Virus record (IMG/VR): IMGVR_UViG_3300045825_000261
Coordinates: 1-64,000 of that record
Reading direction: 5' to 3' (one strand)
Source of the DNA: a virus
Length of the DNA: 64,000 nt
Part shown: piece after piece, positions 1 through 64,000 of the stretch
How the letters are laid out: each line of letters begins with the position of its first letter
Numbering within the stretch: the stretch's first letter is position 1
The notes under the pieces: model-generated
What the model was told of the DNA's origin: nothing
The model's input: only the letters and a program-made list of their open reading frames with translations
Databases searched by the model: none
Position numbers and translations under genes: made by a program

Positions 1-392
1 GCGAAGGCTCTGCGAGACCGCTAGGATGGTTGTGTGCAAATATCACGGCGGATGCGTTCGTTTTTAGCGCGGCTTTTACCACCTCGCGGGGGGTAAACGG
101 ACGCTTGTGAGATTGTTCCAAAAAACATCTCTTCGTAGGAAATCAGTCGGTTTTGTGTGTCCAGAAACATGCAAGCGAACACCTCGCGCTCAAGTAGCGC
201 CATCTTCAACGACAGGTAGGATTTGACCGCTTTCGGGTCGCTCAGCGTCGGGCCCACGACCAGTCTGTTAAAGATGATGCCAAGCGCCTTGTTTACCGTG
301 TCGTTATCCATTTCTTCTTGTGTTTGTTTTGTCACGCTGTATGCGGCGAGCTCTTCGGACTTGATTGCCAGTGTGTTGGTTTTGTTTTTCAT
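1..392 (-). pseudogene. RadC-like JAB-domain protein, frameshifted and cut by the window edge
   Basis: The first ~96 residues (start ATG at 392) resemble the RadC/JAB family, ending in the family-typical ISQASVYP. The open frame then runs through a run of six G on the plus strand (88-93) and ends in unrelated sequence at position 21. Reading with one base fewer in that run restores the RadC continuation REVVKAALK...AHNHPSG, including the metal-binding HxH motif, out to base 1. This is therefore a real frameshift, a sequencing error in the homopolymer, or less likely programmed shifting. RadC-like JAB proteins are common accessory phage genes of uncertain function. A promoter and operator lie directly upstream. 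Confidence 0.75.
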
Positions 393-425
393 TTTTCGCT
401 TTCATTGTGTTGTTTTGATGGTTGA

Positions 426-431
426 ATTATA
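426..431 (-). promoter_or_regulatory. Promoter -10 with conserved leader
   Basis: On the minus strand TATAAT is followed by TCAACCATC and an A/C-rich leader into the RadC-like gene. The same TAAT-TCAACCATC arrangement recurs at 1104, 2707 and 2807, which supports a real element. Confidence 0.5.
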
Positions 432-447
432 GAAACAGCTTTATGGC

Positions 448-462
448 TTCACAACTGACTTA
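448..462 (-). promoter_or_regulatory. Dispersed operator, weak copy
   Basis: Plus strand TTCA-CAAC-TGACTTA. The right half is perfect and the left half degenerate. It lies just upstream of the promoter for the gene starting at 392. Confidence 0.4.
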
Positions 463-475
463 TGTGGACTCTCGT

Positions 476-769
476 CTATTCGCCAACTAGCCTCCGCACA
501 GCCACCGTCTCCACGCGAAACTTCTCGTCACCTACAAGAAACGGTCTGCCGTTTAGAATCTCTAACGCCTCGTCTCGACTGGCGATTGCCATTTTTGCGA
601 CTTTCCCTCGCTCCACGTAGTCCGTCGTAACGTGAATTGACACAGCCACGACAGCGATAAGCAAACAGATTGAGGCAATAAGCAAACAGATTGAGGCAAT
701 AAGCTTTGCGACCTTCCTTGTGGTCACTTGGTGGCGAACTCTCCATGTAGCGATGTTATAAATAAGCAT
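476..769 (-). CDS. Small one-TM membrane protein, unknown function
   Basis: A 97-residue protein with a strong Shine-Dalgarno (AAGGAG) before the ATG at 769. A single hydrophobic stretch at residues ~23-45 predicts one membrane span with a short N-terminal tail, followed by a charged ~50-residue domain. The span contains the duplicated heptapeptide LIASICL, produced by a perfect 21-bp tandem repeat in the DNA, so the helix may have been lengthened by replication slippage. The first gene downstream is the RadC-like frame. I do not recognise the family. Confidence 0.6.
   Translation of the reverse strand: MLIYNIATWRVRHQVTTRKVAKLIASICLLIASICLLIAVVAVSIHVTTDYVERGKVAKMAIASRDEALEILNGRPFLVGDEKFRVETVAVRRLVGE
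660..701. repeat. 21-bp perfect tandem repeat (two copies)
   Basis: Positions 660-680 and 681-701 are identical (agcaaacagattgaggcaata split across the copies). The repeat is in frame and adds seven residues to the transmembrane segment of the gene at 476-769. Confidence 0.9.
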
Positions 770-778
770 GTCCGCTCC

Positions 779-1066
779 TTAGTCTTTAAACACAGGCGTT
801 GCGCCGATTACGTTGAAAATCAGGTGGTGCTTAATCATGCAGACGTTTTCCGACAAACTGCCTGACTTGAACGCTTGGCGAAAGGCGTGGTAGTGTCGGT
901 CGAAGAACGAGAGTGGCGTGTTATTTAGGTGCTCATCTTCGTTAAATAACTTGACCCATTCTTCTTTCGTCTTTCCGTAAGAGACATTTGCGTTTACCAA
1001 GCCATACGCGCTGCAAAGTTCCGCAAACTTGTCGTAGTGTTGGCGCGTTGTTTTCTTTGTTGTCAT
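779..1066 (-). CDS. Hypothetical protein
   Basis: A 95-residue protein starting at ATG 1066, behind AGAAGG. An upstream in-frame ATG at 1138 would place the start inside the operator and promoter, so I rejected it. The sequence is mixed alpha/beta without recognisable motifs (KTKEEWVKLF, SFFDRHYHAFRQAF). It begins its own transcription unit, preceded by an operator-bearing promoter and the conserved leader, with the membrane protein 476-769 downstream. Confidence 0.6.
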   Translation of the reverse strand: MTTKKTTRQHYDKFAELCSAYGLVNANVSYGKTKEEWVKLFNEDEHLNNTPLSFFDRHYHAFRQAFKSGSLSENVCMIKHHLIFNVIGATPVFKD

Positions 1067-1103
1067 GATGTTCTGCCTTCTCTTGTTGTTGTTCGATGGT
1101 TGA

Positions 1104-1109
1104 ATTATG
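1104..1109 (-). promoter_or_regulatory. Promoter-like -10 (CATAAT) with conserved leader
   Basis: Minus-strand CATAATTCAACCATC, the recurrent leader element, ~20 bases downstream of the operator-promoter at 1128-1148. Confidence 0.4.
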
Positions 1110-1127
1110 AAAGTAAAAGCGTGGCTA

Positions 1128-1148
1128 ATTATAGTCATTTGTGACTTA
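1128..1148 (-). promoter_or_regulatory. Promoter with embedded operator
   Basis: Minus strand: TTGTCA as a -35, then TAAGTCA-CAAA-TGACT leading straight into the -10 TATAAT (1128-1133). This is one of the best copies of the dispersed operator; a bound protein would cover the -10. It serves 779-1066. Confidence 0.75.
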
Positions 1149-1327
1149 TCCTGACAATATGCCTAGTTTGATTAACAGATTGGCTTCGCGTTGGTAATTT
1201 GACCTATATCGAGGTATCGCTGACACGCTGCCGGTCGAAGGCCAGTGTGTTTAAAGTGGTCGCTTTTGCCGCCAGTGTGGTAAAACTTAGCAGATCAGAG
1301 AAGATAAGCCCATGGCGAGCTCTTGAG

Positions 1328-1352
1328 AAAAAAGACGGGGCCGAAGCCCCGT
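1328..1352 (-). terminator. Rho-independent terminator
   Basis: Minus strand: GGGGC-TTCG-GCCCC stem-loop followed by six T. It ends transcripts coming from 1392-1724. The rest of 1139-1391 shows no convincing gene. Confidence 0.85.
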
Positions 1353-1391
1353 TAAAAACAACACAACTACAACAACATCCTGTATTTTACA

Positions 1392-1724
1392 CTACCAAGC
1401 GTCTCCAGCGACACTTGCTGGCTGGTGTGGCGCTATCGGTGTGGCGACCATCTTTGGCGTAGCTCGCTCAACCGGCACAACTTTCAGTAGCGACATTCCA
1501 ACGCGCTGTCTGCGACCTGACACAGGCGAAATCTCTTCGACATTACACGTCTTGGAATTCACCTTCTTTATTCTCACCGTGTAGCCAATTCCGTCATAAT
1601 CAAAAGTCGCTGTTCTGCCAACTGCCGGCCTTGTGTCGAGTCGCGCAGCCAGTAATGTTTCAATGTGCGCCTTCATTTTGTTCAGCGTTTCAGTTCCAAG
1701 TGAATTCAGTTTTGATAAATCCAT
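1392..1724 (-). CDS. Hypothetical protein
   Basis: A 110-residue basic protein. The start at 1724 follows GAGAGGATGAGAAA, a good ribosome binding site. Residues ~35-90 look like a small beta-barrel (TFDYDGIGYTVRIKK, CNVEEISPVSGRRQRV), as in short nucleic-acid-binding barrels, but I cannot name the family. A Pro/Ala-rich tail follows. Last gene before the terminator at 1328-1352. A half-operator (TGACTTG, 1742-1748) precedes it. Confidence 0.55.
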   Translation of the reverse strand: MDLSKLNSLGTETLNKMKAHIETLLAARLDTRPAVGRTATFDYDGIGYTVRIKKVNSKTCNVEEISPVSGRRQRVGMSLLKVVPVERATPKMVATPIAPHQPASVAGDAW

Positions 1725-1820
1725 TTTCTCATCCTCTCAAGTGACTTGTTTCAAAAATTGACGCTCTCCAAGTCTTCTCTCGCGACTGCGCTTGAGTCTT
1801 GTCCGAAAGAACGTCTATTT

Positions 1821-1841
1821 TTGAAGAGGCGTAAGCCTCTT
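1821..1841 (-). other. Intergenic hairpin without U tract
   Basis: GAAGAGGC-N4-GCCTCTTC lies eight bases after the stop of 1849-2643. On the minus strand it is followed by A residues, so it may protect the mRNA 3' end rather than terminate. Confidence 0.4.
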
Positions 1842-1848
1842 CGTTGCG

Positions 1849-2643
1849 CTATGACAAGCTCAATTCTGCCGTCATCTTCATCAAGATCAGCGAGTCGGGA
1901 TTTGGCACCATCTTGCCCTTTTCCTTCATTGTTACCTTCAGTGCCGGTAACAGCATCATCATTTGGTTCGCTTGTGACGCCGATGTGCCGGTGCTGTACT
2001 TAGTCAACAGGTCGGTTTGCAAATTCCCCTTCATGCCGCTAGTGATTTCGCCATCGCGAATCAATACAGCGAAGGTGCGTTGCAAAACTTCATTCAACTT
2101 GCCACCATTCGCCATGTAGCTGAACAGCATCGTTGCCTTTTGACCAACCTTGTCAGCCAGTTCGTCAATTGTCACGCAGAACGCATCCTGTGACGCTTTC
2201 AGGTCGTCGCCGCTCAGACCAGCATCAGCAACTTCCAGCAGCAAGAACTCGTCAGCCTTTGCACCAAGACGACTCAGCAGCACTTTGGATTCGTGACCGC
2301 GTTGGCGGCGAACACGTTCAGCTTTTGGCTCTTTAGGTTCTTTCGGTTCTTTTGCAACCTTTTCCTTCTTAGCTTTTTTCGCTTTCTTGGGCGCAGCGAC
2401 ATCTTCAGTCTTAGGCTTGTCGCCTTCAGTTATCTCTTCGTGGTTAGCTTCATCATCGGCGTACATCGCTTCAACAGCTTCCGCTTTCTCGATTTCAGCG
2501 GCAACCGCTTCAATTGCGGTCACTTCGCCCTCTTCGCCAGACGCTTCGATGATTTCATCATCAAACATTGAAGCCAAGATCGCTGCTTCGTCATCAGCAG
2601 AGAGGTTTGCAGAAACAGCGGAAGTCATATTAAATTGTGTCAT
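1849..2643 (-). CDS. Conserved-looking phage protein with acidic N-terminus and basic linker
   Basis: A 264-residue protein, start ATG 2643 behind AAGGAGATTCAAA. There are three sections: a very acidic N-terminal third (residues ~15-80), a lysine-rich linker with three KEP repeats (~85-115), and a C-terminal alpha-helical domain (~120-264). The charge pattern suggests an abundant protein with a disordered N-terminus that contacts nucleic acid or protein partners; this is inference. No enzymatic motif is visible. It appears to form its own transcription unit. Confidence 0.6.
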   Translation of the reverse strand: MTQFNMTSAVSANLSADDEAAILASMFDDEIIEASGEEGEVTAIEAVAAEIEKAEAVEAMYADDEANHEEITEGDKPKTEDVAAPKKAKKAKKEKVAKEPKEPKEPKAERVRRQRGHESKVLLSRLGAKADEFLLLEVADAGLSGDDLKASQDAFCVTIDELADKVGQKATMLFSYMANGGKLNEVLQRTFAVLIRDGEITSGMKGNLQTDLLTKYSTGTSASQANQMMMLLPALKVTMKEKGKMVPNPDSLILMKMTAELSLS

Positions 2644-2706
2644 TTTGAATCTCCTTAGTATGTGTAATTGTCGTTTTGTTGTATCGCTTCGTTTTGCGAT
2701 GATTGA

Positions 2707-2712
2707 ATTATG
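2707..2712 (-). promoter_or_regulatory. Promoter-like -10 (CATAAT) with conserved leader
   Basis: Minus-strand CATAATTCAATCATC, then an A-rich leader to the gene starting at 2643. Third copy of the leader element. Confidence 0.45.
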
Positions 2713-2806
2713 AGTGTTTAATCAAGGACTAAGAAGCAATCTACTTGGCAAACTTCTTATTTCCTTGCTGCTCTTTCTTCTCTCGTTGCGTTGTTGTGAT
2801 GGTTGA

Positions 2807-2812
2807 ATTCTA
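2807..2812 (-). promoter_or_regulatory. Promoter-like element with conserved leader, no ORF behind it
   Basis: Minus-strand TAGAATTCAACCATCACAACAACG directly after a hairpin. The ~95 bases before the next leader copy (2707) contain no ATG-initiated frame, so any product would be a short noncoding leader. Confidence 0.35.
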
Positions 2813-2843
2813 AAGAGTGGTCTTAGGACTTAAAACCACTCTT
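2813..2843 (-). terminator. Terminator-like hairpin
   Basis: AAGAGTGGT paired with ACCACTCTT, followed on the minus strand by TTTAG, just after the stop of 2850-3176. The run of T is short. Confidence 0.45.
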
Positions 2844-2849
2844 CGAGGA

Positions 2850-3176
2850 TTAAATACATTCCGCCAAGTTACTCAGTGGCTCACCGTCATATTTGCCGTA
2901 CAGTTCAAATTGACTGAAACCACTCCAAGACAGGTCTTGCATAAACTTAACAAGGCGCTGTTTGTTGATTGAATTAAAATCTGACGACTCCGCGATCAGG
3001 TAGGGTTTACGAAAGCTTGGCGCTACCTCTTCGGTAGCATAAAAGTCACCGTCGCCAAAATGCTTCATTACGCGACCTTGTTGATTGGGTACGGCAGCTT
3101 CGAGCCTGTAACCGATGATCCGGTCAGAAGTCTTAGTGCGCACAGTCTTTACATGGATAACCGCAATGCTGGTCAT
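2850..3176 (-). CDS. Hypothetical protein
   Basis: A 108-residue protein. I chose ATG 3176 (MTSIAVIHV) because AAAGGTAACAAA sits just before it; the longer frame to 3230 has no site. Mixed beta/alpha protein (IIGYRLEAAVPN, LVKFMQDLSWSGFSQFELYGKYDG). No family recognised. It is followed by a terminator-like hairpin, so it ends its unit. Confidence 0.55.
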   Translation of the reverse strand: MTSIAVIHVKTVRTKTSDRIIGYRLEAAVPNQQGRVMKHFGDGDFYATEEVAPSFRKPYLIAESSDFNSINKQRLVKFMQDLSWSGFSQFELYGKYDGEPLSNLAECI

Positions 3177-3384
3177 TTTGTTACCTTTCATCATGTTGTT
3201 TTCAAGGTGTTCATTCTCGCAACAAGACACAGGACAAAAACTGGCAAATGGTATTGCTCCTATATAGGTTCACCCATTGCAATTTGCTATATAAGAACGT
3301 GCGCGTGAGTAAACCACAAACGCAGGAGAAAGAAGCTTGCAGATATGGCGAAAAGTTGTTCGCCAACAATGTGAGGCGCAAGCC

Positions 3385-3555
3385 TTATGCGAGCGCTGTC
3401 ATTCGCTGAAAAGAGCCACAGAGAAAATCAGAATTTGAAACTGACGCAAAATCGCCACGCGAAAAGAAAACACACACCAGACTCGCCAAGGCGGTGAGTG
3501 CAGCGTGTGTTATTCGTAGAATAATAGTATCGCCGCGAGTAACCGTTTTCACCAT
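3385..3555 (-). CDS. Possible small membrane peptide
   Basis: A 56-residue frame whose ATG (3555) overlaps the stop of 3549-4010, so translational coupling is possible. Residues ~16-31 are hydrophobic (HAALTALASLVCVFF), consistent with one span. No separate Shine-Dalgarno and no known homologue; it could be a chance frame in the ~370-base gap. The rest of that gap (3177-3384) holds only an AT-rich stretch with two TATATA boxes near 3278-3295. Confidence 0.3.
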   Translation of the reverse strand: MVKTVTRGDTIILRITHAALTALASLVCVFFSRGDFASVSNSDFLCGSFQRMTALA

Positions 3556-4010
3556 GCCCCTACGCCGTCGTCCACAACCCCTTTGATTGACGCGCAGTCA
3601 CTTGCCGGAGCATCAGGTGATGGCGGCGGTGGTGGAGGCGGCGGCGGTGCGTAGAGATTATCCTCTTCGATAAGCTCGTCATTCTCATCGCGATGCGAGT
3701 TTGTCCAGCGCTCGATAAATTGTTCGTATGCGTTTATGGCAGTCTCTTCATTCGGAAACCATAAGTCAGATTGAACAGGGTCCTTTACCCACTTCCCGGA
3801 CGAATTCAGGTTGAAGATGTCGAGCCGGATCACCTTGCGCATTTCTGGAAATACGTCCATGTTTGCAACCGTGCCAACCCAATCGACAACCACACGAACT
3901 TCGCTATTATCATACCGGCGAACGGTTGAGTAGCTCTCACTGGCAATTAGCGCTTCCCACTCTTTAGCGGTAATCTTCGCTCCGCTTCTGTTGATGTAAC
4001 CCGCGCTCAC
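3549..4010 (-). CDS. Hypothetical protein with polyproline tail
   Basis: A 153-residue protein starting at GTG 4010, behind GGAGGAATTATT and overlapping the preceding stop (GTGA), which points to coupled translation with 4007-4177. Residues 1-110 form a mixed alpha/beta domain (VRVVVDWVGTVANMDVF, AINAYEQFIERW). An acidic patch is followed by nine consecutive prolines and a low-complexity C-terminus, probably a disordered tether. No family recognised. Confidence 0.6.
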   Translation of the reverse strand: MSAGYINRSGAKITAKEWEALIASESYSTVRRYDNSEVRVVVDWVGTVANMDVFPEMRKVIRLDIFNLNSSGKWVKDPVQSDLWFPNEETAINAYEQFIERWTNSHRDENDELIEEDNLYAPPPPPPPPPSPDAPASDCASIKGVVDDGVGAW

Positions 4011-4177
4011 AATAATTCCTCCGGTAACTCACCTTTGTCTCGCTTTTCCATTTCATCACCTTTTAGCGCCAATGTTAAATCGTGAGCAGATACACGTTGC
4101 CCATCCAGAATTTGCCGCAACCCCGTCTCGACTTCACTCAGTAACGCGGCGGATTCGTCTTTGTCTTGTTTGGTCAC
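4007..4177 (-). CDS. Small hypothetical protein (56 aa)
   Basis: GTG start at 4177 with a strong AAGGAG site, one base after the stop of 4179-4586, and a GTGA overlap with the next gene. This tight nesting strongly supports it as a gene. Charged, helical protein (ESAALLSEVETGLRQILDG), about 6 kDa, with no transmembrane segment or cysteines. Function unknown. Confidence 0.75.
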   Translation of the reverse strand: MTKQDKDESAALLSEVETGLRQILDGQRVSAHDLTLALKGDEMEKRDKGELPEELL

Positions 4178-4178
4178 T

Positions 4179-4586
4179 TCAAATCTCCTTCAGCATTTTA
4201 GGACTCCAGTACAGATCGAGCTCCACACCATTCTCGACAATCTCGTCAATGCTGATGTAGCCTAACTCACCACCATAGCCGAGATTCGCTAAACCGAACG
4301 CCTGTGATTGCTCGGTGTCTGAAGTCATATCCTTTTCTGTAATATGAAAATCCATGCCGGCTTGGAAGTAATGCAGGTAAACGATCGCCTCGTAACCTCT
4401 TCCGTCTTGCTCGTATGACTTCGGCATTGCCTCGATGCGCTCACGCAGCCCTGTCAAAAGTTCAACGAAGAACATTTTCTCTTCGCCTTTGAGAGACTTC
4501 ACTAGCACCATTCGTTGAAGCGCCGGCATCCAATTCTCAAAGAAACCAGATGGCATGAGTGATTCTTTAGTTTGCTGTAAATTCAT
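4179..4586 (-). CDS. DUF2958-like protein
   Basis: A 135-residue protein starting at ATG 4586 behind GAGGCCGCAAA. The C-terminal part has the DUF2958 pattern: AFGLANLGYGGELGYISIDEI followed by a hydrophobic/aromatic strand and SPKMLKEI. DUF2958 proteins occur on phages and mobile elements; their function is unknown. It heads a three-gene coupled unit with 4007-4177 and 3549-4010. Confidence 0.65.
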   Translation of the reverse strand: MNLQQTKESLMPSGFFENWMPALQRMVLVKSLKGEEKMFFVELLTGLRERIEAMPKSYEQDGRGYEAIVYLHYFQAGMDFHITEKDMTSDTEQSQAFGLANLGYGGELGYISIDEIVENGVELDLYWSPKMLKEI

Positions 4587-4618
4587 TTTGCGGCCTCGTC
4601 GTTTTGTTCAGTGTGTTA

Positions 4619-4624
4619 ATTCTA
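4619..4624 (-). promoter_or_regulatory. Promoter-like -10 (TAGAAT)
   Basis: Minus strand TAGAATTAACACACTGAACAAAACGACGAGG, related to the TAAT-TCAACCATC leaders, with a small CGAAGG/CCTTCG hairpin just upstream. Serves 4179-4586. Confidence 0.4.
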
Positions 4625-4655
4625 GCTCTCGGTCGAAGGACTACCTTCGGACAAC

Positions 4656-5315
4656 TTACCAACTCCGCACTCTGAATTGACTAATGCGTGCCTGATATGC
4701 GTTGAAGTCCATCAGTGGGTCGGTAATCACCAACTCGCCATTCTTTCGTTGCATGAAATTTCCCAAGTGCATGTCCAACTGAATACCGCCGTCATCACAC
4801 GTCGCGCAGAAGTTTTCAAGTTGGCGAAGTGCATTCTTTACGCTGCGCGGCAGGTTCTTTGCGCACTTAACAATATCCTCAATCTGCTCTGCTGCACTCA
4901 TTGGCTTTGAGCGGCAACGATACCGTGCCGTTGTCAGCTTGCCTTTACTTGATCGGTGTTGCTGCGCAATCGCACTGGCAAGCTTTCTAGTATCGCTGCC
5001 GATTTCAAGCTTCTGAAGGCGTTCGATTTCAAAAGCGTAAATTGGGAACATTTGACCATTTAGGCTAATTTCGCCAATGTCTTGGTAATTCTCAACCAGA
5101 CGAGGAAAGTGCCGGTGATCAACCGCGCTGACGTTGCAGTTTAACATCCAGTAGTTAAAGCTGTCAGTAGTGACTTTAATTACGGTATTGGCTCTGCCAC
5201 CTTCATACACTGCCGAAAACGCACCTCGCGCTATACATTTTTTACCAACCAGCGCCTCATGCCGTAAAGCTTGCTTTACACGCCAATCATTGAGTTGTAG
5301 AACTTTAAGTGCCAT
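4656..5315 (-). CDS. Protein-kinase-fold protein
   Basis: A 219-residue protein with the core landmarks of the protein-kinase fold: glycine-rich loop RGAFSAVYEGG (~30-40), the VIK lysine (~K47), catalytic loop DMHLGNFM (~181-188, Asp, His and Asn in kinase spacing), and TDP (~198-200) where DFG would be. The C-lobe is very short. This fits small phage kinases or kinase-like proteins that act on host proteins early in infection, but the substrate is unknown and aminoglycoside-kinase-like relatives cannot be excluded. Its ribosome binding site can be sequestered (see 5321-5373). Confidence 0.7.
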   Translation of the reverse strand: MALKVLQLNDWRVKQALRHEALVGKKCIARGAFSAVYEGGRANTVIKVTTDSFNYWMLNCNVSAVDHRHFPRLVENYQDIGEISLNGQMFPIYAFEIERLQKLEIGSDTRKLASAIAQQHRSSKGKLTTARYRCRSKPMSAAEQIEDIVKCAKNLPRSVKNALRQLENFCATCDDGGIQLDMHLGNFMQRKNGELVITDPLMDFNAYQARISQFRVRSW

Positions 5316-5320
5316 TTTAT

Positions 5321-5373
5321 TACCTCTCTTTGTGCATAATTTGCGAACAGTTGCATTATTTCAAAGAGAGGTA
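5321..5373 (-). promoter_or_regulatory. 12-bp perfect inverted repeat covering the ribosome binding site of the kinase-like gene
   Basis: TACCTCTCTTTG (minus strand, from 5373) is complementary to CAAAGAGAGGTA (ending 5321), with a 29-base loop. The second arm contains the AGAGAGG Shine-Dalgarno of 4656-5315. A transcript starting at the operator-promoter near 5381 would fold this site away. An AT-rich -10-like AATAAT lies in the loop, so a second, unfolded transcript is possible. Confidence 0.6.
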
Positions 5374-5380
5374 GGCATAA

Positions 5381-5398
5381 CAAGTCAGTTGTGACTTA
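5381..5398 (-). promoter_or_regulatory. Operator-promoter for the kinase-like gene
   Basis: Minus strand TAAGTCA-CAAC-TGACTTG followed by TGTTAT as a -10. It overlaps the stop of 5385-5567. Confidence 0.65.
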
Positions 5399-5567
5399 CT
5401 CCGGTATTGTAATCGTCTAACGGTATAGGCGCAGCGCCCGTATTTGAGTTTTCGGCGTGAATTATGCGACGCAAACGCGCAGCTTCCAACTCCTCCTCAA
5501 TTAACTTGCTGTAGGTAATTGCAATTCTTTTACGGCATTGCGAAAGCTCATACTCATGCGCAGTCAT
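5385..5567 (-). CDS. Small charged helical protein
   Basis: A 60-residue protein, ATG 5567 behind GAGGATTAAAA and three bases after the stop of 5570-5878. Mostly one amphipathic helix rich in Glu/Arg (ELSQCRKRIAITYSKLIEEELEAARLRRII), probably a coiled coil. No family recognised. Its 3' end contains the operator for the next unit. Confidence 0.6.
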   Translation of the reverse strand: MTAHEYELSQCRKRIAITYSKLIEEELEAARLRRIIHAENSNTGAAPIPLDDYNTGVSHN

Positions 5568-5569
5568 TT

Positions 5570-5878
5570 TTAATCCTCACTTTCGTTTGTTACCTTAATA
5601 ATTACCTTCGGTATGTCAACTGTGAATCCGTGTGCGCGACCCAGAAGCCCCGCAAGCGCACCCAATACAAAGAACTGAGCGATGAAGAACAGACCGACGA
5701 ATGGCGGTATAATAACGCCTCTCCAAAGCATCAATGGCAGGTTGATAAGTGGAGCGGTAAAACCGATCCACAAGCTACTCAAATACGACTGCCCCTTAAT
5801 GCGCCCAATGATAAATTGATGCTGTTCCGGAAACAGTGTTCGCTCAACCTTATCTGATTCAATAAATACTTTGCTCAT
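5570..5878 (-). CDS. Membrane protein, two predicted spans
   Basis: A 102-residue protein, ATG 5878 behind AGGAGCAACGCAA, overlapping the end of the HD-domain gene by 20 bases. Hydrophobic segments at ~35-52 and ~57-82 suggest a helical hairpin, with a soluble C-terminal tail. Function unknown; a role at the inner membrane such as superinfection exclusion is only a guess. Confidence 0.6.
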   Translation of the reverse strand: MSKVFIESDKVERTLFPEQHQFIIGRIKGQSYLSSLWIGFTAPLINLPLMLWRGVIIPPFVGLFFIAQFFVLGALAGLLGRAHGFTVDIPKVIIKVTNESED

Positions 5879-6401
5879 TTGCGTTGCTCCTTTCGTGGTT
5901 TTTCAAAATCTCACTCAATTCCAAATAAAACTGCTGATACCGCTTAACTCTCTCAAAGCCTCTGTCTGTCGCGCCTTTCAGCCTGCGAATGTCGCTGTTG
6001 TGTGTCAGATCAGCCATCTTCACAATGACCGCATCCAGATTCGTCTTAACGCACTCTTTGTACTTCTCGTAAGTCTGGTCTGGCCGCTTTGTCAGCAGCA
6101 CAATTCCCAAGATCACCCGAGTAGAGAATCCCAATTTACGCAGCGCAGCAACGCCGGCCGCCATATTTGAATAGGTATATTCAATCAAACCATGTCCAAG
6201 TGCGATGCATTGAATCTCTTCATCGTCTGAGTTTGTATAATGCATCACCTTCAATGGATGCAGAATATATGGACGACCGCCTTTATCGAATTGTCCGTGA
6301 TGACGGTTCGCGGCAAGCGAAAGCATTGCGGCAAGCTGCTCTCCAGGAACTCGATTAAGCTCTCTCATGCCGCCTCCAGGAACTTGATTAGGCTCTCTCA
6401 T
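5859..6401 (-). CDS. HD-fold (SpoT/MESH1-like) protein with degenerate catalytic motif
   Basis: A 180-residue protein with the layout of small (p)ppGpp-hydrolase-type HD proteins: AANRHHGQFDKGGRPYILHPLKV (~30-52), the HDxxED position (~70-75) and KMADLTHNSD (~128-137). At the key motif the sequence reads HGLIEY, so both aspartates are lost (codons GGT and TAT). Metal binding and hydrolysis are therefore likely impaired, though a binding or decoy role is possible. A 33-bp duplication at the 5' end gives two in-frame starts, each with its own Shine-Dalgarno. It overlaps the exonuclease upstream (ATGA). Confidence 0.75.
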   Translation of the reverse strand: MREPNQVPGGGMRELNRVPGEQLAAMLSLAANRHHGQFDKGGRPYILHPLKVMHYTNSDDEEIQCIALGHGLIEYTYSNMAAGVAALRKLGFSTRVILGIVLLTKRPDQTYEKYKECVKTNLDAVIVKMADLTHNSDIRRLKGATDRGFERVKRYQQFYLELSEILKNHERSNANEQSIY

Positions 6402-6406
6402 GCTGC
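6341..6406. repeat. 33-bp direct tandem duplication containing Shine-Dalgarno and start codon
   Basis: 6341-6373 and 6374-6406 match at 30 of 33 positions. Each copy encodes a GG-rich ribosome binding site, an ATG and MRE-x-N-x-VPG, so the HD gene has two start regions in frame. Confidence 0.85.
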
Positions 6407-6991
6407 CACCTTCATGTCGTCATAGCAGTTTTTGAAGTCGGCAGCGCCGCGAGCTTCCTTTGGCAGTTCGTAGAAGCCGCGCTTCAGTCCTCGAAAGAAG
6501 CATTCGGCAGTAACCAGAACGTCATATTCGGCGGCATGTGCCTTACCTTTGTCATATTCGACACCAAGCGCAAACGCGAGCTCCAACAGCTTCGGCATCT
6601 TGCCGTCTGGACATGCCCAACGCGCATTTTCCATAGTACAGAACGAGTGAACGTCGGGAACGTCAACGCCTACGCGCTGCAACTCGCAGCCGATAAATGG
6701 GCCATCAAAACTCATATTGTGCGCAACCAGCAAATTGCCTTTAGTCATACGATCTGAGATTTCTTGAGCCATATCTTCCCAAGTTGGGCAGCCGGCAAGG
6801 TCAGAGTACGCAATGCCGTGAACCGCTTGTGCGCCAGGATCAATCGGCATCTGTGGATCGAATCGCTGAACCCAAGTGTCGATCAGCTTCTCGGAGTCGA
6901 GGTCGTATGTGAGCAAGGCTATTTCGATGATTTTGTGACCCGCCTCTTGTTTGAGCCCCGTCGTCTCTGTATCCAAAACTATGATATTCAT
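6398..6991 (-). CDS. DnaQ-like DEDD 3'-5' exonuclease
   Basis: A 197-residue protein starting at ATG 6991 behind GAGGAC. Exo I is VLDTETTGL (~5-13), Exo II is HNMSFDGPF, and Exo III lies around HAAEYDVLVTAEC (H-x4-D), so the DEDDh residues are present. The family includes the proofreading epsilon subunit of DNA polymerase III and free-standing RNase-T-like enzymes. The phage also carries a DnaE-type polymerase with no internal exonuclease, so this could supply proofreading in trans. It overlaps its neighbours on both sides (ATGA). Confidence 0.85.
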   Translation of the reverse strand: MNIIVLDTETTGLKQEAGHKIIEIALLTYDLDSEKLIDTWVQRFDPQMPIDPGAQAVHGIAYSDLAGCPTWEDMAQEISDRMTKGNLLVAHNMSFDGPFIGCELQRVGVDVPDVHSFCTMENARWACPDGKMPKLLELAFALGVEYDKGKAHAAEYDVLVTAECFFRGLKRGFYELPKEARGAADFKNCYDDMKVAA

Positions 6992-7200
6992 TTCGTATAG
7001 TCCTCTATTTTTAAAATCGCAGCATTTGATAGACTGCATCTATAACCATCTTCATCATGAATCCAATCGTCATAGTCGGTAAGAAAGTCAAAAAGCCAGC
7101 GAGCGCTACGTCAACCACGATCCGTTAGCATCCAAATTCCACCGATCCACCAGCGGTACAGTGTGAACCTGCGCAGCAGAGGGTTAGTTTTCTTCGGCAT
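6988..7200 (-). pseudogene. Small basic protein interrupted by an in-frame TGA
   Basis: From ATG 7200 the frame reads MPKKTNPLLRRFTLYRWW to residue 29 (ending MLTDRG), meets TGA at 7113-7111, and continues in the same frame for 40 more sensible residues (RSARWLFDFLTDYDDWIHD...). It ends at a TGA that overlaps the exonuclease start in the usual ATGA way. The regular junctions on both sides argue that the 71-codon frame was the original gene, with a Trp (TGG) to TGA change. It is a nonsense mutant, a read-through gene or a sequencing error. Function unknown. Confidence 0.7.
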
Positions 7201-7411
7201 GAAGAGTCTCTTGTTGATACTCGTACCTGTCGGCAAAGCACATTAAGAAATTGCAGACGGAGAACAGCAGCGCCGTCATAAGCAAAATCACCATCGACAA
7301 CTTACCTGCGCCACTGAAGAAGTCGCGAACAAAATGATCTGTCGTGCTCCAGTTAAGTCTCAAAATAAAATACAGGCTCAACAGTGAGCAGAATCCCCAA
7401 AATAACACCAT
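7184..7411 (-). CDS. Membrane protein, two spans
   Basis: A 75-residue protein, ATG 7411 behind AAGAGGAGGTGTCGT. Hydrophobic stretches at ~2-18 and ~38-58 predict two transmembrane helices with a short charged C-terminus. It heads a coupled series (TGA-interrupted gene, exonuclease, HD protein, membrane protein, 5385-5567) controlled by the operator-promoter at 7447-7491. No family recognised. Confidence 0.55.
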   Translation of the reverse strand: MVLFWGFCSLLSLYFILRLNWSTTDHFVRDFFSGAGKLSMVILLMTALLFSVCNFLMCFADRYEYQQETLHAEEN

Positions 7412-7446
7412 ACGACACCTCCTCTTAAAGACTTATCACTACACAC

Positions 7447-7491
7447 AAAGTCATTACTGACTGAATGCGTAGTATAAATGCTCAAGTCAGG
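7447..7491 (-). promoter_or_regulatory. Promoter (CTGACT-N8-TATACT) with downstream operator
   Basis: Minus strand: CTGACT (7485-7490), eight bases, -10 TATACT (7471-7476), then operator AGTCA-GTAA-TGACT (7447-7464) over the likely start of transcription. Member of the CCTGAC/TATCAT promoter class. Confidence 0.65.
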
Positions 7492-7782
7492 CTATGCAGC
7501 TACCATAGCTGACTTATCAGACTTCGCCTTGCGAGGGCGACGAGCCACCAGTGCATCGTTCAAAATCTTGCGCAGAATGTCGGCGTTATCCACGATAAAC
7601 TTAGTCAGATCACCGGCGTAAAGAATGCGATTCCCTTCTTCGTCGTCCGAAAATGACTCGGCGCTAAATACCGTTCCATCGGCAGCCTTCGCCACACGCA
7701 AGCAAATTTCATGCTTTGCGCACAGTGTTGCCGTGTCGTGCAGTTTGCCATCCGATGATTTGTGTAATGTTACTTTTGCCAT
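7492..7782 (-). CDS. Hypothetical protein
   Basis: A 96-residue protein, ATG 7782 behind GGAAGGGAAGAAAAC. The start TLHKSSDGKLHDTATLCAKHE and the Arg/Lys-rich tail (RRPRKAKSDK) suggest a small phage protein that may contact nucleic acid. No Cys pairs or catalytic motif. Cotranscribed with the MazG-like gene upstream. Confidence 0.55.
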   Translation of the reverse strand: MAKVTLHKSSDGKLHDTATLCAKHEICLRVAKAADGTVFSAESFSDDEEGNRILYAGDLTKFIVDNADILRKILNDALVARRPRKAKSDKSAMVAA

Positions 7783-7802
7783 GTTTTCTTCCCTTCCGTT
7801 AG

Positions 7803-8195
7803 TTAAGCGTGGGCCGCCTCGTTGAAGCCGCGACGTTCCATCATTGAGTTAAACGCATCCTTGACGCCTTGGTTCGATTGCTTCTCGATACGTTTGCGCA
7901 AAGCCTCTTTCAACTCTTCGTTGTTGACGCCGTAGTTTGCCGCAGCAACAAATGCTGCAATAACAACATCGGCAACTTCTTCAGCGAACTCGTCAGTCGT
8001 ATCGCCACCCATCAGTACGGAGGCAGACAGATCGCCAACGCTCGTTGCCAGCTTACAAACTGTTGCGGTAGGCTCTGCTTGAACCAGATTCTTGAACTTG
8101 TACGCAAGCGTAGTCAGTTCATCCAGTGTTTCGATTGGGTGGATTGTTACATTGTGACCAACATTCAAATTGATCAGTGGCTCTTGTCCTTGCAT
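7803..8195 (-). CDS. MazG-like protein, divergent
   Basis: A 130-residue helical protein, ATG 8195 behind GGAGGAAGTAA. The ExxD half of the all-alpha NTP pyrophosphohydrolase signature is visible (EFAEEVADVVIAAFVAA), preceded by KLATSVGDLSASVL where the first acidic motif should lie. That first motif is weakened, so activity is uncertain. A clearer MazG lies at 11384-11737. Such proteins hydrolyse non-canonical NTPs or (p)ppGpp. Confidence 0.5.
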   Translation of the reverse strand: MQGQEPLINLNVGHNVTIHPIETLDELTTLAYKFKNLVQAEPTATVCKLATSVGDLSASVLMGGDTTDEFAEEVADVVIAAFVAAANYGVNNEELKEALRKRIEKQSNQGVKDAFNSMMERRGFNEAAHA

Positions 8196-8256
8196 ATTTA
8201 CTTCCTCCGTTGGTTGTTACTGTTGAATTGAGCCGATTACTCGGCGCTGCAAAGTG

Positions 8257-8284
8257 TAAGTCATTACTGACTGTGATAATTATA
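8257..8284 (-). promoter_or_regulatory. Promoter with downstream operator
   Basis: Minus strand: TATAAT (8279-8284), then AGTCA-GTAA-TGACTTA (8257-8274) over the start of transcription. A leader with AATTCAAC leads to the gene starting at 8195. Confidence 0.65.
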
Positions 8285-8304
8285 TAAACGAAACGCTGGA
8301 AACG

Positions 8305-8439
8305 CTAGTGCTTGTGCTGGAAAATGTAAAGACGTTGCCTTAATTGACCAGACAAACCGCAATAAGGACAAACGTTTGTCTCATTCTCGTCAGTCTGGAA
8401 TGACTTACCACAACCACTACACTTAAACAGCAGCGTCAA
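8305..8439 (-). CDS. Zinc-ribbon microprotein (44 aa)
   Basis: TTG start at 8439 overlaps the stop of 8436-9221 (TTGA), behind GGGGAAGC. The protein has two CxxC knuckles, FKCSGCGKSF and VCPYCGLSG, spaced like rubredoxin-type zinc ribbons, followed by a basic tail (QLRQRLYIFQHKH). Small ribbons of this kind bind nucleic acid or partner proteins. The non-ATG start suggests low, coupled expression. Confidence 0.7.
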   Translation of the reverse strand: MTLLFKCSGCGKSFQTDENETNVCPYCGLSGQLRQRLYIFQHKH

Positions 8440-9221
8440 AAGCTTCCCCAACCTTCAGATCGCTCTACAGCGCTGCCATTTCTACAACTTAATGACAAGT
8501 TATCATGAACATTAGAGGCACCGACCGTATTCGTGACCATAGCGGTAGGATTAAAGTAACCAACGAAGCTTGGATAATAGTCGTCGCGATAATTGGTCCC
8601 AATCTCAAGAACAGTTCTGCCGGTAATAATATCCACAAACGAAACGGTCTTTCTATCTTCATGGTCGAGGGACGTATCTCTTGCGACAACTCGACATTCC
8701 GGAAACGTGTTTTTGATCGAATTGTCCGGAATAACCTTCACTACATTGAGCGTAGACCTGTATCCGTCACTTGGGTCTTCGATTGCCGAAAACGTCACGC
8801 CATCAAGTTTGAAATTGACCGCCTGACAGTCTTCGTATTCGTCACCCCAAGCCTTACTTGTCGAAAGAGACACTGTATCAACGCCACTAAGACGAAACTC
8901 TTTGTCAATGAAGGTTTCCGCAAGATCAACATTGTCGCCCAGGCTTAAATTGCGGAAGTTGCCAATCGGTCTTTCGGCACTCCGAACAATATCGACACCC
9001 CAGTGACTCAACATGAATTGGTTAAGTTCTGGATTGTCCACGTCGATCATGAAAGTTTTTTGAGGCTCGGTCATTGATTTTTTATCAACTGCCGTGACTT
9101 TCATGGTGACTAGACTCATGGTTTTTGCGCCAATATTCGTGCCGTAGATTGACTCGAAGCCATACTCATTCAATACAACGATGTCGCCAACTTTTGGGAC
9201 AGGATGCGATTTGACCGTCAT
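8436..9221 (-). CDS. Hypothetical protein, beta-rich
   Basis: A ~261-residue protein. Two consecutive ATGs occur; the second (9221) is better spaced from AAGGAGG. The N-terminus (VPKVGDIVVLNEYGFESIYG, VTMKVTAVDKKSM) and a later stretch (PIGNFRNLSLGDNVDLAETFIDKEFRL) look like repeated small barrel modules, as in KOW/SH3-like folds. No catalytic motif is visible. First base overlaps the HTH gene stop (TAATG). Confidence 0.55.
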   Translation of the reverse strand: MTVKSHPVPKVGDIVVLNEYGFESIYGTNIGAKTMSLVTMKVTAVDKKSMTEPQKTFMIDVDNPELNQFMLSHWGVDIVRSAERPIGNFRNLSLGDNVDLAETFIDKEFRLSGVDTVSLSTSKAWGDEYEDCQAVNFKLDGVTFSAIEDPSDGYRSTLNVVKVIPDNSIKNTFPECRVVARDTSLDHEDRKTVSFVDIITGRTVLEIGTNYRDDYYPSFVGYFNPTAMVTNTVGASNVHDNLSLSCRNGSAVERSEGWGSF

Positions 9222-9223
9222 CA

Positions 9224-9655
9224 TTACCTCCTTGCCACTTTTCTCAGTTCGTTTTTCAATGCGATTGCAGCCTTGCTACCCTTCAAAGAGGGGTCTGCCA
9301 TAATCACAACCTTTGCTGCAAACTTCATGCCTTCGTAAAACGGATTTCCCTTTACCTTCTTTGGCGCGATCACCGGAACGACAGACGTGTACTTAATGTG
9401 TCGTAACACCCTCTGCAAGCGTCCAGAAGCGCCCTTGCGCGAATCGCCAGCACGATACAGCAAACCCTTGCGCTCAAGCGGAGCAAAGCGCGGAGAGAGC
9501 GTTTGGTACTCGATATGAGGGTGTGCCATCTCAATCTCACTCACCGTACAGCCGTCTTTACCAAAACTCTCGATAATGTCAAGAACCGTTTGCTCCAATT
9601 CTGGCAAGTCAAGCGAGCGATAAGCGGCAATTGACGTTGTTGCGATTGCGCTCAC
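9224..9655 (-). CDS. Winged-helix DNA-binding protein
   Basis: I place the start at GTG 9655, which overlaps the stop of 9652-10080 (GTGA); a longer frame to 9709 would overlap it by 58 bases. Residues ~20-90 match a winged helix: LEQTVLDIIESFGKDGCTVSEIEMAHPHIEYQ (split helices), then APLERKGLLYRAGDSRKGASGRLQRVL as recognition helix and wing. Such proteins are common phage regulators. The operator they bind is unknown; this one is an alternative candidate for the dispersed sites, though winged helices usually prefer other spacings. Confidence 0.65.
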   Translation of the reverse strand: MSAIATTSIAAYRSLDLPELEQTVLDIIESFGKDGCTVSEIEMAHPHIEYQTLSPRFAPLERKGLLYRAGDSRKGASGRLQRVLRHIKYTSVVPVIAPKKVKGNPFYEGMKFAAKVVIMADPSLKGSKAAIALKNELRKVARR

Positions 9656-10080
9656 AGTTCGACCCACCCGTTCTTCCGCAAGCGCTCTCCGCCTGTACTG
9701 AATGCCCAAAATGCGTCTTTTGGGCTATTGAACTCTGTACGCTTAAGCCCGGCAGCAACACCGAATTTGGACTCAGTGGTTGAAACAACATAGTCGCCAG
9801 GACTCCATGAGAAAACGATAATCTTCGCCTCGCTTGGATGATGAAACATTCGCTTCATCAGCCGCCGGCCACTTCCGCACTGACTCTGCGCCTCCGTGAC
9901 AATTTCAATAAACTGTCTATCAACAAGCCCCGACAGAGCCATGAACAAAGCGTCAATGGCTGTCGAGAACTGGTCTTCGGTAACGCGCCCCTGATCTAAG
10001 CTCACAATGAGCCAGTCAAGCGTTTCTGTTGATTTGCGGTCGAGCTCCGACTGCGAATCGTAACCTTCGGCGGCGCTCAT
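9652..10080 (-). CDS. Hypothetical protein
   Basis: A 142-residue protein, ATG 10080 two bases from the preceding stop. The N-terminal half is helical and acidic (TLDWLIVSLDQGRVTEDQF), the C-terminal half beta-rich (IIVFSWSPGDYVVSTTE). No family recognised. Lies between the Nmad5-like gene and the winged-helix gene in one operon. Confidence 0.55.
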   Translation of the reverse strand: MSAAEGYDSQSELDRKSTETLDWLIVSLDQGRVTEDQFSTAIDALFMALSGLVDRQFIEIVTEAQSQCGSGRRLMKRMFHHPSEAKIIVFSWSPGDYVVSTTESKFGVAAGLKRTEFNSPKDAFWAFSTGGERLRKNGWVEL

Positions 10081-10082
10081 GA

Positions 10083-10649
10083 TTACTTCTTCAGCTTGGC
10101 GATCAGAACATTCAGTTCATCAGCCTTCACCGCCGGCACATCGAGCTTTTCTTCAAACTCAGGCAGGTATTCGGTCACTTCAGGCCACGTCGCAACCAGA
10201 GCTTTAACAGTCGTCACGCCATTCAGCAGACCGTTGATCTTTTCGCGCAGCGCCTTCTTGTCGTCGTAAATGCTGATAAATTCAGCATCCCTTGCGCGAA
10301 TCTCTTTCCACATACCGTGAGTGGACGGAAGTTCGATGCGACCGTAGTTACCGATGTCGGCTGGAACACGCAAACCTTCCGTTGTTGTAATTTCGCCATA
10401 CTCGGCACGAAAGCCTGAGACTTTTGATTGGTAGCGAATCTCATGAGTGGTACTGAAAAAGTGTGGCGGCAACTGCTTCATCAGCGCCAAATGCTTCGGC
10501 TCAACATGCCAGTGCAGTAGTTTGGTGGCGAGCTCATTGTTCAATTTCGCAAGTGCTGCGAGGCGATCCTTGAATAGTGCCGTGACGACATTCTCGCAAA
10601 TCTCTTCGCGAAGGCGAGTTGTCAGACGTTGTGTTGTTTGTTTGCTCAT
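10083..10649 (-). CDS. Nmad5-like protein (tentative)
   Basis: 188 residues from ATG 10649, behind AAGGAGAAAAGTA; the upstream in-frame ATG lies in the promoter. The helical N-terminus (LTTRLREEICENVVTALFKDRLAAL), the central LPPHFFST and the beta segments after it resemble proteins annotated as nucleotide modification associated domain 5. That assignment is from memory of the pattern and is tentative. If right, it may take part in phage DNA base modification, though no other modification gene is obvious here. Confidence 0.5.
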   Translation of the reverse strand: MSKQTTQRLTTRLREEICENVVTALFKDRLAALAKLNNELATKLLHWHVEPKHLALMKQLPPHFFSTTHEIRYQSKVSGFRAEYGEITTTEGLRVPADIGNYGRIELPSTHGMWKEIRARDAEFISIYDDKKALREKINGLLNGVTTVKALVATWPEVTEYLPEFEEKLDVPAVKADELNVLIAKLKK

Positions 10650-10675
10650 TACTTTTCTCCTTGTTGTAAAACTCT

Positions 10676-10689
10676 GCGCAACATTGCGC
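10676..10689 (-). other. Leader hairpin at the 5' end of the transcript
   Basis: GCGCAA-TG-TTGCGC, starting about three bases after the predicted start of transcription from the promoter at 10699. A matching hairpin occurs at 32956-32971. Confidence 0.5.
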
Positions 10690-10698
10690 GATGTGTTA

Positions 10699-10742
10699 AT
10701 GATACGGTACATAGTCAGGAATTGAAAGTCAGTTGTGACTTA
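10699..10742 (-). promoter_or_regulatory. CTGACT-N8-TATCAT promoter with upstream operator
   Basis: Minus strand: operator TAAGTCA-CAAC-TGACTTT (10725-10742), then CTGACT (10713-10718), eight bases, TATCAT (10699-10704). Drives 10083-10649 and the genes after it. Confidence 0.65.
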
Positions 10743-10756
10743 TTCCGGTGAGACTT

Positions 10757-11383
10757 TTAGTGAATCGGGTACTCGCCAGACGCAATCTGATCCATTGAAC
10801 GCTTCGTCACTCTACCAACAACAAAATCAACCGCCGAAATCCGCTCTTTCATATCAACCATGTGACGAGGCAGGTAGAAATGAGGAACTTCAATTCTTTC
10901 ATCAACAGACAGACCGAGAATGATTGAATTCAGATGCTCGATGTAGGCGTTATTCAGCGCAGCTTTCCCATCTTCAACAACAAGGGGAATTCCAGGCTGG
11001 ACAACCACCAAAGCACAGAAGCGGCGATTTGTGACCTCAATACAGCGATCAATGTACTTTGACAGGCGATCCTGCATGTGGGGCTGCACAGAGTCACCCA
11101 CCGCCTCCGCAAGCGTGTATGCCATCAGATCAAGAGGTGTTCTGTCGGTGATGCACAGACTCTTGGCAGAATGTTTGGCATACGTCTCCTCAAAAACTTC
11201 GATGATTCGCTCCTGCACCGACAGTCTGGTTTCAAAACCGTATGTCAGTGCAGGATCGAGCCCCATTTCTTTAAAGACGGCACTTGCAGAAGTCTCGACA
11301 AACTTCAACCCGCTCTTTTTAGAGAAAGAGCGGGCCAGAGAAGACTTCCCTGTTCTGTGGCTGCCACACAAACCGATTGTCAA
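10757..11383 (-). CDS. P-loop nucleotide/nucleoside kinase (AAA_28-like)
   Basis: A 208-residue protein with a Walker A GSHRTGKSSL at residues ~7-16, ITDRTPLDLMAY at ~98-109 (the DR motif of deoxynucleoside and NMP kinases), and a C-terminal LID-like basic segment. This layout is found in phage AAA_28 proteins related to NadR-type and deoxynucleotide kinases. Placement between MazG/ThyX and other precursor enzymes supports a role in dNTP supply. The exact substrate cannot be read from the sequence. Confidence 0.7.
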   Translation of the reverse strand: MTIGLCGSHRTGKSSLARSFSKKSGLKFVETSASAVFKEMGLDPALTYGFETRLSVQERIIEVFEETYAKHSAKSLCITDRTPLDLMAYTLAEAVGDSVQPHMQDRLSKYIDRCIEVTNRRFCALVVVQPGIPLVVEDGKAALNNAYIEHLNSIILGLSVDERIEVPHFYLPRHMVDMKERISAVDFVVGRVTKRSMDQIASGEYPIH

Positions 11384-11737
11384 CTAAGCCACCTTGTCAG
11401 CACGTTCTTGAGCCGCCTTGTCGGAGTAGCCGCCCTTATAGCGAACACCGAGCTTGGCGATATTTGCGTCAAGAGTTTCTTTACGAGTAATGTCGAAGCC
11501 TTGACGCAGACCTTCCATATAAAACTCAAGATCGCCGAGCTCCTCGATCACGTTTTCGCGATCAAGTGGCTTGTTGTAGATGACGTGCTTTTTGACAGCA
11601 TCCAGCAGTTCACCAGATTCGCCAGAGATACCGACAGCCATGTGAAGCGCGTGAGCCTTTTCTGGCGTCAGCGATGCAATGATTGCATCGCCAGGTTTTA
11701 CCAGTGCCGTTACCATTTCGCTGTGAATAATTGTCAT
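11384..11737 (-). CDS. MazG-like nucleotide pyrophosphohydrolase
   Basis: A 117-residue all-alpha protein with the two acidic motifs of the MazG superfamily: GESGELLDAVKK (~38-49) and ENVIEELGDLEFYMEGL (~61-77). The metal-binding ExxE and ExxD residues are intact. These enzymes cleave NTPs or dNTPs to the monophosphate plus pyrophosphate and clean the nucleotide pool. Its start overlaps the ThyX stop, and it is abutted by the P-loop kinase. Confidence 0.8.
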   Translation of the reverse strand: MTIIHSEMVTALVKPGDAIIASLTPEKAHALHMAVGISGESGELLDAVKKHVIYNKPLDRENVIEELGDLEFYMEGLRQGFDITRKETLDANIAKLGVRYKGGYSDKAAQERADKVA

Positions 11738-12624
11738 GCTTGTTCTCCTTGAATAAATTCTTGTTCGATAACCTTACGGTTTTGAATCCAACCGTAAAAA
11801 TTACCCATAAGTTCCCGATCGTCATACTCGCCTTCTTCGTCTGACTGAAACTTGAACGGCGTAGCCTGATGTTCGAAAGGTGATGCGTGAATCGGAACAG
11901 AGCCGGCCAGTTTATGACACAGGTCGATGTCCTCTTCGATGGTGGCGGTTGAGCCATCATGCTTTAGGTACGAAACGCGACAGCAGCGTGCCGCAGAAAT
12001 CTTAACCAGCGTTTCATCACAGCGGTCGGCACGTTCTTCATCAGTTACATACGGCAGGTGCCACTCATCTGCACTGAGAAGTTTCGGCACAGACAAATTC
12101 ATCGCTTTACGCATCTGAATTGCAAGCTCATGAATTTCAGGCTGCGCATCAGGATGGTCACGAAGGGCGAAGAAGTTATCCCACTCAGTCGCGGTAACGA
12201 CCACATGAATGTGCTGGAATGGCTCAAGAAGGCGATTGACGACCTGCTTGTGATAACCTGCCTCCATCATCTTTTCAGCAACGTCAGCAGCGCGAGCCGC
12301 AGCCTCAATCCAAGCCTCACGCGCAGAAACATCGGCATTTACCTTCGTTCCGAAAAGCGCAAGATTGCACACCGGAGCGTCAAGCTCTTCGTGCGCTTGC
12401 ATCCCTGGAATGTTGGCACCCCAATGAATTGGCATCGCTGGCTCATTGCGAACCATCTCCAGCATCTTCTTCACAGGAATAGCGCGTGAGCTTGAAGCAT
12501 TGCGGCTAAAGACTCGGTGCGTCATAAACTCAGCATGAATGAAACGCGGATAGCACAGTTGCAGAGTCGTAATCCGGTGGCCGGCATCACTGACACTATC
12601 GGCGATAATCTTCGCAGTAATCAT
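11734..12624 (-). CDS. thyX: Flavin-dependent thymidylate synthase
   Basis: A 296-residue ThyX. The signature region appears as THRVFSRNASSSRAIPV (~36-52), matching the RHRxxSxNExSxR class in a phage variant, and the C-terminal SPFEHQATPF is also typical. The enzyme methylates dUMP to dTMP using methylene-tetrahydrofolate and FAD. It sits with MazG and kinase genes, so the cluster makes and polishes dNTP precursors. Longer than minimal ThyX (~220) because of an insertion in the middle. Coupled to the small gene upstream (TAATG). Confidence 0.9.
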   Translation of the reverse strand: MITAKIIADSVSDAGHRITTLQLCYPRFIHAEFMTHRVFSRNASSSRAIPVKKMLEMVRNEPAMPIHWGANIPGMQAHEELDAPVCNLALFGTKVNADVSAREAWIEAAARAADVAEKMMEAGYHKQVVNRLLEPFQHIHVVVTATEWDNFFALRDHPDAQPEIHELAIQMRKAMNLSVPKLLSADEWHLPYVTDEERADRCDETLVKISAARCCRVSYLKHDGSTATIEEDIDLCHKLAGSVPIHASPFEHQATPFKFQSDEEGEYDDRELMGNFYGWIQNRKVIEQEFIQGEQA

Positions 12625-12755
12625 TATTTACCTTCCTTCTTGGTCTGATTATTGTGACCGCGCACGTTGCTCCAGTGTTTTGGCTTAGTTTGCTTCGCGC
12701 CACCGAACCGTTGGTTGTGTGTGGCTTTTGTGTGATTCATTGCATCTTGTGACAT
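12624..12755 (-). CDS. Small basic protein (43 aa)
   Basis: ATG 12755 follows AAGGAGAAAACA, and the stop overlaps the ThyX start. The protein is rich in Lys/His/Asn/Gln (NHTKATHNQRFGGAKQTKPKHW) without hydrophobic core, so probably disordered and RNA- or DNA-binding. A longer frame to 12857 lacks a ribosome binding site and runs through the FmdB-like gene. No family recognised. Confidence 0.65.
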   Translation of the reverse strand: MSQDAMNHTKATHNQRFGGAKQTKPKHWSNVRGHNNQTKKEGK

Positions 12756-12768
12756 TGTTTTCTCCTTG

Positions 12769-12975
12769 TTAAATCCACTGTTTGTCAGCTTTGATTTTGT
12801 TCTGGTCGTGAGGCTTGTAAAAACCGTCACCCATAAGCAAAACATTCTTTGTGGCACACAACTGCTTTTTCATTTGCGCACCGCATTTTGAACATTCGAC
12901 AGGCGTGTCCGAAGAGCGTACTAATTTATCGGACACTGTTTCGCCGCAATTACACGCATAGTCAAAAATTGGCAT
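12769..12975 (-). CDS. FmdB-type zinc-ribbon protein
   Basis: A 68-residue protein with the FmdB/CxxC_CXXC_SSSS pattern: PIFDYACNCGETV at the N-terminus and VECSKCGAQM at ~27-36. Four cysteines would bind one zinc. FmdB-like proteins are widespread small regulators or adaptors in bacteria and phages; the role is not settled. The second zinc ribbon in this region after 8305-8439. Confidence 0.75.
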   Translation of the reverse strand: MPIFDYACNCGETVSDKLVRSSDTPVECSKCGAQMKKQLCATKNVLLMGDGFYKPHDQNKIKADKQWI

Positions 12976-12977
12976 AA

Positions 12978-13073
12978 CTACACCTTCTTAAATCGTTTGT
13001 AAGTGATCGCCCCGCAACATGCGCAGAAAGCCGACCACACCAGAAACCACATAACCTCCAGAGTGATCAGCAT
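12978..13073 (-). CDS. Possible membrane microprotein (31 aa)
   Basis: ATG 13073 lies two bases after the lipoprotein stop, and its own stop is two bases before the FmdB-like start; AAGAAGGTG at its 3' end supplies the next ribosome binding site. A single hydrophobic helix (~7-23, MWFLVWSAFCACCGAITY) is followed by KRFKK. The spacing supports a real gene, but it has no Shine-Dalgarno of its own. Confidence 0.45.
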   Translation of the reverse strand: MLITLEVMWFLVWSAFCACCGAITYKRFKKV

Positions 13074-13075
13074 GA

Positions 13076-13489
13076 TTATTTGTTTAACTTAGGCAGAGGG
13101 AATGGAACTTTTGTTACCGGCTGACAGTGACCGTCATCACCAGCGAACGGCTTGCTCTTAAATTCTTCGTCAGACATGCAGCCCAAAGAAGCAGAGACGG
13201 TGGAACACTTCACCTTGACCAGTTGATTCTTTGCTGGCGAAACGAATGTCTCGGTGGCCCAACCATCACCTTGAGGACAGCTCGGCTCTTGAGTGCTGTC
13301 GCCGGCAACCGTGATGCTGAAGGCTTGTAGAACCGCATTACCCTGACGGTACATTTGAGCGTTGTATTCAGCGTTGCCGCGAGCAGACGCACGAGCATCC
13401 TCAAGCGTTGCGAACGAAACGCCCTTATTGCCACACGCAGTCAATACGAATGCGGACATGATCGCTGCCAAAAGTGCTGTTTTCTTCAT
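13076..13489 (-). CDS. Predicted lipoprotein
   Basis: A 137-residue protein with a classic lipoprotein signal: MKK, a hydrophobic stretch, and lipobox LTAC with Cys ~19. The mature protein is hydrophilic, with four further cysteines that may form disulphides, consistent with a periplasmic location. Phage lipoproteins often act in superinfection exclusion or lysogenic conversion; that role is inference. It is under an operator-bearing TATCAT promoter. Confidence 0.75.
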   Translation of the reverse strand: MKKTALLAAIMSAFVLTACGNKGVSFATLEDARASARGNAEYNAQMYRQGNAVLQAFSITVAGDSTQEPSCPQGDGWATETFVSPAKNQLVKVKCSTVSASLGCMSDEEFKSKPFAGDDGHCQPVTKVPFPLPKLNK

Positions 13490-13542
13490 TAGTTTTCTCC
13501 TTTAAGTAATCGGGAAAGCGCCGATCACGCTGCTTTATCAAT

Positions 13543-13558
13543 GTCTCTCAACGAGAAA
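13543..13558 (-). other. Leader hairpin
   Basis: TCTCG/GAGAGA stem-loop at the predicted 5' end of the lipoprotein transcript, the same relative position as the leader hairpins at 10676 and 32956. Confidence 0.35.
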
Positions 13559-13561
13559 CAC

Positions 13562-13604
13562 ATGATACTTTCACAAGTCAGGGGTATCAATCACCCATGA
13601 CTTA
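13562..13604 (-). promoter_or_regulatory. TTGATA/TATCAT promoter inside a wide operator
   Basis: Outer arms TAAGTCA and TGACTTG enclose GGGT/ACCC, a wider version of the operator (13575-13604). The -35 TTGATA and the -10 TATCAT (13562-13567) are 17 bases apart, with CTGACT eight bases from the -10. Drives the lipoprotein gene. Confidence 0.65.
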
Positions 13605-13609
13605 TTTTC

Positions 13610-13771
13610 CTACTTAACCGATTCGACTGCCAAAAACAGCGCCGGATTAACTCTGAGCCGCTCAACTCTTTCAGCGGACAGGTTGCTTTGAAAATGCACC
13701 AAAGCAACACAAACTCGGTCACTGTATATGCCAACAATATTTGTCTTCGTGTTAATTACCGCTAAATTCAT
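13610..13771 (-). CDS. Small hypothetical protein (53 aa)
   Basis: ATG 13771 with a good AAGGTGAGAAT site, directly behind an operator-promoter. The product (MNLAVINTKTNIVGIYSD..., then FQSNLSAERVERLRVNPALFLAVE) looks like a compact alpha/beta domain with no cysteines or membrane span. Regulated as its own unit, which supports a real gene. No family recognised. Confidence 0.7.
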   Translation of the reverse strand: MNLAVINTKTNIVGIYSDRVCVALVHFQSNLSAERVERLRVNPALFLAVESVK

Positions 13772-13801
13772 ATTCTCACCTTAATTCTGGAACGTAAACA
13801 T

Positions 13802-13822
13802 ATTATAGTCAGTTATGACTTA
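13802..13822 (-). promoter_or_regulatory. Operator-promoter
   Basis: Minus strand TAAGTCA-TAAC-TGACT running into TATAAT (13802-13807). Serves 13610-13771. Near-perfect copy of the consensus. Confidence 0.75.
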
Positions 13823-14029
13823 TCTTAGCATTAAAATTGAACGAATACGGTTCAATCTTTCGACATGAAGAAGCGACTGGCTTTTGTGCGTCGCTGGACC
13901 GTTGCGCTGCGCCGCACTCGCTTGCAACGCACTCTGCTCGTGTAACTCAACACGAGCAGGGGCCGTCCATAAGTTTACGGGGCCAAAATAAATGTCAGGC
14001 CATAAAATCACGATGTGCTCAAAGCTCAC
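13820..14029 (-). CDS. Doubtful ORF after the reductase
   Basis: A 69-residue frame from GTG 14029 that overlaps the reductase stop. The start (MSFEHIVILWPDIYFGPVNLW) looks protein-like, but the remainder is low in structure, contains a strong 10-bp hairpin (13934-13959) and runs into the operator-promoter for the next unit. It may be a real coupled gene or an untranslated 3' region. Confidence 0.3.
   Translation of the reverse strand: MSFEHIVILWPDIYFGPVNLWTAPARVELHEQSALQASAAQRNGPATHKSQSLLHVERLNRIRSILMLR
13934..13959 (-). other. Strong hairpin 3' of the reductase gene
   Basis: CTGCTCGTGT paired with ACACGAGCAG, loop of six. No U tract follows on either strand, so it is more likely an mRNA-stabilising or processing element than a terminator. 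Confidence 0.5.
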
Positions 14030-15956
14030 ACACGCCAGCGGTACACGCTAAGGTTTGGGAGCTTACTGTTGTGTCTTCCTTTTCAAAAAGACACAACTCA
14101 GTCCAGTCGATATGTGGCAGCGGGTGATCCTTAACCCATTGCTCATATTCGGCTTCTGTAATTTCTTGAAATGGAGCTTGACTGTAAGAGTGATTTGAGT
14201 GAGGTAAAAAAGATACGCCACTAACTTCGTCAAAGTGCTCCCAAACCCAAGCGCCAACGCTGGGCCATTCGTTATCCTTCACGCTAATAGTTACCGACGG
14301 CTTGTGCATACACCATTCACGCTGATACAGAAGCCATAATTCAAGGTGCTCAATTGCGGTCAAACTATCGCGAGTCAAGCAGCCTTCTGGCGACTTAATG
14401 GCGAAGCTGAACACTGCGCCGGTAGCTGGCTTCATTACGTCATCTTCAACAGGAACGCCCTTATGTTGCATAAATTGATACAGTGGGTCTTTTTTGTCGG
14501 AGCGAACGGTGCGAATGTAATACTTGGAGTGGCGTGTGTGAATGCCTGAAGCTGAATTAACTAAGCTTGAAACTGTTCCGGAAGGCTTAACGCAAGTGAT
14601 CGAAGCTGACGGCTTGACGCCAATTTTTTCAGCCCACTCCTTATTTACCTCAATGGAGTAATCGCGAAGGTCATTCAGAATTTCTGTTAAAACATCATGC
14701 CCGCGTGACCCAGACATGAGTTCATTATCCATAATGCCGGTCAACGACACGCCCAAAAGTGCCTCATCTTGCGTGTTTTTAATCCACTGCTCGCTCAGAA
14801 ACTTGAAATCGGTCATGCTGGACTGGAATGTGCCCATGATGGTGGCGACTCGAACTTTTTCCTTTAGAGTTTCAAAAGTATCTTCGGCACGCACAACCAC
14901 CTCGGTCAAATTGCAGAACTGCTTGTCCTTGAGCAAAATTTCCGAACAAGGATTACAGCCGTAGTTTGCGTTCGGATCGCGACCGAATTTTTCCGCCTGC
15001 TTCTGTGCGGCAACACGGTTAAAGACGCCGCGTTCTCCAGACTTCGACTTAACAAGAGACAGCCACTCTTCCATGAAGATTTCAACTTCAGGTTTTTCGG
15101 TGTAGGCGATACTGTTATTTGCCAGAGCGCGTTCTGGGTGATCCACCCACCATTGACCTGATTTCGCATCTCGAAGGCGCTGGTCTGACAAGTTAGACAA
15201 ACTAATTAAGGCACTGCGACGAACGCCGCCAACAACAACAATTTCGCCAATTACGCACATTAAGTCGTGAACTTCCAGAGAATTTAATTTACGACCAGAT
15301 GCTTTTTTAAATTGCTCCACAGAGTATTCAAACAGGCGTCTAAGAGGAGCAGGGCCAGAAGCACGACCGCCAAACGTCTTAAGACGAGCTCCCGCCGGTC
15401 TGACGCGACTGTAGTCAATTGTCGGAATGTCGCCTTCGTACAACGCCGAAATGAGTCGCTTAAAAGCCTTTGCCCAACCAAGCTTAGAGTCCTCTACGAC
15501 AATTACGTCCTCAACCTTCTTAAGAGCTCCAGGAACTACTGGCAGTTGGGAAATTTCTTGACGTTCGCATGAGAACCCAACACCTGTACCGCACATCAAA
15601 ATGTATAAAGCCTCGGAGAAGCTGCGCTTGGTGTTTACAGCCAAATACGAACAGTTGAAACCTGCGACATTTTCGCGATTAAGAGCCTCACCGGCCGTCA
15701 TAAGCGTTCTCATTGAAGGCATAGTGCGACAGCTAAGAATGGACTGCTTCATTTCTCCCTGAATAAAATCGCTGAATTTGCCACCAAACCTGTTATCGAA
15801 AAAGTTGCAATATCTGCTAACTGTCTCCTCCCACGTTTCACGCCGATTGCTTGCTTCGGTCCAGCGAGCGTAGCGACTAACGTGAATATATTGCTCATAG
15901 GGCGTTGGCAAATATGAATTTTCCACAGAATTGATGAGTTTTAACTTTGATGACAT
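14019..15956 (-). CDS. nrdJ: Class II (adenosylcobalamin-dependent) ribonucleoside-triphosphate reductase
   Basis: A 645-residue monomeric-type reductase. Visible landmarks: GFNCSYLAV (reducible Cys), CGTGVGFSCER, NPCSEILL (radical Cys in the finger loop), QFCNLTEV (second reducible Cys) and the C-terminal shuttle pair in ACTAGVCEL (C-x4-C). These match B12-dependent reductases of the Lactobacillus leichmannii type, which reduce NTPs to dNTPs. Start ATG 15956 follows AGGAGAAATTCAATA. The phage also carries CobS- and CobT-like genes (31742-34988), which may be functionally linked. An operator lies upstream. Confidence 0.9.
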   Translation of the reverse strand: MSSKLKLINSVENSYLPTPYEQYIHVSRYARWTEASNRRETWEETVSRYCNFFDNRFGGKFSDFIQGEMKQSILSCRTMPSMRTLMTAGEALNRENVAGFNCSYLAVNTKRSFSEALYILMCGTGVGFSCERQEISQLPVVPGALKKVEDVIVVEDSKLGWAKAFKRLISALYEGDIPTIDYSRVRPAGARLKTFGGRASGPAPLRRLFEYSVEQFKKASGRKLNSLEVHDLMCVIGEIVVVGGVRRSALISLSNLSDQRLRDAKSGQWWVDHPERALANNSIAYTEKPEVEIFMEEWLSLVKSKSGERGVFNRVAAQKQAEKFGRDPNANYGCNPCSEILLKDKQFCNLTEVVVRAEDTFETLKEKVRVATIMGTFQSSMTDFKFLSEQWIKNTQDEALLGVSLTGIMDNELMSGSRGHDVLTEILNDLRDYSIEVNKEWAEKIGVKPSASITCVKPSGTVSSLVNSASGIHTRHSKYYIRTVRSDKKDPLYQFMQHKGVPVEDDVMKPATGAVFSFAIKSPEGCLTRDSLTAIEHLELWLLYQREWCMHKPSVTISVKDNEWPSVGAWVWEHFDEVSGVSFLPHSNHSYSQAPFQEITEAEYEQWVKDHPLPHIDWTELCLFEKEDTTVSSQTLACTAGVCEL

Positions 15957-15994
15957 TATTGAATTTCTCCTGTTAATTAAACTTCTAAAACGCT

Positions 15995-16016
15995 ATTTTA
16001 CGTCACTACTGACTTA
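15995..16016 (-). promoter_or_regulatory. Operator-promoter of the reductase gene
   Basis: Minus strand TAAGTCA-GTAG-TGACG followed by -10 TAAAAT (15995-16000). Confidence 0.65.
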
Positions 16017-16033
16017 CTTATCCAGCTAAAAAA

Positions 16034-16315
16034 TCACCAGTGATCCTTAAATTTCTTATCGCTTGGCGAAATAATGCTCTCAACCAGTTGAGGCGATTTG
16101 ATATTCTTGACCGCTCTCAACTCAACGTCTTCATTGTTCGCCAGCGCGTTTCTCAAACCCTCGTCAATCGAAACGCCAGACTCCGACATCAAAACTTCAA
16201 GCGTGATCAACAGTCTGCGAGAATCTCTTGAAAAATTAACAATCATGCCGTCAAGGGGGTTTGTTTGACTAACAATTTTTTTCTCTACCTTGAAATCTAA
16301 AATTCTTGCCAACAT
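16034..16315 (-). CDS. Hypothetical protein
   Basis: 93 residues from ATG 16315, overlapping the stop of the gene upstream (TAATG) behind GAGGCTTGG. Beta strands in the first half (FKVEKKIVSQ, DSRRLLITLEVLM), then a helix (GVSIDEGLRNALANNEDVELRAVKNI). No catalytic motif. Last gene of the replication-side operon before the reductase promoter. Confidence 0.55.
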   Translation of the reverse strand: MLARILDFKVEKKIVSQTNPLDGMIVNFSRDSRRLLITLEVLMSESGVSIDEGLRNALANNEDVELRAVKNIKSPQLVESIISPSDKKFKDHW

Positions 16316-16644
16316 TACCAAGCCTCCTCTATAGATTTTGGACGATCATTACTGATAACAGCCGTCTTGACCGCATCACTATTTATTGAGGCGTTTGCGA
16401 AACTCCCAATCACTTTATCGAACATTCCTGACATCATGAGAGTGCCGGTAGAGTAGTTGGGCGTACTGATTGTTCCGGCTGTAATTGAAGATGCTGATAG
16501 GCTCGCTCCGCAGAGCGTAGTAACGGCCGTTGCACGTGCAGAGGCGACGGCGGTATACGCGGCGTCAGCGGCACTCGGAAGTGGCATCAACAGAGAAGGA
16601 CGGTGGTCCATATTATAAATTTCACTCACTTGTGGTTTATTCAA
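16315..16644 (-). CDS. Hypothetical protein, low complexity
   Basis: A 109-residue protein whose likely start is TTG 16644, spaced five bases from AAGGCGG in the end of the RuvC-like gene. Rich in Ala/Ser/Thr (ASARATAVTTLCGASLSASSITAG) with a short hydrophobic centre. No family recognised. The composition resembles linker or structural phage proteins. Confidence 0.5.
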   Translation of the reverse strand: MNKPQVSEIYNMDHRPSLLMPLPSAADAAYTAVASARATAVTTLCGASLSASSITAGTISTPNYSTGTLMMSGMFDKVIGSFANASINSDAVKTAVISNDRPKSIEEAW

Positions 16645-17214
16645 TTAAGCCGCCTTCAACCCGCGCAGCATTGCAGTTGCGGCCTTAAATTGCTCCGTCT
16701 TCAATCCGGCCTCGATTGCAGCAACGGCGTCGGCCAGGTGCTCATTGCAATTTTGCGCAACCATAATCCCCTTCGATTTACGCATCATCCAATTTGCATC
16801 TGGATACTTCGTCATACCCCACTCAATCATTTCAATCTTAGAGGCATTCTTCTCACCGATAGCCGCCAACTTAACCTCTGACGGCGTAACCTGAATCAAC
16901 GGTATCGGACATGCGGCGAGAACACCTATACATACGCCGCATGACAACATTGCTCTCGCAGACTGTGAGCCAACAGGCACCTCGGCAATAGCAAACGAAG
17001 CACCATTGCAAGCGGCTACCATTCCGTCATAGCTCATTTTTGCGCGTCTAAGGTCGTCCGAGTTCTTTCTGACAACTTTACCACCCTCAGCGCCAGTCTC
17101 AACAAGGCGCAGATCATCAATGCGCAACTCCATCGTTTCGAGATTAAGCGTAGCTATAGCAATGCCAAAGTTTCGCAAGGATGGATCAAGGCCTACTATT
17201 TTTATCGTTTTCAT
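16645..17214 (-). CDS. RuvC-like Holliday-junction resolvase
   Basis: A 189-residue protein of the RNase H fold. GLDPSLRNFGIA carries the first catalytic Asp (~residue 9), AEVPVGSQSARA the Glu of the second motif, and NEHLADAVAAI the final Asp/His cluster. It would cut four-way junctions during recombination and resolve replication intermediates before packaging. It starts at ATG 17214, overlapping the stop of the HNH gene. It fits with RecA, SbcCD and 5'-3' exonuclease nearby. Confidence 0.85.
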   Translation of the reverse strand: MKTIKIVGLDPSLRNFGIAIATLNLETMELRIDDLRLVETGAEGGKVVRKNSDDLRRAKMSYDGMVAACNGASFAIAEVPVGSQSARAMLSCGVCIGVLAACPIPLIQVTPSEVKLAAIGEKNASKIEMIEWGMTKYPDANWMMRKSKGIMVAQNCNEHLADAVAAIEAGLKTEQFKAATAMLRGLKAA

Positions 17215-17756
17215 ATATGACTCCACGTTTTTCCAATTTTGATTTTTCTCACCGTTTCGGCGCTCACTTCAAACATATTTGCAATCTTCAAGCAAGACAG
17301 TTTACCTTCACTTATCAGGGTTTTAATTCCACCAACAGCTTCTTCCGTTAGCTTTGCCATTCCGTTTCTTGAACCACTTGCGCCAACTTTCTTACCGTGC
17401 CTGTAGCGATCATCGGCATTGTCCTGGGCAGTTCCGTAGCGCAGGTTGGTGAGATAGTTGTTCGCGGTGTCGCCATCACCATGACAACCCATTCTGTCAC
17501 TATCCCCAATAAACGCTCGAAGAACTAGACGGTGAACTTTTTTAACTTTGGTAGATTTTCCAGCAACACTATCGCAAAGCGACACGACTCTGTAGCCATA
17601 GCTGTCACTTGTCTGTTTCAGAATGCGCTCCGGCACAAGTTGACGCTTGCCCTTTCCACCGACAACGTATCGCTCCAAACTCTTCACGTTTCCAAAATTC
17701 GACACTTGATAAACGCCTTCGTAATCTGGTATATCTTTCCAAATTTCCTCACTCAT
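17211..17756 (-). CDS. HNH homing endonuclease with NUMOD4 and C-terminal HTH
   Basis: A 181-residue protein. The NUMOD4 motif is IWKDIPDYEGVYQVSNFGNVKSL at the N-terminus. The HNH_3 core is HRLVLRAF...GCHGDGDTANNYLTNLRYGT (~85-120), and a helix-turn-helix at ~150-178 (CLKIANMFEVSAETVRKIKIG) would read the target. Such genes insert between essential phage genes, here next to RuvC-like and SbcC-side genes. No intron is evident. An operator overlaps its start codon. Confidence 0.9.
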   Translation of the reverse strand: MSEEIWKDIPDYEGVYQVSNFGNVKSLERYVVGGKGKRQLVPERILKQTSDSYGYRVVSLCDSVAGKSTKVKKVHRLVLRAFIGDSDRMGCHGDGDTANNYLTNLRYGTAQDNADDRYRHGKKVGASGSRNGMAKLTEEAVGGIKTLISEGKLSCLKIANMFEVSAETVRKIKIGKTWSHI

Positions 17757-17762
17757 GACTTA
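17745..17762 (-). promoter_or_regulatory. Operator over the start codon of the HNH gene
   Basis: Minus strand TAAGTCA-TGAG-TGAGG; the ATG of the HNH gene lies inside the site and the GGAGG Shine-Dalgarno abuts it. No -10 box is evident, so it could act as a roadblock. It closely matches the site at 50341-50358. Confidence 0.5.
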
Positions 17763-17766
17763 CCTC

Positions 17767-18432
17767 CTAAAAGCTTCCAAAGCCCAAGTCAGCATAACGC
17801 TCAAACTTCTCAGCGTTAGCCTTCAACTCTGCATCCTTTGCAGCTTCCGCCTTTGCCTCGCGCAATTCATGCGTCAAGCCCCTAGCTACGGCGTTCTTTA
17901 TATATTCTTTAAAGCCGGTAAACACCACATCGGCTTGCGCCTCACCCATTTCCATTTCCGCATAGCTGGTAACGTGGTCAGCCCTGAACACAAAGATCAA
18001 ACTGCCCTTCTTACCAGCATAAGCGGATACCGGAATGAAGTTCTCACCGCCGATATGCGGGTGCTTCGAGTACGTTCCGTCCTTTTTCTTTACCGTTAAG
18101 GACATTGGTTCGCCCAACATAAACGACGTAGGCTCTGCAACCTTGAGCATTTCCGTCAGTTGTGCCGCGAGAACGGTTAAACTCCCGCCGCCATCAGTTT
18201 CATCAAGCGACCATTCCAATGTCTTATCACTCATATCGTCCTCTTTCATTGTTATTTCAGCGAATTCATCAACCCATATCGCCTTTATTTCCTTACCTCT
18301 TATTGATGACATATGCTCGGACGTTATCTTACTAAGCGGCACTGGCGCTGCCGCACCCCATGTTTCAGGATGCGATGAATGAAATCCAGGCGTATTGAAA
18401 AGCGCATCGAGCATTGACCTTCCACCAGCCAT
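17767..18432 (-). CDS. Hypothetical protein of the recombination operon
   Basis: A 221-residue protein, ATG 18432 overlapping the SbcC-like stop (TGATG). Residues 1-110 are mixed; the middle carries beta strands (GENFIPVSAYAGKKGSLIFVFRADHV), and ~170-210 is a Glu/Ala/Lys-rich helix (GLTHELREAKAEAAKDAEL). Its position directly after sbcD and sbcC suggests a helper of DNA-end processing, but no motif proves it. Confidence 0.55.
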   Translation of the reverse strand: MAGGRSMLDALFNTPGFHSSHPETWGAAAPVPLSKITSEHMSSIRGKEIKAIWVDEFAEITMKEDDMSDKTLEWSLDETDGGGSLTVLAAQLTEMLKVAEPTSFMLGEPMSLTVKKKDGTYSKHPHIGGENFIPVSAYAGKKGSLIFVFRADHVTSYAEMEMGEAQADVVFTGFKEYIKNAVARGLTHELREAKAEAAKDAELKANAEKFERYADLGFGSF

Positions 18433-20369
18433 CAGAACCCCCGCTCAGTAGAGCCAGTTACAGTCGCCAGCCCTTCTTTTTTAGTAACTGTAATCACTTC
18501 GTCAATCCACTCACCCAAAGCGTTGTGCGAGATAACCATAACAGTGCCGCGCTCGCGAGCCTTACGCTCAAGAACAGTCATCAGGCGCTCAAGACCAGCA
18601 TCATCCAAAGCATCGTCAATTTCATCAGCAAGGAAAAGGTTGATCGGCTTTGTTGCGCGACTTGCAACCATGTCTTGCAGTGCCATTGCGGTAGCAAGAC
18701 GAACCTTGCGCTTCTCACCGCCAGACAGACCAGCAAAGCTCTCAGCGCCTTTGTCGTTCACAACTTCGATATTGAACTTCTCCTTCAGGTCGCCTTTCGC
18801 TGTCTTACTGAGCGTGTTCCACTCCGCATGAATGTTGCCGTCAGTCAGTGCGCCAAGATAATCGCGGGTACGCTCGTTCAGGTATGGCGTCACCGTGTCG
18901 AGAATGTGAGCACGAACACCGGCGGGGCCGAAAACCTTCACGGCAGCTTCAAGCAATGCCACTTCCGCCTCAATCTCAAGTGTAAGCGCCTCAATTTTTA
19001 CAATATCACTGGCGCACTCTTTGATTGATGTAGTAACTGCCTCAACAGACTTCGTCCAGGGGTTAGGTTCGCCCAACTTCGCCTTCGCAACAATGCCAAT
19101 TGATTCGATTTCTTTCTGCTTACTCTCTATCGCGGAGCGAGTCATGCGTGAAGTAGTCATGCGACCGTTTAAATCGCGCTGTAGCGAAACGGCGGCGCTA
19201 AAGTCGGTCATTGATGCTTGAAAATATTCCGATGTGTTAAAAGCGATTTTGTAAGCTTCAGAAGCATCTTTATACTTGGACAGAATGTCGCGCAGTTCTG
19301 GTTTGAATTTGTCGATCGAAGCCTGTTGTGCGATACGCGCAGCAGCCATGTCTTCCTCATGGTATGCCTTGCCACATTCACCACACGGAGTTCCGACCCG
19401 CTCATCAATCTTGAGCAGCGCAGACTCCATTGATGTGAGCTTCGCTTTGGCGTTTATACCAAGCGTCTTCAGGCGAGTGACCTCATTCTGAGAAGCGGCA
19501 ACGGACGCATTTAGTGCGCGTAGCTCCACCTCTTCAGATTTCTGCAACTTGAGCTTTTCATCCAGCGCGTCAATTTCAGCCTGTATTTTTGAAACGTCCT
19601 CGATTGACGCCTCAAGTTCAGCAATCTTCTCTTTGATCGGCAGAGTTTTGGCAAGCTCAGTCTTTGCACGAAGCTTGCGGCCGGCTTCAAACTCAGCACT
19701 TCCACCCTCAGCCTCGATCAGCTTAACGGCGTAAGAGGCGTGTTTGGTGGAAAGGTCAGCAAGGGAAGATCGAATCGAAGTCAAGCTGGCTGCGCGTAAC
19801 ATGCTGCGCTGGCGAGCAATCGCATAAGCTTTCGACAGAACCTCAACACCTGCCGCCTCTTCGATCAGGAGCTTCAACTGCTTGTCGGTCATTCCTGGCA
19901 GATCGGGCATTTTCTCTTGACCGCAGTAAACGGACGCCATGAACACATCGAGGCTGCAACCCATTACCTGATTGATTACCTCCTGCGTTTCCTTGTCGGT
20001 GCCTTTCGACATATCGGTCAAGCCAATGGCGGTTTGCTGCTCAACAAATACCTGATTCTTGTGAGTTGAATCCTTGCGATAGCGAGTGACGAAATAGCGA
20101 ACAGCGCCATCTTCAATCTCGACCTTGACGCAGCAGTTCTTCTTGGCGACCTTATTCACAACGGCATCGGTCGTTACACCGCGAGCAGTAACGCCATAGA
20201 TCGCCCAGCACAGCGCATCAACGATGGACGACTTACCTGCGCCGTTAGACTTTGCAGAAGGATCGTCAGAATTCACGCCCTGAATCAGCAGCAGACCGCG
20301 ACTGTCCAATTCAATCTCGGCACGCCCAATTGTGAGAAAGTTCTCAATGGTCAGTTTTTTGATTTCCAT
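18432..20369 (-). CDS. SbcC/Rad50-like ATPase (gp46-type)
   Basis: A 645-residue SMC-type ATPase. Walker A SNGAGKSSI (~41-49), a zinc-hook motif CGECGKAYH flanked by coiled coils, the ABC signature LSGGEKRKVRLA and Walker B NLFLADEIDD are all present. Shorter coils than bacterial SbcC (~1050), as in phage T4 gp46. With the SbcD-like partner it forms a nuclease-ATPase that resects DNA ends for recombination-dependent replication. TAATG overlap with sbcD supports coupled synthesis. Confidence 0.95.
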   Translation of the reverse strand: MEIKKLTIENFLTIGRAEIELDSRGLLLIQGVNSDDPSAKSNGAGKSSIVDALCWAIYGVTARGVTTDAVVNKVAKKNCCVKVEIEDGAVRYFVTRYRKDSTHKNQVFVEQQTAIGLTDMSKGTDKETQEVINQVMGCSLDVFMASVYCGQEKMPDLPGMTDKQLKLLIEEAAGVEVLSKAYAIARQRSMLRAASLTSIRSSLADLSTKHASYAVKLIEAEGGSAEFEAGRKLRAKTELAKTLPIKEKIAELEASIEDVSKIQAEIDALDEKLKLQKSEEVELRALNASVAASQNEVTRLKTLGINAKAKLTSMESALLKIDERVGTPCGECGKAYHEEDMAAARIAQQASIDKFKPELRDILSKYKDASEAYKIAFNTSEYFQASMTDFSAAVSLQRDLNGRMTTSRMTRSAIESKQKEIESIGIVAKAKLGEPNPWTKSVEAVTTSIKECASDIVKIEALTLEIEAEVALLEAAVKVFGPAGVRAHILDTVTPYLNERTRDYLGALTDGNIHAEWNTLSKTAKGDLKEKFNIEVVNDKGAESFAGLSGGEKRKVRLATAMALQDMVASRATKPINLFLADEIDDALDDAGLERLMTVLERKARERGTVMVISHNALGEWIDEVITVTKKEGLATVTGSTERGF

Positions 20370-21418
20370 TACGCCCCCTTTGCTTCGTTCAGAATTTCAC
20401 CGCACAATGCAGCAACCGCTTCTGGGCTTGCGTAACTCTGCGCTTTAACAAAATCATGCACACTCACCTCCAAAGATGCGCCGGCCGACACCGTAGCGCC
20501 ACCTTCTCGTGCTGATGTGGAGACAAATCGTTCAGCGATCACCACAACACCCTTCGCGCCGTTATCAAGCAAGAATTGACGAGACTCTTCCACGTCGCTT
20601 TGCTTGGACGTATTGAGCTTCACGCGAACAAAGTTTCCATCAACAATCAGCGGTATTTCTTCTGGATCGGTTGAAGGATCAATCTCGACAAACTCAGGTG
20701 CGTGACTCTTGTGCCACTTCACACCCTCGTCAGACACAATCAGAAAACCCGCCTTTGAGCCAATGTCAGACCATGTGTGATGCGTGAGGGCTCCAATAGA
20801 ATAGACACCGTTGCCGAAGTCCTTGAAGTTGTGATAATGACCAGAGAACACACGTCTGAATCCAAGTGATGCAAGATACGCTGCGTCCAGACCGTGATCG
20901 GGCACACCGAGAATCACACCGTCGATCGGAGCGTGAAGGATCAAGTCGCACTCAGACACAACAGAAGGGTCTATCGCATCAAGCTTCAACTTGAGCTCGG
21001 CAACATTCTTCTGCCAAGGTATCAATATAAAATCTTCGCTCGAAAGCGTCTCCGCCTCATTGATAACATAACAACCGACATCCTCAAGCGAAGTGATTGC
21101 GCTCGAAATGCGATCAGCCTCTTTGCCTTCAAGATCGTGATTACCTGCATTTATGACGATTTTGAAGCCATCTTTGATAAGGTCACGGTAGCAGTCCTTT
21201 GTTGGATTCAGCACCGACGGGGGCAGACTGCCACGAACATGAAACAGATCACCGCCATGAATGATCGTGTCACCTCCAGCCTTTCGTACTTCGGCAGCGC
21301 AACGCCTTGTCTCGTCCAGAAGAATCTGCAATCGTGAGTTCACGCCATTTGGCAGAGTTTCTGAAAAGGCAGACCAGCTATGGTGATGACTATCTGAGAT
21401 AATTCCGTAAGGGCGCAT
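20369..21418 (-). CDS. SbcD/Mre11-like nuclease (gp47-type)
   Basis: A 349-residue metallophosphoesterase, start ATG 21418 behind GAGGTTTAAT. Motifs: ISDSHHHSW (I), GGDLFHVRG (II), NAGNHDLEG (III), LHAPIDG and FSGHYHNF (IV/V). It supplies the Mn-dependent nuclease of the SbcCD complex, partner of the following gene. Some sequences before the chosen ATG are open, but they overlap the preceding gene and lack a ribosome binding site. Confidence 0.95.
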   Translation of the reverse strand: MRPYGIISDSHHHSWSAFSETLPNGVNSRLQILLDETRRCAAEVRKAGGDTIIHGGDLFHVRGSLPPSVLNPTKDCYRDLIKDGFKIVINAGNHDLEGKEADRISSAITSLEDVGCYVINEAETLSSEDFILIPWQKNVAELKLKLDAIDPSVVSECDLILHAPIDGVILGVPDHGLDAAYLASLGFRRVFSGHYHNFKDFGNGVYSIGALTHHTWSDIGSKAGFLIVSDEGVKWHKSHAPEFVEIDPSTDPEEIPLIVDGNFVRVKLNTSKQSDVEESRQFLLDNGAKGVVVIAERFVSTSAREGGATVSAGASLEVSVHDFVKAQSYASPEAVAALCGEILNEAKGA

Positions 21419-21419
21419 A

Positions 21420-21710
21420 TTAAACCTCACACTCGTCTGGAATTTCAAAATATTCACCTTCGGTATAAGGCACTGACGCAACGTAATACCCGATGCTGTT
21501 TACATAACGGTATCCGGAAACAACACAGGTGCAGCCGTCATCACCATCAACCAAAGTCCACACGAGTCGTTCATCGAACTTACCCATCACAAACCTATAC
21601 TCTTCGCCGTAAGTTTCAAACATGAAACCGTCACTTGAGGCGTTTTCATCAAAGTGATTCTTTACCGGCTTGAACTTCTCAAGAAAATGCTCCCAACTTA
21701 TTATGCTCAT
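21420..21710 (-). CDS. Hypothetical protein
   Basis: 96 residues from ATG 21710, behind GGAGGTTAT. Aromatic and acidic protein (SSDGFMFETYGEEYRFVMGKFDERLVWTLVDG split over strands) that looks like a small beta-barrel or antirestriction-like fold; no family recognised. First gene of the SbcDC unit, directly after an operator. Confidence 0.55.
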   Translation of the reverse strand: MSIISWEHFLEKFKPVKNHFDENASSDGFMFETYGEEYRFVMGKFDERLVWTLVDGDDGCTCVVSGYRYVNSIGYYVASVPYTEGEYFEIPDECEV

Positions 21711-21720
21711 ATAACCTCCA

Positions 21721-21753
21721 TCAGTCATAAGTGACTTATCAACCAAACTTATA
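21721..21753 (-). promoter_or_regulatory. Promoter with downstream operator
   Basis: Minus strand: -10 TATAAG (21748-21753), then TAAGTCA-CTTA-TGACTGA (21721-21738), which ends at the GGAGG of the gene starting at 21710. Controls the SbcD/SbcC unit. Confidence 0.6.
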
Positions 21754-21948
21754 AAAAATATGCTGCCCTATTACTGCAACCTTCTTCATTCCACGATCTT
21801 TAGTGACAACCGTACAGACTCGATCAGCATCGTGACCGGCACGATTCCAAGTAACCTGCGCAACGGCGTGCTGCCCCGCAAGCGGTTGTTTGCGACTTTC
21901 GTGATAGATGTTGAGGCTCAGACAAACGAGCGCTGCTGCGAGAACCAT
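21739..21948 (-). pseudogene. Truncated SleB-like cell-wall hydrolase
   Basis: 69 residues. Residues ~5-48 (hydrophobic leader, then LNIYHESRKQPLAGQHAVAQVTWNRAG) match the start of SleB/CwlJ hydrolases, including the catalytic Glu in YHE. Family members are ~130 residues or longer; here the match stops at CTVV and a short unrelated tail follows. No other frame restores the rest. Probably a remnant, though the leader and Glu could leave a small secreted peptide. ATG 21948 follows AAAGGGACGCT. Confidence 0.6.
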
Positions 21949-21982
21949 AGCGTCCCTTTCAATTTGTTACTGCGATGTAAGT

Positions 21983-22012
21983 ATGATAATCGAGTAAGTC
22001 AGGAGTGACTAT
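21983..22012 (-). promoter_or_regulatory. CTGACT-N8-TATCAT promoter with operator
   Basis: Minus strand ATAGTCA-CTCC-TGACTTA (21995-22012), eight bases after CTGACT, then -10 TATCAT (21983-21988). Here the operator itself supplies the CTGACT. Confidence 0.65.
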
Positions 22013-22018
22013 CTTATT

Positions 22019-22381
22019 TTAACGAATTTTTACCGTCTTTTCGATGTACTCAATGGTCGAGAATGGATTGACTCTGAACTTTGCCAATGGCAAACCTCGC
22101 TGACGAGTCTGCTCATGACGAGCAAATGAGTACGGACTACTGAAGAAATCATCAATTAGGGCAATCCAAAATTTCTTTGAACTTCCCTTTCCTGTGACCA
22201 CGCCGGCGGCAATTGCGCCGGCTGTCTTTGCCTTTTCGAGTACCGCAACGTCTAGCAGCCATGCGTTTGTCTTTCTACACACATCACGACTGCGCCTGTG
22301 AGCGAGATACACACCACTGCCGGCATCTAGGTAATACATGCCGGCGAATTCGCCATTAACCGTATGCGGTACTCGAATCAT
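22019..22381 (-). CDS. Hypothetical protein
   Basis: A 120-residue protein overlapping the upstream stop by one base (TAATG at 22381). The N-terminal half is beta-rich (GEFAGMYYLDAGSGVYLAHRR), the centre helical. No catalytic motif or membrane span. Cotranscribed with the ASCH-like gene and RecA upstream. Confidence 0.5.
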   Translation of the reverse strand: MIRVPHTVNGEFAGMYYLDAGSGVYLAHRRSRDVCRKTNAWLLDVAVLEKAKTAGAIAAGVVTGKGSSKKFWIALIDDFFSSPYSFARHEQTRQRGLPLAKFRVNPFSTIEYIEKTVKIR

Positions 22382-22731
22382 TAAATTCTCCGTAGTGAAA
22401 TTACCGTTGTTTTCTTTTCAACGTTTACAATGTGAGGCCCGTGAATTCGTAACAACACTTTAAAAAGTCTCTCGGCACTCTGCACACCTGAACCTTCCGC
22501 TATCTGGCTATGATTGCCTTCGGAGTGAAGCAGTAGCATTTCCCCAAGCTTACCGACATCAATAGCCTCAACGACAGCTTTGCCAAATACCGACTTTTCC
22601 TTCTCATTCATAAGCAGGACTTCCTCACCGACCTTCAGCCTCGATGCGTAAAATCCGCCAATTCTAAATGTGTTGAATTGCTCTTCAACGCCCAATACAG
22701 GCGGTATAAACCCAATAACTCTTATTTCCAT
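22381..22731 (-). CDS. ASCH/PUA-like domain protein (tentative)
   Basis: 116 residues from ATG 22731 behind GAGGGCGTC. The pattern FNTFRIGGFYASRLKVGEEVLLMNEKEKSVFGKAVVEAID (read in parts) is the core beta-barrel of ASCH proteins: a Thr-Phe-Arg stretch, a conserved KxGD-like turn and G-K-A-V. ASCH domains bind RNA or modified nucleosides, and phages often carry them. Function here unknown. Between RecA and 22019-22381 in one operon. Confidence 0.55.
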   Translation of the reverse strand: MEIRVIGFIPPVLGVEEQFNTFRIGGFYASRLKVGEEVLLMNEKEKSVFGKAVVEAIDVGKLGEMLLLHSEGNHSQIAEGSGVQSAERLFKVLLRIHGPHIVNVEKKTTVISLRRI

Positions 22732-22780
22732 GACGCCCTCTATCAGTGAGTGAGACACCCAATGATAGAGGGGTGGTGGC

Positions 22781-23788
22781 TTATTTTGGCAACAATGCCG
22801 TCAATTCAGCTTGCAACCCTTCCTTTTCAACCTTTTCAGCAAGCGCTTTTTTGTAATAACTTTTACCGTCAGTCCAAGTTACACGCGCACCGCCTGATGG
22901 TATCAATTTCTTATCCACCAGATAGTCGATCAGGCTCGTGGTGGTATCGAAGCTTGCTGCGCCCAATTCGTCAAACGACATACGCAGCGAAGTCTCACTA
23001 AATGGCTTCGTCAATTTAGACTTCACGCACTGAATCGAAACCATCTGCCCAACAAACTCTTTCTCACCGCCACGCTCTTCCATGATCTTCTTGCGTCCTA
23101 GAGCCAGACGAGCGGTAGCGTAGAACTCCATCGCCTTACCGCCTGGGGTTGTGCGAGGATCGCCATACACAACCCCAGGCTTCAGGCGCATCTGATTCAG
23201 GTACAAAAATGTCGCATTACTTTCTTCGCAGAAGTGAGCCATAGACTTCAGCGTAGTCGATGTAACGCGAGCCAAAGCTGTCGTGTCGTTCATTGAAAGT
23301 TCGTCCAATTCCTTATCGGCGACCGACTTTGGTAAAGCTGCGGCAATCGAGTCGAATACGAACAAGATTGGCGCGTCTTTTGAAATTGCGCCAGATGCAC
23401 GAATCAGACGCGCTGCCTTACCTGCAATCATATTGCCCTCCTCCCAAGTCTTAGGCTTGTGATAAATCCAGTGAGGGCGTTTTGTATTCAGGCCAAACCC
23501 TTCCGCCAAATGAACGTCGAAAGATCGCTCCCAATCAATGAAGCCGGCGACGCCACCCATTCGTTGAGCCTCAACCATCCACTTCGTTGCTAAAGCAGTC
23601 TTGCCCGTTGAGGACTCGCCGAACATTTCAACCATGCGACCGAATGGCAAACCGCCATCATAGCGACCAGACATGATTTTGTTCAGCGGTGGAAAGCCCG
23701 TGTCAATAAACTGCGATACCGCTTGGTTGCCTGCGTTGTCGCCCAACTCTTTAAGCAGCGCTGCTGCCAAGTCATCTGATGCGCTCAT
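22781..23788 (-). CDS. RecA-like recombinase
   Basis: A 335-residue RecA-family protein. Walker A GESSTGKTA (~57-65), a Walker B around PILFVFDSIAA, and the RecA L2-like region QMRLKPGVVYGDPRTTPGGKAMEFYA are clear. It would catalyse strand exchange in recombination-dependent replication, with SSB, SbcCD and RuvC from neighbouring genes. The stop is followed by a ~50-base gap to the ASCH-like gene. The start overlaps the membrane protein stop (TAATG). Confidence 0.95.
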   Translation of the reverse strand: MSASDDLAAALLKELGDNAGNQAVSQFIDTGFPPLNKIMSGRYDGGLPFGRMVEMFGESSTGKTALATKWMVEAQRMGGVAGFIDWERSFDVHLAEGFGLNTKRPHWIYHKPKTWEEGNMIAGKAARLIRASGAISKDAPILFVFDSIAAALPKSVADKELDELSMNDTTALARVTSTTLKSMAHFCEESNATFLYLNQMRLKPGVVYGDPRTTPGGKAMEFYATARLALGRKKIMEERGGEKEFVGQMVSIQCVKSKLTKPFSETSLRMSFDELGAASFDTTTSLIDYLVDKKLIPSGGARVTWTDGKSYYKKALAEKVEKEGLQAELTALLPK

Positions 23789-24021
23789 TAGAAATGCTCC
23801 TCTTTAGTTTTTTCAGGTTCGACAACTTCATCTTCTTCCATCATCAGCTCAAGACTTTTCGCCACGTCTGCCGTCTTCCAGTAAATTGCAGCGAATGCAA
23901 AAACAAGCGCAGACCCATAGCGGCCAGCCATCGCGAAAGCCAAAGTCATAAAGAAGAAAAAATTCTCCATAATATTCAACACAATGCCAATCAACGCTAC
24001 TTTCATAAAATGAAAATTCAT
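23788..24021 (-). CDS. Small membrane protein, two spans
   Basis: 77 residues from ATG 24021, behind AAGGGAAATAGT. Hydrophobic stretches at ~6-28 and ~30-52 suggest two close membrane helices, then an acidic C-terminal tail (LMMEEDEVVEPEKTKEE). Sits between exonuclease and recombinase, coupled to both. A membrane anchor for the replication complex is possible but not shown. Confidence 0.55.
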   Translation of the reverse strand: MNFHFMKVALIGIVLNIMENFFFFMTLAFAMAGRYGSALVFAFAAIYWKTADVAKSLELMMEEDEVVEPEKTKEEHF

Positions 24022-24022
24022 A

Positions 24023-25024
24023 CTATTTCCCTTCAAACGGACTGCAAAAATGATCCAAGTTTCTCGTGATGCTGGCAAAGTTCAACTCTTGGCACAGTCC
24101 TTCAAACTCGATTTTATTCAATGGTTCGGAAACGATCGTCACGTCCTTCGGGTCAGGCTTTACAACCTTCAACAACTGCATCATCCTCAGATTGCGGTTG
24201 AAAATGATTCGCCCCTGTCCGGGCCACTCGCTCATGTACTTCTTGATCGCCTTGTCGTCAAAGTCATCGCCGGTATAGTTGATAGCCCACTGCTCTTTCG
24301 TCTGATCGCACCGCCCCTTCCACAGATTAACGTGGGGCTTCTTGGTGGGGATGAATGAACCGTCGTCACACTGAGCCCAGAACGCACGAACAGAACCGAA
24401 CTCAGCTATGAACTCTGGCGCACCTTTTTCACCGATACCACCAACGCCAGAAATGCAGTCTGACGAATCGCCTTGCAAACACTTAGCTTCAAGAAAGCCA
24501 TAAGGCGTTTTGCATCCGGTGTAGTCTGTGAAATTCTTCATCGTCACAATCTTGGCGTCGTCGCGCAAATCTCGCCACGTAACGCCTGGACGAACAAGCT
24601 GAAGCCAATCGCCGTCACCGGTAATTAGCACAACCTCGTTACCTTCTTTTGCCATAAGCTGCGAAACAAGCAGTCCAGCAAGATCATCAGCCTCGTGCGT
24701 TGATGCCGTCATTTGACGAATTCCGAGATACTTCAATGCTTTTGTGATGTATGGACGCTGCTCGGCGTAAGCTTCGCGAACCTCCTTCTTTTTTGGATCA
24801 TTGTCACGATTGCTCTTGTATTCAGGACACAGGTCAAACCGCCACTGAGCTTTACCGTCCCAAAGAACAATAATTTGATAGCCTATGTAAGTCGTGCGCA
24901 GTTCGCGCATGGTCTTAATGAAGCCAAAAATCGCTTGCGTTTGAAGACTGCCTGACGTGAGCTTTGTCGCGTGGTGAGCGGCATACCCAACAGAGTTGCC
25001 GTCAATTATCAAAGTACGACTCAT
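24023..25024 (-). CDS. 5'-3' exonuclease / flap endonuclease
   Basis: A 333-residue member of the FEN/T4 RNase H family. LIIDGNSVGYAAHH carries the first metal Asp, HEADDLAGLL the central cluster, ITGDGDWLQLV the next pair, and GDSSDCISGVGGIGEKGA the helix-2turn-helix that grips DNA. It would remove RNA primers and process 5' flaps. ATG 25024 follows GGAGAAAATAT. Directly precedes recA; a terminator-like hairpin separates it from the SSB gene. Confidence 0.9.
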   Translation of the reverse strand: MSRTLIIDGNSVGYAAHHATKLTSGSLQTQAIFGFIKTMRELRTTYIGYQIIVLWDGKAQWRFDLCPEYKSNRDNDPKKKEVREAYAEQRPYITKALKYLGIRQMTASTHEADDLAGLLVSQLMAKEGNEVVLITGDGDWLQLVRPGVTWRDLRDDAKIVTMKNFTDYTGCKTPYGFLEAKCLQGDSSDCISGVGGIGEKGAPEFIAEFGSVRAFWAQCDDGSFIPTKKPHVNLWKGRCDQTKEQWAINYTGDDFDDKAIKKYMSEWPGQGRIIFNRNLRMMQLLKVVKPDPKDVTIVSEPLNKIEFEGLCQELNFASITRNLDHFCSPFEGK

Positions 25025-25040
25025 ATTTTCTCCTTCAGAT

Positions 25041-25070
25041 GAAAACTGCCCAGATTAAGAGGCAGTTTTC
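25041..25070 (-). terminator. Terminator-like hairpin after the SSB gene
   Basis: Minus strand AAAACTGCC-N10-GGCAGTTTT then C. The four U sit within the stem end. Likely partial terminator between SSB and the exonuclease gene. Confidence 0.6.
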
Positions 25071-25088
25071 GTTCACAGCTACAGACGA

Positions 25089-25940
25089 TTAGCCTTCAGT
25101 GCCGGTGCTGTCTTCAAACTCGCCAAGCAGATCATCAAGCTCGTCATCAAGAGCCGGTGATGCTTTTGCGGCCTTGATGTTGCGCTCAGATGCTCGCAAG
25201 CCTTCTTCCCGCTGATCATCAAGCGAACTCGCAGATGTTTTTGGACGATCTTCAGCAGATGCCGGTAACAAGCCTGCAACATTGTTGATGGCGTTCAGAG
25301 CACGTTTCTGGTTTTCCTCGTTCTCTTGCAGAACGTATTCGTCCAGATTGTTCAACTTGCCCATTACGTCATCAGGCATAGTCGAACGCTTGGCGCTGAT
25401 CTGAACCGTGTACTTGGTGGTCAAACCTTTGCCATCGCGGTTGATTGTGATGATCTGAGGTTTTTCCTCGTCAAACACGCCAGACGCCCACTCTTCAACG
25501 ATTTCAACAATCTGACCGAAGACAGATTTGCCAACTTCGAGAATTTGAGGGGTTTTTGCTTCTGTCGTATCCAGAGCCAGTACGTTCAACAAATACTTCT
25601 GCTTACGCGCACCGCAAGCCGCTTCATCCAACTGCTTCAAAGTTTCCTCGTCACCAGCATCGGTCATACGAACGGCCTTGCCGATACCTTCGCAAACGGG
25701 ACATGGGCGACCGTAAGTTGCGTCCATGCAAGGGTAGACCGCCTGAATGACACCAGCAGAGTCCTTGATGAAGTGTTGCCCAAACTCGTGAAAGTAGACG
25801 TGCTCTTCGCCTTTGCGCCAGCCTTGCAGCAGAACGTAGCGATTAGCGCCTGGATTTGGTTTGAGAGTTTTTGCCTTTTGTTTCAAGGCGGCCTTTTTCT
25901 GTTTCATAAGACCCATGAGTTTGCTTGTATCCATTGCCAT
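25089..25940 (-). CDS. Single-stranded DNA-binding protein (gp32-like)
   Basis: A 283-residue protein with a basic N-terminus (KQKKAALKQKAK), an OB-fold core with a zinc motif (CMDATYGRPCPVCEG, ~72-86), and a strongly acidic C-terminal tail (LDDELDDLLGEFEDSTG). This matches T4 gp32-type SSBs, in which the tail recruits replication partners. Own transcription unit with a long leader and an operator at 26055-26076, fitting a highly expressed protein. Confidence 0.85.
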   Translation of the reverse strand: MAMDTSKLMGLMKQKKAALKQKAKTLKPNPGANRYVLLQGWRKGEEHVYFHEFGQHFIKDSAGVIQAVYPCMDATYGRPCPVCEGIGKAVRMTDAGDEETLKQLDEAACGARKQKYLLNVLALDTTEAKTPQILEVGKSVFGQIVEIVEEWASGVFDEEKPQIITINRDGKGLTTKYTVQISAKRSTMPDDVMGKLNNLDEYVLQENEENQKRALNAINNVAGLLPASAEDRPKTSASSLDDQREEGLRASERNIKAAKASPALDDELDDLLGEFEDSTGTEG

Positions 25941-26054
25941 GATGTTTGCTCCTTGTTGAGATTGAATTTAAAAGTTAATGCCTTTAGATTTTCAGTACGC
26001 GACAACCAACCATTCGGAGGATCACCGCGTACCGTTTACCGTTTCAGCAACTAT

Positions 26055-26076
26055 ATTATAGCTCACTACTGACTTA
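26055..26076 (-). promoter_or_regulatory. Operator-promoter of the SSB gene
   Basis: Minus strand GTAAGTCA-GTAG-TGAGC leading into TATAAT (26055-26060). The leader to the ATG at 25940 is ~110 bases, with no open frame in it. Confidence 0.7.
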
Positions 26077-26092
26077 CGTTACTTGGGAAATG

Positions 26093-26875
26093 TTACGCGG
26101 CTTCCCGTTTTGCCGACGACAGTGCGCGACTACGAAAATCGTCACGTTCACTTTGTTTTTCGAGAACGCGAGCGGCGCCCTTGTATTCATCACGCCGATC
26201 TGCACCCAACTGAATAATCATGTCGCGGCGATCCTTCAGGGCTTCGACGTTTTGCTTATTTATCGAGGCGATCGTGCCGGCTTCAATGACGGTATTCTTT
26301 GCCTTGAACCAGCGAGAGTCGAGCTTGACGGCGTTTTCAACCATCTTCTCAGTAACTTTCTCGCCTGAAGCCACCAACTCCTTACGGTGGTGGTCGTACA
26401 GCGTTGCCTCTACAACCTCGAAGCGAGCCTTCAAGCGATCGTGCTGCGCCTCTGCACGGGCGGCTAATGTGCCGTAATAGGCACGCAGACCGCTTTGTTC
26501 GTACATACACGAATCCAGAGTTTCTTCAGTGACGCGAATGTCCTTGATGAACTTGGAAGAATCGACGTAATGTTGAAGACCGCTTGACGCTGTTTTTGGA
26601 ACATCTTCATCAAGCTCGTCCGAAGCAGCAGTCTCTTCAACAACTTCCGCAACAGACTCTTTCACCTTAACCGGCGCTTCTTCGTCCACTAACTGCTCAG
26701 AAACACTCTCAACAGGCACTTCTTCGACCTTAACAGGCTCTTCGACCTCGACTACGGTCGCAGCAGGCGCTTTCGCAACAGCCTGGCTTTCGACAATCTT
26801 CGCGCTCTCCTCTTCGAGCTCCGCCATCAGCGATTCGATTTCGTCATCCGATACGTCAATTTCTTTTACTGCCAT
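26093..26875 (-). CDS. Acidic/helical protein, possible recombination mediator
   Basis: A 260-residue protein. Residues 1-90 are highly acidic and repetitive (EEPVKVEEVPVES); ~120-250 form long charged helices (YGTLAARAEAQHDRLKARFEV, NKQNVEALKDRRDMIIQLGAD). Similar proteins beside SSB and RecA genes in other phages are proposed mediators that load recombinase. That role is inferred from context and architecture only. ATG 26875 after GGAGAGCGAA. Confidence 0.55.
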   Translation of the reverse strand: MAVKEIDVSDDEIESLMAELEEESAKIVESQAVAKAPAATVVEVEEPVKVEEVPVESVSEQLVDEEAPVKVKESVAEVVEETAASDELDEDVPKTASSGLQHYVDSSKFIKDIRVTEETLDSCMYEQSGLRAYYGTLAARAEAQHDRLKARFEVVEATLYDHHRKELVASGEKVTEKMVENAVKLDSRWFKAKNTVIEAGTIASINKQNVEALKDRRDMIIQLGADRRDEYKGAARVLEKQSERDDFRSRALSSAKREAA

Positions 26876-26908
26876 TTCGCTCTCCTTACGTTATTGTTGC
26901 GACAAAAT

Positions 26909-26951
26909 AATGATACATATTCAAGTCAGGAGCATAAATCATTCCTGACTT
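26909..26951 (-). promoter_or_regulatory. CTGACT-N8-TATCAT promoter in a wide operator
   Basis: 9-bp perfect arms AAGTCAGGA/TCCTGACTT with an 11-base centre (26922-26951), then -10 TATCAT (26909-26914). Same build as 13562-13604. Drives 26093-26875. Confidence 0.65.
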
Positions 26952-26956
26952 ATCTC

Positions 26957-29900
26957 CTACTCTAGCATTTCTGCGACACGTTTGAATACGGAATCCAACA
27001 CCTCTGACTTCGATGGATCAAAAACCAATTGTTGCGCATTCAGGCCACAAACTATCGAGGCATCGAGCTTCGGATCATAGATCACCTTACCGGCGAGCTC
27101 CGCAGTGCCACCTTTCATTCCTGGCATAAAGAATTTGATCGCAGCAGAGCCCAGAGCCACAATGATCGCAGGCTTCACAATCTCAAGCTCATGCTCAAGG
27201 TAGTGTCTGCACCCATTTAGCTGCTCACTGGTCAAGAACTTGTCAGACTTTTTGGCCTTGACTAAGGTCGTGTAATAACCGTCACCAGCAGATAAACCAG
27301 CATTCTTGATCGCTGCTTTAACAAACGCGGCAGAATCGCCTTCAAGCAGCTTATCAGCCCTCTCTTCTTGCCACGAAGGACAATCCGAAACCACCATAAA
27401 CTTCACCGTGGACTTCAAGCGAATGGTTGGGTGAGGCTGACTTGCAAGAGAGCATCCATCGCATTTTTTGTACTCCTGAACGAGAGAGATTATCTTGGCA
27501 CGCAAAAACTTGTCCGATACATCGGTTGTTCTGTCTGACTTAACGGAGTCGATAATCAGTCCAGGCATAAGCTCGGTTTGATCCTTGCGGCGCTCAAAGT
27601 GTCGCGCAGACTTTGATCCAGCTTCAATCGCAGCATAAGCACCGACAAGACCAAGGTTCGCCACAACGGTAGCGTTTACTTTAGAGCCCTGCTCAAGCGC
27701 CGCCAACTCAAACTCTCTTGCAGTATCGAAGCGACCCTTGACCGGAGACTCCAAGTCCATACCCCATACCTCTTCAACCGTGCCGTCACGCTTTTTCTTC
27801 TGACGAATAACAACCCAATCACGATTGCGCTCACGAAGCTCCGCAATTCGCAGCGCGGTATTTTCAGAGATACCCTTCACCGCCGAGAATGGTGCGAGAA
27901 TGTGCTTATCGTCAGGAATGGTGAACTTGTCGCGAGACAGGTTAATGTCTGGCGGAAGAACCTCAATGCCGCAACTACGTGCGTCCGTAACCAATCCTGG
28001 CAACTTGTCCTCTTTCACGATACTCATACACGCAGCAAAGTATTCAGCTGGATAGCGACAGCGAACCCACATTGTCCATACCGAGATAATGGAGTATTCG
28101 ACAGAGTGCGACTTATTGAAACCATAACCAGCAAACGCCTCAATCTTATCAAACAGATTACCCGCCTGCTCTTCTTCCATTCCGGACTTGATCAGACAGC
28201 CGTCAATCCACTTCTGACGCATTTCAGCCATCTTTTCACGGTCCTTCTTACCCATCGCTTTTCTCAAGTGATCAGCTTCAGCCCCAGTAAAGCCGGCAAG
28301 ATCGACTGACAATTGCATGACCTGCTCCTGATACACAATAACGCTGTATGTGCTACCGAGCGCCGCTTCCATATTGGGATGATCATAATATGGCGACTTG
28401 TAGCCTTGCTTAATCGCAACAAAGTCATCCATCAGACCTGAGTCCATTGGGCCAGGGCGGTACAGTGCGGTTGCGGCAGATATGTCTTCAAAGGTCAGGT
28501 CGCCACCTTCGGCAAGTGACTTCAGTAACTTACGCATGCCTGGGCTTTCAAATTGAAACACGCCTGTCGTGTCGCCACGCGCAAACGCATCCATTACATC
28601 TTTCTCTTCGAGTGGAATCTTGAGGTAGTCAACTATAATGCCGTGACGCTCCTTGATGTACTGCTTGGCTATCTCAAGAACATCGAGCGTTGAAAGCCCA
28701 AGAATATCCATCTTGATCAGCCCCCAATCTTCAACAACTCGCTTGTCCCAATTTACGACCGCCGATTCTGCGCGAGTCTCAACGACCGCACGTTCAACGA
28801 GAGGCTCACCAGCAACAACGATACCTGCGGCGTGCTGACCAAACGAACGCATAACACCCTCAAGGCGCAGCGCGTGACCCCAAATCTCAGGATTAGTGTC
28901 TCTGAACTTCTCAAGCTCCGGAACAGCGGCAGCGGCCTCGGTCAACGTAAAAGTCTGACCGTGATCTTTTGGAACAAGCTTCGTTGCCATTAGGTCGATG
29001 CCGCTCATGCCATATACTCGACCAGTGTCGCGTAAAGCAGAGGCAGAAGCGAGCGTTGAGTAGTTCGACACACCGGCAACGTGATCAGCGCCGTACTTTT
29101 CAATCAGGTACTCAACGACCAAATGTCGCTTGCTGGACATGAAGTCAAGATCGGCATCAGGTAAGTCAAGACGCTCAGGATTAATGAAGCGCTCAAACAG
29201 CAGATCAAATCGAATTGGATCAACGTCAGTGATGCCAAGTAAGTACGCGACCAGCGAACCACCGACAGAACCGCGTCCTGGGCCAACGATGATCGAATTC
29301 TCTTTCGACCACATTACCAAGTCCTCAACCAGCAAAAAGTAGCCAGAGAAGCCCATCTTCTTCAAAACACTCAATTCGTATTCGAGGCGAGCCTTGTACC
29401 TTGGCATCAGTTCTGCGGGCGGCAGATAACCGAGAACCGGATGCGTGAAGCGGCGCTTCCAGCCTGCCAGACACTTTTTGCCAAGTGTCATGAACTCATT
29501 GTCTGACATTTTTGGAAGACAAGGCGCTTTCTTCTCAAATTTGTAATTGCACATATTGGCAAGAACTTCGATATTGCGAACACCATCACCCCAAGCCTTC
29601 GATGCGTTTAGATCGTTCCATTCGACCTGACGCTTATGTGCAAGCTTAACCCGCTCAAGAATCTTTGTCGGCGCGTCGAGACAGAAGTCCTTCACGTACT
29701 GCTTTGGACGATACGTTACGGAAAGCTGAGTGTTGCTGGTAATGGCGTTCAATACCTGTAACGTGTCGGCATCGTCATTTTCGCGATACATTGCGGGGTA
29801 TGTGACCAATGTCGGTGCGCCGACATACTCAGCCGCCTTGATCGCTTTCTCGTTAAGCGTATCGAACAGCGGGGTATTGATTGGGCAAAGCTCCGCAAAA

Positions 29901-30409
29901 ACCTTATCGCTGCCAAACTTATGCAGCAACTTTGTCAGAATCAGAACGTGATCAGGGTGGTGAAACAGATTAAACATGTCGCCGGTAGAGATTGCAACGC
30001 CCTTCATATCCAGCACATCATTCAATCCAACTCGCGAATGGTAATAGAAGTGATCGGCGCGACCGCCAATAGACAACAACTTCATCAGAGAGTTGATGCC
30101 TGTCTCGTCAATCACGTAAGCCTTTAGAACATACGAATGATTGTCATTCGGCGCAATGCCAGATGCCTTTGAAGGCAAACGGTACAGTGGGTCATCATAG
30201 ACGCGAATTCTGCAACCGATGATGGGCTTAATGCCGGCCTTCTTTGCCTTGTTGCTGAAATCAACCAGCGCGTGAATGGACATCATGTCCACCAGCGCAA
30301 CGGATTCGTAGCCTAACTCTTTGGCGCGATCGACCAAGTGATCAATTTGAAGCAGCGACTCGCCAATAGAGAAATCGCTTCTTACCGCTAGTGCATTGTT
30401 TAAATTCAT
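26957..30409 (-). CDS. DNA polymerase III alpha subunit (DnaE-like) fused to a UDG-like domain
   Basis: 1150 residues. Residues 1-~80 are a PHP domain lacking the first His (RSDFS), so likely inactive. The polymerase palm carries PDADLDF (two Asp) and KMDILGL (third Asp), so catalysis is retained. From residue ~982 (27466) the C-terminus has family-4 uracil-DNA-glycosylase layout: KKCDGCSLA, VVSDCP at the GEGPG site, LVK...CRHYLEHELEIVKPAIIVALG. The catalytic GEGPG and HPS motifs are replaced, so it may be a structural or uracil-sensing module. No tau-binding tail seen. Confidence 0.9.
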   Translation of the reverse strand: MNLNNALAVRSDFSIGESLLQIDHLVDRAKELGYESVALVDMMSIHALVDFSNKAKKAGIKPIIGCRIRVYDDPLYRLPSKASGIAPNDNHSYVLKAYVIDETGINSLMKLLSIGGRADHFYYHSRVGLNDVLDMKGVAISTGDMFNLFHHPDHVLILTKLLHKFGSDKVFAELCPINTPLFDTLNEKAIKAAEYVGAPTLVTYPAMYRENDDADTLQVLNAITSNTQLSVTYRPKQYVKDFCLDAPTKILERVKLAHKRQVEWNDLNASKAWGDGVRNIEVLANMCNYKFEKKAPCLPKMSDNEFMTLGKKCLAGWKRRFTHPVLGYLPPAELMPRYKARLEYELSVLKKMGFSGYFLLVEDLVMWSKENSIIVGPGRGSVGGSLVAYLLGITDVDPIRFDLLFERFINPERLDLPDADLDFMSSKRHLVVEYLIEKYGADHVAGVSNYSTLASASALRDTGRVYGMSGIDLMATKLVPKDHGQTFTLTEAAAAVPELEKFRDTNPEIWGHALRLEGVMRSFGQHAAGIVVAGEPLVERAVVETRAESAVVNWDKRVVEDWGLIKMDILGLSTLDVLEIAKQYIKERHGIIVDYLKIPLEEKDVMDAFARGDTTGVFQFESPGMRKLLKSLAEGGDLTFEDISAATALYRPGPMDSGLMDDFVAIKQGYKSPYYDHPNMEAALGSTYSVIVYQEQVMQLSVDLAGFTGAEADHLRKAMGKKDREKMAEMRQKWIDGCLIKSGMEEEQAGNLFDKIEAFAGYGFNKSHSVEYSIISVWTMWVRCRYPAEYFAACMSIVKEDKLPGLVTDARSCGIEVLPPDINLSRDKFTIPDDKHILAPFSAVKGISENTALRIAELRERNRDWVVIRQKKKRDGTVEEVWGMDLESPVKGRFDTAREFELAALEQGSKVNATVVANLGLVGAYAAIEAGSKSARHFERRKDQTELMPGLIIDSVKSDRTTDVSDKFLRAKIISLVQEYKKCDGCSLASQPHPTIRLKSTVKFMVVSDCPSWQEERADKLLEGDSAAFVKAAIKNAGLSAGDGYYTTLVKAKKSDKFLTSEQLNGCRHYLEHELEIVKPAIIVALGSAAIKFFMPGMKGGTAELAGKVIYDPKLDASIVCGLNAQQLVFDPSKSEVLDSVFKRVAEMLE

Positions 30410-30442
30410 ATCTTCCTCTTATTCGCGATTGCAGAATTCATA

Positions 30443-31081
30443 TTACGACCTCAATTCAGGAGCAGCAACGATACGACCAGCGATTTCCTGCGCTATGCAA
30501 AAATCAAGCAGAATCGGTAAAGTGATAGATACATGAGAAGCTGCGGCGCTGTCGCCCATTTCGGTTTTGGTTAAAAATAACTCTTTCAATTCGCGTTTAT
30601 CAAAGCCTCCGTCAATCAGACCGTCAATCGCTACAGACATAAAACGTGGCCGTGAATTCGCTAGAGCGTTGCGCCCCTCCTGAATACCTTCTTTTATCTT
30701 TTCAATCAGACCTTGATTACACAGATTGCGAGCCTGCTCTCGCGGCTTAATCTTCATCTTCGCAAGAATCAATTCATGCTCGACCGGAATCGAAAACTTC
30801 ACAACCTCAACGCCAGTCACGCGCTCTACCGGCTGAGTAATCTTCGCCTCAACTTTTGAGGCGAGCTCCTCAGCCGTCATACGACGAGCCATTTTTCGCT
30901 TTGCGTCGTCATGCCGCTTCAGCAAGTCAGTCACATTAACAAGCCCTCTTATTGACTCAAGCGTCTTCAGAGACTCGTCAGAGCACGCCTCAAAATGAGA
31001 GCATGTCTTGCAAATGTCAGAATCGTGCGAAAACACACTTGCTGCGCCATAACATCCCGGAACACCTTTGGCTTCACTCAC
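30443..31081 (-). CDS. Hypothetical protein with N-terminal cysteine cluster
   Basis: A 212-residue protein starting at GTG 31081, overlapping the sigma-like stop (GTGA) behind AAGGGGAATCAA. Cysteines at ~10 and in CKTCSHFEACS could bind a metal or an iron-sulphur cluster. The rest is helical with basic patches. Position between the sigma-like protein and the polymerase suggests a replication or transcription helper; no family recognised. Confidence 0.55.
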   Translation of the reverse strand: MSEAKGVPGCYGAASVFSHDSDICKTCSHFEACSDESLKTLESIRGLVNVTDLLKRHDDAKRKMARRMTAEELASKVEAKITQPVERVTGVEVVKFSIPVEHELILAKMKIKPREQARNLCNQGLIEKIKEGIQEGRNALANSRPRFMSVAIDGLIDGGFDKRELKELFLTKTEMGDSAAASHVSITLPILLDFCIAQEIAGRIVAAPELRS

Positions 31082-31737
31082 TTGATTCCCCTTATCGCAG
31101 ATTTTTTTAACTCAAACCTTGCCTTACTTACCGACGCTTCGCTGACTCCAAGCAAAACAAGAAAATTACAAATAAAACTCATATCAATTGTCTGTCTTGC
31201 TCTTTTTTGCTGTCCGGCTTGTCGAGTCAACCCAACATGAGCAACGCAAGCCTCAAATTCGCGCTCAAGCTCTTTGGGCGGGTCAATTAGCCAACGCGCA
31301 ATCAATGAAGCGAGAGGCGATAGGTTAGAAAGCATCCTACTCAACGACTGAGAAGTGGAAAGCTCACTCTCTGGCGTTTGACGAGAGCATGTTAAAATAT
31401 CAAAGTCATCAATATCTGTGCCTGTTGCGCTACTATACCGATGTGCCATTTCTTCAACAGACCTGACTCCATTATCGACTCGTTCCTCCTTTACCTTCTC
31501 GGCGATTTTGTTGATCTGGTTGTAGGCTGCGCGAGTGTAGTAACTTGAAAACTTATACCCACACTCTTCAGAAAACCCATCAAACGCCTTTACAAAAACA
31601 ACGCTTAACTCCTGCACAAGATCGTCATAGTCTACCGGCGCACCCATCGCAACAAGTCGCCCATAACCTTTTCTCGCCGCGTAATGCACGAGCCCCACAT
31701 GAGTGGTGTAGTATTTGTTTAACTCATTGCGGTCCAT
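31078..31737 (-). CDS. Sigma-factor-like protein (region 2)
   Basis: ~219 residues. The N-terminal third has the sigma-70 region 2 pattern: HVGLVHYAARKG, PVDYDDLVQELSVVFVKAFDGFSEECGYKFSSYYTRAAYNQI (read in parts), where DDLVQE and F-S-x-Y-x-x-x-A are typical of phage and ECF sigma factors. Region 4 is not clear, although the C-terminal ~40 residues could be a helix-turn-helix. It may direct host RNA polymerase to phage promoters. Start uncertain: ATG 31737 or 31770 (overlapping CobS). Confidence 0.65.
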   Translation of the reverse strand: MDRNELNKYYTTHVGLVHYAARKGYGRLVAMGAPVDYDDLVQELSVVFVKAFDGFSEECGYKFSSYYTRAAYNQINKIAEKVKEERVDNGVRSVEEMAHRYSSATGTDIDDFDILTCSRQTPESELSTSQSLSRMLSNLSPLASLIARWLIDPPKELEREFEACVAHVGLTRQAGQQKRARQTIDMSFICNFLVLLGVSEASVSKARFELKKSAIRGIK

Positions 31738-31741
31738 GAGA

Positions 31742-32929
31742 TTAACCAAATATTCTCTGAGCGAGGCCATCAATTACTTCGCGATCCACGCGAGATAGCT
31801 TATTGATAAACGATAGCGTCAGACCTTGACGGAACGAGCCACGCTTAACACCGATCTTGGCCGCGTAAATCAAGGTGCGTGGCGAAATAACGTCACTGAC
31901 CTTTGCGCCGTCATACGCATCACGAACAAGCCCTGCGAACTCAACCATCTTGTCAGCGTCCTCTTTAACCAGACCAACGTGATTTTGAAGAATTTGCGAC
32001 TCAGCCTTCTTGTTCATGTACTGCTTGTTCACAACCATGCCGAAGCGGTCGTAGTTGGCGCTGTTACCGATAACCGTACCTTGATACAGACCAGTTTCGT
32101 CACCGGAGCCATTTGTGTTACCTGTAGCAACGAAGCGAAAGTTCGGGTGAGGCTTGATAATGCGCATCGTTACAGGTGCTTCCTTGATGACCAGCGGCTT
32201 ACCTTCGAGCACGGCTTGATAGACCGAACTTACAGAAGGCAGCATGAAGTCATATTCATCAGCGCAGTACGTCCAGCCGTTGATCATCGCAAGAGGCAAT
32301 TGACCGTATTCAAATACAGTGTGACCATCTTTCACCGTCCACTGACCGACAATGTGGCTCTCTTCAGTGTTCACGGTATGCTGAACGCGAACGTATGGGC
32401 GACCAGTGCGTGCCGCTACCTGCTCATGCAGTTCTGATTTACCAGCGCCCTTGTGACCCCAGACGTAGCAAGGAATATTCAGTTCTTGCGCCAAGATCAC
32501 GTTTTTCAATTCGTCAATATCGAAGACGTAATTGTCAGATATGTCCGGTACAAAATCCTGACACGAGCTATTGACCAGAACGCCGATGGGTATCGCTTCG
32601 CCTTTTGCAGACATTGCAGACTTAACCTTGCCAAGACCAAAAACTTCGTGAAATGCCTTTTTAATGATCGAGTCTTTGGGCGCGACAGTTGCGGAGGTCG
32701 CCATTTCAAATTTCAAACCAGAGGCTTCAGCCGGTGCTGCCGCTGCGGCACGCTTTTCTGCACGCTTTTCTGCAAGCTTTGTCTGAGCAAATTCAGACAT
32801 GAGCGGAGCTTCTGGGAATTTAGCCACGTACTGCTCGGTGGTCATTTCGGGGTGATCCTTCTTCAAGTGCAGTTGAACTGAGTGAATTTGAGCTCCGCAA
32901 ATTGCGCAAGTGATTTTGTCTGTTGACAT
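31742..32929 (-). CDS. CobS-like AAA+ ATPase with N-terminal zinc finger
   Basis: A 395-residue protein. Residues 1-~60 have CAICGAQIHSVQLHLKKDHP, a C2H2-type finger. The AAA+ core has GHKGAGKSEL (Walker A), YCADEYDFM (Walker B) and NPNGSG-like sensor residues (ATGNTNGSG). In bacteria CobS works with CobT as the ATPase of cobaltochelatase, but related MoxR ATPases remodel other targets. The CobT-like gene lies directly upstream. Phage CobS homologues are known in several phages; their substrate is unsettled. Confidence 0.8.
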   Translation of the reverse strand: MSTDKITCAICGAQIHSVQLHLKKDHPEMTTEQYVAKFPEAPLMSEFAQTKLAEKRAEKRAAAAAPAEASGLKFEMATSATVAPKDSIIKKAFHEVFGLGKVKSAMSAKGEAIPIGVLVNSSCQDFVPDISDNYVFDIDELKNVILAQELNIPCYVWGHKGAGKSELHEQVAARTGRPYVRVQHTVNTEESHIVGQWTVKDGHTVFEYGQLPLAMINGWTYCADEYDFMLPSVSSVYQAVLEGKPLVIKEAPVTMRIIKPHPNFRFVATGNTNGSGDETGLYQGTVIGNSANYDRFGMVVNKQYMNKKAESQILQNHVGLVKEDADKMVEFAGLVRDAYDGAKVSDVISPRTLIYAAKIGVKRGSFRQGLTLSFINKLSRVDREVIDGLAQRIFG

Positions 32930-32955
32930 ATAAGTCTCCTAAAATTTGATTCAGT

Positions 32956-32971
32956 GCAGCAACATTGCTGC
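32956..32971 (-). other. Leader hairpin of the cobS-like transcript
   Basis: GCAGCAA-TG-TTGCTGC, about three bases after the predicted transcription start from the -10 at 32981. Same core (GCAATGTTGC) and position as at 10676-10689. Confidence 0.5.
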
Positions 32972-32980
32972 GACAGAAGA

Positions 32981-33031
32981 ATAATAATCATTTCTGTCAG
33001 GATAGACAAGTCACTTGTGACTTATCCTGAC
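32981..33031 (-). promoter_or_regulatory. CTGACA-N8-TATTAT promoter with nested operator
   Basis: Inner palindrome AAGTCA-CTTG-TGACTTA (33007-33024) inside outer arms GTCAGGATA and TATCCTGAC (32996-33031). -35 TTGTCT and -10 TATTAT (32981-32986) are 17 bases apart. Drives the cobS-like gene and the sigma-like gene. Confidence 0.7.
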
Positions 33032-33041
33032 GGTTATCCAA

Positions 33042-34988
33042 TTAAGCTACCAGCAAGTGACGCAATTCCTTGATAACCTGATTTGGCAACTCGGTCACGT
33101 CATTTATAACCAAGTTCTTTGGGTAGAACTTGCGAACTGACTCATCCATGATGCCAATACCGACAACCTTCACTCCTGACTTAGTTACCTCGGCAACAAC
33201 CTTAGTCAAGTGCGTCCGCATTGCGCAACTATCGCCGTAAGCACTTGGTGAGCCGTCCGACAGTACGATCATCACCTTGCCTGTTTCGCGCCTTACCTTG
33301 AGACGATGAGCGGCGACCTCGACACATTCGCCGTCCACGTTGTTTCGTAAAATGCTTGAGTTAGGCAACCAACCAAAGCGGTCACGAACTGGTGCGGTTA
33401 GGCGCTCATCGAAAGACTTCAGTATCGGCATATACAATGGCTCGCTTCGCGAAAAATTGCGCCCAAGCTTTTTAACCTCCGCCTCAATAGCGTATCTGTC
33501 TTCAGAGCTACCGCCGGTCGTGAAGCAGATCACCTCATGCTTGATGCCAATACGTTCGAGAACCTGCGACAGCGCATAGGCCGCCTGTGTCGCCAGATGA
33601 ATTTTCGCACCAGCCATCGAACCAGACGCATCAATAACCAAAGACACCGCCACGTCCTTGCTGTTCGCTTCGTGCTTTTTGCGAAACACACGATCGTCGC
33701 CACAAGCTAAACGAGAAAGGTTAGCGGCGTGCATACGGCCGGAACGACGACCGTTTTCCCACTGAGACAAAGAACGGGCAGCTATGGCGCGTTCAAGGTC
33801 TTTTTGCAGTGGCCCAACCATGTGATCAACCTTATCTGCCAAGCTAACAAACATTTCAGGGCGGTAGTCTCTACCAACCTTCAGAGGCTCAACAACATCG
33901 TCGTCCTTTGTAAAAACAAGGTAATCAGACTCTTTAGCCATACCAAGAGCGGAGTCAGAGATTACGACCGACATTGCCTCGTCAAAGCCGTTTGCAGAAT
34001 CTTTATCAACCGCAGCCATGATTGCCGACGTGTCGCCAAGCTCAACTTCTTTATCGGAAGAGTCGCTTTCAGTCTCGTCTTCGGCGTCACCTTCAGAACC
34101 GCCTTCTTCAGAATCATCTTCGCCTTCTTCAGAATCATCTTCGCCACTCTCTGACTTTTCTGATTTTTCACCTTCATCAGACTCGCCTTCGTCTTTACTT
34201 TCCTCGTCAGACTCGCCTTCCTTTTCTTCAGATTTGGCTTTAGACTCTGGTGCTTTACCTTTACTCTTGGTCGATTTTTTAGACTTCGATTCGCCTTCAC
34301 CTTCGTCACCAGCGCCATCTTCATTCTTGTCTTCCGACTTTTTATCACTCTTATCGCCACTGCGAAGGCGCTTTTCAATTTCTTGCGCAAGCGCAAAACA
34401 CTCTTCGGTAGACGAGGCGCGTTCTATTTGCGATTCCAAATCTTTGATTTTTTCATAAATCGGCTTTACGCTTTCCATCTTGTCACGCATGAACTCTTTG
34501 AAGAGCCACTGACCAGACATTGCGCGAAGCAGCGGAACAAGCAGTACGCCGACTAGCTTATTCATATCGCCCTCTTCCATCGCCTCTTTCATTTTCGGTA
34601 CGGTGAACTTGTCCAAAAAGAACTTACCAGTGACAGACAGGTTACTTGCGCATCCGGCGAACTTCTTACCCATGCACTTTTCAACACGAGGGTCTTCAAG
34701 AGCATTCAGCATTTTTCCACAACCTGCCTTGTTTGCCTTTTGCATGACTGAAAAATCGCTAAACATAATGTGAGCAACTTCGTGATCCAAGAAGCCTTGA
34801 ATCGCATAACACAATTCGTCAGTTGCGTTATCTGGTAAATATGGAAGGTTGACCAGAATTGGTCGACCCATATGATCACCTCTAACGTAAGCGGTAACTC
34901 CTCGCTGAGTTACCTTAATGCCCTTGCCGGACAGCATTTGTGTGATTTTCACTACCGCATCGCGGAGGACTAATACTCTATCGCTCAT
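33042..34988 (-). CDS. CobT-like VWA-domain protein with HEVAH motif
   Basis: A 648-residue protein in three parts. The N-terminal ~200 residues carry HEVAHIMFSD, a zincin-type HExxH signature. Residues ~210-320 are an acidic Ser/Glu/Asp/Lys linker. The C-terminal VWA domain has the MIDAS motif DASGSM and LSDGSPS. This is the CobT layout plus a possible metalloprotease motif; whether the His/Glu bind zinc is untested. With the CobS-like ATPase it could form a chelatase-like or other metal-dependent complex. Start ATG 34988 after AAAGGGGAAGAGA. Confidence 0.8.
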   Translation of the reverse strand: MSDRVLVLRDAVVKITQMLSGKGIKVTQRGVTAYVRGDHMGRPILVNLPYLPDNATDELCYAIQGFLDHEVAHIMFSDFSVMQKANKAGCGKMLNALEDPRVEKCMGKKFAGCASNLSVTGKFFLDKFTVPKMKEAMEEGDMNKLVGVLLVPLLRAMSGQWLFKEFMRDKMESVKPIYEKIKDLESQIERASSTEECFALAQEIEKRLRSGDKSDKKSEDKNEDGAGDEGEGESKSKKSTKSKGKAPESKAKSEEKEGESDEESKDEGESDEGEKSEKSESGEDDSEEGEDDSEEGGSEGDAEDETESDSSDKEVELGDTSAIMAAVDKDSANGFDEAMSVVISDSALGMAKESDYLVFTKDDDVVEPLKVGRDYRPEMFVSLADKVDHMVGPLQKDLERAIAARSLSQWENGRRSGRMHAANLSRLACGDDRVFRKKHEANSKDVAVSLVIDASGSMAGAKIHLATQAAYALSQVLERIGIKHEVICFTTGGSSEDRYAIEAEVKKLGRNFSRSEPLYMPILKSFDERLTAPVRDRFGWLPNSSILRNNVDGECVEVAAHRLKVRRETGKVMIVLSDGSPSAYGDSCAMRTHLTKVVAEVTKSGVKVVGIGIMDESVRKFYPKNLVINDVTELPNQVIKELRHLLVA

Positions 34989-35000
34989 TCTCTTCCCCTT

Positions 35001-35046
35001 TAAGTCACTATTGACTGAACAATTACATGATACTCAGACAGGTCAG
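35001..35046 (-). promoter_or_regulatory. CTGACC-N8-TATCAT promoter with downstream operator
   Basis: Minus strand: TTGCTC as -35, CTGACC (35041-35046), TATCAT (35027-35032), then operator TCAGTCA-ATAG-TGACTTA (35001-35018) over the start of transcription. Drives the cobT-like gene. Confidence 0.65.
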
Positions 35047-35071
35047 GAAGAGCAAACAACTTTTTAATTGC

Positions 35072-35113
35072 CCAAGGTGAGAGTATCGAGACTTTGCAAC
35101 ATTCTCACCCTGG
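35072..35113 (-). other. Hairpin downstream of 35122-35307
   Basis: CCAGGGTGAGA pairs with TCTCACCTTGG (one mismatch), directly after the gene stop. Followed by AT-rich sequence but no clear U run; weak terminator at best. Confidence 0.4.
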
Positions 35114-35121
35114 AAACGAGG

Positions 35122-35307
35122 TTACTGGATTACCGCCGCCCTGCCACATGCGGTATTAACAATGGAAAAAACTTCGCCATTTTCATCTTTAACTATATGA
35201 ATCAAGGCTGAACCAATATCTATACTTGAAATTGTTTCGGTTGTCTCAACTATACGGCAATAATTTTCCAAACTAATCTCATCAACTGCGAGCTTTTCGT
35301 AACTCAT
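35122..35307 (-). CDS. Small hypothetical protein (61 aa)
   Basis: ATG 35307 behind AAGGAGATGTT. Acidic, alpha/beta protein (MSYEKLAVDEISLENYCRIVET, GSALIHIVKDENGEVFSIV). It is the first minus-strand gene left of the immunity region and has its own operator-promoter facing away from the repressor, the place of a Cro-like or early regulatory gene, though no HTH is visible. Confidence 0.55.
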   Translation of the reverse strand: MSYEKLAVDEISLENYCRIVETTETISSIDIGSALIHIVKDENGEVFSIVNTACGRAAVIQ

Positions 35308-35382
35308 AACATCTCCTTATATAAATATACACAAACATCAAAACGAATCAATCTTACACTAAACTTACATATAATCACAGTA

Positions 35383-35403
35383 ATTATAGTCATTTTTTAC
35401 TTA
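35383..35403 (-). promoter_or_regulatory. Leftward operator-promoter next to the repressor
   Basis: Minus strand TAAGTAA-AAAA-TGACT into TATAAT (35383-35388). One substitution in the left half. Drives 35122-35307. Confidence 0.6.
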
Positions 35404-35531
35404 CTTTTTTCAATATTTTTAAACAAACCATACACAAACAAGAAAAGGCTCACAACTCATAAGAAACTACCTATACATAAATAAGAAAAGTACGATTGGG
35501 AAAATTAATATATTATTTTTTAAAAAACTAC

Positions 35532-35559
35532 TTCACCACTAGGTTATTTTTTCTATAAT
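35532..35559 (+). promoter_or_regulatory. Repressor promoter
   Basis: TTCACC (35532-35537), 16 bases, TATAAT (35554-35559), with no full operator between. The lack of a full operator is what is expected for maintenance expression of the repressor. Confidence 0.55.
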
Positions 35560-35623
35560 ACGCTTAAGTAAGCAATATGTTGCTAACCCACAAAATTACG
35601 ACTAATTAAGTCAATAGGAGAAA

Positions 35624-36070
35624 ATGATGGTTGAAAAAACTGTTAATACGAAGCACTCTAATAACATTACAAAGAAAACAAGATCGGTAGCAGAGTATAT
35701 CTCTTGGCAAATTGCGCTTTGCGGAAAGCCGCAGTTGGACATAGCGGTAGAAGCCGGTTTCGAGAAACCGAACATCGTAACGATGATCAAGCAGGGCAAG
35801 ACAAAACTACCACTGGGCAAAATAGGCAAGTTCGCAAAGGCCATCGAGGTTGATCCAATGCACTTGCTCAAACTTTGCATGTCGGAATACTGGCCCGACA
35901 CATGGAATGAAATAGAAAGCATCTCAAAACAACCCGTACTTACCAACAACGAAATTAGCATTATTATGGAGATTCGCGAGTGTGGGGCGGGCAATCCCAA
36001 GATCAGCACAGATGAAGACAGAGAGCGTTTGGCTGTATTCGTAAGTACACTCAAAACAGACAATCAATAA
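35624..36070 (+). CDS. Xre-family repressor (candidate master regulator)
   Basis: 148 residues, one of only two plus-strand genes; AGGAG precedes two ATGs. Residues ~20-85 form an Xre helix-turn-helix: SVAEYISWQIA, PQLDIAVEAGF (helix 2), KPNIVTMIKQG (recognition helix), then helices IGKFAKAIEV and HLLKLCM. The C-terminal ~60 residues are probably for oligomerisation. No S24/LexA peptidase is present, so induction would not be by self-cleavage. The location between facing promoters with operators suggests it binds TAAGTCA-N4-TGACTTA across the genome; this is inferred. Confidence 0.75.
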   Translation: MMVEKTVNTKHSNNITKKTRSVAEYISWQIALCGKPQLDIAVEAGFEKPNIVTMIKQGKTKLPLGKIGKFAKAIEVDPMHLLKLCMSEYWPDTWNEIESISKQPVLTNNEISIIMEIRECGAGNPKISTDEDRERLAVFVSTLKTDNQ

Positions 36071-36129
36071 TTCAATGGCGGAAAAATGATAGGGCGCTCA
36101 CTGTAGCGCTCTATTTTGGCTTGCAAAAG

Positions 36130-36150
36130 TAAGTCATAACTGACTATAAT
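36130..36150 (+). promoter_or_regulatory. Operator-promoter of the excisionase-like gene
   Basis: TAAGTCA-TAAC-TGACT running into TATAAT (36145-36150). This plus-strand copy shows the same layout as the minus-strand sites, so the orientation of operator and -10 is conserved. Confidence 0.8.
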
Positions 36151-36180
36151 TTCGCCTGTTGAAACTTTGCAAGCGTTGCT

Positions 36181-36471
36181 ATGAAAACATTTGACGTTGC
36201 CGCATGTGCGGACTTCCTTAAAATTCACCGAACCACAGTCCTAAAGCTTGTGGCGTCTGGCGACCTTCCAGGCGCAAAGATAGGCCGCGCCTGGGTCTTT
36301 CTTGAAACAGACTTAATCGACTATATACGCAACGCCATTCGCTCACAGAGTCACGTCACAACTAAGCCACAAGTGACTGAAGCTATGCGAGCAGAGCCAA
36401 TAGGTCGTAAGCGAAAGGTTGCGCCAGACCTCTCTGCATACACGTCACCACATCTTTCGCGCCAAATCTGA
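36181..36471 (+). CDS. Excisionase-like MerR-type HTH protein
   Basis: A 96-residue protein. Residues 1-55 match the HTH_17/excisionase winged helix: VAACADFLKIHRTTVLKLVASGDLPGAKIGRAWVF (helices and wing). The C-terminal ~40 residues are basic. It overlaps the integrase tail-to-tail by 27 bases. Excisionases direct integrase toward excision; placing it under the repressor would keep it off in the lysogen and on after induction. It could also be a second regulator. Confidence 0.7.
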   Translation: MKTFDVAACADFLKIHRTTVLKLVASGDLPGAKIGRAWVFLETDLIDYIRNAIRSQSHVTTKPQVTEAMRAEPIGRKRKVAPDLSAYTSPHLSRQI

Positions 36472-37620
36472 CGCCCTAAGATTTGCATAGCGACCCAACA
36501 TTTGAGTGCTGCTGTGTCCGGTGATCTTCATAATCTCAAAGTCCGACATTTCCGTTCTCTCGAAAAGTCTACTGGTCGCCTCGTGGCGCATGTCGTGAAA
36601 GTTTAAATCAACACAGCCGGCCGCCTCAAAGATTCTGGTGAACTGGTGCGACAGTGCCGATGTAACTTTCTCATATCGCTCCTTTGGCAAAAGCATAGCG
36701 ATCTTCTTCTCAGCGAGCCATGGGAATAGATACCCACCGTCAAACGTAAACAACTCCATTCCTCTTCGCTTTGCAAGAACGTGCTCCGTATAGGTAATCA
36801 GGCTCGCGATGGCAACAGACGACAGCGGCACCTGTCTGCTTTTGCCATTTTTGGTTTTTTTAAGAAAGATTGTCGCATTCTCAATGTCCACCATGTCCAT
36901 TTCAATTGAATAGATTTCACTGAGCCGCATTGCTGATTCAACAGCAAGATCAAACACGCACTCGATAGCCGCTTGGTAATCAAGCTTAAACGCCCTTTCT
37001 CGGCCCTCTGGCTTAACCTTGTTCATCACCGCCCTAATTCGCTCTTCCTCACCAGACTCAAGGCGTCTGATGCGCCCTGCGCTGTGCTTAACCTCCAACG
37101 TGTCATCTTTAGCAATGACGGCCGCATCTGCTGGCGTATAGGCGGAATACCCCTTCGGCAACAGTCTGAGAGGGTTTGGAGCAAGCTCCGCAACACCCTG
37201 CGTTATTGCCCAGTCAAAACACCGAGCAAGCGCACCGACATTATGTCTGATTGTGGATGGGGACAAATTAGCCACGCGCTTCATCGAGCTTATCCATGAC
37301 TCGATCCACTTGTAGTTGACGAGTCTTATACTTACACCGCCAACCTTATTAAGCAAACCACTCAGGTAATCAGTATCGCAGGACGTGACGTGACGCTCGC
37401 GCATATATTCACGAATAAGATCGCCAATTGAAGAATACTTCTTCACATCGTCAAGAAGCTCTGGTGGCACGATACCGGCATCGAGCAACGACTCGACATG
37501 TTTGCCGTAAGCGATCGCAGCCTCTTCCGTATCGAATGTCCAATACCACGGCTTTTCTCTTACTGCTTTTCTTTTCACGGTCAACTCAAAGCGACCGCCT
37601 CTTGGCTTAATTGACGCCAT
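36445..37620 (-). CDS. int: Tyrosine-family phage integrase
   Basis: A 391-residue tyrosine recombinase. The N-terminus (~1-60) is an arm-binding-type domain, a SAM-like core-binding domain follows (~65-170), and the catalytic domain carries Arg in ESAMRLSEIY, Lys in KKTKNGKSRQVPL, HxxR in FHDMRHEATS, and GHSSTQMLGRY with the nucleophilic Tyr. ATG 37620. It reads away from the att-like region at 37688-37979 and is the only phage integrase complete here. Confidence 0.95.
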   Translation of the reverse strand: MASIKPRGGRFELTVKRKAVREKPWYWTFDTEEAAIAYGKHVESLLDAGIVPPELLDDVKKYSSIGDLIREYMRERHVTSCDTDYLSGLLNKVGGVSIRLVNYKWIESWISSMKRVANLSPSTIRHNVGALARCFDWAITQGVAELAPNPLRLLPKGYSAYTPADAAVIAKDDTLEVKHSAGRIRRLESGEEERIRAVMNKVKPEGRERAFKLDYQAAIECVFDLAVESAMRLSEIYSIEMDMVDIENATIFLKKTKNGKSRQVPLSSVAIASLITYTEHVLAKRRGMELFTFDGGYLFPWLAEKKIAMLLPKERYEKVTSALSHQFTRIFEAAGCVDLNFHDMRHEATSRLFERTEMSDFEIMKITGHSSTQMLGRYANLRASDLARKMW

Positions 37621-37687
37621 AACGACTCCCGTTCGCCCACATGGGCTGATTATTGTAACTCACGTCCTTGCACAAAAGTATGGTTAG

Positions 37688-37708
37688 TCGGTAGGTTCTG
37701 CCTACCGA
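37688..37708. repeat. Inverted repeat near the integrase start
   Basis: TCGGTAGG-N5-CCTACCGA. TGCCTACCGA recurs at 37892-37901, just before the tRNA. Possible integrase arm or accessory binding sites. Confidence 0.5.
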
Positions 37709-37712
37709 GCAG

Positions 37713-37742
37713 CCGACTTGATGCGACTTTTGGCGACTTTAG
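37713..37742. repeat. Three 10-bp phased repeats (integrase arm-site candidates)
   Basis: CCGACTTGAT, GCGACTTTTG, GCGACTTTAG in tandem, one helical turn apart. Spacing and position upstream of integrase resemble arm-type sites. Confidence 0.5.
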
Positions 37743-37753
37743 ACGATAATGGG

Positions 37754-37781
37754 CAAATAAAAAGCCGCCCGAAGGTGGCTT
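37754..37781 (-). terminator. Terminator between tRNA-Cys and integrase
   Basis: Minus strand AAGCCACC-TTCG-GGCGGCTT followed by TTTTTATTT; one A:C mismatch in the stem. Separates the integrase from transcripts through the tRNA and right-hand genes. Confidence 0.75.
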
Positions 37782-37830
37782 AACTTGTTGATTTTGTGGT
37801 GCATTTTGTTTTTTACTTCAGATGGTGAGT

Positions 37831-37843
37831 GGATTTGCAATCC
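37831..37843. other. Possible attP core (tRNA-Cys anticodon arm match)
   Basis: Minus strand GGATTGCAAATCC equals the anticodon arm of typical bacterial tRNA-Cys genes, and GATTGCAAATC is shared with the phage tRNA 100 bases away. The match outside this arm is poor, so the core could be as short as this or lie elsewhere. Confidence 0.35.
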
Positions 37844-37905
37844 GTCCGGTTATCTTTAGAATCAGTAACTTACAAGCTTCGCCTACTAACTTGCCTACCG
37901 ATATT

Positions 37906-37979
37906 TGGAGGTGCGTCCCAGAGTCGAACTGGGCTAACGTGATTTGCAATCACGGGCATAACCGATTTGCTAACGCACC
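37906..37979 (-). tRNA. tRNA-Cys (GCA)
   Basis: 74 nt on the minus strand. Acceptor GGTGCGT/ACGCACC, D-arm GCA..TGC, anticodon arm CGTGA-TTGCAAA-TCACG with anticodon GCA, T-arm CCCAG-TTCGACT-CTGGG, discriminator T and encoded CCA. Structure is complete and cloverleaf-compatible. It differs at several stem pairs from E. coli tRNA-Cys, so it is not a simple duplicate. It may support decoding or protect the host if integration damages the host gene. Confidence 0.95.
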
Positions 37980-38004
37980 ACAAACCAACGGACAGCATAG
38001 TACC

Positions 38005-38418
38005 TTATACAGTGATCTTCGTCCACTGCTCTTCCCAAGAGCTCGCCTCAACATCTTCGTCTATCCAGATCAAGCGATCACAGGCAACATCAAGCTCGCA
38101 CCACAATAATCCAAAAACCTGACTAATCATCCACTCAAGATCAAACAACTGCTGTGGCTTACCGCCAATCTCGATCCAGAACACGTACTTGCAGGCTATA
38201 TGTACAGGTTGAGATTTTAAAATATGCACCGCATACTCCGATAGCTCACCATTAACAACCATAGACCTCGCATCACTCCACGTCAGAGAGATAACGCTAT
38301 CGGGGTACATAGATGTGTCCAATCCAAATAAAACTGCGGCAGGACAAGGGCGAGGCAACTTCTCAAAGCCGCGACGCAACTGTCCTGCCGTCATTCTTGC
38401 GTAATTGTGTCCAGTCAT
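38005..38418 (-). CDS. Partial tyrosine-recombinase-like protein
   Basis: 137 residues from ATG 38418, behind CAGGAGGAAGT. AAVLFGLDTSMYPDSVISLTWSDA resembles the start of a tyrosine-recombinase catalytic domain (the ATGMRxSEIxxLxW region) but without its Arg (SMYPD instead of GMRxSE), and no HxxR or Tyr box follows. Either a degenerate recombinase fragment or a phage family of its own. Directly before the tRNA, ending 25 bases from it. Confidence 0.45.
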   Translation of the reverse strand: MTGHNYARMTAGQLRRGFEKLPRPCPAAVLFGLDTSMYPDSVISLTWSDARSMVVNGELSEYAVHILKSQPVHIACKYVFWIEIGGKPQQLFDLEWMISQVFGLLWCELDVACDRLIWIDEDVEASSWEEQWTKITV

Positions 38419-38443
38419 ACTTCCTCCTGGACACAAGTATAGC

Positions 38444-39097
38444 CTAGTCGCGTCTTACGGGAACATGAATGGCGCTTGCCATGACTAGAGTCAAGACCTG
38501 ATCCATAACAATATAAGCATTCATTTCATCAAAGCTTGGAATGTAAAGATCATACTTGTCTTGAGTGCTTTTGGCGTTAATTGACCAGCCGGCCTCAACT
38601 GACAGCATTACATTAAAGCGTGCCGAATAAGTCAATAGTGCTTTATCGTTTACCGATGGGTCGGTTAAGCTAATCTCGGACAAGAAGCGACGCAGAAATC
38701 TGTCACCAATGACTTCTGGTGGGCAGTCAATAAATAGAGAGATGAACTTAATTCCATTTTGTTTTGCGAACTCCTTAATCTGCTTTTTACCTTCAGGCTC
38801 AACGACAACGACAACGCTTTTACCAAGCGCAAAAATTCTCTCAGTTTCGGCAACAGAGACGCCGTAGTGGTTTCCGCTAAACTGCACACTCTCCACAAAC
38901 TCACCTCTTGCAGCGCTTGCGGCAAATGTAACAGCGTCAACGAAATAGTAATCGACGCCATCAACTTCATCTGGGCGAGGCGTGCGCGTGGTTGTGGAAA
39001 TTACACTCTCGAAGCCAAGCAGCCCAATCATCATTTCCTCAAGCGTTGATTTGCCGGCACAGGATGGGCCAGTAAGCGTAACAATCATTCTACTCAT
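38444..39097 (-). CDS. Guanylate-kinase-like dNMP kinase
   Basis: A 217-residue protein with GPSCAGKST (P-loop, ~10-18), STTTRTPRPDEVDGVDYYFVD (the GMP-binding signature of guanylate kinase), and FSGNHYGVS. Family members phosphorylate (d)GMP, and phage versions may act on modified or several dNMPs. ATG 39097 after AGGAGAAATGAA. An intragenic operator copy lies at 38628-38645. Confidence 0.85.
   Translation of the reverse strand: MSRMIVTLTGPSCAGKSTLEEMMIGLLGFESVISTTTRTPRPDEVDGVDYYFVDAVTFAASAARGEFVESVQFSGNHYGVSVAETERIFALGKSVVVVVEPEGKKQIKEFAKQNGIKFISLFIDCPPEVIGDRFLRRFLSEISLTDPSVNDKALLTYSARFNVMLSVEAGWSINAKSTQDKYDLYIPSFDEMNAYIVMDQVLTLVMASAIHVPVRRD
38628..38645. promoter_or_regulatory. Intragenic operator copy
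   Basis: TAAGTCA-ATAG-TGCTTTA, one mismatch to the consensus, inside the guanylate-kinase-like coding sequence with no promoter beside it. Possibly chance or a roadblock site. Confidence 0.35.
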
Positions 39098-39113
39098 TTC
39101 ATTTCTCCTATCG

Positions 39114-39145
39114 TTAAAATAATAAGGGAGCCGAAGCTCCCTTAT
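39114..39145 (-). terminator. Rho-independent terminator
   Basis: Minus strand AAGGGAGC-TTCG-GCTCCCTT followed by ATTATTTT. It ends the 39168-39878 transcript before the kinase-like gene. Confidence 0.85.
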
Positions 39146-39167
39146 TTGTCGCGTTAATTAAAAACCA

Positions 39168-39878
39168 TTAAGCGGCTACAGCACCATCATTCATCACCAA
39201 GCGCCACTTAGCACCCAAGAACTGCAACACAACTGCGTCATTGCCGTTGAAGGTGATTGTGGTCAAAACGCCAGGCATATGAAGACCGCGCATTGTTACA
39301 GTGCCAGCGCCAAACATCGCCAGAGACTTCTTCTGAGACTCGTCACCATCAGGCAAGTACACATCAAACGCGCCAGCAGCATTGAACTGAGTGTGCTCGG
39401 TATCCATAGAGATGTAGGACAGGGCAGAGCCCAAGTTCGTGGACTGAGTAATAGTGTTTGTACCGCCGGAAGTCTTAGCGCTTGCAACGGTGAAGCCAGT
39501 TGTCGCGCCGTAAGAAGGCGTGCAGGTCAAAGTCGTTGTGCCGTTCGTAGAGAACAGACCAGCGGCAACGCCTGGATATGCAGCTTGAGAAGCCAACAGA
39601 CCGTTAAACTGAGCAACCAAGGAGGTCAGAGACGCAGCCAAAGAAGCGCCAGGAACAAACTGAACGGCAGTTGGGTTAGCGGCTACAGCCGTCAGGGCTA
39701 CAGCGCCAAAGGTGATCGAATCGCCAGCGGCCCAGTTGGTGCTCAACAACACACTTGATGCAGACGAAATCACACCGCCTGCTGTAATTACTTCCGGTAC
39801 GCCGGATTTTCCAGCTTGAATTGCTGGCATTGGTGCTTGAAAGTGTTCAACGGGCACGTACTTGGGTGAATGAGACAT
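39168..39878 (-). CDS. Probable virion structural protein
   Basis: A 236-residue protein rich in Ala/Thr/Gly/Ser, with beta-rich, non-enzymatic composition (SITFGAVALTAVAANPTAV, TLTCTPSYGATTGFTV) typical of phage decoration, tail or fibre subunits. The C-terminus (FLGAKWRLV) resembles capsid-decoration or tail-surface proteins. Isolated transcription unit with operator upstream and strong terminator downstream. ATG 39878 after AAGGAGTAATACG. Confidence 0.5.
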   Translation of the reverse strand: MSHSPKYVPVEHFQAPMPAIQAGKSGVPEVITAGGVISSASSVLLSTNWAAGDSITFGAVALTAVAANPTAVQFVPGASLAASLTSLVAQFNGLLASQAAYPGVAAGLFSTNGTTTLTCTPSYGATTGFTVASAKTSGGTNTITQSTNLGSALSYISMDTEHTQFNAAGAFDVYLPDGDESQKKSLAMFGAGTVTMRGLHMPGVLTTITFNGNDAVVLQFLGAKWRLVMNDGAVAA

Positions 39879-39904
39879 CGTATTACTCCTTAAATTAAGT
39901 TTGG

Positions 39905-39946
39905 TAAGTCACGAGTGACTTTATCACAGAAAGAAAAAATGTTCAA
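39905..39946 (-). promoter_or_regulatory. Promoter with operator
   Basis: Minus strand TTGAAC (39941-39946), 15 bases, GATAAA (39920-39925) merging into AAAGTCA-CTCG-TGACTTA (39905-39922). Drives 39168-39878. Confidence 0.65.
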
Positions 39947-39954
39947 GACTTCAC

Positions 39955-40146
39955 CTATATTGAGCCACCTGTCGGCTGATTGACCAATTTACGTGTAATC
40001 ATTTCCAAAAACCGCGTCATAACAAAGATCGAAACCTCCTGACCTCGATTGTCCAAAACTCGAACAACCCCACCCACTCCAGTGGCGATAATTTGCTCCG
40101 TCCAGGGGAATGTTGCCTTAATCGCTTCAAACTCTTTTTGATCCAC
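39955..40146 (-). CDS. Small hypothetical protein (63 aa)
   Basis: GTG start at 40146, two bases after the ligase stop, with GGGAGAG as Shine-Dalgarno. Sequence MDQKEFEAIKATFPWTEQII..., then VVRVLDNRGQEVSIFVMTRFLEMI suggests a helix and a two-stranded sheet. No known family. Cotranscribed with the ligase. Confidence 0.6.
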   Translation of the reverse strand: MDQKEFEAIKATFPWTEQIIATGVGGVVRVLDNRGQEVSIFVMTRFLEMITRKLVNQPTGGSI

Positions 40147-40148
40147 AA

Positions 40149-41525
40149 CTACTCTCCCTTAATTGCGTTTTCAAATTGCTTGCGAACCTGAGCAAGATCA
40201 TCGGCAACCGATTTGTCAGTGCGATAACTTTGCTCTGCCATGCGAGGCAAAAACAACGAGTGAAAGTCATTGCTTTCAGACGGGTCAACCAACTCATTCG
40301 CACGAACGACGATAATCTTGCCGATGAACTCTTCCGGATTCGCATCAACGCGGTCACGCAAAGCCTCATTCTTTACCGTAGTGCTTACCAGCAAAAGCCC
40401 ATCACTTGAGCGACAAGCAAATGCACCGGCACGACCTTCGTTCTTTGAGCCAACCTTGCCGGATTCGATGCCAATAATTTCCAGATCGACATCTACTTCA
40501 AGCTTGAACTTGATTTGCTCCTTGCTCGTTGTGTCCTTCCAGATCGCGTCAGGATGCTTTAAAATCACGCCCTCTTTACCTTGAGCAAGCAACTTGCGAT
40601 AATGCGCTGTGGCTGCGCTAATAGACTTCACAACGATCGTTGGAATCAGCATTACCGATCGCTCAACAGCACTAGACCCCTTAAGCTTCAAGATCACACC
40701 AGCGAGGCGAGAACGGTACGGAGTGGCGTACTTGCCCTTCGGCATCACTGATGAAAGCGGTATTGCATCCCAGATCAAATATACCGGACGCTCATTTGGG
40801 GCAAAATCGCCGCCGCTTTGAATGCTATTCATGACGCCATTGCCGTCAGCGCGATCGCAAAGAACGCCATCACGAAACACGACAATTTCACCGTGATGCT
40901 GAAATCCTTCATTCGTGCATAAGCGAATGTCGGCAACCAGCGAATCAAACTTCTCGACCGGCAATTCATTACCCTGACGTGTGGTAATTCGCACAAGACC
41001 ACCAACTTCGTGATCAATGTTGGAAAACATACCGTCAGCCTTTTCTTGAACGAACACACCTTTATCCCAGGGCCACAGCGACAGGTTGGTGTCTTTCGGC
41101 AACGCACAGCGCATATATGGAAACTCTGGAATCAACCCCTTCACCGCCTTGTTACAGGTTGACTCTGAAAAGTCGGCACGCAGATTTTTACGAATGATGC
41201 GGCGAAACAGCTCAGCGGAGTCCTCTGTCAGCATGTCAAGCTCGGCGGCCACAACGTCACGCGCATCGTTGCCGGTGAGCTTACGCGAAATCAGATCGTC
41301 GAGAATCTGCCAAGTTACATCATCGAACCGCTTAAAGCCTTCGTGCGCTTTTCCGATCGGGAGCTTATTGATACCGAATGTCTTAAATGGATTGTACGTG
41401 TACTCAAGCACACGAACGAACTCGGGACTCGCTGCGGCATTCGCTGTCACAAGGGCAACCTTGTCGTTCTTCCCTGGCGTGGCGGCGATATTTTCAATCG
41501 CGGCAAAAATAGCATCAGATAACAT
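40149..41525 (-). CDS. ATP-dependent DNA ligase
   Basis: A 458-residue ligase. Motif I VQEKADGMF gives the adenylated Lys (KxDG), with HHGEIVVF (motif III), EGVILKHPDA (motif IV) and KFKLEVDVDLEIIG (motif V). It joins nicks after 5'-3' exonuclease and recombination; the phage lacks an NAD-dependent ligase. ATG 41525 follows AAGAGGCTTAATT, two bases after the preceding stop. Confidence 0.9.
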   Translation of the reverse strand: MLSDAIFAAIENIAATPGKNDKVALVTANAAASPEFVRVLEYTYNPFKTFGINKLPIGKAHEGFKRFDDVTWQILDDLISRKLTGNDARDVVAAELDMLTEDSAELFRRIIRKNLRADFSESTCNKAVKGLIPEFPYMRCALPKDTNLSLWPWDKGVFVQEKADGMFSNIDHEVGGLVRITTRQGNELPVEKFDSLVADIRLCTNEGFQHHGEIVVFRDGVLCDRADGNGVMNSIQSGGDFAPNERPVYLIWDAIPLSSVMPKGKYATPYRSRLAGVILKLKGSSAVERSVMLIPTIVVKSISAATAHYRKLLAQGKEGVILKHPDAIWKDTTSKEQIKFKLEVDVDLEIIGIESGKVGSKNEGRAGAFACRSSDGLLLVSTTVKNEALRDRVDANPEEFIGKIIVVRANELVDPSESNDFHSLFLPRMAEQSYRTDKSVADDLAQVRKQFENAIKGE

Positions 41526-41527
41526 AA

Positions 41528-41845
41528 TTAAGCCTCTTCACTTTTAAAAGTGCCATCAATAATCGTTTCAGCCTGATCAAGAAACGATTCAACAAAGACG
41601 TTAAGAAGTTTTTGAGCAACCTTTGCCGTCTGCTCATCACTGAGGTCATGAGCAATCTTGGAGCGATTGAGAAGATGAGCGTTCAAGTGAACGGCAAGGT
41701 CGGTGATAACGGCGCTCGATACCGCAAGGTCAGCATCATCAATTGACGAAAGCGCGTGTACTACGGCATTCCTACAGTCATCAAAGTGCTTGTCAAATTC
41801 GGCACGTTTTTCGGCAAGTTGCTCTTCGGTAATTTTTGCATTCAT
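41528..41845 (-). CDS. Hypothetical helical protein
   Basis: A 105-residue charged helical protein (ITEEQLAEKRAEFDKHFDDC, SDEQTAKVAQKLLNVFVESFL), ATG 41845 after TAGGAGAAAAAAAC. Likely coiled coil. No family recognised. Two bases before the ligase start, so probably a translational partner. Confidence 0.55.
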   Translation of the reverse strand: MNAKITEEQLAEKRAEFDKHFDDCRNAVVHALSSIDDADLAVSSAVITDLAVHLNAHLLNRSKIAHDLSDEQTAKVAQKLLNVFVESFLDQAETIIDGTFKSEEA

Positions 41846-41865
41846 GTTTTTTTCTCCTAAGTAAA

Positions 41866-42504
41866 TTAAGCTGCTGCGGTTGCGGCAAGTCTTGCTCTTG
41901 CCATTTCAATCAAACTCATACCGCTCTTTTGAGGTGATAAGACTGTCATTTTCTCAATCGACATTGTTGACTTTGGTTTTGGTTCTTCGGGTTTGATGAG
42001 AACCTTTTTAAGCTCCGCTGGCGCAGTCTCTTTCATTGCAATATTTATTGCGTCTGCGTAGTCGCCACCAATATTAAGTGCGGAATCTTGCGTTTCGACT
42101 TCAACTTTTGGCACAGTTCTCGCAACCGGCATGTTGAATGAAGACTTTTTATTACTAAGCGAAGCAATCTTTTCATGCAATTCCAATTGTCTCGTCTCGT
42201 ACTTGGCGTTAATTCTTGCTCTGCTGACGTAATAGAGTGCGTGGCCGGCCGCGACTTCCTCCCGACGCATTCTCGCCGCCTTGCAGGTGTTGTGATTGAT
42301 TGCATCGCCGCAAGATGAATTCATTTCAGAAATCTCGCCACGCTTACTTTCACTGAGCCGCTTCATACAAACGCAATACGCGGCGGTGCGACCAACAATC
42401 GTACAGTCGTCAAAGTAAAACGCATTCGTTCCAGACTCACTCTTGTCGAGTGAGTACGGATTGCCGCTTTCATCTGTTCTGTAAATCTCTTCCATTTCAG
42501 CCAT
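41866..42504 (-). CDS. Hypothetical protein
   Basis: A 212-residue protein, ATG 42504 after GGAGGAATAA. The N-terminal half has clustered cysteines (YCVCMKRL, SSCGDAINHNTCKAA) that could bind metal, then a helical region and a Pro/Lys-rich tail (KPEEPKPKSTM) ending in a conserved-looking helix (GMSLIEMARARLAATAAA). No family recognised. Same operon as ligase. Confidence 0.5.
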   Translation of the reverse strand: MAEMEEIYRTDESGNPYSLDKSESGTNAFYFDDCTIVGRTAAYCVCMKRLSESKRGEISEMNSSCGDAINHNTCKAARMRREEVAAGHALYYVSRARINAKYETRQLELHEKIASLSNKKSSFNMPVARTVPKVEVETQDSALNIGGDYADAINIAMKETAPAELKKVLIKPEEPKPKSTMSIEKMTVLSPQKSGMSLIEMARARLAATAAA

Positions 42505-42517
42505 TTATTCCTCCTAT

Positions 42518-42976
42518 TTACCAGCTTGCCCAATCACCGCCCCGCTCCAGTTCTGGAGCGGGCTCTTCACAAACAATGCCATCATCAACGCTGTCGCTAT
42601 CAACAATAAGCTCAACCCCCAAAGCAATACAAATTCGATTGGCGACAAGCCGCCCATAATGTTCAAAACAAACAGATTCAAGCGTAACAGACGGAACCTC
42701 GTGACCCTCGTTAAATAATCCGTAGCTAGAAAAAGTCTCGTTGTATCCTCGACCCTCTTTTTCATTCAGTATATTTAACCGAGCTAGTCCGAGATTTCGC
42801 TCGTCTGTAAACATTTCCAACTTCACCTGACAACTGTGACTGTGACACTTGTCTAATTTCCCCCACCTCTTAATCAGAACACCTCGCCCCGCACTCTGAT
42901 TCCAAAGCTGAATCGCCTCATAGAACTTAGTGCCCCACTCGTGAATCTGAATGTGACCACCCTTATGGATGTTCAT
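42518..42976 (-). CDS. WGR-domain-like protein
   Basis: A 152-residue protein whose N-terminal ~90 residues follow the WGR pattern: FYEAIQLWNQSAGRGVLIKRWGKLDK, a CHSHSC insertion, QVKLEMF, then LARLNILNEKEGRGY. WGR domains occur in PARP-type and phage or plasmid proteins and are thought to bind nucleic acid. An acidic tail follows. ATG 42976 after AGAGAGGTGAGAC. First gene after an operator-promoter. Confidence 0.6.
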   Translation of the reverse strand: MNIHKGGHIQIHEWGTKFYEAIQLWNQSAGRGVLIKRWGKLDKCHSHSCQVKLEMFTDERNLGLARLNILNEKEGRGYNETFSSYGLFNEGHEVPSVTLESVCFEHYGRLVANRICIALGVELIVDSDSVDDGIVCEEPAPELERGGDWASW

Positions 42977-43035
42977 GTCTCACCTCTCTATCTTGCACTG
43001 CTCACAAGAAACATTATATAAACCGCAAGCTGGAT

Positions 43036-43056
43036 ATTATAGTCATTTGTGACTTA
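43036..43056 (-). promoter_or_regulatory. Operator-promoter
   Basis: Minus strand TAAGTCA-CAAA-TGACT running into TATAAT (43036-43041). Heads the WGR/ligase unit. The half-site spacing is the same as at 1128. Confidence 0.75.
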
Positions 43057-43070
43057 CTCCAGCTAATAAG

Positions 43071-44156
43071 TTACGACATTTTTGACGCCATCATCTTCAA
43101 CTTAGTCATTGTCATGGCATTGACGCTCATTGCCTTCCAGTACGCATCGCGAACAGCGGGCGCGGCTACCTCATTCGGATCTTTGCCGACCGGCAGTACG
43201 GCAACGCGAGTGTTAAAGCCGTAACCTTTCAACTTTAGCGCCGCTTCTGCCGCCGCCTCAAGTGCTTTCGGTTCAGCATCCCACATAAACGTAACCGTCT
43301 TCAGACCTCGCTCTTTCAATTGCATTAGCTTGGCTACCTGACTGCTATCGTCGCCAAACGACAGGCTCTTACCAAACGAACCAACAGGCACAATGTCCCT
43401 AAGCTCCATCTGTCCATCGAGCGCGATCTTGGTGGCCATAACGTCGAACACGCCCTCGCCAATTACGACATGTTCAGCGCCCAAAGCGTTCTGACCGTTG
43501 TAAATGACGCTGCCGGTTGAGGCAAAGCCTGGTGGAAATAGATACTTCTTTTCAGCGTCACCCGTAATGTCGCGTCCTTGAAACGACACAAGTTCACCTT
43601 CCAGATCAAATATGGGAATAATGATTCTGTTGGCGTACGATTGATGACGATCTTTCCCATCTTCGTCCCTGTAGTTAAACCAGCCCTTCTTTGAAAACCT
43701 CAACCCAAAGTATCGAGCCACACTGGAGTCGATGTTTCGATTTATCAGGTACTTCAAGTTTCGCCCATCGCGAGGCAGCGCAAACGAGTCAGGCAAAACT
43801 AACTCAGTATTGAGATTGGTAGCTACCGCAATTCGCTTAGGCGGACGCCATCCCTGCTCTTTCGCCGCCTGCTTAATATGTTCGATAACCTCTCTGGTGC
43901 TCATGTGTCCAAAGAATGACTTGATGAATGTGAACTTGTTAAATTTCTTTTCACAATCGCCAGAGAAACAGTTCCCAAAGCCAGTCTCAAGACCAATATA
44001 GACCTTCCAGTTTGAATTGCCGCAGCATGGGCATTCCTTTACGTTTGCTTGTGGCCCTCTTGAGCCACGCTCGCGCTTGTAAGTAATTCCCTCTCGATCA
44101 AGCCATGACTCTATGTCCAGCATGTCGAGAATTTCGCCAAGCTCGTCACTCAGCAT
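43071..44156 (-). CDS. DnaG-like primase
   Basis: 361 residues from ATG 44156 (GTG 44165 is also possible). Zinc-binding motif CPCC...C..C (~36-75, CPCCGNSNWKVYIGLETGFGNC read in parts), then the TOPRIM fold with VIGEGVFDVMA (~225-235) and FMWDAEPKALEAA (~290-302). It primes DNA synthesis with the DnaB-like helicase gene next door. The N-terminal bases overlap 44146-44337. Confidence 0.9.
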   Translation of the reverse strand: MLSDELGEILDMLDIESWLDREGITYKRERGSRGPQANVKECPCCGNSNWKVYIGLETGFGNCFSGDCEKKFNKFTFIKSFFGHMSTREVIEHIKQAAKEQGWRPPKRIAVATNLNTELVLPDSFALPRDGRNLKYLINRNIDSSVARYFGLRFSKKGWFNYRDEDGKDRHQSYANRIIIPIFDLEGELVSFQGRDITGDAEKKYLFPPGFASTGSVIYNGQNALGAEHVVIGEGVFDVMATKIALDGQMELRDIVPVGSFGKSLSFGDDSSQVAKLMQLKERGLKTVTFMWDAEPKALEAAAEAALKLKGYGFNTRVAVLPVGKDPNEVAAPAVRDAYWKAMSVNAMTMTKLKMMASKMS

Positions 44157-44337
44157 ATTCTGCACTCACTAACGTCCAAAAGTCCGTGATAACACATACG
44201 ATAGCGCTGGCGGAAAGACCGTGACGAACGAGCATGGCAACTATGTTGCGAAGACGCTTCTCTGTCGTCGCACACCAGAAGCCAACACCCTTCACTTTTA
44301 CGATTGCGTCCTCAATCTCTTTTTCAAACTTGCTCAC
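44146..44337 (-). CDS. Small hypothetical protein
   Basis: I place the start at GTG 44337, behind GTGAGGTTGAA, giving 63 residues; a TTG at 44352 would lie inside an operator without Shine-Dalgarno. Helical protein (KFEKEIEDAIVKVKG, LRNIVAMLVRHGLSASAIVCVI). Overlaps the primase start. No family recognised; might be a small partner of primase. Confidence 0.5.
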   Translation of the reverse strand: MSKFEKEIEDAIVKVKGVGFWCATTEKRLRNIVAMLVRHGLSASAIVCVITDFWTLVSAEYAE

Positions 44338-44344
44338 TTCAACC

Positions 44345-44396
44345 TCACTCAATTTTGACTTACATTATTTTCTCACAATTGATCAGGAGTGACTTA
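44345..44396 (-). promoter_or_regulatory. Double operator before the primase unit
   Basis: Two sites: 44379-44396 (TAAGTCA-CTCC-TGATC) and 44345-44362 (TAAGTCA-AAAT-TGAGT), with AATAAT between (44364-44369). The only clear two-operator promoter. The second covers the region of translation start. Confidence 0.6.
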
Positions 44397-44412
44397 CCTC
44401 CTGACCGGACAT

Positions 44413-45825
44413 TTACTCAACCCCAATGACGCTCTCTACGAACTTCATTCGAGCCAAATCCTGCTTGATAATAATGACGAACCCGCTCTCTTGATTTCGA
44501 GACGCGGCAAAGTACAGACGAGCCTCGCCCTTCTTCGCCTCTTCTTCCGTCTTGTTGATCGAGATAACCAAATCGGCAGTTCTGATCTTGTTAAAGTCTT
44601 CAGCAACGTGTTCGGCTTTCGCTACCGTAGCCTTAAAGCCTTCTCGATTCGTCTGAGTTGCGGTAAGAACGGCGCAGTCAAACTCAAACGCTATCGCACG
44701 AAGTCCAAGACCGATCGACTTGGAGTTCTCAATAACGCTGTCAGTGCGATTGTCGGGACACATAATATCGGCGTAATCGACAACAACCATGTCATAGCGA
44801 GTACCCTTTGACTTGTGTGCCTCAAGCAGCTTTCGCAACATTGCCGGACTCAACATGCCAGACGGGTACTCTGCAAGGTCAAGTTTGCCGGCGCGAGCCT
44901 CTAGCGCCGACAGCTTCGACTCAATGGTCTTCATGCTGATGGTCAAGTCCTTCATCAGCGTGTTTGTAATACACGCATCTAGCCGCTCTTCAATAATCCG
45001 AGCAGCAACCTCACACGTCACATACAGTACATTTTTTCCAGCGAGTGATGCTGCTTGAGCGAAGTTAATCAAGGCAGTGGTCTTACCCGCTTTCGCACCG
45101 CCCATAATGATCGTAAGTTCCTTGCGCCCCCAGCCCTTGTGATAAAGCAACTCGTCCATGCGGTGAATGCCGGTCGTGATGCCCATAGGCGGCATCTTTC
45201 CGGCTATTCTGTCTGCACGTTCTTCTGTTCTTGCCTCGGTATCCCAATAACTGCGAATGCCGCCGTCCTCATTCAACCCAATCTCAAGAGCGGCCTTGAA
45301 CGAACTCTCGATTTTGGAGAAGTTTTTCTTCTCCAGAAGCGATACCGATGCAAGAATCGCCTGCGCAGTGGCCTGATGTCTTGCGAATTCAGCAAGCTTA
45401 TCCGCAACATAGTTGCCGTCTGTCAGATCATCCTGCTTCATTTGCTTCCAGGCGGCGGACACGACAGACAGAATGTCCTTACGAATCACGCCGCTACGAA
45501 TAGCCTCAGTGATCAACTCCTTCATCGAGGCTGTCGCGGGAACGGCGTTATACTTTTTGAAGTGCTTTATCGCCATACTGACGAGAGCGGCTTCGCCCAC
45601 ATTCTCGAAGTGATCAGGGTTAAGCAGATGTATCGTTTTTCGAACAAAGCCATCGTCTCTCAACGTAAGAGCGGCTATTCTCGACTGAAACGCATCGCTA
45701 AACTCAAACTTCTCGGCCTTTACCTCTTCTTGCTCCGACTCATCTTCGGTCGGTGAGCCGCCCATATACGAGGCGGCAATCATATCTGCGACAGAACCCT
45801 CTGTCGCACTGGTGGTTTCGACCAT
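44413..45825 (-). CDS. DnaB-like replicative helicase
   Basis: A 470-residue protein. The N-terminal domain is about 170 residues. The RecA-fold C-terminal domain has GGAKAGKTT (Walker A, ~248-256), TCEVAARI (H1a-like), VVVDYADIM (Walker B) and AVLTATQTNREG (H3). It unwinds DNA at the fork and works with the DnaG-like primase and DnaE-like polymerase of this phage. ATG 45825 after AGGGGGTTAGT, one base after the Hfq-like stop. Confidence 0.95.
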   Translation of the reverse strand: MVETTSATEGSVADMIAASYMGGSPTEDESEQEEVKAEKFEFSDAFQSRIAALTLRDDGFVRKTIHLLNPDHFENVGEAALVSMAIKHFKKYNAVPATASMKELITEAIRSGVIRKDILSVVSAAWKQMKQDDLTDGNYVADKLAEFARHQATAQAILASVSLLEKKNFSKIESSFKAALEIGLNEDGGIRSYWDTEARTEERADRIAGKMPPMGITTGIHRMDELLYHKGWGRKELTIIMGGAKAGKTTALINFAQAASLAGKNVLYVTCEVAARIIEERLDACITNTLMKDLTISMKTIESKLSALEARAGKLDLAEYPSGMLSPAMLRKLLEAHKSKGTRYDMVVVDYADIMCPDNRTDSVIENSKSIGLGLRAIAFEFDCAVLTATQTNREGFKATVAKAEHVAEDFNKIRTADLVISINKTEEEAKKGEARLYFAASRNQESGFVIIIKQDLARMKFVESVIGVE

Positions 45826-45826
45826 A

Positions 45827-46213
45827 CTAACCCCCTACAGACTGTGTGCGTTCTGCAAATTGAGGCTCAAATTCAGAAATATCATGCTTGAAAATTACAC
45901 GAGTTCTGCCGTCGCTCAAGACGGATACGGTGTATTTATCAGAATGCTTAATTGTCCCAGTGAACCTTTCACCGGAGCTAACCTTCTCAAACGCTACAGT
46001 AGCGTTAGACGCCTCTAAAGCCTTCAGAAACGCCTCGTGACCCTTTGGCACTATCTTCGTCTTAGACGAAGACTTTGGTGCGCGAATAGTGCCTGAAATT
46101 CTAGACTGCATGACGCCATCAACCATCTTAGACGGAACAGAATCAGCCTCTCTCATATTTAGTGCAAACGCTCGCTGTTCCTCGCGAACCTGTTGATCGA
46201 ACGGTTTATTCAT
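45827..46213 (-). CDS. Hfq-like Sm-fold protein
   Basis: A 128-residue protein. Residues ~57-117 align with Hfq: PKGHEAFLKALEASNATVAF (helix and strand 1), KVSSGERFTGTIKHSDKY (Sm1, with Gly and Asp as in Hfq) and VIFKHDISEFEP (Sm2, matching YKHAIST). The Lys-His pair that Hfq uses for RNA binding is kept, the N-terminal Gln is not. A ~55-residue basic N-terminus is extra. It may bind RNA or hexamerise; it is expressed with the helicase under its own operator. Confidence 0.75.
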   Translation of the reverse strand: MNKPFDQQVREEQRAFALNMREADSVPSKMVDGVMQSRISGTIRAPKSSSKTKIVPKGHEAFLKALEASNATVAFEKVSSGERFTGTIKHSDKYTVSVLSDGRTRVIFKHDISEFEPQFAERTQSVGG

Positions 46214-46253
46214 AACTCCCCCTTATAAAAATGCAGAATCGCGCTGCACCGCT

Positions 46254-46274
46254 ATTATAGTCACTACTGACTTA
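46254..46274 (-). promoter_or_regulatory. Operator-promoter of the Hfq-like/helicase unit
   Basis: Minus strand TAAGTCA-GTAG-TGACT into TATAAT (46254-46259). Abuts the stop of the gene at 46275. Confidence 0.75.
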
Positions 46275-47009
46275 TTATTCTGGGAATCTCAATTCTTTCA
46301 TCGCTTCATCTACCAGATCGTCCCCAAACTGTATTCTTGCCGTTTCGATTCTCAGGGCGTTATGCTCATACATCGAAGCGCATAAAGTGAAACGCTTATG
46401 TTGCCGATTGCGAATCTGTGCAACGATAAAGTTCTCATAAGCTTTTTGGTGCGCATCTCCGTGCCACCTATAACACTTGTACCAAGTGTCCTTTGAAAGT
46501 TGTAAGCGAGTTGCACACTCCTCTTCCCACCGCATCATTACCGCAACGATCATCTCCTCGTTATCCCCCATCTGACCTGGGCGTGGCGGATACAGCGATT
46601 GCCTTCTAAAACATTCCTCTGTGTACCAGAGCATACACTCCGTCAAAAAGAAGTCATACCGAATGCCGAGACTATCAACCAACTGACGCAACCGCCAAAT
46701 CGAAAGCTTTTCCCGCGCATTGAGGAAATCATCTCCCTTGATTGGCTTAACAAAATCCGCTCTGTCTGAATCAACCGCTATTCTGGTGAATTCCCGATAC
46801 GCCATCTTGTAGCATTCCATAAAATAATTTGTCGCATACAGTGGGTGCATCCGACGATAGTCAAACCACTTTTTGTTCATCAGTTCGACCTCAAGCTTTA
46901 AAAGTTTTGCCGGTATGTGCTGAATCGTTAGAATCTCACAATCCCGAAAAGAAAAATCAGAACCAAAGAAGGAACCGCACCACTTGGGAATAACTTGGGG
47001 CATCCACAC
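46275..47009 (-). CDS. Hypothetical protein, conserved-looking
   Basis: A 244-residue protein rich in aromatic residues and in His/Cys/Trp. The start is GTG 47009 (or ATG 47003) behind TAGGAGCGGT. Helical pattern (NYFMECYKMAYREFTRIAVDS, RLQLSKDTWYKCYRWHGDAHQKAYENF read in parts). No domain recognised. Possibly a morphogenesis or replication-accessory protein. The ~140-base gap upstream (47010-47152) shows no gene. Confidence 0.5.
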   Translation of the reverse strand: MWMPQVIPKWCGSFFGSDFSFRDCEILTIQHIPAKLLKLEVELMNKKWFDYRRMHPLYATNYFMECYKMAYREFTRIAVDSDRADFVKPIKGDDFLNAREKLSIWRLRQLVDSLGIRYDFFLTECMLWYTEECFRRQSLYPPRPGQMGDNEEMIVAVMMRWEEECATRLQLSKDTWYKCYRWHGDAHQKAYENFIVAQIRNRQHKRFTLCASMYEHNALRIETARIQFGDDLVDEAMKELRFPE

Positions 47010-47152
47010 CGCTCCTATAAGTATTTACAATATATTTAAAACCAATTATTACCATTTATTCTTTACCGCTCGTCAGAGGACGACCCAAGTTGGGAAAGCG
47101 TATCGGTTCAGCTTTTCAACTCAAGTCGCATTGTTACATCTGAACTCTGGAA

Positions 47153-47899
47153 CTACAGTAGCGGCTGCTCGTAAGCCTGAACTATCTCCTGAACCAAACC
47201 GCTGCGAACAATATCGTCTCTTGTGAACTGAATACATTTTACTGATGGTATGTAGGACAGTTTCGCAATCGCGTCGGCAAGACCAGATTCCCCGCGAATG
47301 TCTTTTTGAGTAATGTCGCCATTCACCACAACCTTTGTATCTTGACCAATGCGGGTAAGAAACATTTTCATTTGAGTTGGGGTTGTATTTTGGGCTTCAT
47401 CAAGAATTACAAAGGCGTTCTTAAATGTTCTGCCACGCATATATGCAAGTGGGGCCGCCTCAATACGGCCGGCTTTAATTAGATACTCTACAAATGTCTT
47501 CCCAAGCCGCTCATTGAGAACGTCCTTGAACGGTTGAAGGTACGGATCAAATTTATCTTCAATCTCCCCAGGCAGGAATCCCAAGTTTTCACCAGCCTCA
47601 ACAGCGGGTCTGGTGATAATGATCTTTTCAATCTCGCCACTCTCAAGCATCTGTGCCGCTGTCGCTGCGCATAACCACGTTTTACCGCTTCCAGCAGGTC
47701 CAGTTGCAAAGGTTAGCGTAGAAGACTTCATGGCGTTGATATAGCGCCGTTGCGCATCGCTCTTAGCGGTTATTGGAGAGGTGTCTCGTTGTCGTGCTGG
47801 TGCTGGTGCTGCGTGTTCTCGCAGTTCAATTTCAACGACTTGCGCGTCATGTGGGCGTTGGTTTTTAGAGCGATGGTGCGATTGGCGCTTACTAGACAT
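47153..47899 (-). CDS. PhoH-like ATPase
   Basis: 248 residues from ATG 47899, behind GAGGAACGCAAGT. Walker A GPAGSGKTWL (~64-73), motifs ITRPAVEAGENLGFLPGEI, AFVILDEAQNTT (Walker B) and VVVNGDITQKDI are typical of PhoH. PhoH is a superfamily-1-type ATPase/helicase common in phages and in phosphate-starvation regulons. A basic N-terminus may bind RNA. An operator-promoter lies upstream. Confidence 0.9.
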   Translation of the reverse strand: MSSKRQSHHRSKNQRPHDAQVVEIELREHAAPAPARQRDTSPITAKSDAQRRYINAMKSSTLTFATGPAGSGKTWLCAATAAQMLESGEIEKIIITRPAVEAGENLGFLPGEIEDKFDPYLQPFKDVLNERLGKTFVEYLIKAGRIEAAPLAYMRGRTFKNAFVILDEAQNTTPTQMKMFLTRIGQDTKVVVNGDITQKDIRGESGLADAIAKLSYIPSVKCIQFTRDDIVRSGLVQEIVQAYEQPLL

Positions 47900-47934
47900 A
47901 CTTGCGTTCCTCATAAGTGATTAAGTGACGACTA

Positions 47935-47956
47935 AGAATAGCTCAGTCGTGACTTA
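47935..47956 (-). promoter_or_regulatory. Operator-promoter of the PhoH-like gene
   Basis: Minus strand TAAGTCA-CGAC-TGAGC then -10 TATTCT (47935-47940). One side is less conserved. Confidence 0.6.
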
Positions 47957-47977
47957 ATCACAATATAAGAAAGGTGA

Positions 47978-48307
47978 TTATCCCCAGAATTCAGCGGAAA
48001 CCACACATGTTGCAGTTGCAATTACACTAATTGAAGCAATGTCCTCAACGCAGAAAAATGGCTGAACGGTGGCGGGAACAGACACCGACCCAATACCTGT
48101 AGTTACATCAATTGTTCCAGTTGTGGCTACTCCATTTGGGTTGTAGTAAAACAGTGCACCAGCAGACAGCCTCACAAAGCGAGCTCCGACAGGTTTAGCA
48201 AATGACTTTGCGACGTTTGCAACAAGCGCCACGGAGTTAATATAATCTGGAACGTTCTCTGTGTAGCAAAGAGAGTTGGCGTCCGCTGTGTAAATAAGTT
48301 TTTTCAT
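47978..48307 (-). CDS. Probable structural protein (small)
   Basis: A 109-residue Ala/Val/Gly-rich, beta-rich protein (ADANSLCYTENVPDYINSVALVANVAK, TGIGSVSVPATV) with no charged core, typical of virion surface proteins. ATG 48307 after AGGAAATATT. A tail or head accessory role is inference. It stands alone behind an operator-promoter. Confidence 0.45.
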   Translation of the reverse strand: MKKLIYTADANSLCYTENVPDYINSVALVANVAKSFAKPVGARFVRLSAGALFYYNPNGVATTGTIDVTTGIGSVSVPATVQPFFCVEDIASISVIATATCVVSAEFWG

Positions 48308-48334
48308 AATATTTCCTATAAAAGTTAATAGCCA

Positions 48335-48354
48335 AGTATATCAGTTATGACTTA
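48335..48354 (-). promoter_or_regulatory. Operator-promoter
   Basis: Minus strand TAAGTCA-TAAC-TGA running into TATACT (48335-48340). Drives 47978-48307. Confidence 0.65.
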
Positions 48355-48363
48355 TCTGTCCAG

Positions 48364-49665
48364 TTAAGACTCGTCTTTGTTTCGGTGATACCACTTCCCG
48401 CCTGAGATTGCAAAATCAGTAACGGTTACATAGTCAAAGTTGGTGGATCGCTTTTTCGTATCGACGTTAATTAGCGCGAACCCATTGTTCCAACGTTCGC
48501 CTTCACAATACGAAGCCGATCTTCTGTGCCCAGAGCCCAACTGATGCCACTCATATGGGCCGTAGATTGGGTTAAAGGCACTCCAAACCTGATGCTTGTG
48601 ATGATGCCCATTTACGCCAGCGAGCCCCATGTTTCGAGCATGTGGAAAGTGGTGACAAACAACTGTTTCCCAATAAATCTTGTAATTGTTTGCCAACTCT
48701 TTCTCTTGCTCGCGTTTTGTCCACGCTGCAAGGTCTGCTTTTGCAATATAGTTTATATCGAAGTCGTTAAGCCCAAGCAGCTTGCTCGCCGTAAACCCAT
48801 GCAGATCGGCAAGAACCGACCTGAGTGCCGGCGTTGCATCGGCAAGCTGACGAATCATTCTAGCCTCATGATTACCCTCAATGAGGTCAAATTGCGAGTC
48901 GGGGCAAGCCTCTCGAAGCGGTGCAAAGATTTTTTCATGCACAAACTTAATGCGACCCACTACATCCCATTCGCGAGGATCGACTAGATATTTGCCAAAC
49001 TCAGCAAGGTCAAACACATCGCCAACGAAACATATGACATCAGGCTGTACTCGCCTTGCGGTATCTATTAGAACGCGAAGATAGAATGGGTCAATTTCAA
49101 TGTCGTGAAGGTCGGAGCAGGTAAGAATTGTCTTGAAGCGATTGCTGTTCTCACGAATATATTTATCGGCGTAGTCCTGACGCTCGATACTCACCTGACG
49201 ATAATGATCGACGCTGGCGTGTTTCGCGATATTTCTTTCATGCGCGTGCTGTTGACGAGAAAGTTTTACACCGGCTTGTCGCTTGAACTCTTCAAAAGTT
49301 CCAAAATATCTATTCCACGTAGCTTCTGAAATTTTTGAATGGTTACGGAAATAGTTGCGAGTAACAATTTGCTCAACGTCAATTTCAGAAATCCTGCGAA
49401 GCTCGTCAAGGCAATCATCAGCAGTCCACTCGTCGTGAAATCTTGAAGAGTCTTCCGACATTGGAGCTTCGGAATGACATGCTCTCAATATGATTTTTGG
49501 CATTCGAGGATCGCTCTTAGACAGCCCTCGAATAACAGCCGCCTTATTTCTTACTGTCTTGATTGAAATGCCCAAGAATGCAGCAACGTCGGCGAGTGTG
49601 TGATACTTTTCCAAATCGTTGTAGATGGATAAGAAGTCGTCGCCTGATTTGATTTTATCAGCCAT
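48364..49665 (-). CDS. Calcineurin-like metallophosphoesterase with N-terminal HTH
   Basis: 433 residues. The N-terminal ~45 residues contain a helix-turn-helix-like segment (YHTLADVAAFLGISIKTVRNKAAVI). The phosphoesterase core has TCSDLHDIEIDP (I), VGDVFDLAEF (II), EGNHEARM (III), VVCHHFPHA (IV) and VNGHHHKHQV (V), the dinuclear metal set. Likely acts on nucleic acid or nucleotides. An N-terminal HTH with phosphoesterase is unusual compared with typical single-domain phage phosphatases. ATG 49665 after GAGACACTT. Confidence 0.8.
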   Translation of the reverse strand: MADKIKSGDDFLSIYNDLEKYHTLADVAAFLGISIKTVRNKAAVIRGLSKSDPRMPKIILRACHSEAPMSEDSSRFHDEWTADDCLDELRRISEIDVEQIVTRNYFRNHSKISEATWNRYFGTFEEFKRQAGVKLSRQQHAHERNIAKHASVDHYRQVSIERQDYADKYIRENSNRFKTILTCSDLHDIEIDPFYLRVLIDTARRVQPDVICFVGDVFDLAEFGKYLVDPREWDVVGRIKFVHEKIFAPLREACPDSQFDLIEGNHEARMIRQLADATPALRSVLADLHGFTASKLLGLNDFDINYIAKADLAAWTKREQEKELANNYKIYWETVVCHHFPHARNMGLAGVNGHHHKHQVWSAFNPIYGPYEWHQLGSGHRRSASYCEGERWNNGFALINVDTKKRSTNFDYVTVTDFAISGGKWYHRNKDES

Positions 49666-49678
49666 AAGTGTCTCGTGT

Positions 49679-49710
49679 GAAAGTGAAACGGCAGACCTAA
49701 GTCTGCCGCC
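49679..49710 (-). terminator. Terminator-like hairpin between holin-like gene and phosphoesterase
   Basis: Minus strand CGGCAGAC-TTAG-GTCTGCCG followed by TTTCACTTTC. Confidence 0.65.
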
Positions 49711-49725
49711 TGTTAATCAGCAGGA

Positions 49726-50337
49726 TTACTGCCGTTTACTTAACGCCGCCCCTAATTGACCAATAGACGCAGAAAGCGCCTCACGATTGTCGCCAGAGCC
49801 CTTGCTTGAACCATAGTAATAACCCACCACCTGTTGAGCGTTTGCCGCCATGTAGCCAACCATAGTTCCGAGAAATGAGAACACCGCAGCCACCATACCA
49901 ACATCCTTTACTGTGATTCCTCCCGACAGTAGTAAATACGCTCCCCACATCGCCATTCCGATAGATATGGCAAATGTCGCCAAAATCACCGCGCCGAGCC
50001 TAAAAACGCTTTGGTTAGTTGCAAACTTATCACGAGCCTGTTGGGTGTCTGCGGCATAGGTCTGCGTCTCAGCGAGAGCTAGACGACTCATCTCCTCAAT
50101 GTGATTAAAGCCCAACGTTTGCATCTTTAACTTAAACTCACTATCCTTAACCTGCATATCCACAAGCTGCTCTGGGGTAGCAGCAGACACGGCAGATGAA
50201 ATTGCCTCACGTGTCGGCTTAACCTCAACGCCAATCGCCTCACTTACCGTATTTGCAGCCATGCTTATTAGCGCCGGTACGTTGCCTGATGCGGCTGCAC
50301 CGATCCAGGGCAATACTTTTGTCAAAAAATCTTCCAT
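49726..50337 (-). CDS. Holin-family (3TM-type) membrane protein
   Basis: A 203-residue protein. An N-terminal amphipathic region, a long coiled-coil-like middle (QLVDMQVKDSEFKLKMQTLGFNHIEEM), then hydrophobic stretches at ~112-135 and ~145-165, with a charged tail; the pattern matches the 3TM-holin family often annotated in phages and gene-transfer agents. In the lysis cassette with endolysin and a second small membrane protein. ATG 50337, with an operator touching its ribosome binding region. Confidence 0.6.
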   Translation of the reverse strand: MEDFLTKVLPWIGAAASGNVPALISMAANTVSEAIGVEVKPTREAISSAVSAATPEQLVDMQVKDSEFKLKMQTLGFNHIEEMSRLALAETQTYAADTQQARDKFATNQSVFRLGAVILATFAISIGMAMWGAYLLLSGGITVKDVGMVAAVFSFLGTMVGYMAANAQQVVGYYYGSSKGSGDNREALSASIGQLGAALSKRQ

Positions 50338-50340
50338 AGT

Positions 50341-50358
50341 TTCCTCACTCGTGACTTA
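50341..50358 (-). promoter_or_regulatory. Operator at the ribosome binding site of the holin-like gene
   Basis: Minus strand TAAGTCA-CGAG-TGAGG, where GAGG doubles as the Shine-Dalgarno. Found immediately after the endolysin stop. Matches the site at 17745-17762 closely. Confidence 0.55.
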
Positions 50359-50778
50359 TCATGCTGTTGGGATTTTGCCGGCCTGTAAATCTACCAACTT
50401 CAACCCGCCAGTATATTGGCAGTGAGCCAATTCTTTGAACGCCTTCCAGTTGCCGGCCCATTCCAGACCGAGCGACGTGGCGATACGGCCGCACTTTTGA
50501 AATATCACCGTGTCATTCCACTGAGCCTTGCCATTTACGATGGGGCAAAAGTCGAAAGCAACTCGAAAATTGTGAAACGATTGCCCCGCCTTTGCGTTCG
50601 TAACGACCTTCCCAGGAACACTTCTCCCCTGAGCGTACAAAGCGCTCTGTGATGCCGCATCGCGATAGGTGCTCGTGATCAAGATATCTATACCGGCATC
50701 AGCGCAAAGCTTCACAAACTGCTCTGCAAGCGCTTTTACATGCGGGGTCAGATCATTTAAATCTCTACTGTTGATCAC
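50359..50778 (-). CDS. Endolysin, M15-type peptidase
   Basis: A 139-residue L,D-/D,D-peptidase of the VanY/M15 class: TSTYRDAASQSALYAQG (~36-52), the zinc pair in SFHNFRVAFDF (H-x6-D, ~67-77), and ELAHCQY (~120-126) with the third ligand. It would cleave the peptide part of peptidoglycan at lysis. No signal peptide, so it needs the holin. ATG 50778. The holin candidate 50793-51155 is upstream. Confidence 0.9.
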   Translation of the reverse strand: MINSRDLNDLTPHVKALAEQFVKLCADAGIDILITSTYRDAASQSALYAQGRSVPGKVVTNAKAGQSFHNFRVAFDFCPIVNGKAQWNDTVIFQKCGRIATSLGLEWAGNWKAFKELAHCQYTGGLKLVDLQAGKIPTA

Positions 50779-50792
50779 TTTTAAACCTCACG

Positions 50793-51155
50793 CTAAACAT
50801 TATCGCCAGCGCGATAGTTTCGGTCAGCCCCAGAAGTGCGGACAGCTAAGCCAGACGACAGTTTGTCTTCAAATCTCGTTTCAATAATCTTGATAAACTC
50901 AACCCCCATGTGTCCAGCTAGACCAGTGCAGATTGCGGTAAGTGGAGCCGGCACATTAAACTGAAGACAGCCAAGCCAGCACATAAGCCCCGCAAAGCCA
51001 GACATGCCAAGGTGCATTATGACACTCCCAAACGAATGCTCATGTCCACGCTGAACTCTATGAAAATAACTCACAAGACCCCCCCAAAGCGCTGTTATCG
51101 CAGCAAGCCAAACATGAGTCCATTCCAAATTTCCAATAAGTGTCTTTTCAGGCAT
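50793..51155 (-). CDS. Holin or small lysis membrane protein
   Basis: A 120-residue protein, ATG 51155 after GTTAGGGAAACAAT. Three hydrophobic stretches (LAAITALWGGLVSYF, SVIMHLGMSGFAGLMCWLG, PLTAICTGLAGHMGVEF) and a hydrophilic C-terminus fit a class I holin, placed directly before the endolysin. A short hairpin lies in the gap 51156-51212. Which of the two membrane proteins is the true pore former is unclear. Confidence 0.65.
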   Translation of the reverse strand: MPEKTLIGNLEWTHVWLAAITALWGGLVSYFHRVQRGHEHSFGSVIMHLGMSGFAGLMCWLGCLQFNVPAPLTAICTGLAGHMGVEFIKIIETRFEDKLSSGLAVRTSGADRNYRAGDNV

Positions 51156-51212
51156 ATTGTTTCCCTAACTTTGTTAATTGCGGGTTAGCCAACTAGCCAA
51201 CCCGTTTAAAAT

Positions 51213-51866
51213 TTAACCCTCGAAATAATCAACATCCATTGTCAACTGCCACGTACCGCCAGCATCCATAGCGACAGGACAACGAACGCCAATGCACTCG
51301 CCTGGACCGAGCTCATATGGCTGATCGTTCGGCGCAGTGTACTCGATTACCTTTTCGTAAAACGCGCCAGCCGCCCCGCAATGAGATAGAGTCATGCAGT
51401 CAAACGGGTACGCTTCCCAAATAATGCCGGTGGTGGTCAATGCTGTGGTTGTAGCCACGTTAATTGCTCCGCCGCTTGCCGCATCAAGCTGACTTGAGAT
51501 AGACGACATAACTTTCTTGGGGGCTGTGGCAATCGCCGTGCCGCCAGACGCGGCAGCGCCAGTGCCGCGATAAAGTTCAAGGCGACGACCCGCTGTGACG
51601 GGAACTGTAAATGCGGCTATCGTCGTCCACAGCAAGCGAATGCGCTGAAAGTGAAGCATTGATGTGACGTTTGCTGCGGGATTATTTCGCAAAACAACAA
51701 ACGCCGAGCCCGCTGCCTGAGCGGCGGCAAGCGTTCCTGTAGTTAGCGCAAGTTCGTACTGGCGATCATAACCAAGTGCGCGACCTGTCACAATCAAGCC
51801 GCCGGAACCAGAGTCGATAGTGATTGCTGCGCCTGATGCGGGGTCTCGAATAGCTGCGTCTAACAT
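51213..51866 (-). CDS. Probable virion structural protein
   Basis: A 217-residue Ala/Gly/Thr-rich beta protein (TIDSGSGGLIVTGRALGYDRQY, ANVTSMLHFQRIRLLWTT) with a C-terminal segment like fibre-attachment or capsid-surface domains (LGPGECIGVRCPVAMDAGGTWQL in parts). No enzyme motif. ATG 51866 after AGGAGAGCATT. Lies between lysis and fibre genes. Confidence 0.45.
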   Translation of the reverse strand: MLDAAIRDPASGAAITIDSGSGGLIVTGRALGYDRQYELALTTGTLAAAQAAGSAFVVLRNNPAANVTSMLHFQRIRLLWTTIAAFTVPVTAGRRLELYRGTGAAASGGTAIATAPKKVMSSISSQLDAASGGAINVATTTALTTTGIIWEAYPFDCMTLSHCGAAGAFYEKVIEYTAPNDQPYELGPGECIGVRCPVAMDAGGTWQLTMDVDYFEG

Positions 51867-51878
51867 AATGCTCTCCTA

Positions 51879-53273
51879 TTAGTAGTGGTAGGACACATTA
51901 AATGTGCCCGTAAGTTGTTCGATACTTGTTGCGTAAATGGTGAAGCCAACTCCGGCGGTTACGGGAGAACAGGTTAAGCTCGCAAAAACACTCGCATATC
52001 GGTGATCGCTTGCTGTTCTGTCTACTGTCGGGCTTATTAAAAACCGCGCATCAACATTGCTCGTTGCGGTGATTGCGACCAATCCTGTTATGGATACCTG
52101 AGCTTCGTTAGAGCCTGGAAACGAGCCGAAGTTAATAACCGCCGTTCCGACGTTTCCAGACGATGCCGCTTGCGCGGCGGCAATTGCAGTAGTCGCACTC
52201 GCGGCGGCAGATGTGGCCGATCCTGTAGCCGATGCAGCGCTCGCTGCTGAGCTTGTTTCGCTCGCTGCGGAGGCCGCTGCTGACCCCGCTGAGGCGGTCG
52301 CGCTTGACGATGAAGCTGTCGCCTGCGCCGTCGCTATTCCAGCCTGAGTTATCGCCGCTGCTGCTGCTGCTGCTGACGCTGTTGCGGATGACTCCGACGC
52401 CGTTGCTTGCGTTGTTGCTTCAGTCGCTTTGGATGTTGCTATTGTTGCGAAATTAGAAGAGGCTGCCGCTGATGCTGCTGAAGCGGTTGCGGATGCCGCA
52501 GAAGCAACAGCTTGCGCTGTTGCTTCGGTAGCCTGCGCCGTTGCGGTTGTTGCTGAAGTTGCTGCCTCTGTCGCTTTGGACGTTGCTATTCCAGCTTGAG
52601 ACGTTGCTGTCGTTGCGCTCGCTGCTGCTCCTGTGGCTGACGCTGTAGCCGCTGTCGCTTGATTTGTCGCTGCTGTAGCCTGGGTCGCCGCAGAGAGCAG
52701 ACTTGCCGCTGCACCTGCCGCAGACGATGCAGCGTTGGTCTCCGAGGTTGCCGCGCCGTTCTTAGAACCTGTTGCGCTTGCGGCGCTTGCCGCTGAAGCT
52801 GTCGCGGAGACCGCTGCGTCCGTAGCCGAGCCACTAGCCGCCCCCGCACTACCGGCTGCCGCAACCTTACTTGTATTCGTCGCAACAACATCAGCCGCAG
52901 TAGAAGTTGCTGAAAGCGCGGCACTGGCTGCTGATGTGTTTGCCGCCACTGACGAAGCAAGTGCGGCTGTGGCTGATGCTGCCGCTTCTGCCGCTGTAGT
53001 TGCCGAGCCTGCTGCCGCTGCTACAGCGGCAGAAGCGGCGCTAGTTGCCGCTGCCGTGGCTGACGCTGCTGCGGATGTGGCTGACGCTGCTGCGGATGTG
53101 GCACTACCTTGTGCGGTTGCGATTAGTGAATCATATGCGGTTGGATCGAATAATCCGATTGGCCCTTGAATACCTTGAATACCCTGCGGCCCTTGTGACG
53201 ACTCTGCAATAACCTCGACAACGGCACTCTCGACGAGAATGTTTCCGTCAACCGATACAGTTATGATGTCCAT
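51879..53273 (-). CDS. Tail fibre with collagen-like start and Ala/Ser/Thr repeats
   Basis: A 464-residue fibre. Near the N-terminus GPQGIQGIQGPIG is a collagen-like triplet segment that helps trimerise fibres. About residues 60-370 are a coiled-coil-like Ala/Ser/Thr repeat (SATSAAASATSAAA and variants), as in lambda Stf-type and T7-type shafts. The C-terminal ~90 residues form a beta domain (VSITGLVAITATSNVDARF). The DNA is strongly repetitive and opens long frames on the other strand, which I discount. Confidence 0.7.
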   Translation of the reverse strand: MDIITVSVDGNILVESAVVEVIAESSQGPQGIQGIQGPIGLFDPTAYDSLIATAQGSATSAAASATSAAASATAAATSAASAAVAAAAGSATTAAEAAASATAALASSVAANTSAASAALSATSTAADVVATNTSKVAAAGSAGAASGSATDAAVSATASAASAASATGSKNGAATSETNAASSAAGAAASLLSAATQATAATNQATAATASATGAAASATTATSQAGIATSKATEAATSATTATAQATEATAQAVASAASATASAASAAASSNFATIATSKATEATTQATASESSATASAAAAAAAITQAGIATAQATASSSSATASAGSAAASAASETSSAASAASATGSATSAAASATTAIAAAQAASSGNVGTAVINFGSFPGSNEAQVSITGLVAITATSNVDARFLISPTVDRTASDHRYASVFASLTCSPVTAGVGFTIYATSIEQLTGTFNVSYHY

Positions 53274-53626
53274 TATTGAGTAACGCCCTGAGACAAAGTA
53301 ATCTTCCCTTGAAGCAGCCGTTGCCCAGTGCCATCTGGAGCAATCATCAGAAAGTCGTAAAACGCAGAGGTGAAGCTCATTGCAGCGGTTGCCGTTGACG
53401 AGATAATGATGTCGATCGTGCCATTTATGCCGCCAAGAACAATTCCGCCATTCGCTGTAGTTAAGTCAGCAATGACTGATGCGCCAGCGCCAATAGCAGA
53501 GCGAATCTGCATTCTTGCCGTATATCCGGTTAGGTTGATTGGTTTTTTCATGCGATCGCGCCACACCAAGCGCTGCTTGAATGTGGCATTTTGCTCAACA
53601 ATAAAGTTAGAAACGGCTGCGACCAT
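53273..53626 (-). CDS. Tail or baseplate-associated protein (BppU-like N-domain)
   Basis: A 117-residue protein with the pattern LTGYTARMQIRSAIGAG...TIDIIISSTATAAM, as in baseplate upper or fibre-attachment immunoglobulin-like domains. TAATG overlap with the fibre gene downstream. An intragenic copy of the operator lies at 53462-53479. Role in fibre assembly is likely but not proven. Confidence 0.55.
   Translation of the reverse strand: MVAAVSNFIVEQNATFKQRLVWRDRMKKPINLTGYTARMQIRSAIGAGASVIADLTTANGGIVLGGINGTIDIIISSTATAAMSFTSAFYDFLMIAPDGTGQRLLQGKITLSQGVTQ
53462..53479. promoter_or_regulatory. Intragenic operator copy
   Basis: TAAGTCA-GCAA-TGACTGA inside 53273-53626; full left half and correct four-base spacing. 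No -10 beside it. Confidence 0.4.
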
Positions 53627-53676
53627 GATTGCCCTCGTAAATAATGACCGATTGTATGGCGAGAATCTTAAAAAAG

Positions 53677-53694
53677 CAAGTCAGTCGTGACTTA
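53677..53694 (-). promoter_or_regulatory. Operator before the fibre unit
   Basis: Minus strand TAAGTCA-CGAC-TGACTTG; a TAAGAT -10 candidate lies ~10 bases downstream. Abuts the spike gene stop at 53696. Confidence 0.6.
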
Positions 53695-53695
53695 T

Positions 53696-54976
53696 TTATG
53701 AGCCAGTGGTTTCTTTGATAAGTTTATACAGTCTGTTCATCCAAGCGTAGTCGCCGGAGTACCTTCCCCACTCTATTGCCATATAGAATGTAGGCGCAAT
53801 CGTTTCCGTCCAAGAAACGCCCTTTGTGTGAGAGCTTCTGTTGGCGGGGTTTTCTATTCCGGAGTTTGCGTGATAGTCAGAAACGCAAAATTCATGTAAT
53901 GGCAATAACGACTCGGTAAGCATACTTGGCCTGCCGGCTCTCGCGTTATTCATGTAGAACGTATGAAGCCCAACCATTGCTGCGGTATCGTTCGCTGCGG
54001 CTGTGGTTGGGAATGTGGCAACCGCTCCGGCCGGTGGGCCGTTGACAAGCATTGCGTAGGTGTTGAATATCTCCGCCATTTCCCAACCGACGGGGTTCGT
54101 AGAGAATGCACCAACAAGCAGGTTTGACATAAACGCTGTTCCGATCGCACCAGCGCCATCGCCATTCACTGTGGCGACACAGGATGTCATGTTGTACCCC
54201 CAGGACACTATGGCGTATCGAATAATTTTACCACCGGCGATAATCGGCGTAGCTACTGGCGCAACTGCCCCTGCGCCAGTAATTTGAAAACTTACGCTTG
54301 CGGTTGTGTATCCGGAACCCTCCGCAGTCTGGTATATTCCAGCAAGCGTGCCCGTTATAGTTTGGCGCTGTCTCGCGTAGATGTCATCAAGAAGTCTGCG
54401 ATACCACTTTAAAGCAATCGCATCCCCATCAACCCAATATTTGAAGATGCACGCTGCCGCAATTGTAGCGTAAGCGTACACCGCTCTATACGAATACCCC
54501 ACAGTACCATCAACATTAAAGTCTGACGGAGGATACCAATACGCGCCATCTGCAAGAATATTCACGTCAAGCCACGCCATCCAGTTGTCGAGAATTGTTT
54601 TGGCTTGTGCCGATCTGGTATAAAAGTAATGTTTGGCAACAGAGAGAAGTGCTCGATACATGTATCCAAACCAGTTATCTTGCGCCGGAAAGTACCACTT
54701 GTTGTCGGTTCTTGAAACATAAACGCCAGCAACATAGCCTGGAGTCTCAAGTGCCTCAAGCGAAACTCTTCCGTACATTGGCATAAATGGCCCAATAAGC
54801 TTCGCTGGAAACTGTGCCTTATACGCAAGCTGTGAGTCGGTCATCATGTTCAGCATTGAGGCGGAAATAGCTCTACCGTTTGGTGCCGTTAAGCCACTGG
54901 CATGCCACCCACTTATCCACGAATACCCCGGAGCCATCGGGCCACGCCATGTTCCGTATGCAATTGACCCACCCAT
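53696..54976 (-). CDS. Tail spike with (alpha/alpha)6-type domain, possible glycan hydrolase
   Basis: A 426-residue protein. Residues ~75-215 have paired helices rich in Trp/Tyr (NWFGYMYRALLSVAKHYFY, AVYAYATIAAACIFKYW), as in six-hairpin glycosidases and lyases, followed by a beta domain and a further helical segment. Several aromatic and acidic residues could form a sugar site, but no family signature is certain. Possible depolymerase of host surface glycans. ATG 54976 after GAGGTTAATT. Confidence 0.5.
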   Translation of the reverse strand: MGGSIAYGTWRGPMAPGYSWISGWHASGLTAPNGRAISASMLNMMTDSQLAYKAQFPAKLIGPFMPMYGRVSLEALETPGYVAGVYVSRTDNKWYFPAQDNWFGYMYRALLSVAKHYFYTRSAQAKTILDNWMAWLDVNILADGAYWYPPSDFNVDGTVGYSYRAVYAYATIAAACIFKYWVDGDAIALKWYRRLLDDIYARQRQTITGTLAGIYQTAEGSGYTTASVSFQITGAGAVAPVATPIIAGGKIIRYAIVSWGYNMTSCVATVNGDGAGAIGTAFMSNLLVGAFSTNPVGWEMAEIFNTYAMLVNGPPAGAVATFPTTAAANDTAAMVGLHTFYMNNARAGRPSMLTESLLPLHEFCVSDYHANSGIENPANRSSHTKGVSWTETIAPTFYMAIEWGRYSGDYAWMNRLYKLIKETTGS

Positions 54977-55006
54977 AATTAACCTCTAAAGTTGATGATG
55001 CTGCAA

Positions 55007-58000
55007 CTACAATGTTCTTGCGATCATTTCAGCTAATGAAGCCTGAGTTGGTTGCAAGTTTATATTTGATATTTTTTTACTATCAACACTTGAGTGTCCA
55101 AACTCAACAGTCTGCGATATTGCTGCGAAGGATGTATCTGGGTTACTTGTGCCGCTGGACCCATTACAGACGATTTCGACCCCGGCAGCACCACACGATC
55201 CGCAAACCTTGTACTTAGTTCCGGTAGCGATTTGCATCGCTACGGTTGCGGAAAACAATACTCCAGCAATGCTTTTGTGCATGTTAATCGTGTTATTTTC
55301 TCGCGTTATGCCGAGCCAGTTAGCCGTATCGACTTTTGACAGCGCAAGGCACTCAATCGCTCCGGTTGTCGTTTTTGGAGTCCACTCAAGAGAAATTGTG
55401 CACGCGATTGTCCCAATTGTGCCGACAGACGTAACGCTAACCATGTCGCCATCTCTAAACTTCGGAACTGCTCCTGTCGCAATGTAACTTGTTACATTTG
55501 GACCGTCCTCCGCTTGAACAAAGTTGACAAGCCCAGAAACCGTGTAAATAACGGTTCCGGCGGACGTAACGTCAAATGTGAAGCTTGACGAGTACGTTGC
55601 AGCGCCGGTCGCAGATAGCGTCGCGGTTCCAGCGGCAACGGCAACAGTCCCAAATCCACTTAACCAAACGGTGTATGTTCCAACGGCGAGCGTCAAGCTC
55701 TCTTGCGTCATTGGGGCAGATGAATATAGGAAGTGATTTGTTCTGGGTGGCTCAACCAAAAGCTCTGGCAACGTTTGCACGGGGACGTAAGCCCCATTCG
55801 TCCACCCAAGAACGGCCGCTCCAGCCGCGAACACCGTGTTTGCAACAACCTCATACCCCGCTGAGTTAAGATGCAGCCAGTCATACCTTAACGAGCTAGG
55901 TGGAACGCCGTTTGCGAAGTCTATAACGTCTTGAGGGACAGATGAGTTATATGCGTTAATCAGTGGGGTCGTTACGTCAACAAATCTTGCTCCGTAAGTT
56001 GCGGATAGTTGTAGGTTGGTGCTTTGAATCTGTGAATAACCAACGCCGCCAATATACTCCGAAGTTGATGGGGTTATATACAGCATCGTATCGCCATTTA
56101 TTATTGACAGCACCAAGTAATTCGTATGCCCAACTGCGGCGACCATCGCTGCAATGTCTGCCAATATAGTCGTCTGGTCGTAGTAGTTGTTTCTACCCGC
56201 CCAAATAATTACGTGCTTATTGAACAGCGTTATGTCAGAAATTAGTCTATTAAGAATTTGAGTAGAGGTTTCACCGTCCACTCCTCGAATGTCGGGAGAC
56301 GGCCAATTGTGCGCTCTGGCAATTTGCTCTCCATACGGAATAAGAGGCGATACGCCATTACCATGCGTTAAGCTGTCACCATAACATGCGAGTTTTGTTC
56401 CGGATAAATGATTCACATCCCATCTATAATCCCCAACAAATATAGATGGGTTTGTGTCTGCCAAATTTGTTACATCCTCGTACATGCACTCGCTAATGAG
56501 AATATCAACGGCTTGAGAGTTTCTATTGTATGAATTTTTGCTTATAGATATTTCAAAATTCATTAAATTTGAAGAGTATTTTTGAGTAACGAAATATTCT
56601 TTCTCAACTGCGCCAATCACTACCTCCGCACCATACAAATACGGTGCACATGAAATCATTACTGATTGTGGGAGTCCTGTATTTGACTTTGCTAAAAACG
56701 ATATTGTTCCAGAACTGCCGAACGAAAATGTTGTAGGGTATATAACCTGACAAAAGTCCGACGCGAGCGTTCCCGCACCCGCGTTCATTTGCACTCGATA
56801 GGCCGGCCTTCCATTACTCATCGTTCCTGATTGTGTGACGATTGGTGGAGTGCCTGTTCCAGACTGCCACTTCTGCCATGCTGGCAGTGTCATATCTTGG
56901 GTTGAGATATGGTTCTCCGTCAACCTTCCGCCCTCAAATCTAGGCCAATTTTGCTTAACGCTTTTCAGCGCTCCACTGTAGTCAACCACGGTCGCGTCAG
57001 ACGCCCTAATCAGAGATACAGGAGCGTTTCCCGCGCTAGGTAGTAGCGATGATGATAGTGGAAGCGTAGTCATCGCCGCGCCCTGAGATACGGTTACTAA
57101 CTTAGAAATGGTTGGTGCAGGAAAATAGTCCGCATTACCTGGCTGACTTGCTACAATCTCACACACGCCAGCAGACAGCCCAACGACAAAGTTTCCAGAA
57201 ATGTAGCAGACGGATGGCGTTGTTGTGTTGTATTGAACCGCAAGCCCAGATGACGCAGACGCTCCAACTATGGATGCAGAGCCAACACCAATAACGGATG
57301 GTGTAACAAGCATTGAATTTATTTCTTGTCTACTTGCACCAGCTTGAGTTTTGGTCCACTGATACGTCCATCTTGGAATGCCAAGATACCTATTTGGATC
57401 GGCGATTGTTCCATCGTTGACCGTCTGATCAACTCTAACGCTCCCAAACCACACCTCATATGGCGTGCCAAGAGCATTGGTCTGAAACTCAAACTGAAAC
57501 CCGTTCAGTGTCGTTAAAACGTTAGAGGCCATTGTTTTTATAGAGTCGTATCTAACGCGGTTGATTATGAATTTTCCAGTCGTCATTGTGTTTGATGGCT
57601 CTACCTTAAACTCAACGGCGGGGTGAGCAAATGTAGTCTGCGAGAAACTAGGGGCCACACCAACCCATTTAATTGACAACGACTGCCACCCTATAACAAC
57701 GCTCTTCGTGCACGCGAATGTTGTTCCTGCGCTATCTTTTGCGGAAAATACAACTGATCCAGCAACGGATGAATAAAAGTCAAAATTGTAATTCGTGCTT
57801 CCGAGACTGGTTCCTGACGCGGCATTAAATACAAACCCGGCATACCCGGTTCCAGACCCATTAAAATTAAACGAAAACTCGTTTACCATTCTTGAGTTCG
57901 CCACGTCCTCTATCTCAAGAAACGATACGACGCCTCCAGGATTAACGTATGAAGAAACGTACCTGTGATCTATATGGTCAGCGTCATATACAACGTTCGA

Positions 58001-59098
58001 CACGTCCCAAAACAAGGATGGTGGATACACTCTGGTAACGAACGCGATTCTTGCAGATGGAAGCAGCGGCACTAAGACTTGAACGTTGCCGGATGGGTCA
58101 TTTACGGGACTAACATTTGTCTTAAGAACCATTTTTCTACCACTACCGTCGCCATAAAACGATGTTGAGAAAAAGTTAAATGGCGTTGTCGGAGTAACAT
58201 CTACTCTTGCCCAAAGCCCCCATCCCGCGTACTTGTAAGGTGGGCCACCCGCGCTCACGGTAGCGGTTACTCTTAAAGCGTTTCCGTAAGAGCCGTCTGG
58301 TCTAGGTAAAATATCAAAGCCCATGAGCGTACTTGCGTCGCTAAAGTTAAATAGGCCAAGCGGCCCCTTTTCAGCGTTAGGGGGAACGCTGAATGTCAAT
58401 TCCATCGCGGATGACGCTTCTGCGGCGAGCATTGCGTTTCCAATTCTATTCGCAAGCGAACTGTATTTTGCGTCAGAGGTTGTTCTCCAAGCGTGGTACA
58501 GAGCAAGCATCAGATAATTGTCACCGTCATTCGCTGTTGATTGTGTCGTGGGTTGGTGAACCATCGGCCACCCATCCACAGCGCCCCACCGCTTTGATAG
58601 CGTTCCGTTTCTGTATGAGTAAAATAACTGCAACACCGTGCCTATCGCTACTGTCGAAAGTATAGGAACAAGCGTTGACATTGCGCCTGCTGAAAAGCTA
58701 TTCTCAATCGGTTTTGTTGTATCGACATAATTTGTGCTATCGCCTGACGATATTACTGCCATAAAATCTGGGCTTTTCATAACAGCGGCATTTACGCCGG
58801 TTGCAAAAGCCCCACGCACCCATGTCACATCACCACCAAACCAGCTTTGTGGAATAATTACTCGCTTACCTGTAGCGCCACCTGAAACAACAACAAACTC
58901 GGCGGGTAGGGAATTGAAGTTTAGAGCAGAAATTGACCCGCTCATGTTTGACTGCATCGGCTCACCGCCAACAAAGTCAGACTGCGCGTGAGACAACCCG
59001 TTTGACATTCGCGGATATGGCGCAACGTAGTGAGTGTGCAGGTCAGAGTTGAAACCTCTTGCGATTGCTGCTCCAGACAATGTGCTTAATGATGGCAT
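55007..59098 (-). CDS. Large tail spike with SGNH-hydrolase domain
   Basis: 1363 residues from ATG 59098. The frame stays open a further 42 codons upstream, but this region overlaps the preceding gene and has no ribosome binding site. Regions: a helical hairpin segment (~140-230), beta-rich stalk domains, an Ig-like segment (~595-690), an SGNH esterase (~895-1085) with GDSLTHG, WAGRNN and DWLHLN (Asp/His dyad), and a lectin-like beta-sandwich C-terminus (~1210-1363). Likely deacetylates host surface polysaccharide. Confidence 0.7.
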   Translation of the reverse strand: MPSLSTLSGAAIARGFNSDLHTHYVAPYPRMSNGLSHAQSDFVGGEPMQSNMSGSISALNFNSLPAEFVVVSGGATGKRVIIPQSWFGGDVTWVRGAFATGVNAAVMKSPDFMAVISSGDSTNYVDTTKPIENSFSAGAMSTLVPILSTVAIGTVLQLFYSYRNGTLSKRWGAVDGWPMVHQPTTQSTANDGDNYLMLALYHAWRTTSDAKYSSLANRIGNAMLAAEASSAMELTFSVPPNAEKGPLGLFNFSDASTLMGFDILPRPDGSYGNALRVTATVSAGGPPYKYAGWGLWARVDVTPTTPFNFFSTSFYGDGSGRKMVLKTNVSPVNDPSGNVQVLVPLLPSARIAFVTRVYPPSLFWDVSNVVYDADHIDHRYVSSYVNPGGVVSFLEIEDVANSRMVNEFSFNFNGSGTGYAGFVFNAASGTSLGSTNYNFDFYSSVAGSVVFSAKDSAGTTFACTKSVVIGWQSLSIKWVGVAPSFSQTTFAHPAVEFKVEPSNTMTTGKFIINRVRYDSIKTMASNVLTTLNGFQFEFQTNALGTPYEVWFGSVRVDQTVNDGTIADPNRYLGIPRWTYQWTKTQAGASRQEINSMLVTPSVIGVGSASIVGASASSGLAVQYNTTTPSVCYISGNFVVGLSAGVCEIVASQPGNADYFPAPTISKLVTVSQGAAMTTLPLSSSLLPSAGNAPVSLIRASDATVVDYSGALKSVKQNWPRFEGGRLTENHISTQDMTLPAWQKWQSGTGTPPIVTQSGTMSNGRPAYRVQMNAGAGTLASDFCQVIYPTTFSFGSSGTISFLAKSNTGLPQSVMISCAPYLYGAEVVIGAVEKEYFVTQKYSSNLMNFEISISKNSYNRNSQAVDILISECMYEDVTNLADTNPSIFVGDYRWDVNHLSGTKLACYGDSLTHGNGVSPLIPYGEQIARAHNWPSPDIRGVDGETSTQILNRLISDITLFNKHVIIWAGRNNYYDQTTILADIAAMVAAVGHTNYLVLSIINGDTMLYITPSTSEYIGGVGYSQIQSTNLQLSATYGARFVDVTTPLINAYNSSVPQDVIDFANGVPPSSLRYDWLHLNSAGYEVVANTVFAAGAAVLGWTNGAYVPVQTLPELLVEPPRTNHFLYSSAPMTQESLTLAVGTYTVWLSGFGTVAVAAGTATLSATGAATYSSSFTFDVTSAGTVIYTVSGLVNFVQAEDGPNVTSYIATGAVPKFRDGDMVSVTSVGTIGTIACTISLEWTPKTTTGAIECLALSKVDTANWLGITRENNTINMHKSIAGVLFSATVAMQIATGTKYKVCGSCGAAGVEIVCNGSSGTSNPDTSFAAISQTVEFGHSSVDSKKISNINLQPTQASLAEMIARTL

Positions 59099-59100
59099 GG

Positions 59101-60396
59101 CTATGCGTAAATTGATTGGTTTGCGAAAAACTCGAACTGAGCGTTTCCGGTCTTTATTACGGTGTACGAATAAACATCTGTTGCGTTGGAGCTTCCGGAT
59201 ACGGGAGCGATTCCGCCTGACCATTTTGGAGTAACTACCACCCCATCAACTTTATAGATGGTCGGGTAGAATGTCCCAGTTGTGTTTTTCACAATAAGAG
59301 TCACGGTTACTGACTGCCCTACTGCTAATTCCGCATCCAGCGCCTTTGTAGCACTTGCTCTAATGTTTAAGATGCAGTTTGCGGTTGCGGCGGTTCCGTA
59401 AAACAATATTCCTTGAGTGTCTATATCAAAGTCTATTGTCGCCGGCACAACTGTCGCTATCGTTGCTGCCTCAACCATTGTGTGAATTGATGCCACGCCA
59501 GTAAATGACGGATTTGCAGACGAAGCTTTTTTTAACGCAAGGTCACTTAGGTGATCTTGAACTGTTGCACCCACGAGTCCAGTTATTGCTGCGCTTTGTA
59601 TCGTCGTCGCCGTTAGTGTTGCTGCCGCCGCTGCGCTTGCTGCTGCTGCATTTTTTGAAGCGAGTGCGGCTGCGGCTGATGAGGCGGCGTTTGTCTCGGA
59701 CGTCAATACGCTTGAGGCTGATGATGCTGCCGCCGCTGCGCTTGCTGCTGCTGCCGTGGCTGAGTTTGCGGATGTTGTGATCGCTACCGTCATCGCGGCA
59801 GATGTCGCGCTTGCTGCCGCTGCTGTGGCTGAGTTTGCGGCGCTTGTAGCGGAGCTTGCCGCATTTGCTACCGAAGTGGACATGGACGTTGCTGAGTTTG
59901 CCGCCGTGGTTGCTGAGTTTGCTGCTGCCGTGGCTGAGTTTGCCGCTTCTGTTGCTTTGGCTGTTGCGGAAGTGACTATTGCAGCCCCCGCTCTTTGTGT
60001 TCCAGCTATCGTACCTACGGTAAACTGATTCCCCATGTAGTCCGACAAAGTTGTCGTGTCTGCCGTGGACGACAGATACGATTGCAGTTCTGTCAGCGTT
60101 ATTCCGTATCTGTATATTAAGTTCGCAAGGCTCGCCGCAATATCGGCCTGTAGCGTGCCGGTGAAGTTTCTAACTATCGCATATGGAACGCCAGTCTCGG
60201 CCGATTCAAGATACGGAGTTCTCAGCGTGATGCTTAAATCATTAGTGACAGACAAAACTTCGTAAAACTTCGAGCCGTCACGAGTCAATAAATCACCCAT
60301 CAACACTTGTGTTGACCACAGCGTACCGACGCCAGTTACCGCCGTACTTCCTGTCGTAAGTGTTGCCGTACCAACTCTATACCATTGATTAGCCAT
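59101..60396 (-). CDS. Tail fibre with anchor domain and Ala/Ser/Thr repeats
   Basis: A 431-residue fibre. Residues 1-~110 form a beta-rich anchor (WYRVGTATLTTGSTAVTGVG...), typical of phage fibre N-domains. Residues ~145-275 are an Ala/Ser/Thr/Asn coiled-coil shaft (ANSATAAANSATT), then a C-terminal beta head (FTGVASIHTMVEA). Probable adaptor or partner of the large spike gene downstream, two bases away. ATG 60396 after GAGGGCAAGCA. Confidence 0.65.
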   Translation of the reverse strand: MANQWYRVGTATLTTGSTAVTGVGTLWSTQVLMGDLLTRDGSKFYEVLSVTNDLSITLRTPYLESAETGVPYAIVRNFTGTLQADIAASLANLIYRYGITLTELQSYLSSTADTTTLSDYMGNQFTVGTIAGTQRAGAAIVTSATAKATEAANSATAAANSATTAANSATSMSTSVANAASSATSAANSATAAAASATSAAMTVAITTSANSATAAAASAAAAASSASSVLTSETNAASSAAAALASKNAAAASAAAAATLTATTIQSAAITGLVGATVQDHLSDLALKKASSANPSFTGVASIHTMVEAATIATVVPATIDFDIDTQGILFYGTAATANCILNIRASATKALDAELAVGQSVTVTLIVKNTTGTFYPTIYKVDGVVVTPKWSGGIAPVSGSSNATDVYSYTVIKTGNAQFEFFANQSIYA

Positions 60397-60435
60397 TGCT
60401 TGCCCTCATAATTCTTACATAGTAACACTCAGAGT

Positions 60436-60457
60436 TAAATATGTCATTTATGACTTA
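60436..60457 (-). promoter_or_regulatory. Operator-promoter of the fibre/spike unit
   Basis: Minus strand TAAGTCA-TAAA-TGACA then TATTTA (60436-60441). A single operator before the late fibre genes. Confidence 0.65.
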
Positions 60458-60461
60458 TTTC

Positions 60462-60734
60462 TTACGCTAAAACATTCGCGCTCAACCACTCAGCTTCCGA
60501 ACAAACAAAATTAAGCAGGTTATCGGCATAAACGTATGACCAGTTCGGTAACGGAACATCGACCACCGATTTTGCTGAAGCCATGCTGCGACTGCGTGCC
60601 GCCGATTCAGTTTCATAGGATTCAACGATGATTTGCATGTGGCACGTCGCCATATCCAAATAAAACTCAGCCGGTACATGGAAGGCAACTGAACGACCGT
60701 CTGGCAATGTCTTTGCTAAGTGTAGGATACTCAT
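60462..60734 (-). CDS. Hypothetical tail-region protein
   Basis: A 90-residue protein, ATG 60734 overlapping the tip gene stop (ATGA). Contains LPDGRSVAFHVPAEFYLDMATC and a helical C-terminus. No family recognised. Its location directly after the tip attachment gene suggests a tail assembly or chaperone role. Confidence 0.5.
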   Translation of the reverse strand: MSILHLAKTLPDGRSVAFHVPAEFYLDMATCHMQIIVESYETESAARSRSMASAKSVVDVPLPNWSYVYADNLLNFVCSEAEWLSANVLA

Positions 60735-63700
60735 ATCTGGTTTCCCCCTATACCCGCTTGAGCTGTATTGAATGTCGTTATCTGTGCCAATAAAGCGTTC
60801 AACGAGGCAGTCGCGGTGGTTAGAGCTGGAATATTGATAGCTGGCGTTCCTGTGGTTGCAATGCCTTGAGAGGTTAGAGCCGCCAGCAATGCTGTGTATT
60901 CTGAGCGGATTACCACGCCATTCGGGTTAAAAAATTCAATCCCCGCCATACCCGGCGCACCTGCTCCACCGGGCAGTCCACCTGCAATGTTGTGATAGCC
61001 ACCGCCGCCTCCGCCGGAACCATACCCAATCCCGCCGACCCCGTAATACCCATAACCCACCCCGAAATTATCAGAGCCTATGCCTCCGCTCCCTGCGCTC
61101 GGCCCTCCAAAACTACCTGATGCGCCATTGCCTGCTAATTGATTACCGTTACTGGTTGTGCGTGCCACCCCACCAGTAACACCTGCCGCAGCAGAAACAA
61201 GTCCAGCCACTCCGGTAGCGACTGCGGATGCCCCGACCGTTAGTGTATAAGTAGCGCCGGGTGTCAAACCATTAAAAGTAGCTATAACAACCGCGCCTGC
61301 CGTTCCTCCGGCGCCATAGTAATATCCCGCCCCTATCGCCCATGATGGATTTGGATTGCCCGCCGTGCCATTTCCCCCGCCGCCAACTAGTGTCACTCGC
61401 ATCGAGGTTTTATCTGCTGGTACGGTAAGTGTGTACGTGCCAGGGGTCAGGTAATTTGTTGTTATTCCGACCAACTTAGTTATATCAACCGTACCAGCAG
61501 ATAACGATCCTCCGAAAGTGCCTGTCGCACCGGTAATGTCACCAGAAAATGTTCCCCTTGCTGCGTTTAAATTTCCCGAAAATGATCCGTTGCCTGTAAT
61601 TGCTAGACCGTTTCCATTTATCTGTGCAGCGGTGACGCTGCCATCAATGATCAGATTGCCGTTGATACCTACCGCACTGATGCCGCCAAGCGTACCCACC
61701 TGAAACGCTGGAATCGCACCTGTGCCGTTGGGCTGTGATATTGCAAACTTGTCACACGCAAAGATCACAGCAGAGCCCACGCCAGTTGAGCCCAGTTGCA
61801 TCGCTGCATATGTTCCATTCGCTTGAGCCTTGATCGTATATGTCGCACTCAAGCCTGTTAGCGCACTGGCGTTTGCGCTAGAGGTGGTCGCAACGCCAGA
61901 AATCTGACCGGCGAGATTTGCCTGAACTGTATTTATGCTCGTTACCGCCGAGCTAATCGCGTCCGTTCTCGCCGTTGCTTCGGCGGCTATTGCTGCTGCG
62001 TTGGCTCCAGTCGATGTCGTCAATGTGCTAACTTGTGTTGCTAGAGAGTTTGTTGTTGTGGTTAGCGCGTTTTGAGCTGCCACCACGCCAGCTATGTTCG
62101 CGTCAGTCTGTGTCGCCAGCGCTTGACGAGCAAGAGACTCCGCACCGAGAGCGGTTATTGTGTTTGTTACCGAGTTTTCTGTTGCTATAAGTCGATTAGT
62201 CAGCGTGCCATTTACAGTCTGCCTTAGCGCCTCAGCGCTCAACAGCCCCGTAATCACTGCGGTTGCGGAGCTTGCTTGACTCGCAATGTAGACCGGATCA
62301 GTAATCATTGCCAATGGCGTAGCTAGACTTGAAACCATCTGACCTAAGCCAATTGACGCATTTAGTTGAGTCAGTAGTGACGTAGAGTCTAAGGTGTAAA
62401 CAAGGCTCGTAGACAACCACCCAGAAAACAACCCAGATGCGTTTTTGGTGCGAATGTAGTAGTTAAATGTTCCGGCTGTCATTTGTCCAGTATGCACATA
62501 CGATGTCATTGGCCAGGGCAGTGTTGTGACAATCGTTGCATCAATCTGGTTTCCGGTTGCGCTTCTCCAGACCTCAACATTGTCAGAGCTTACAACGGCA
62601 GCGCCATACATCCACGACAAGTTGATCTGAAACGACCCCTGTGCCGCCGCAAACGTAGCTATAGCTGCCGGTGGGGGCAATTGCCCCGCAGACGAGAAAG
62701 TGGCGTAGGTTGGCTGCGATGCGATTCCAAACATGTTCACGGCAACTATCGTAAACGAGTACACGCCCGCCATAGAGTTTAGCAGGTCAAATGTCGGCGT
62801 GCTTACCGATGTCGTCACTGGGTTTGTTTGGTTTGCGCCAGTTCTGCTCCATGTGACGTTGTAGTAGCTTGCCTGCCCAGTCCATGAGACAAGCAACTGA
62901 AGACCAACTGTGCCTGGAGCAACCTGATATTGCGCCTCGGCTATTGTGACATTGGTGGGCGCAACAACAAGACTGGAGTTTATTGACGAGGTTAAGGGCG
63001 CTGTCAGTATTGTGCCGCCATCTATGCTCGCGTACTTTGCGGGATTGTGTTCAACTGCGGTAATCAAATACTCCGACGCAGACTCGCTCTGACTTACTCC
63101 AATCACTCTAGCGAGAAGCGGAACCAAGTTTGCTTCGGCTATAACCCACATTGCTCCCGGCAACGGGACCTGAGTAAGTGCGGCATTCCAAGTGATACTT
63201 GCGGTAGTTACACCCTGCTGATTTATAATAACGTCTGCAAATGTCCCGTCAGGTAGTCTTATCGACATCGTAGGCACTGGACCGGCAGTCAGAGTAACTG
63301 GTGCATCTAGCGTCGCCGTTGTTGCGGTACAGGCTATCAGGCGACCGCCTAGGCGCCTCCCCGCACGGCTGGGGTCTTGAATCTTCACAACGTCGCCAGG
63401 AATACACAGCGACGAGTCTATGCCGACTCTGAATGTGATAAATGATGACTCAAACTCCTCAGTGTGAAGAATCCACAAACCCGCTCTATGTGCCTGACCT
63501 CGTGATGTACATCCGAACGCCGTAACGTCTAACTTGCGAACACCAAGTTGCGCAATTAAGGCGGGGTTATCAACGTACTCAATTACCTGCTTGTAATACT
63601 GGGTTGGGTCATTCCACGTCACCTGAACAACACTATGACGATCTTTGCGAGATGCGCCGGAGTAATTGAATATCCCGTCAACCACGTTGGCCGGAGTAAA

Positions 63701-64000
63701 TATCATGCTTGGAGCGGTTGGCGCGTCTTGTGTAAAGTTCACCATTCCGCGCCAATACGCCATTCCTCTAAATGCTGACGAAATGTCGGAGATTATCTTG
63801 TACGCATCCGCCTGTGTTTGAATTGCAGTATTGATGGTGAAGCGCGGCTCAAGACTTCCAAATCCGTCACTTACCATCCCGTCGCAATACATTCCTATCT
63901 GATACAGTGCAGAAACATTCACGTTGGCTGGAGTAATGTACTGACCGAGACCGTATCTGGTCTCGGTCAGTAGGTCGTACATGATCCAAGCGGGGTTACT
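60731..64000 (-). CDS. Tail-tip host-specificity protein (J-like), incomplete
   Basis: The frame runs off the right end, so the N-terminus is missing; 1089 residues are visible. The first ~320 match the lambda J core (FTQDAPTAPSMIFTPANVVDG, VTWNDPTQYYKQVIEYVDNP). Fibronectin-III-like domains follow (~345-540), a helical segment with repeated NA(L/I)T (~560-700), then beta domains. The last ~200 residues carry a Gly-rich segment (YYGAGGTAGAVV, YGSGGGGGGYHN), suggesting a polyglycine-helix adhesin tip. Confidence 0.85.
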   Translation of the reverse strand, partial: SNPAWIMYDLLTETRYGLGQYITPANVNVSALYQIGMYCDGMVSDGFGSLEPRFTINTAIQTQADAYKIISDISSAFRGMAYWRGMVNFTQDAPTAPSMIFTPANVVDGIFNYSGASRKDRHSVVQVTWNDPTQYYKQVIEYVDNPALIAQLGVRKLDVTAFGCTSRGQAHRAGLWILHTEEFESSFITFRVGIDSSLCIPGDVVKIQDPSRAGRRLGGRLIACTATTATLDAPVTLTAGPVPTMSIRLPDGTFADVIINQQGVTTASITWNAALTQVPLPGAMWVIAEANLVPLLARVIGVSQSESASEYLITAVEHNPAKYASIDGGTILTAPLTSSINSSLVVAPTNVTIAEAQYQVAPGTVGLQLLVSWTGQASYYNVTWSRTGANQTNPVTTSVSTPTFDLLNSMAGVYSFTIVAVNMFGIASQPTYATFSSAGQLPPPAAIATFAAAQGSFQINLSWMYGAAVVSSDNVEVWRSATGNQIDATIVTTLPWPMTSYVHTGQMTAGTFNYYIRTKNASGLFSGWLSTSLVYTLDSTSLLTQLNASIGLGQMVSSLATPLAMITDPVYIASQASSATAVITGLLSAEALRQTVNGTLTNRLIATENSVTNTITALGAESLARQALATQTDANIAGVVAAQNALTTTTNSLATQVSTLTTSTGANAAAIAAEATARTDAISSAVTSINTVQANLAGQISGVATTSSANASALTGLSATYTIKAQANGTYAAMQLGSTGVGSAVIFACDKFAISQPNGTGAIPAFQVGTLGGISAVGINGNLIIDGSVTAAQINGNGLAITGNGSFSGNLNAARGTFSGDITGATGTFGGSLSAGTVDITKLVGITTNYLTPGTYTLTVPADKTSMRVTLVGGGGNGTAGNPNPSWAIGAGYYYGAGGTAGAVVIATFNGLTPGATYTLTVGASAVATGVAGLVSAAAGVTGGVARTTSNGNQLAGNGASGSFGGPSAGSGGIGSDNFGVGYGYYGVGGIGYGSGGGGGGYHNIAGGLPGGAGAPGMAGIEFFNPNGVVIRSEYTALLAALTSQGIATTGTPAINIPALTTATASLNALLAQITTFNTAQAGIGGNQI

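Follow-up and report, generated by a model that had tools for sequence, protein, structure and literature searches.

Copies of the palindrome TAAGTCA-N4-TGACTTA recur across this phage genome, for the most part in intergenic DNA and built into promoters, and we consider it highly probable that they serve as operators of a single phage-encoded Xre-type repressor (35624-36070), which would bind the 18-bp palindromes as a dimer, block the host sigma-70 polymerase and hold most transcription units off in the lysogen. The analysed DNA, hereafter the window, is the stretch from base 1 to base 64,000 of a virus contig 85,174 bases long, which has a non-coding share of 8.8%. By gene content this is a siphophage-type genome, with terminase, portal, capsid and tail genes, an HTH_17/excisionase-like gene (plus strand, 36181-36471; PF12728 and excisionase PHROGs) and a tyrosine integrase (minus strand, 36445-37620; PF00589, E 1e-23), the presence of which identifies the phage as temperate. 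Replication and metabolism genes encode DNA polymerase III alpha, DnaB, ligase, ribonucleotide reductase, SbcCD and CobS/CobT-like proteins. Nearly all genes lie on the minus strand, the plus-strand exceptions being xre and the excisionase-like gene. An Hfq-like protein is encoded at 45827-46213, and a tRNA-Cys gene just upstream of the integrase (37906-37979) may mark the attachment site; the phage RHEph10 also has a tRNA-Cys. No ParA or RepA was recognised among the translated ORFs searched, which represent part of the ORFs of a possibly incomplete contig that does carry an integrase, and a megablast search of INPHARED phages with the window returned no match.

A dispersed palindrome enriched in intergenic DNA

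Allowing up to three mismatches, we recovered 35 copies of the motif in the window, against a mean of 2.31 and a maximum of 10 over 100 shuffles. An initial sequence-only reading had estimated about 30 spread copies and proposed enrichment over shuffled sequence as the check on them; the observation is confirmed. Across the contig, 17, 36 and 44 copies were found at up to one, two and three mismatches, compared with 0, 0.45 and 4.3 expected from third-order Markov simulations. The near-constant four-base spacing between half-sites is equally clear, with 44 matches at spacing 4 and only 1-4 at each of spacings 1-3 and 5-7; spacings 0 and 8 also score, which we read as self-overlap of the motif.

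Intergenic copies account for 34 of the 44 in the contig (binomial p = 1.3e-27) and for 26 of the 35 in the window alone. The placement of sites at unit boundaries and gene starts, as first proposed, describes most copies, but 10 copies in the contig, about 8-9 of them in the window, lie inside genes; these are probably chance matches, mostly of the two- to three-mismatch kind. The leftmost site originally listed, at 448 (~445-462), is weak, with four mismatches. The array extends beyond the window to the contig end, with sites at 78065, 79123, 81768 and 83795.

Promoter architecture of the candidate operators

Most intergenic copies fall within sigma-70-type promoters aimed at the next gene, and three placements can be distinguished. 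In class A, the downstream half merges into the -10 box, giving TGACTATAAT or TGACTTATAAT; in class B, it merges into the -35 box, giving TGACTTGA..-N17-TATAAT (TGACTTGAca-N17-TATAAT); and in class C, the site is positioned just past the -10. Classes A and B are the dominant placements. With the -10 at offset 13 or 14 and at least five of six matches, class A comprises 11 sites directed toward a gene and 2 directed away, while the -35-fused class B comprises 9 and 1, respectively. Under relaxed scoring, a -10 lies near 26 of the 34 intergenic sites in the direction of the gene and near 12 in the opposite direction, about half of these 12 being mirror readings of the palindrome. Altogether, some 20 of the 34 are fused to -10 or -35 boxes facing the next gene, and about 8 are without a clear -10, some of them on start codons. 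The same geometry recurs over ten genomes, where offsets 13, 14 and 36 stand out with 38, 31 and 14 of 399 oriented sites against a background frequency of 0.1%.

All window sites described here are oriented on the minus strand except 36130-36147, which lies on the plus strand in the promoter of the excisionase-like gene. This site and those at 1131-1148 (with -35 TTGTCA), 13805-13822, 43039-43056 and 46257-46274 are fused to the -10 as TGACTATAAT; the five such fusions listed in the sequence-only reading (1128, 13802, 36130, 43036 and 46254) are all real. Further -10 fusions occur at 15999-16016 (TAAAAT), ahead of the ribonucleotide reductase gene, and at 26059-26076 (TATAAT). Fusion to the -35 is seen at 5381-5398 (TGACTTGTTA, with a weak -10), 13587-13604 (TTGATA-N17-TATCAT), 33007-33024 (TTGTCT-N17-TATTAT, ahead of the CobS-like gene) and 53677-53694 (TTGCTT-N17-TACAAT, in the tail-fibre region), and two sites, 10725-10742 and 26935-26952, occupy the -35 region of promoters with -10 TATCAT. 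Sites lie just downstream of the -10 at 7447-7464 (TATACT) and 8257-8274 (TATAAT), and downstream of it at 35001-35018 (TATCAT, ahead of the CobT-like gene) and 47939-47956 (TATATT, ahead of the PhoH gene); that at 48337-48354 lies over the promoter TGGACA-N16-TATACT. The remaining candidates are intergenic (21995-22012 and 39905-39922), ahead of a tail-fibre gene (60440-60457), or associated with translation starts: 17745-17762, an operator-like sequence with three mismatches over the start codon 17754-17756; 21721-21738, adjoining a ribosome-binding site; 44345-44362, near a start codon, with a second, weak site (44379-44396, three mismatches) 34 bp from it; and 50341-50358, three mismatches, over a ribosome-binding site. 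The copies at 17745 and 50341 are possible roadblocks.

The palindrome is less symmetric than originally described: its upstream half is nearly perfect, but the downstream half is relaxed, with variants such as TGACTAT and TGACTTG, because it also serves as a promoter hexamer. As the sites share bases with standard sigma-70 boxes, repression would probably work by steric exclusion. Both early genes (ribonucleotide reductase, CobS, CobT and PhoH) and late ones (portal, tail and the major head protein, 79123/79076) have sites ahead of them. In phage lambda, direct repression is confined to early promoters, whereas here the late units also carry candidate operators.

Strong hairpins directly follow some of the sites, both on the contig (78065 and 73838) and in relatives (L087:28766 and L086:37677). 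Those of Acinetobacter elements are terminator-like and lie behind the major capsid and ribonucleotide reductase genes; with the hairpin immediately after the operator, promoter and upstream-transcript terminator seem to overlap.

A small Xre protein as the candidate regulator

The candidate regulator (P0001) is a 148-aa Xre-type protein encoded by xre on the plus strand (35624-36070); every complete relative examined has a homologue at the corresponding locus. Its AlphaFold model comprises a five-helix HTH_3-like DNA-binding domain (helices spanning 22-89; pLDDT ~90 over residues 21-90), which Foldseek superposes on 2cro, 2r1j and 1pra with an rmsd of 1.7-2.0; the TMt is 0.83 for the P22 c2-operator complex and 0.80 for 434 Cro, and the 434 repressor domain was also matched. 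Most members of the family match PHROG transcriptional-regulator families. Unlike LexA/CI-type self-cleaving repressors, which carry a C-terminal S24 peptidase domain, the 148-aa protein has no recognisable S24 peptidase or self-cleavage domain; its C-terminal part consists of short helices, with no Pfam domain. Stl, a SaPI repressor relieved by protein binding, is among the Foldseek matches, but the superposition is poor (rmsd about 16), making it only a hint as to the mode of induction.

We regard this protein as very likely the regulator of the sites. Association, synteny, covariation between helix and operator, and promoter architecture together argue strongly for the original proposal that a single Xre silences most units, the repression itself being predicted from sequence. 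Its binding of the sites and its predicted maintenance of lysogeny are supported indirectly, through association and covariation. In the mechanism that we propose, an Xre dimer would bind each 18-bp palindrome, the symmetry of which is consistent with such binding, and bound Xre would block the host sigma-70 RNA polymerase because the palindrome coincides in part with the -10, -35 or start point of the promoter, so that nearly all promoter-bearing units, early and late, would be shut off directly in the lysogen.

The divergent small gene

Divergent from xre, a minus-strand gene (35122-35307) encodes a 61-aa product that, in its window copy, matched neither Pfam nor PHROG families. A small gene of 60-71 aa is divergent from xre in every relative examined, and the family shares the pattern ..LDLG[ST].LIH.G.HP..G.I.LVST..G.A.. 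(alignment A2). In six of six genomes read (the window, L010, L012, L014, L017 and L018), its promoter contains a class A site whose upstream half is damaged: in the window, this is TAAGTAAAAAATGACTATAAT (35386-35403, minus strand; upstream half TAAGTAA, fused to TATAAT), and in the others TAAGCTA... or TAAGTAA.... Such damage suggests that the small gene is repressed less tightly and would escape early. The xre promoter likewise has half or degenerate sites only. With degenerate sites alone at both promoters, the repressor should stay expressed, and the 61-aa gene would be one of the earliest to be derepressed as repressor levels drop. An antirepressor role for this gene is a guess.

Co-occurrence and synteny among relatives

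Scanning IMG/VR with the class A site alone recovered 64 stretches, and 20 contigs were tested for Xre. A homologue was present in all nine tested contigs of at least 69 kb and in none of the eleven of 16-37 kb, sizes at which fragments or solitary chance matches would be likely. In the other direction, each of the ten tested contigs that were found through Xre alone contains exact AGTCA-N4-TGACT, in 7-26 copies (control 0-6); the mirrored-motif control is contaminated where the site is TCAGTCA-N4-TGACTGA, and de novo palindrome ranking was used for such genomes. Among palindromes with 5-bp arms, AGTCA-N4-TGACT ranks first, solely or jointly, in 9 of 10 AGTCA-type genomes; in the remaining one, from Acinetobacter, it falls one copy below first rank.

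The gene order integrase - Xre - small gene - CobT - CobS is shared by IMG/VR, Acinetobacter, Klebsiella and E. coli elements, while in Rhizobium and Methylobacterium elements a RepC gene replaces the integrase in an otherwise identical order. The window conforms to the arrangement of the SSU5/RHEph10/Acinetobacter phage-plasmid group: integrase (or RepC) - Xre - small gene - CobT - CobS - (sigma) - PolIII alpha. Relatives of this Xre occur in 647 plasmid records. In the E. coli LF82 phage-plasmid Cyrano, the homologue CYRAN_45 is annotated as a putative repressor and is transcribed 10x over the prophage background in the lysogen (PMC9928086).

The GTDB scan for prophages with Xre detected no integrated copy of this phage and six chromosomal Xre relatives that have a nearly identical recognition helix without an operator array, the latter counting against the operator model. 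Three of them (L092, L093 and L095), with the same helix and no arrays, are perhaps a separate module; in L092 and L093, the gene lies between those for a ~400-aa protein and a uracil-DNA-glycosylase-like protein. A Thauera plasmid with an Xre relative was rejected as a family member, being neither a phage nor a carrier of an AGTCA-type palindrome.

Covariation of operator and recognition helix

Proteins with the helix PNxxxM.K (M54 in the window) pair with AGTCA-N4-TGACT genomes. In a Methylobacterium element retrieved afterwards as a test, there are 11 exact copies in 50 kb, and RHEph10, also with this helix, has an extended version of the AGTCA core; a first impression of this phage as motif-poor was overturned, as its 20-bp sites (GTMARTCAATATTGAYTTAC type) extend the same core. 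Enterobacterial elements with an SLIKxG helix hold no copies of AGTCA-N4-TGACT and instead carry TAAGT-type and separate AACAA-N-TTGTT palindromes, two families that compete for the operator role. Both families, as AAACAA-N-TTGTTT and GGTAAGTACTTACC, are seen in Klebsiella pJN2-26 (L089/L090) and in Cyrano (L097/L149), with GGTAAGTACTTACC in the Xre promoter; in pJN2-26, one TAAGT-type palindrome lies 36 bp before the Xre gene. The AAACAA-N-TTGTTT palindrome of enterobacterial SSU5-like phage-plasmids may be the site of a second dispersed regulator. Among Acinetobacter baumannii elements, CP043453/CP059543 (helix QNMVSFIV) have no AGTCA sites, and CP043453 carries 11 copies of TAAG-N2-CTTA, all 11 intergenic and several merging with TATAAT in the class A manner. 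A change of recognition helix goes with a change of operator, even between two A. baumannii phage-plasmids. In the tree, altered-helix proteins are restricted to about two lineages, so the covariation rests on few independent changes.

Alternative explanations for the repeats

The sites might instead bind a host regulator, such as a global protein of the CRP/FNR or GntR type, that the phage exploits. A symmetric 18-bp site with a 4-bp centre would suit several host families. However, one core motif is common to Acinetobacter and Methylobacterium elements, and within the single species A. baumannii two phage-plasmids differ in palindrome in step with the helix of the phage Xre, which argues against a host protein and leaves this explanation improbable. 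We give marginally less weight to the idea that the palindromes act not as promoter operators but as stoperators or roadblocks to elongation: the sites at 17745, 21721, 44345 and 50341 on ribosome-binding sites or start codons, together with the hairpins after some sites, fit such action, which may hold for a minority of sites, but elongation is not at issue at the roughly 20 of 34 fused to boxes facing the next gene.

The phage also encodes a sigma-70 region 2 protein (31078-31773), conserved in relatives, which raises the idea that the motif is a promoter element for this sigma-like factor, or an activator site. Yet the neighbouring hexamers are of the common TTGACA/TATAAT kind, and relative to them the site is found in at least three positions (-10 fused, -35 fused and downstream), a variability at odds with a fixed promoter element, which makes this reading very improbable. 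Where transcribed, the inverted repeat would fold into a tetraloop hairpin (7-bp stem, 4-base loop), but sites of the fused classes lie upstream of the expected start point and would be untranscribed from their own promoters, so that RNA hairpins acting on mRNA are the least credible explanation of all.

Relation to known dispersed-operator systems

Many copies of one operator-like site stand at dispersed transcription units in this phage, as in systems with distributed operators. The sequence-only reading knew of no described match, a view that does not survive in principle, since SPbeta MrpR/SPBRE, P1 C1 and L5 all pair one repressor with many dispersed sites. P1 C1 recognises many asymmetric 17-bp operators scattered over the ~95-kb P1 phage-plasmid genome, whereas the sites described here are symmetric and embedded in -10/-35 boxes; C1 is not known to be a relative of this Xre. 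P22 operators are 18-bp palindromes with a 4-bp centre, and the P22 c2 and 434 repressors share the HTH fold, but their operators are clustered at two early promoters, unlike the dispersed candidate sites.

In SPbeta, the prophage master repressor MrpR (YopR) holds lysogeny by binding SPBRE elements in many intergenic and promoter regions; it has a tyrosine-recombinase fold and recognises a 15-bp motif, with ~10 sites detected by ChAP-seq (PMC10516654). A repeated element at many intergenic or promoter regions for one phage repressor is thus common to both, but the candidate regulator here is Xre/P22 c2-like, with an 18-bp palindrome and ~34 intergenic sites, most of them fused to promoter boxes. 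The immunity repressor of L5-type mycobacteriophages has up to ~30 genome-wide sites, with motif and repressor diverging together; its stoperators are asymmetric 13-bp sequences, oriented with transcription and mostly off promoters, that block elongation (PMC6550527, PMC9283540). The likeness to stoperators drawn in the sequence-only reading holds only in part, since the sites here are symmetric and mostly lie in promoters, although those at start codons, a minority, might serve as roadblocks. A further match is with SSU5-like and Acinetobacter phage-plasmids and RHEph10-like phages, which share the gene order around Xre, a homologous Xre and distributed palindromes, those of enterobacterial members and one Acinetobacter lineage being other than the AGTCA type. 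No description of an operator array for this group was found in the open-licence literature searched. Distributed operators are already known; the novelty here is a form that is symmetric, fused to promoters and shared throughout a family.

Implications for the phage-plasmid family

More broadly, we propose tentatively, as plausible but slightly less likely than not, that temperate phages and phage-plasmids of ~70-116 kb in Alpha- and Gammaproteobacteria (probably also Betaproteobacteria) hold lysogeny promoter by promoter, early and late, through one small non-cleaving Xre; that joint change of operator and helix makes immunity groups within host species; and that the divergent small gene with its weakened operator is the trigger or antirepressor. 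Relatives of the repressor and its scattered sites over a wide phage and phage-plasmid family suggest how this little-studied group keeps its genes silent in bacteria; clinical bacteria very commonly carry SSU5-like and Acinetobacter phage-plasmids. The analysis names a candidate repressor, its operators, a likely trigger gene and the putative specificity-setting residues; together these predict immunity groups and the co-resident elements that would exclude one another. The family further provides a natural set of variants in which to study how specificity shifts jointly in a repressor and its dozens of sites, as well as an example of late structural promoters that are apparently under direct repression.
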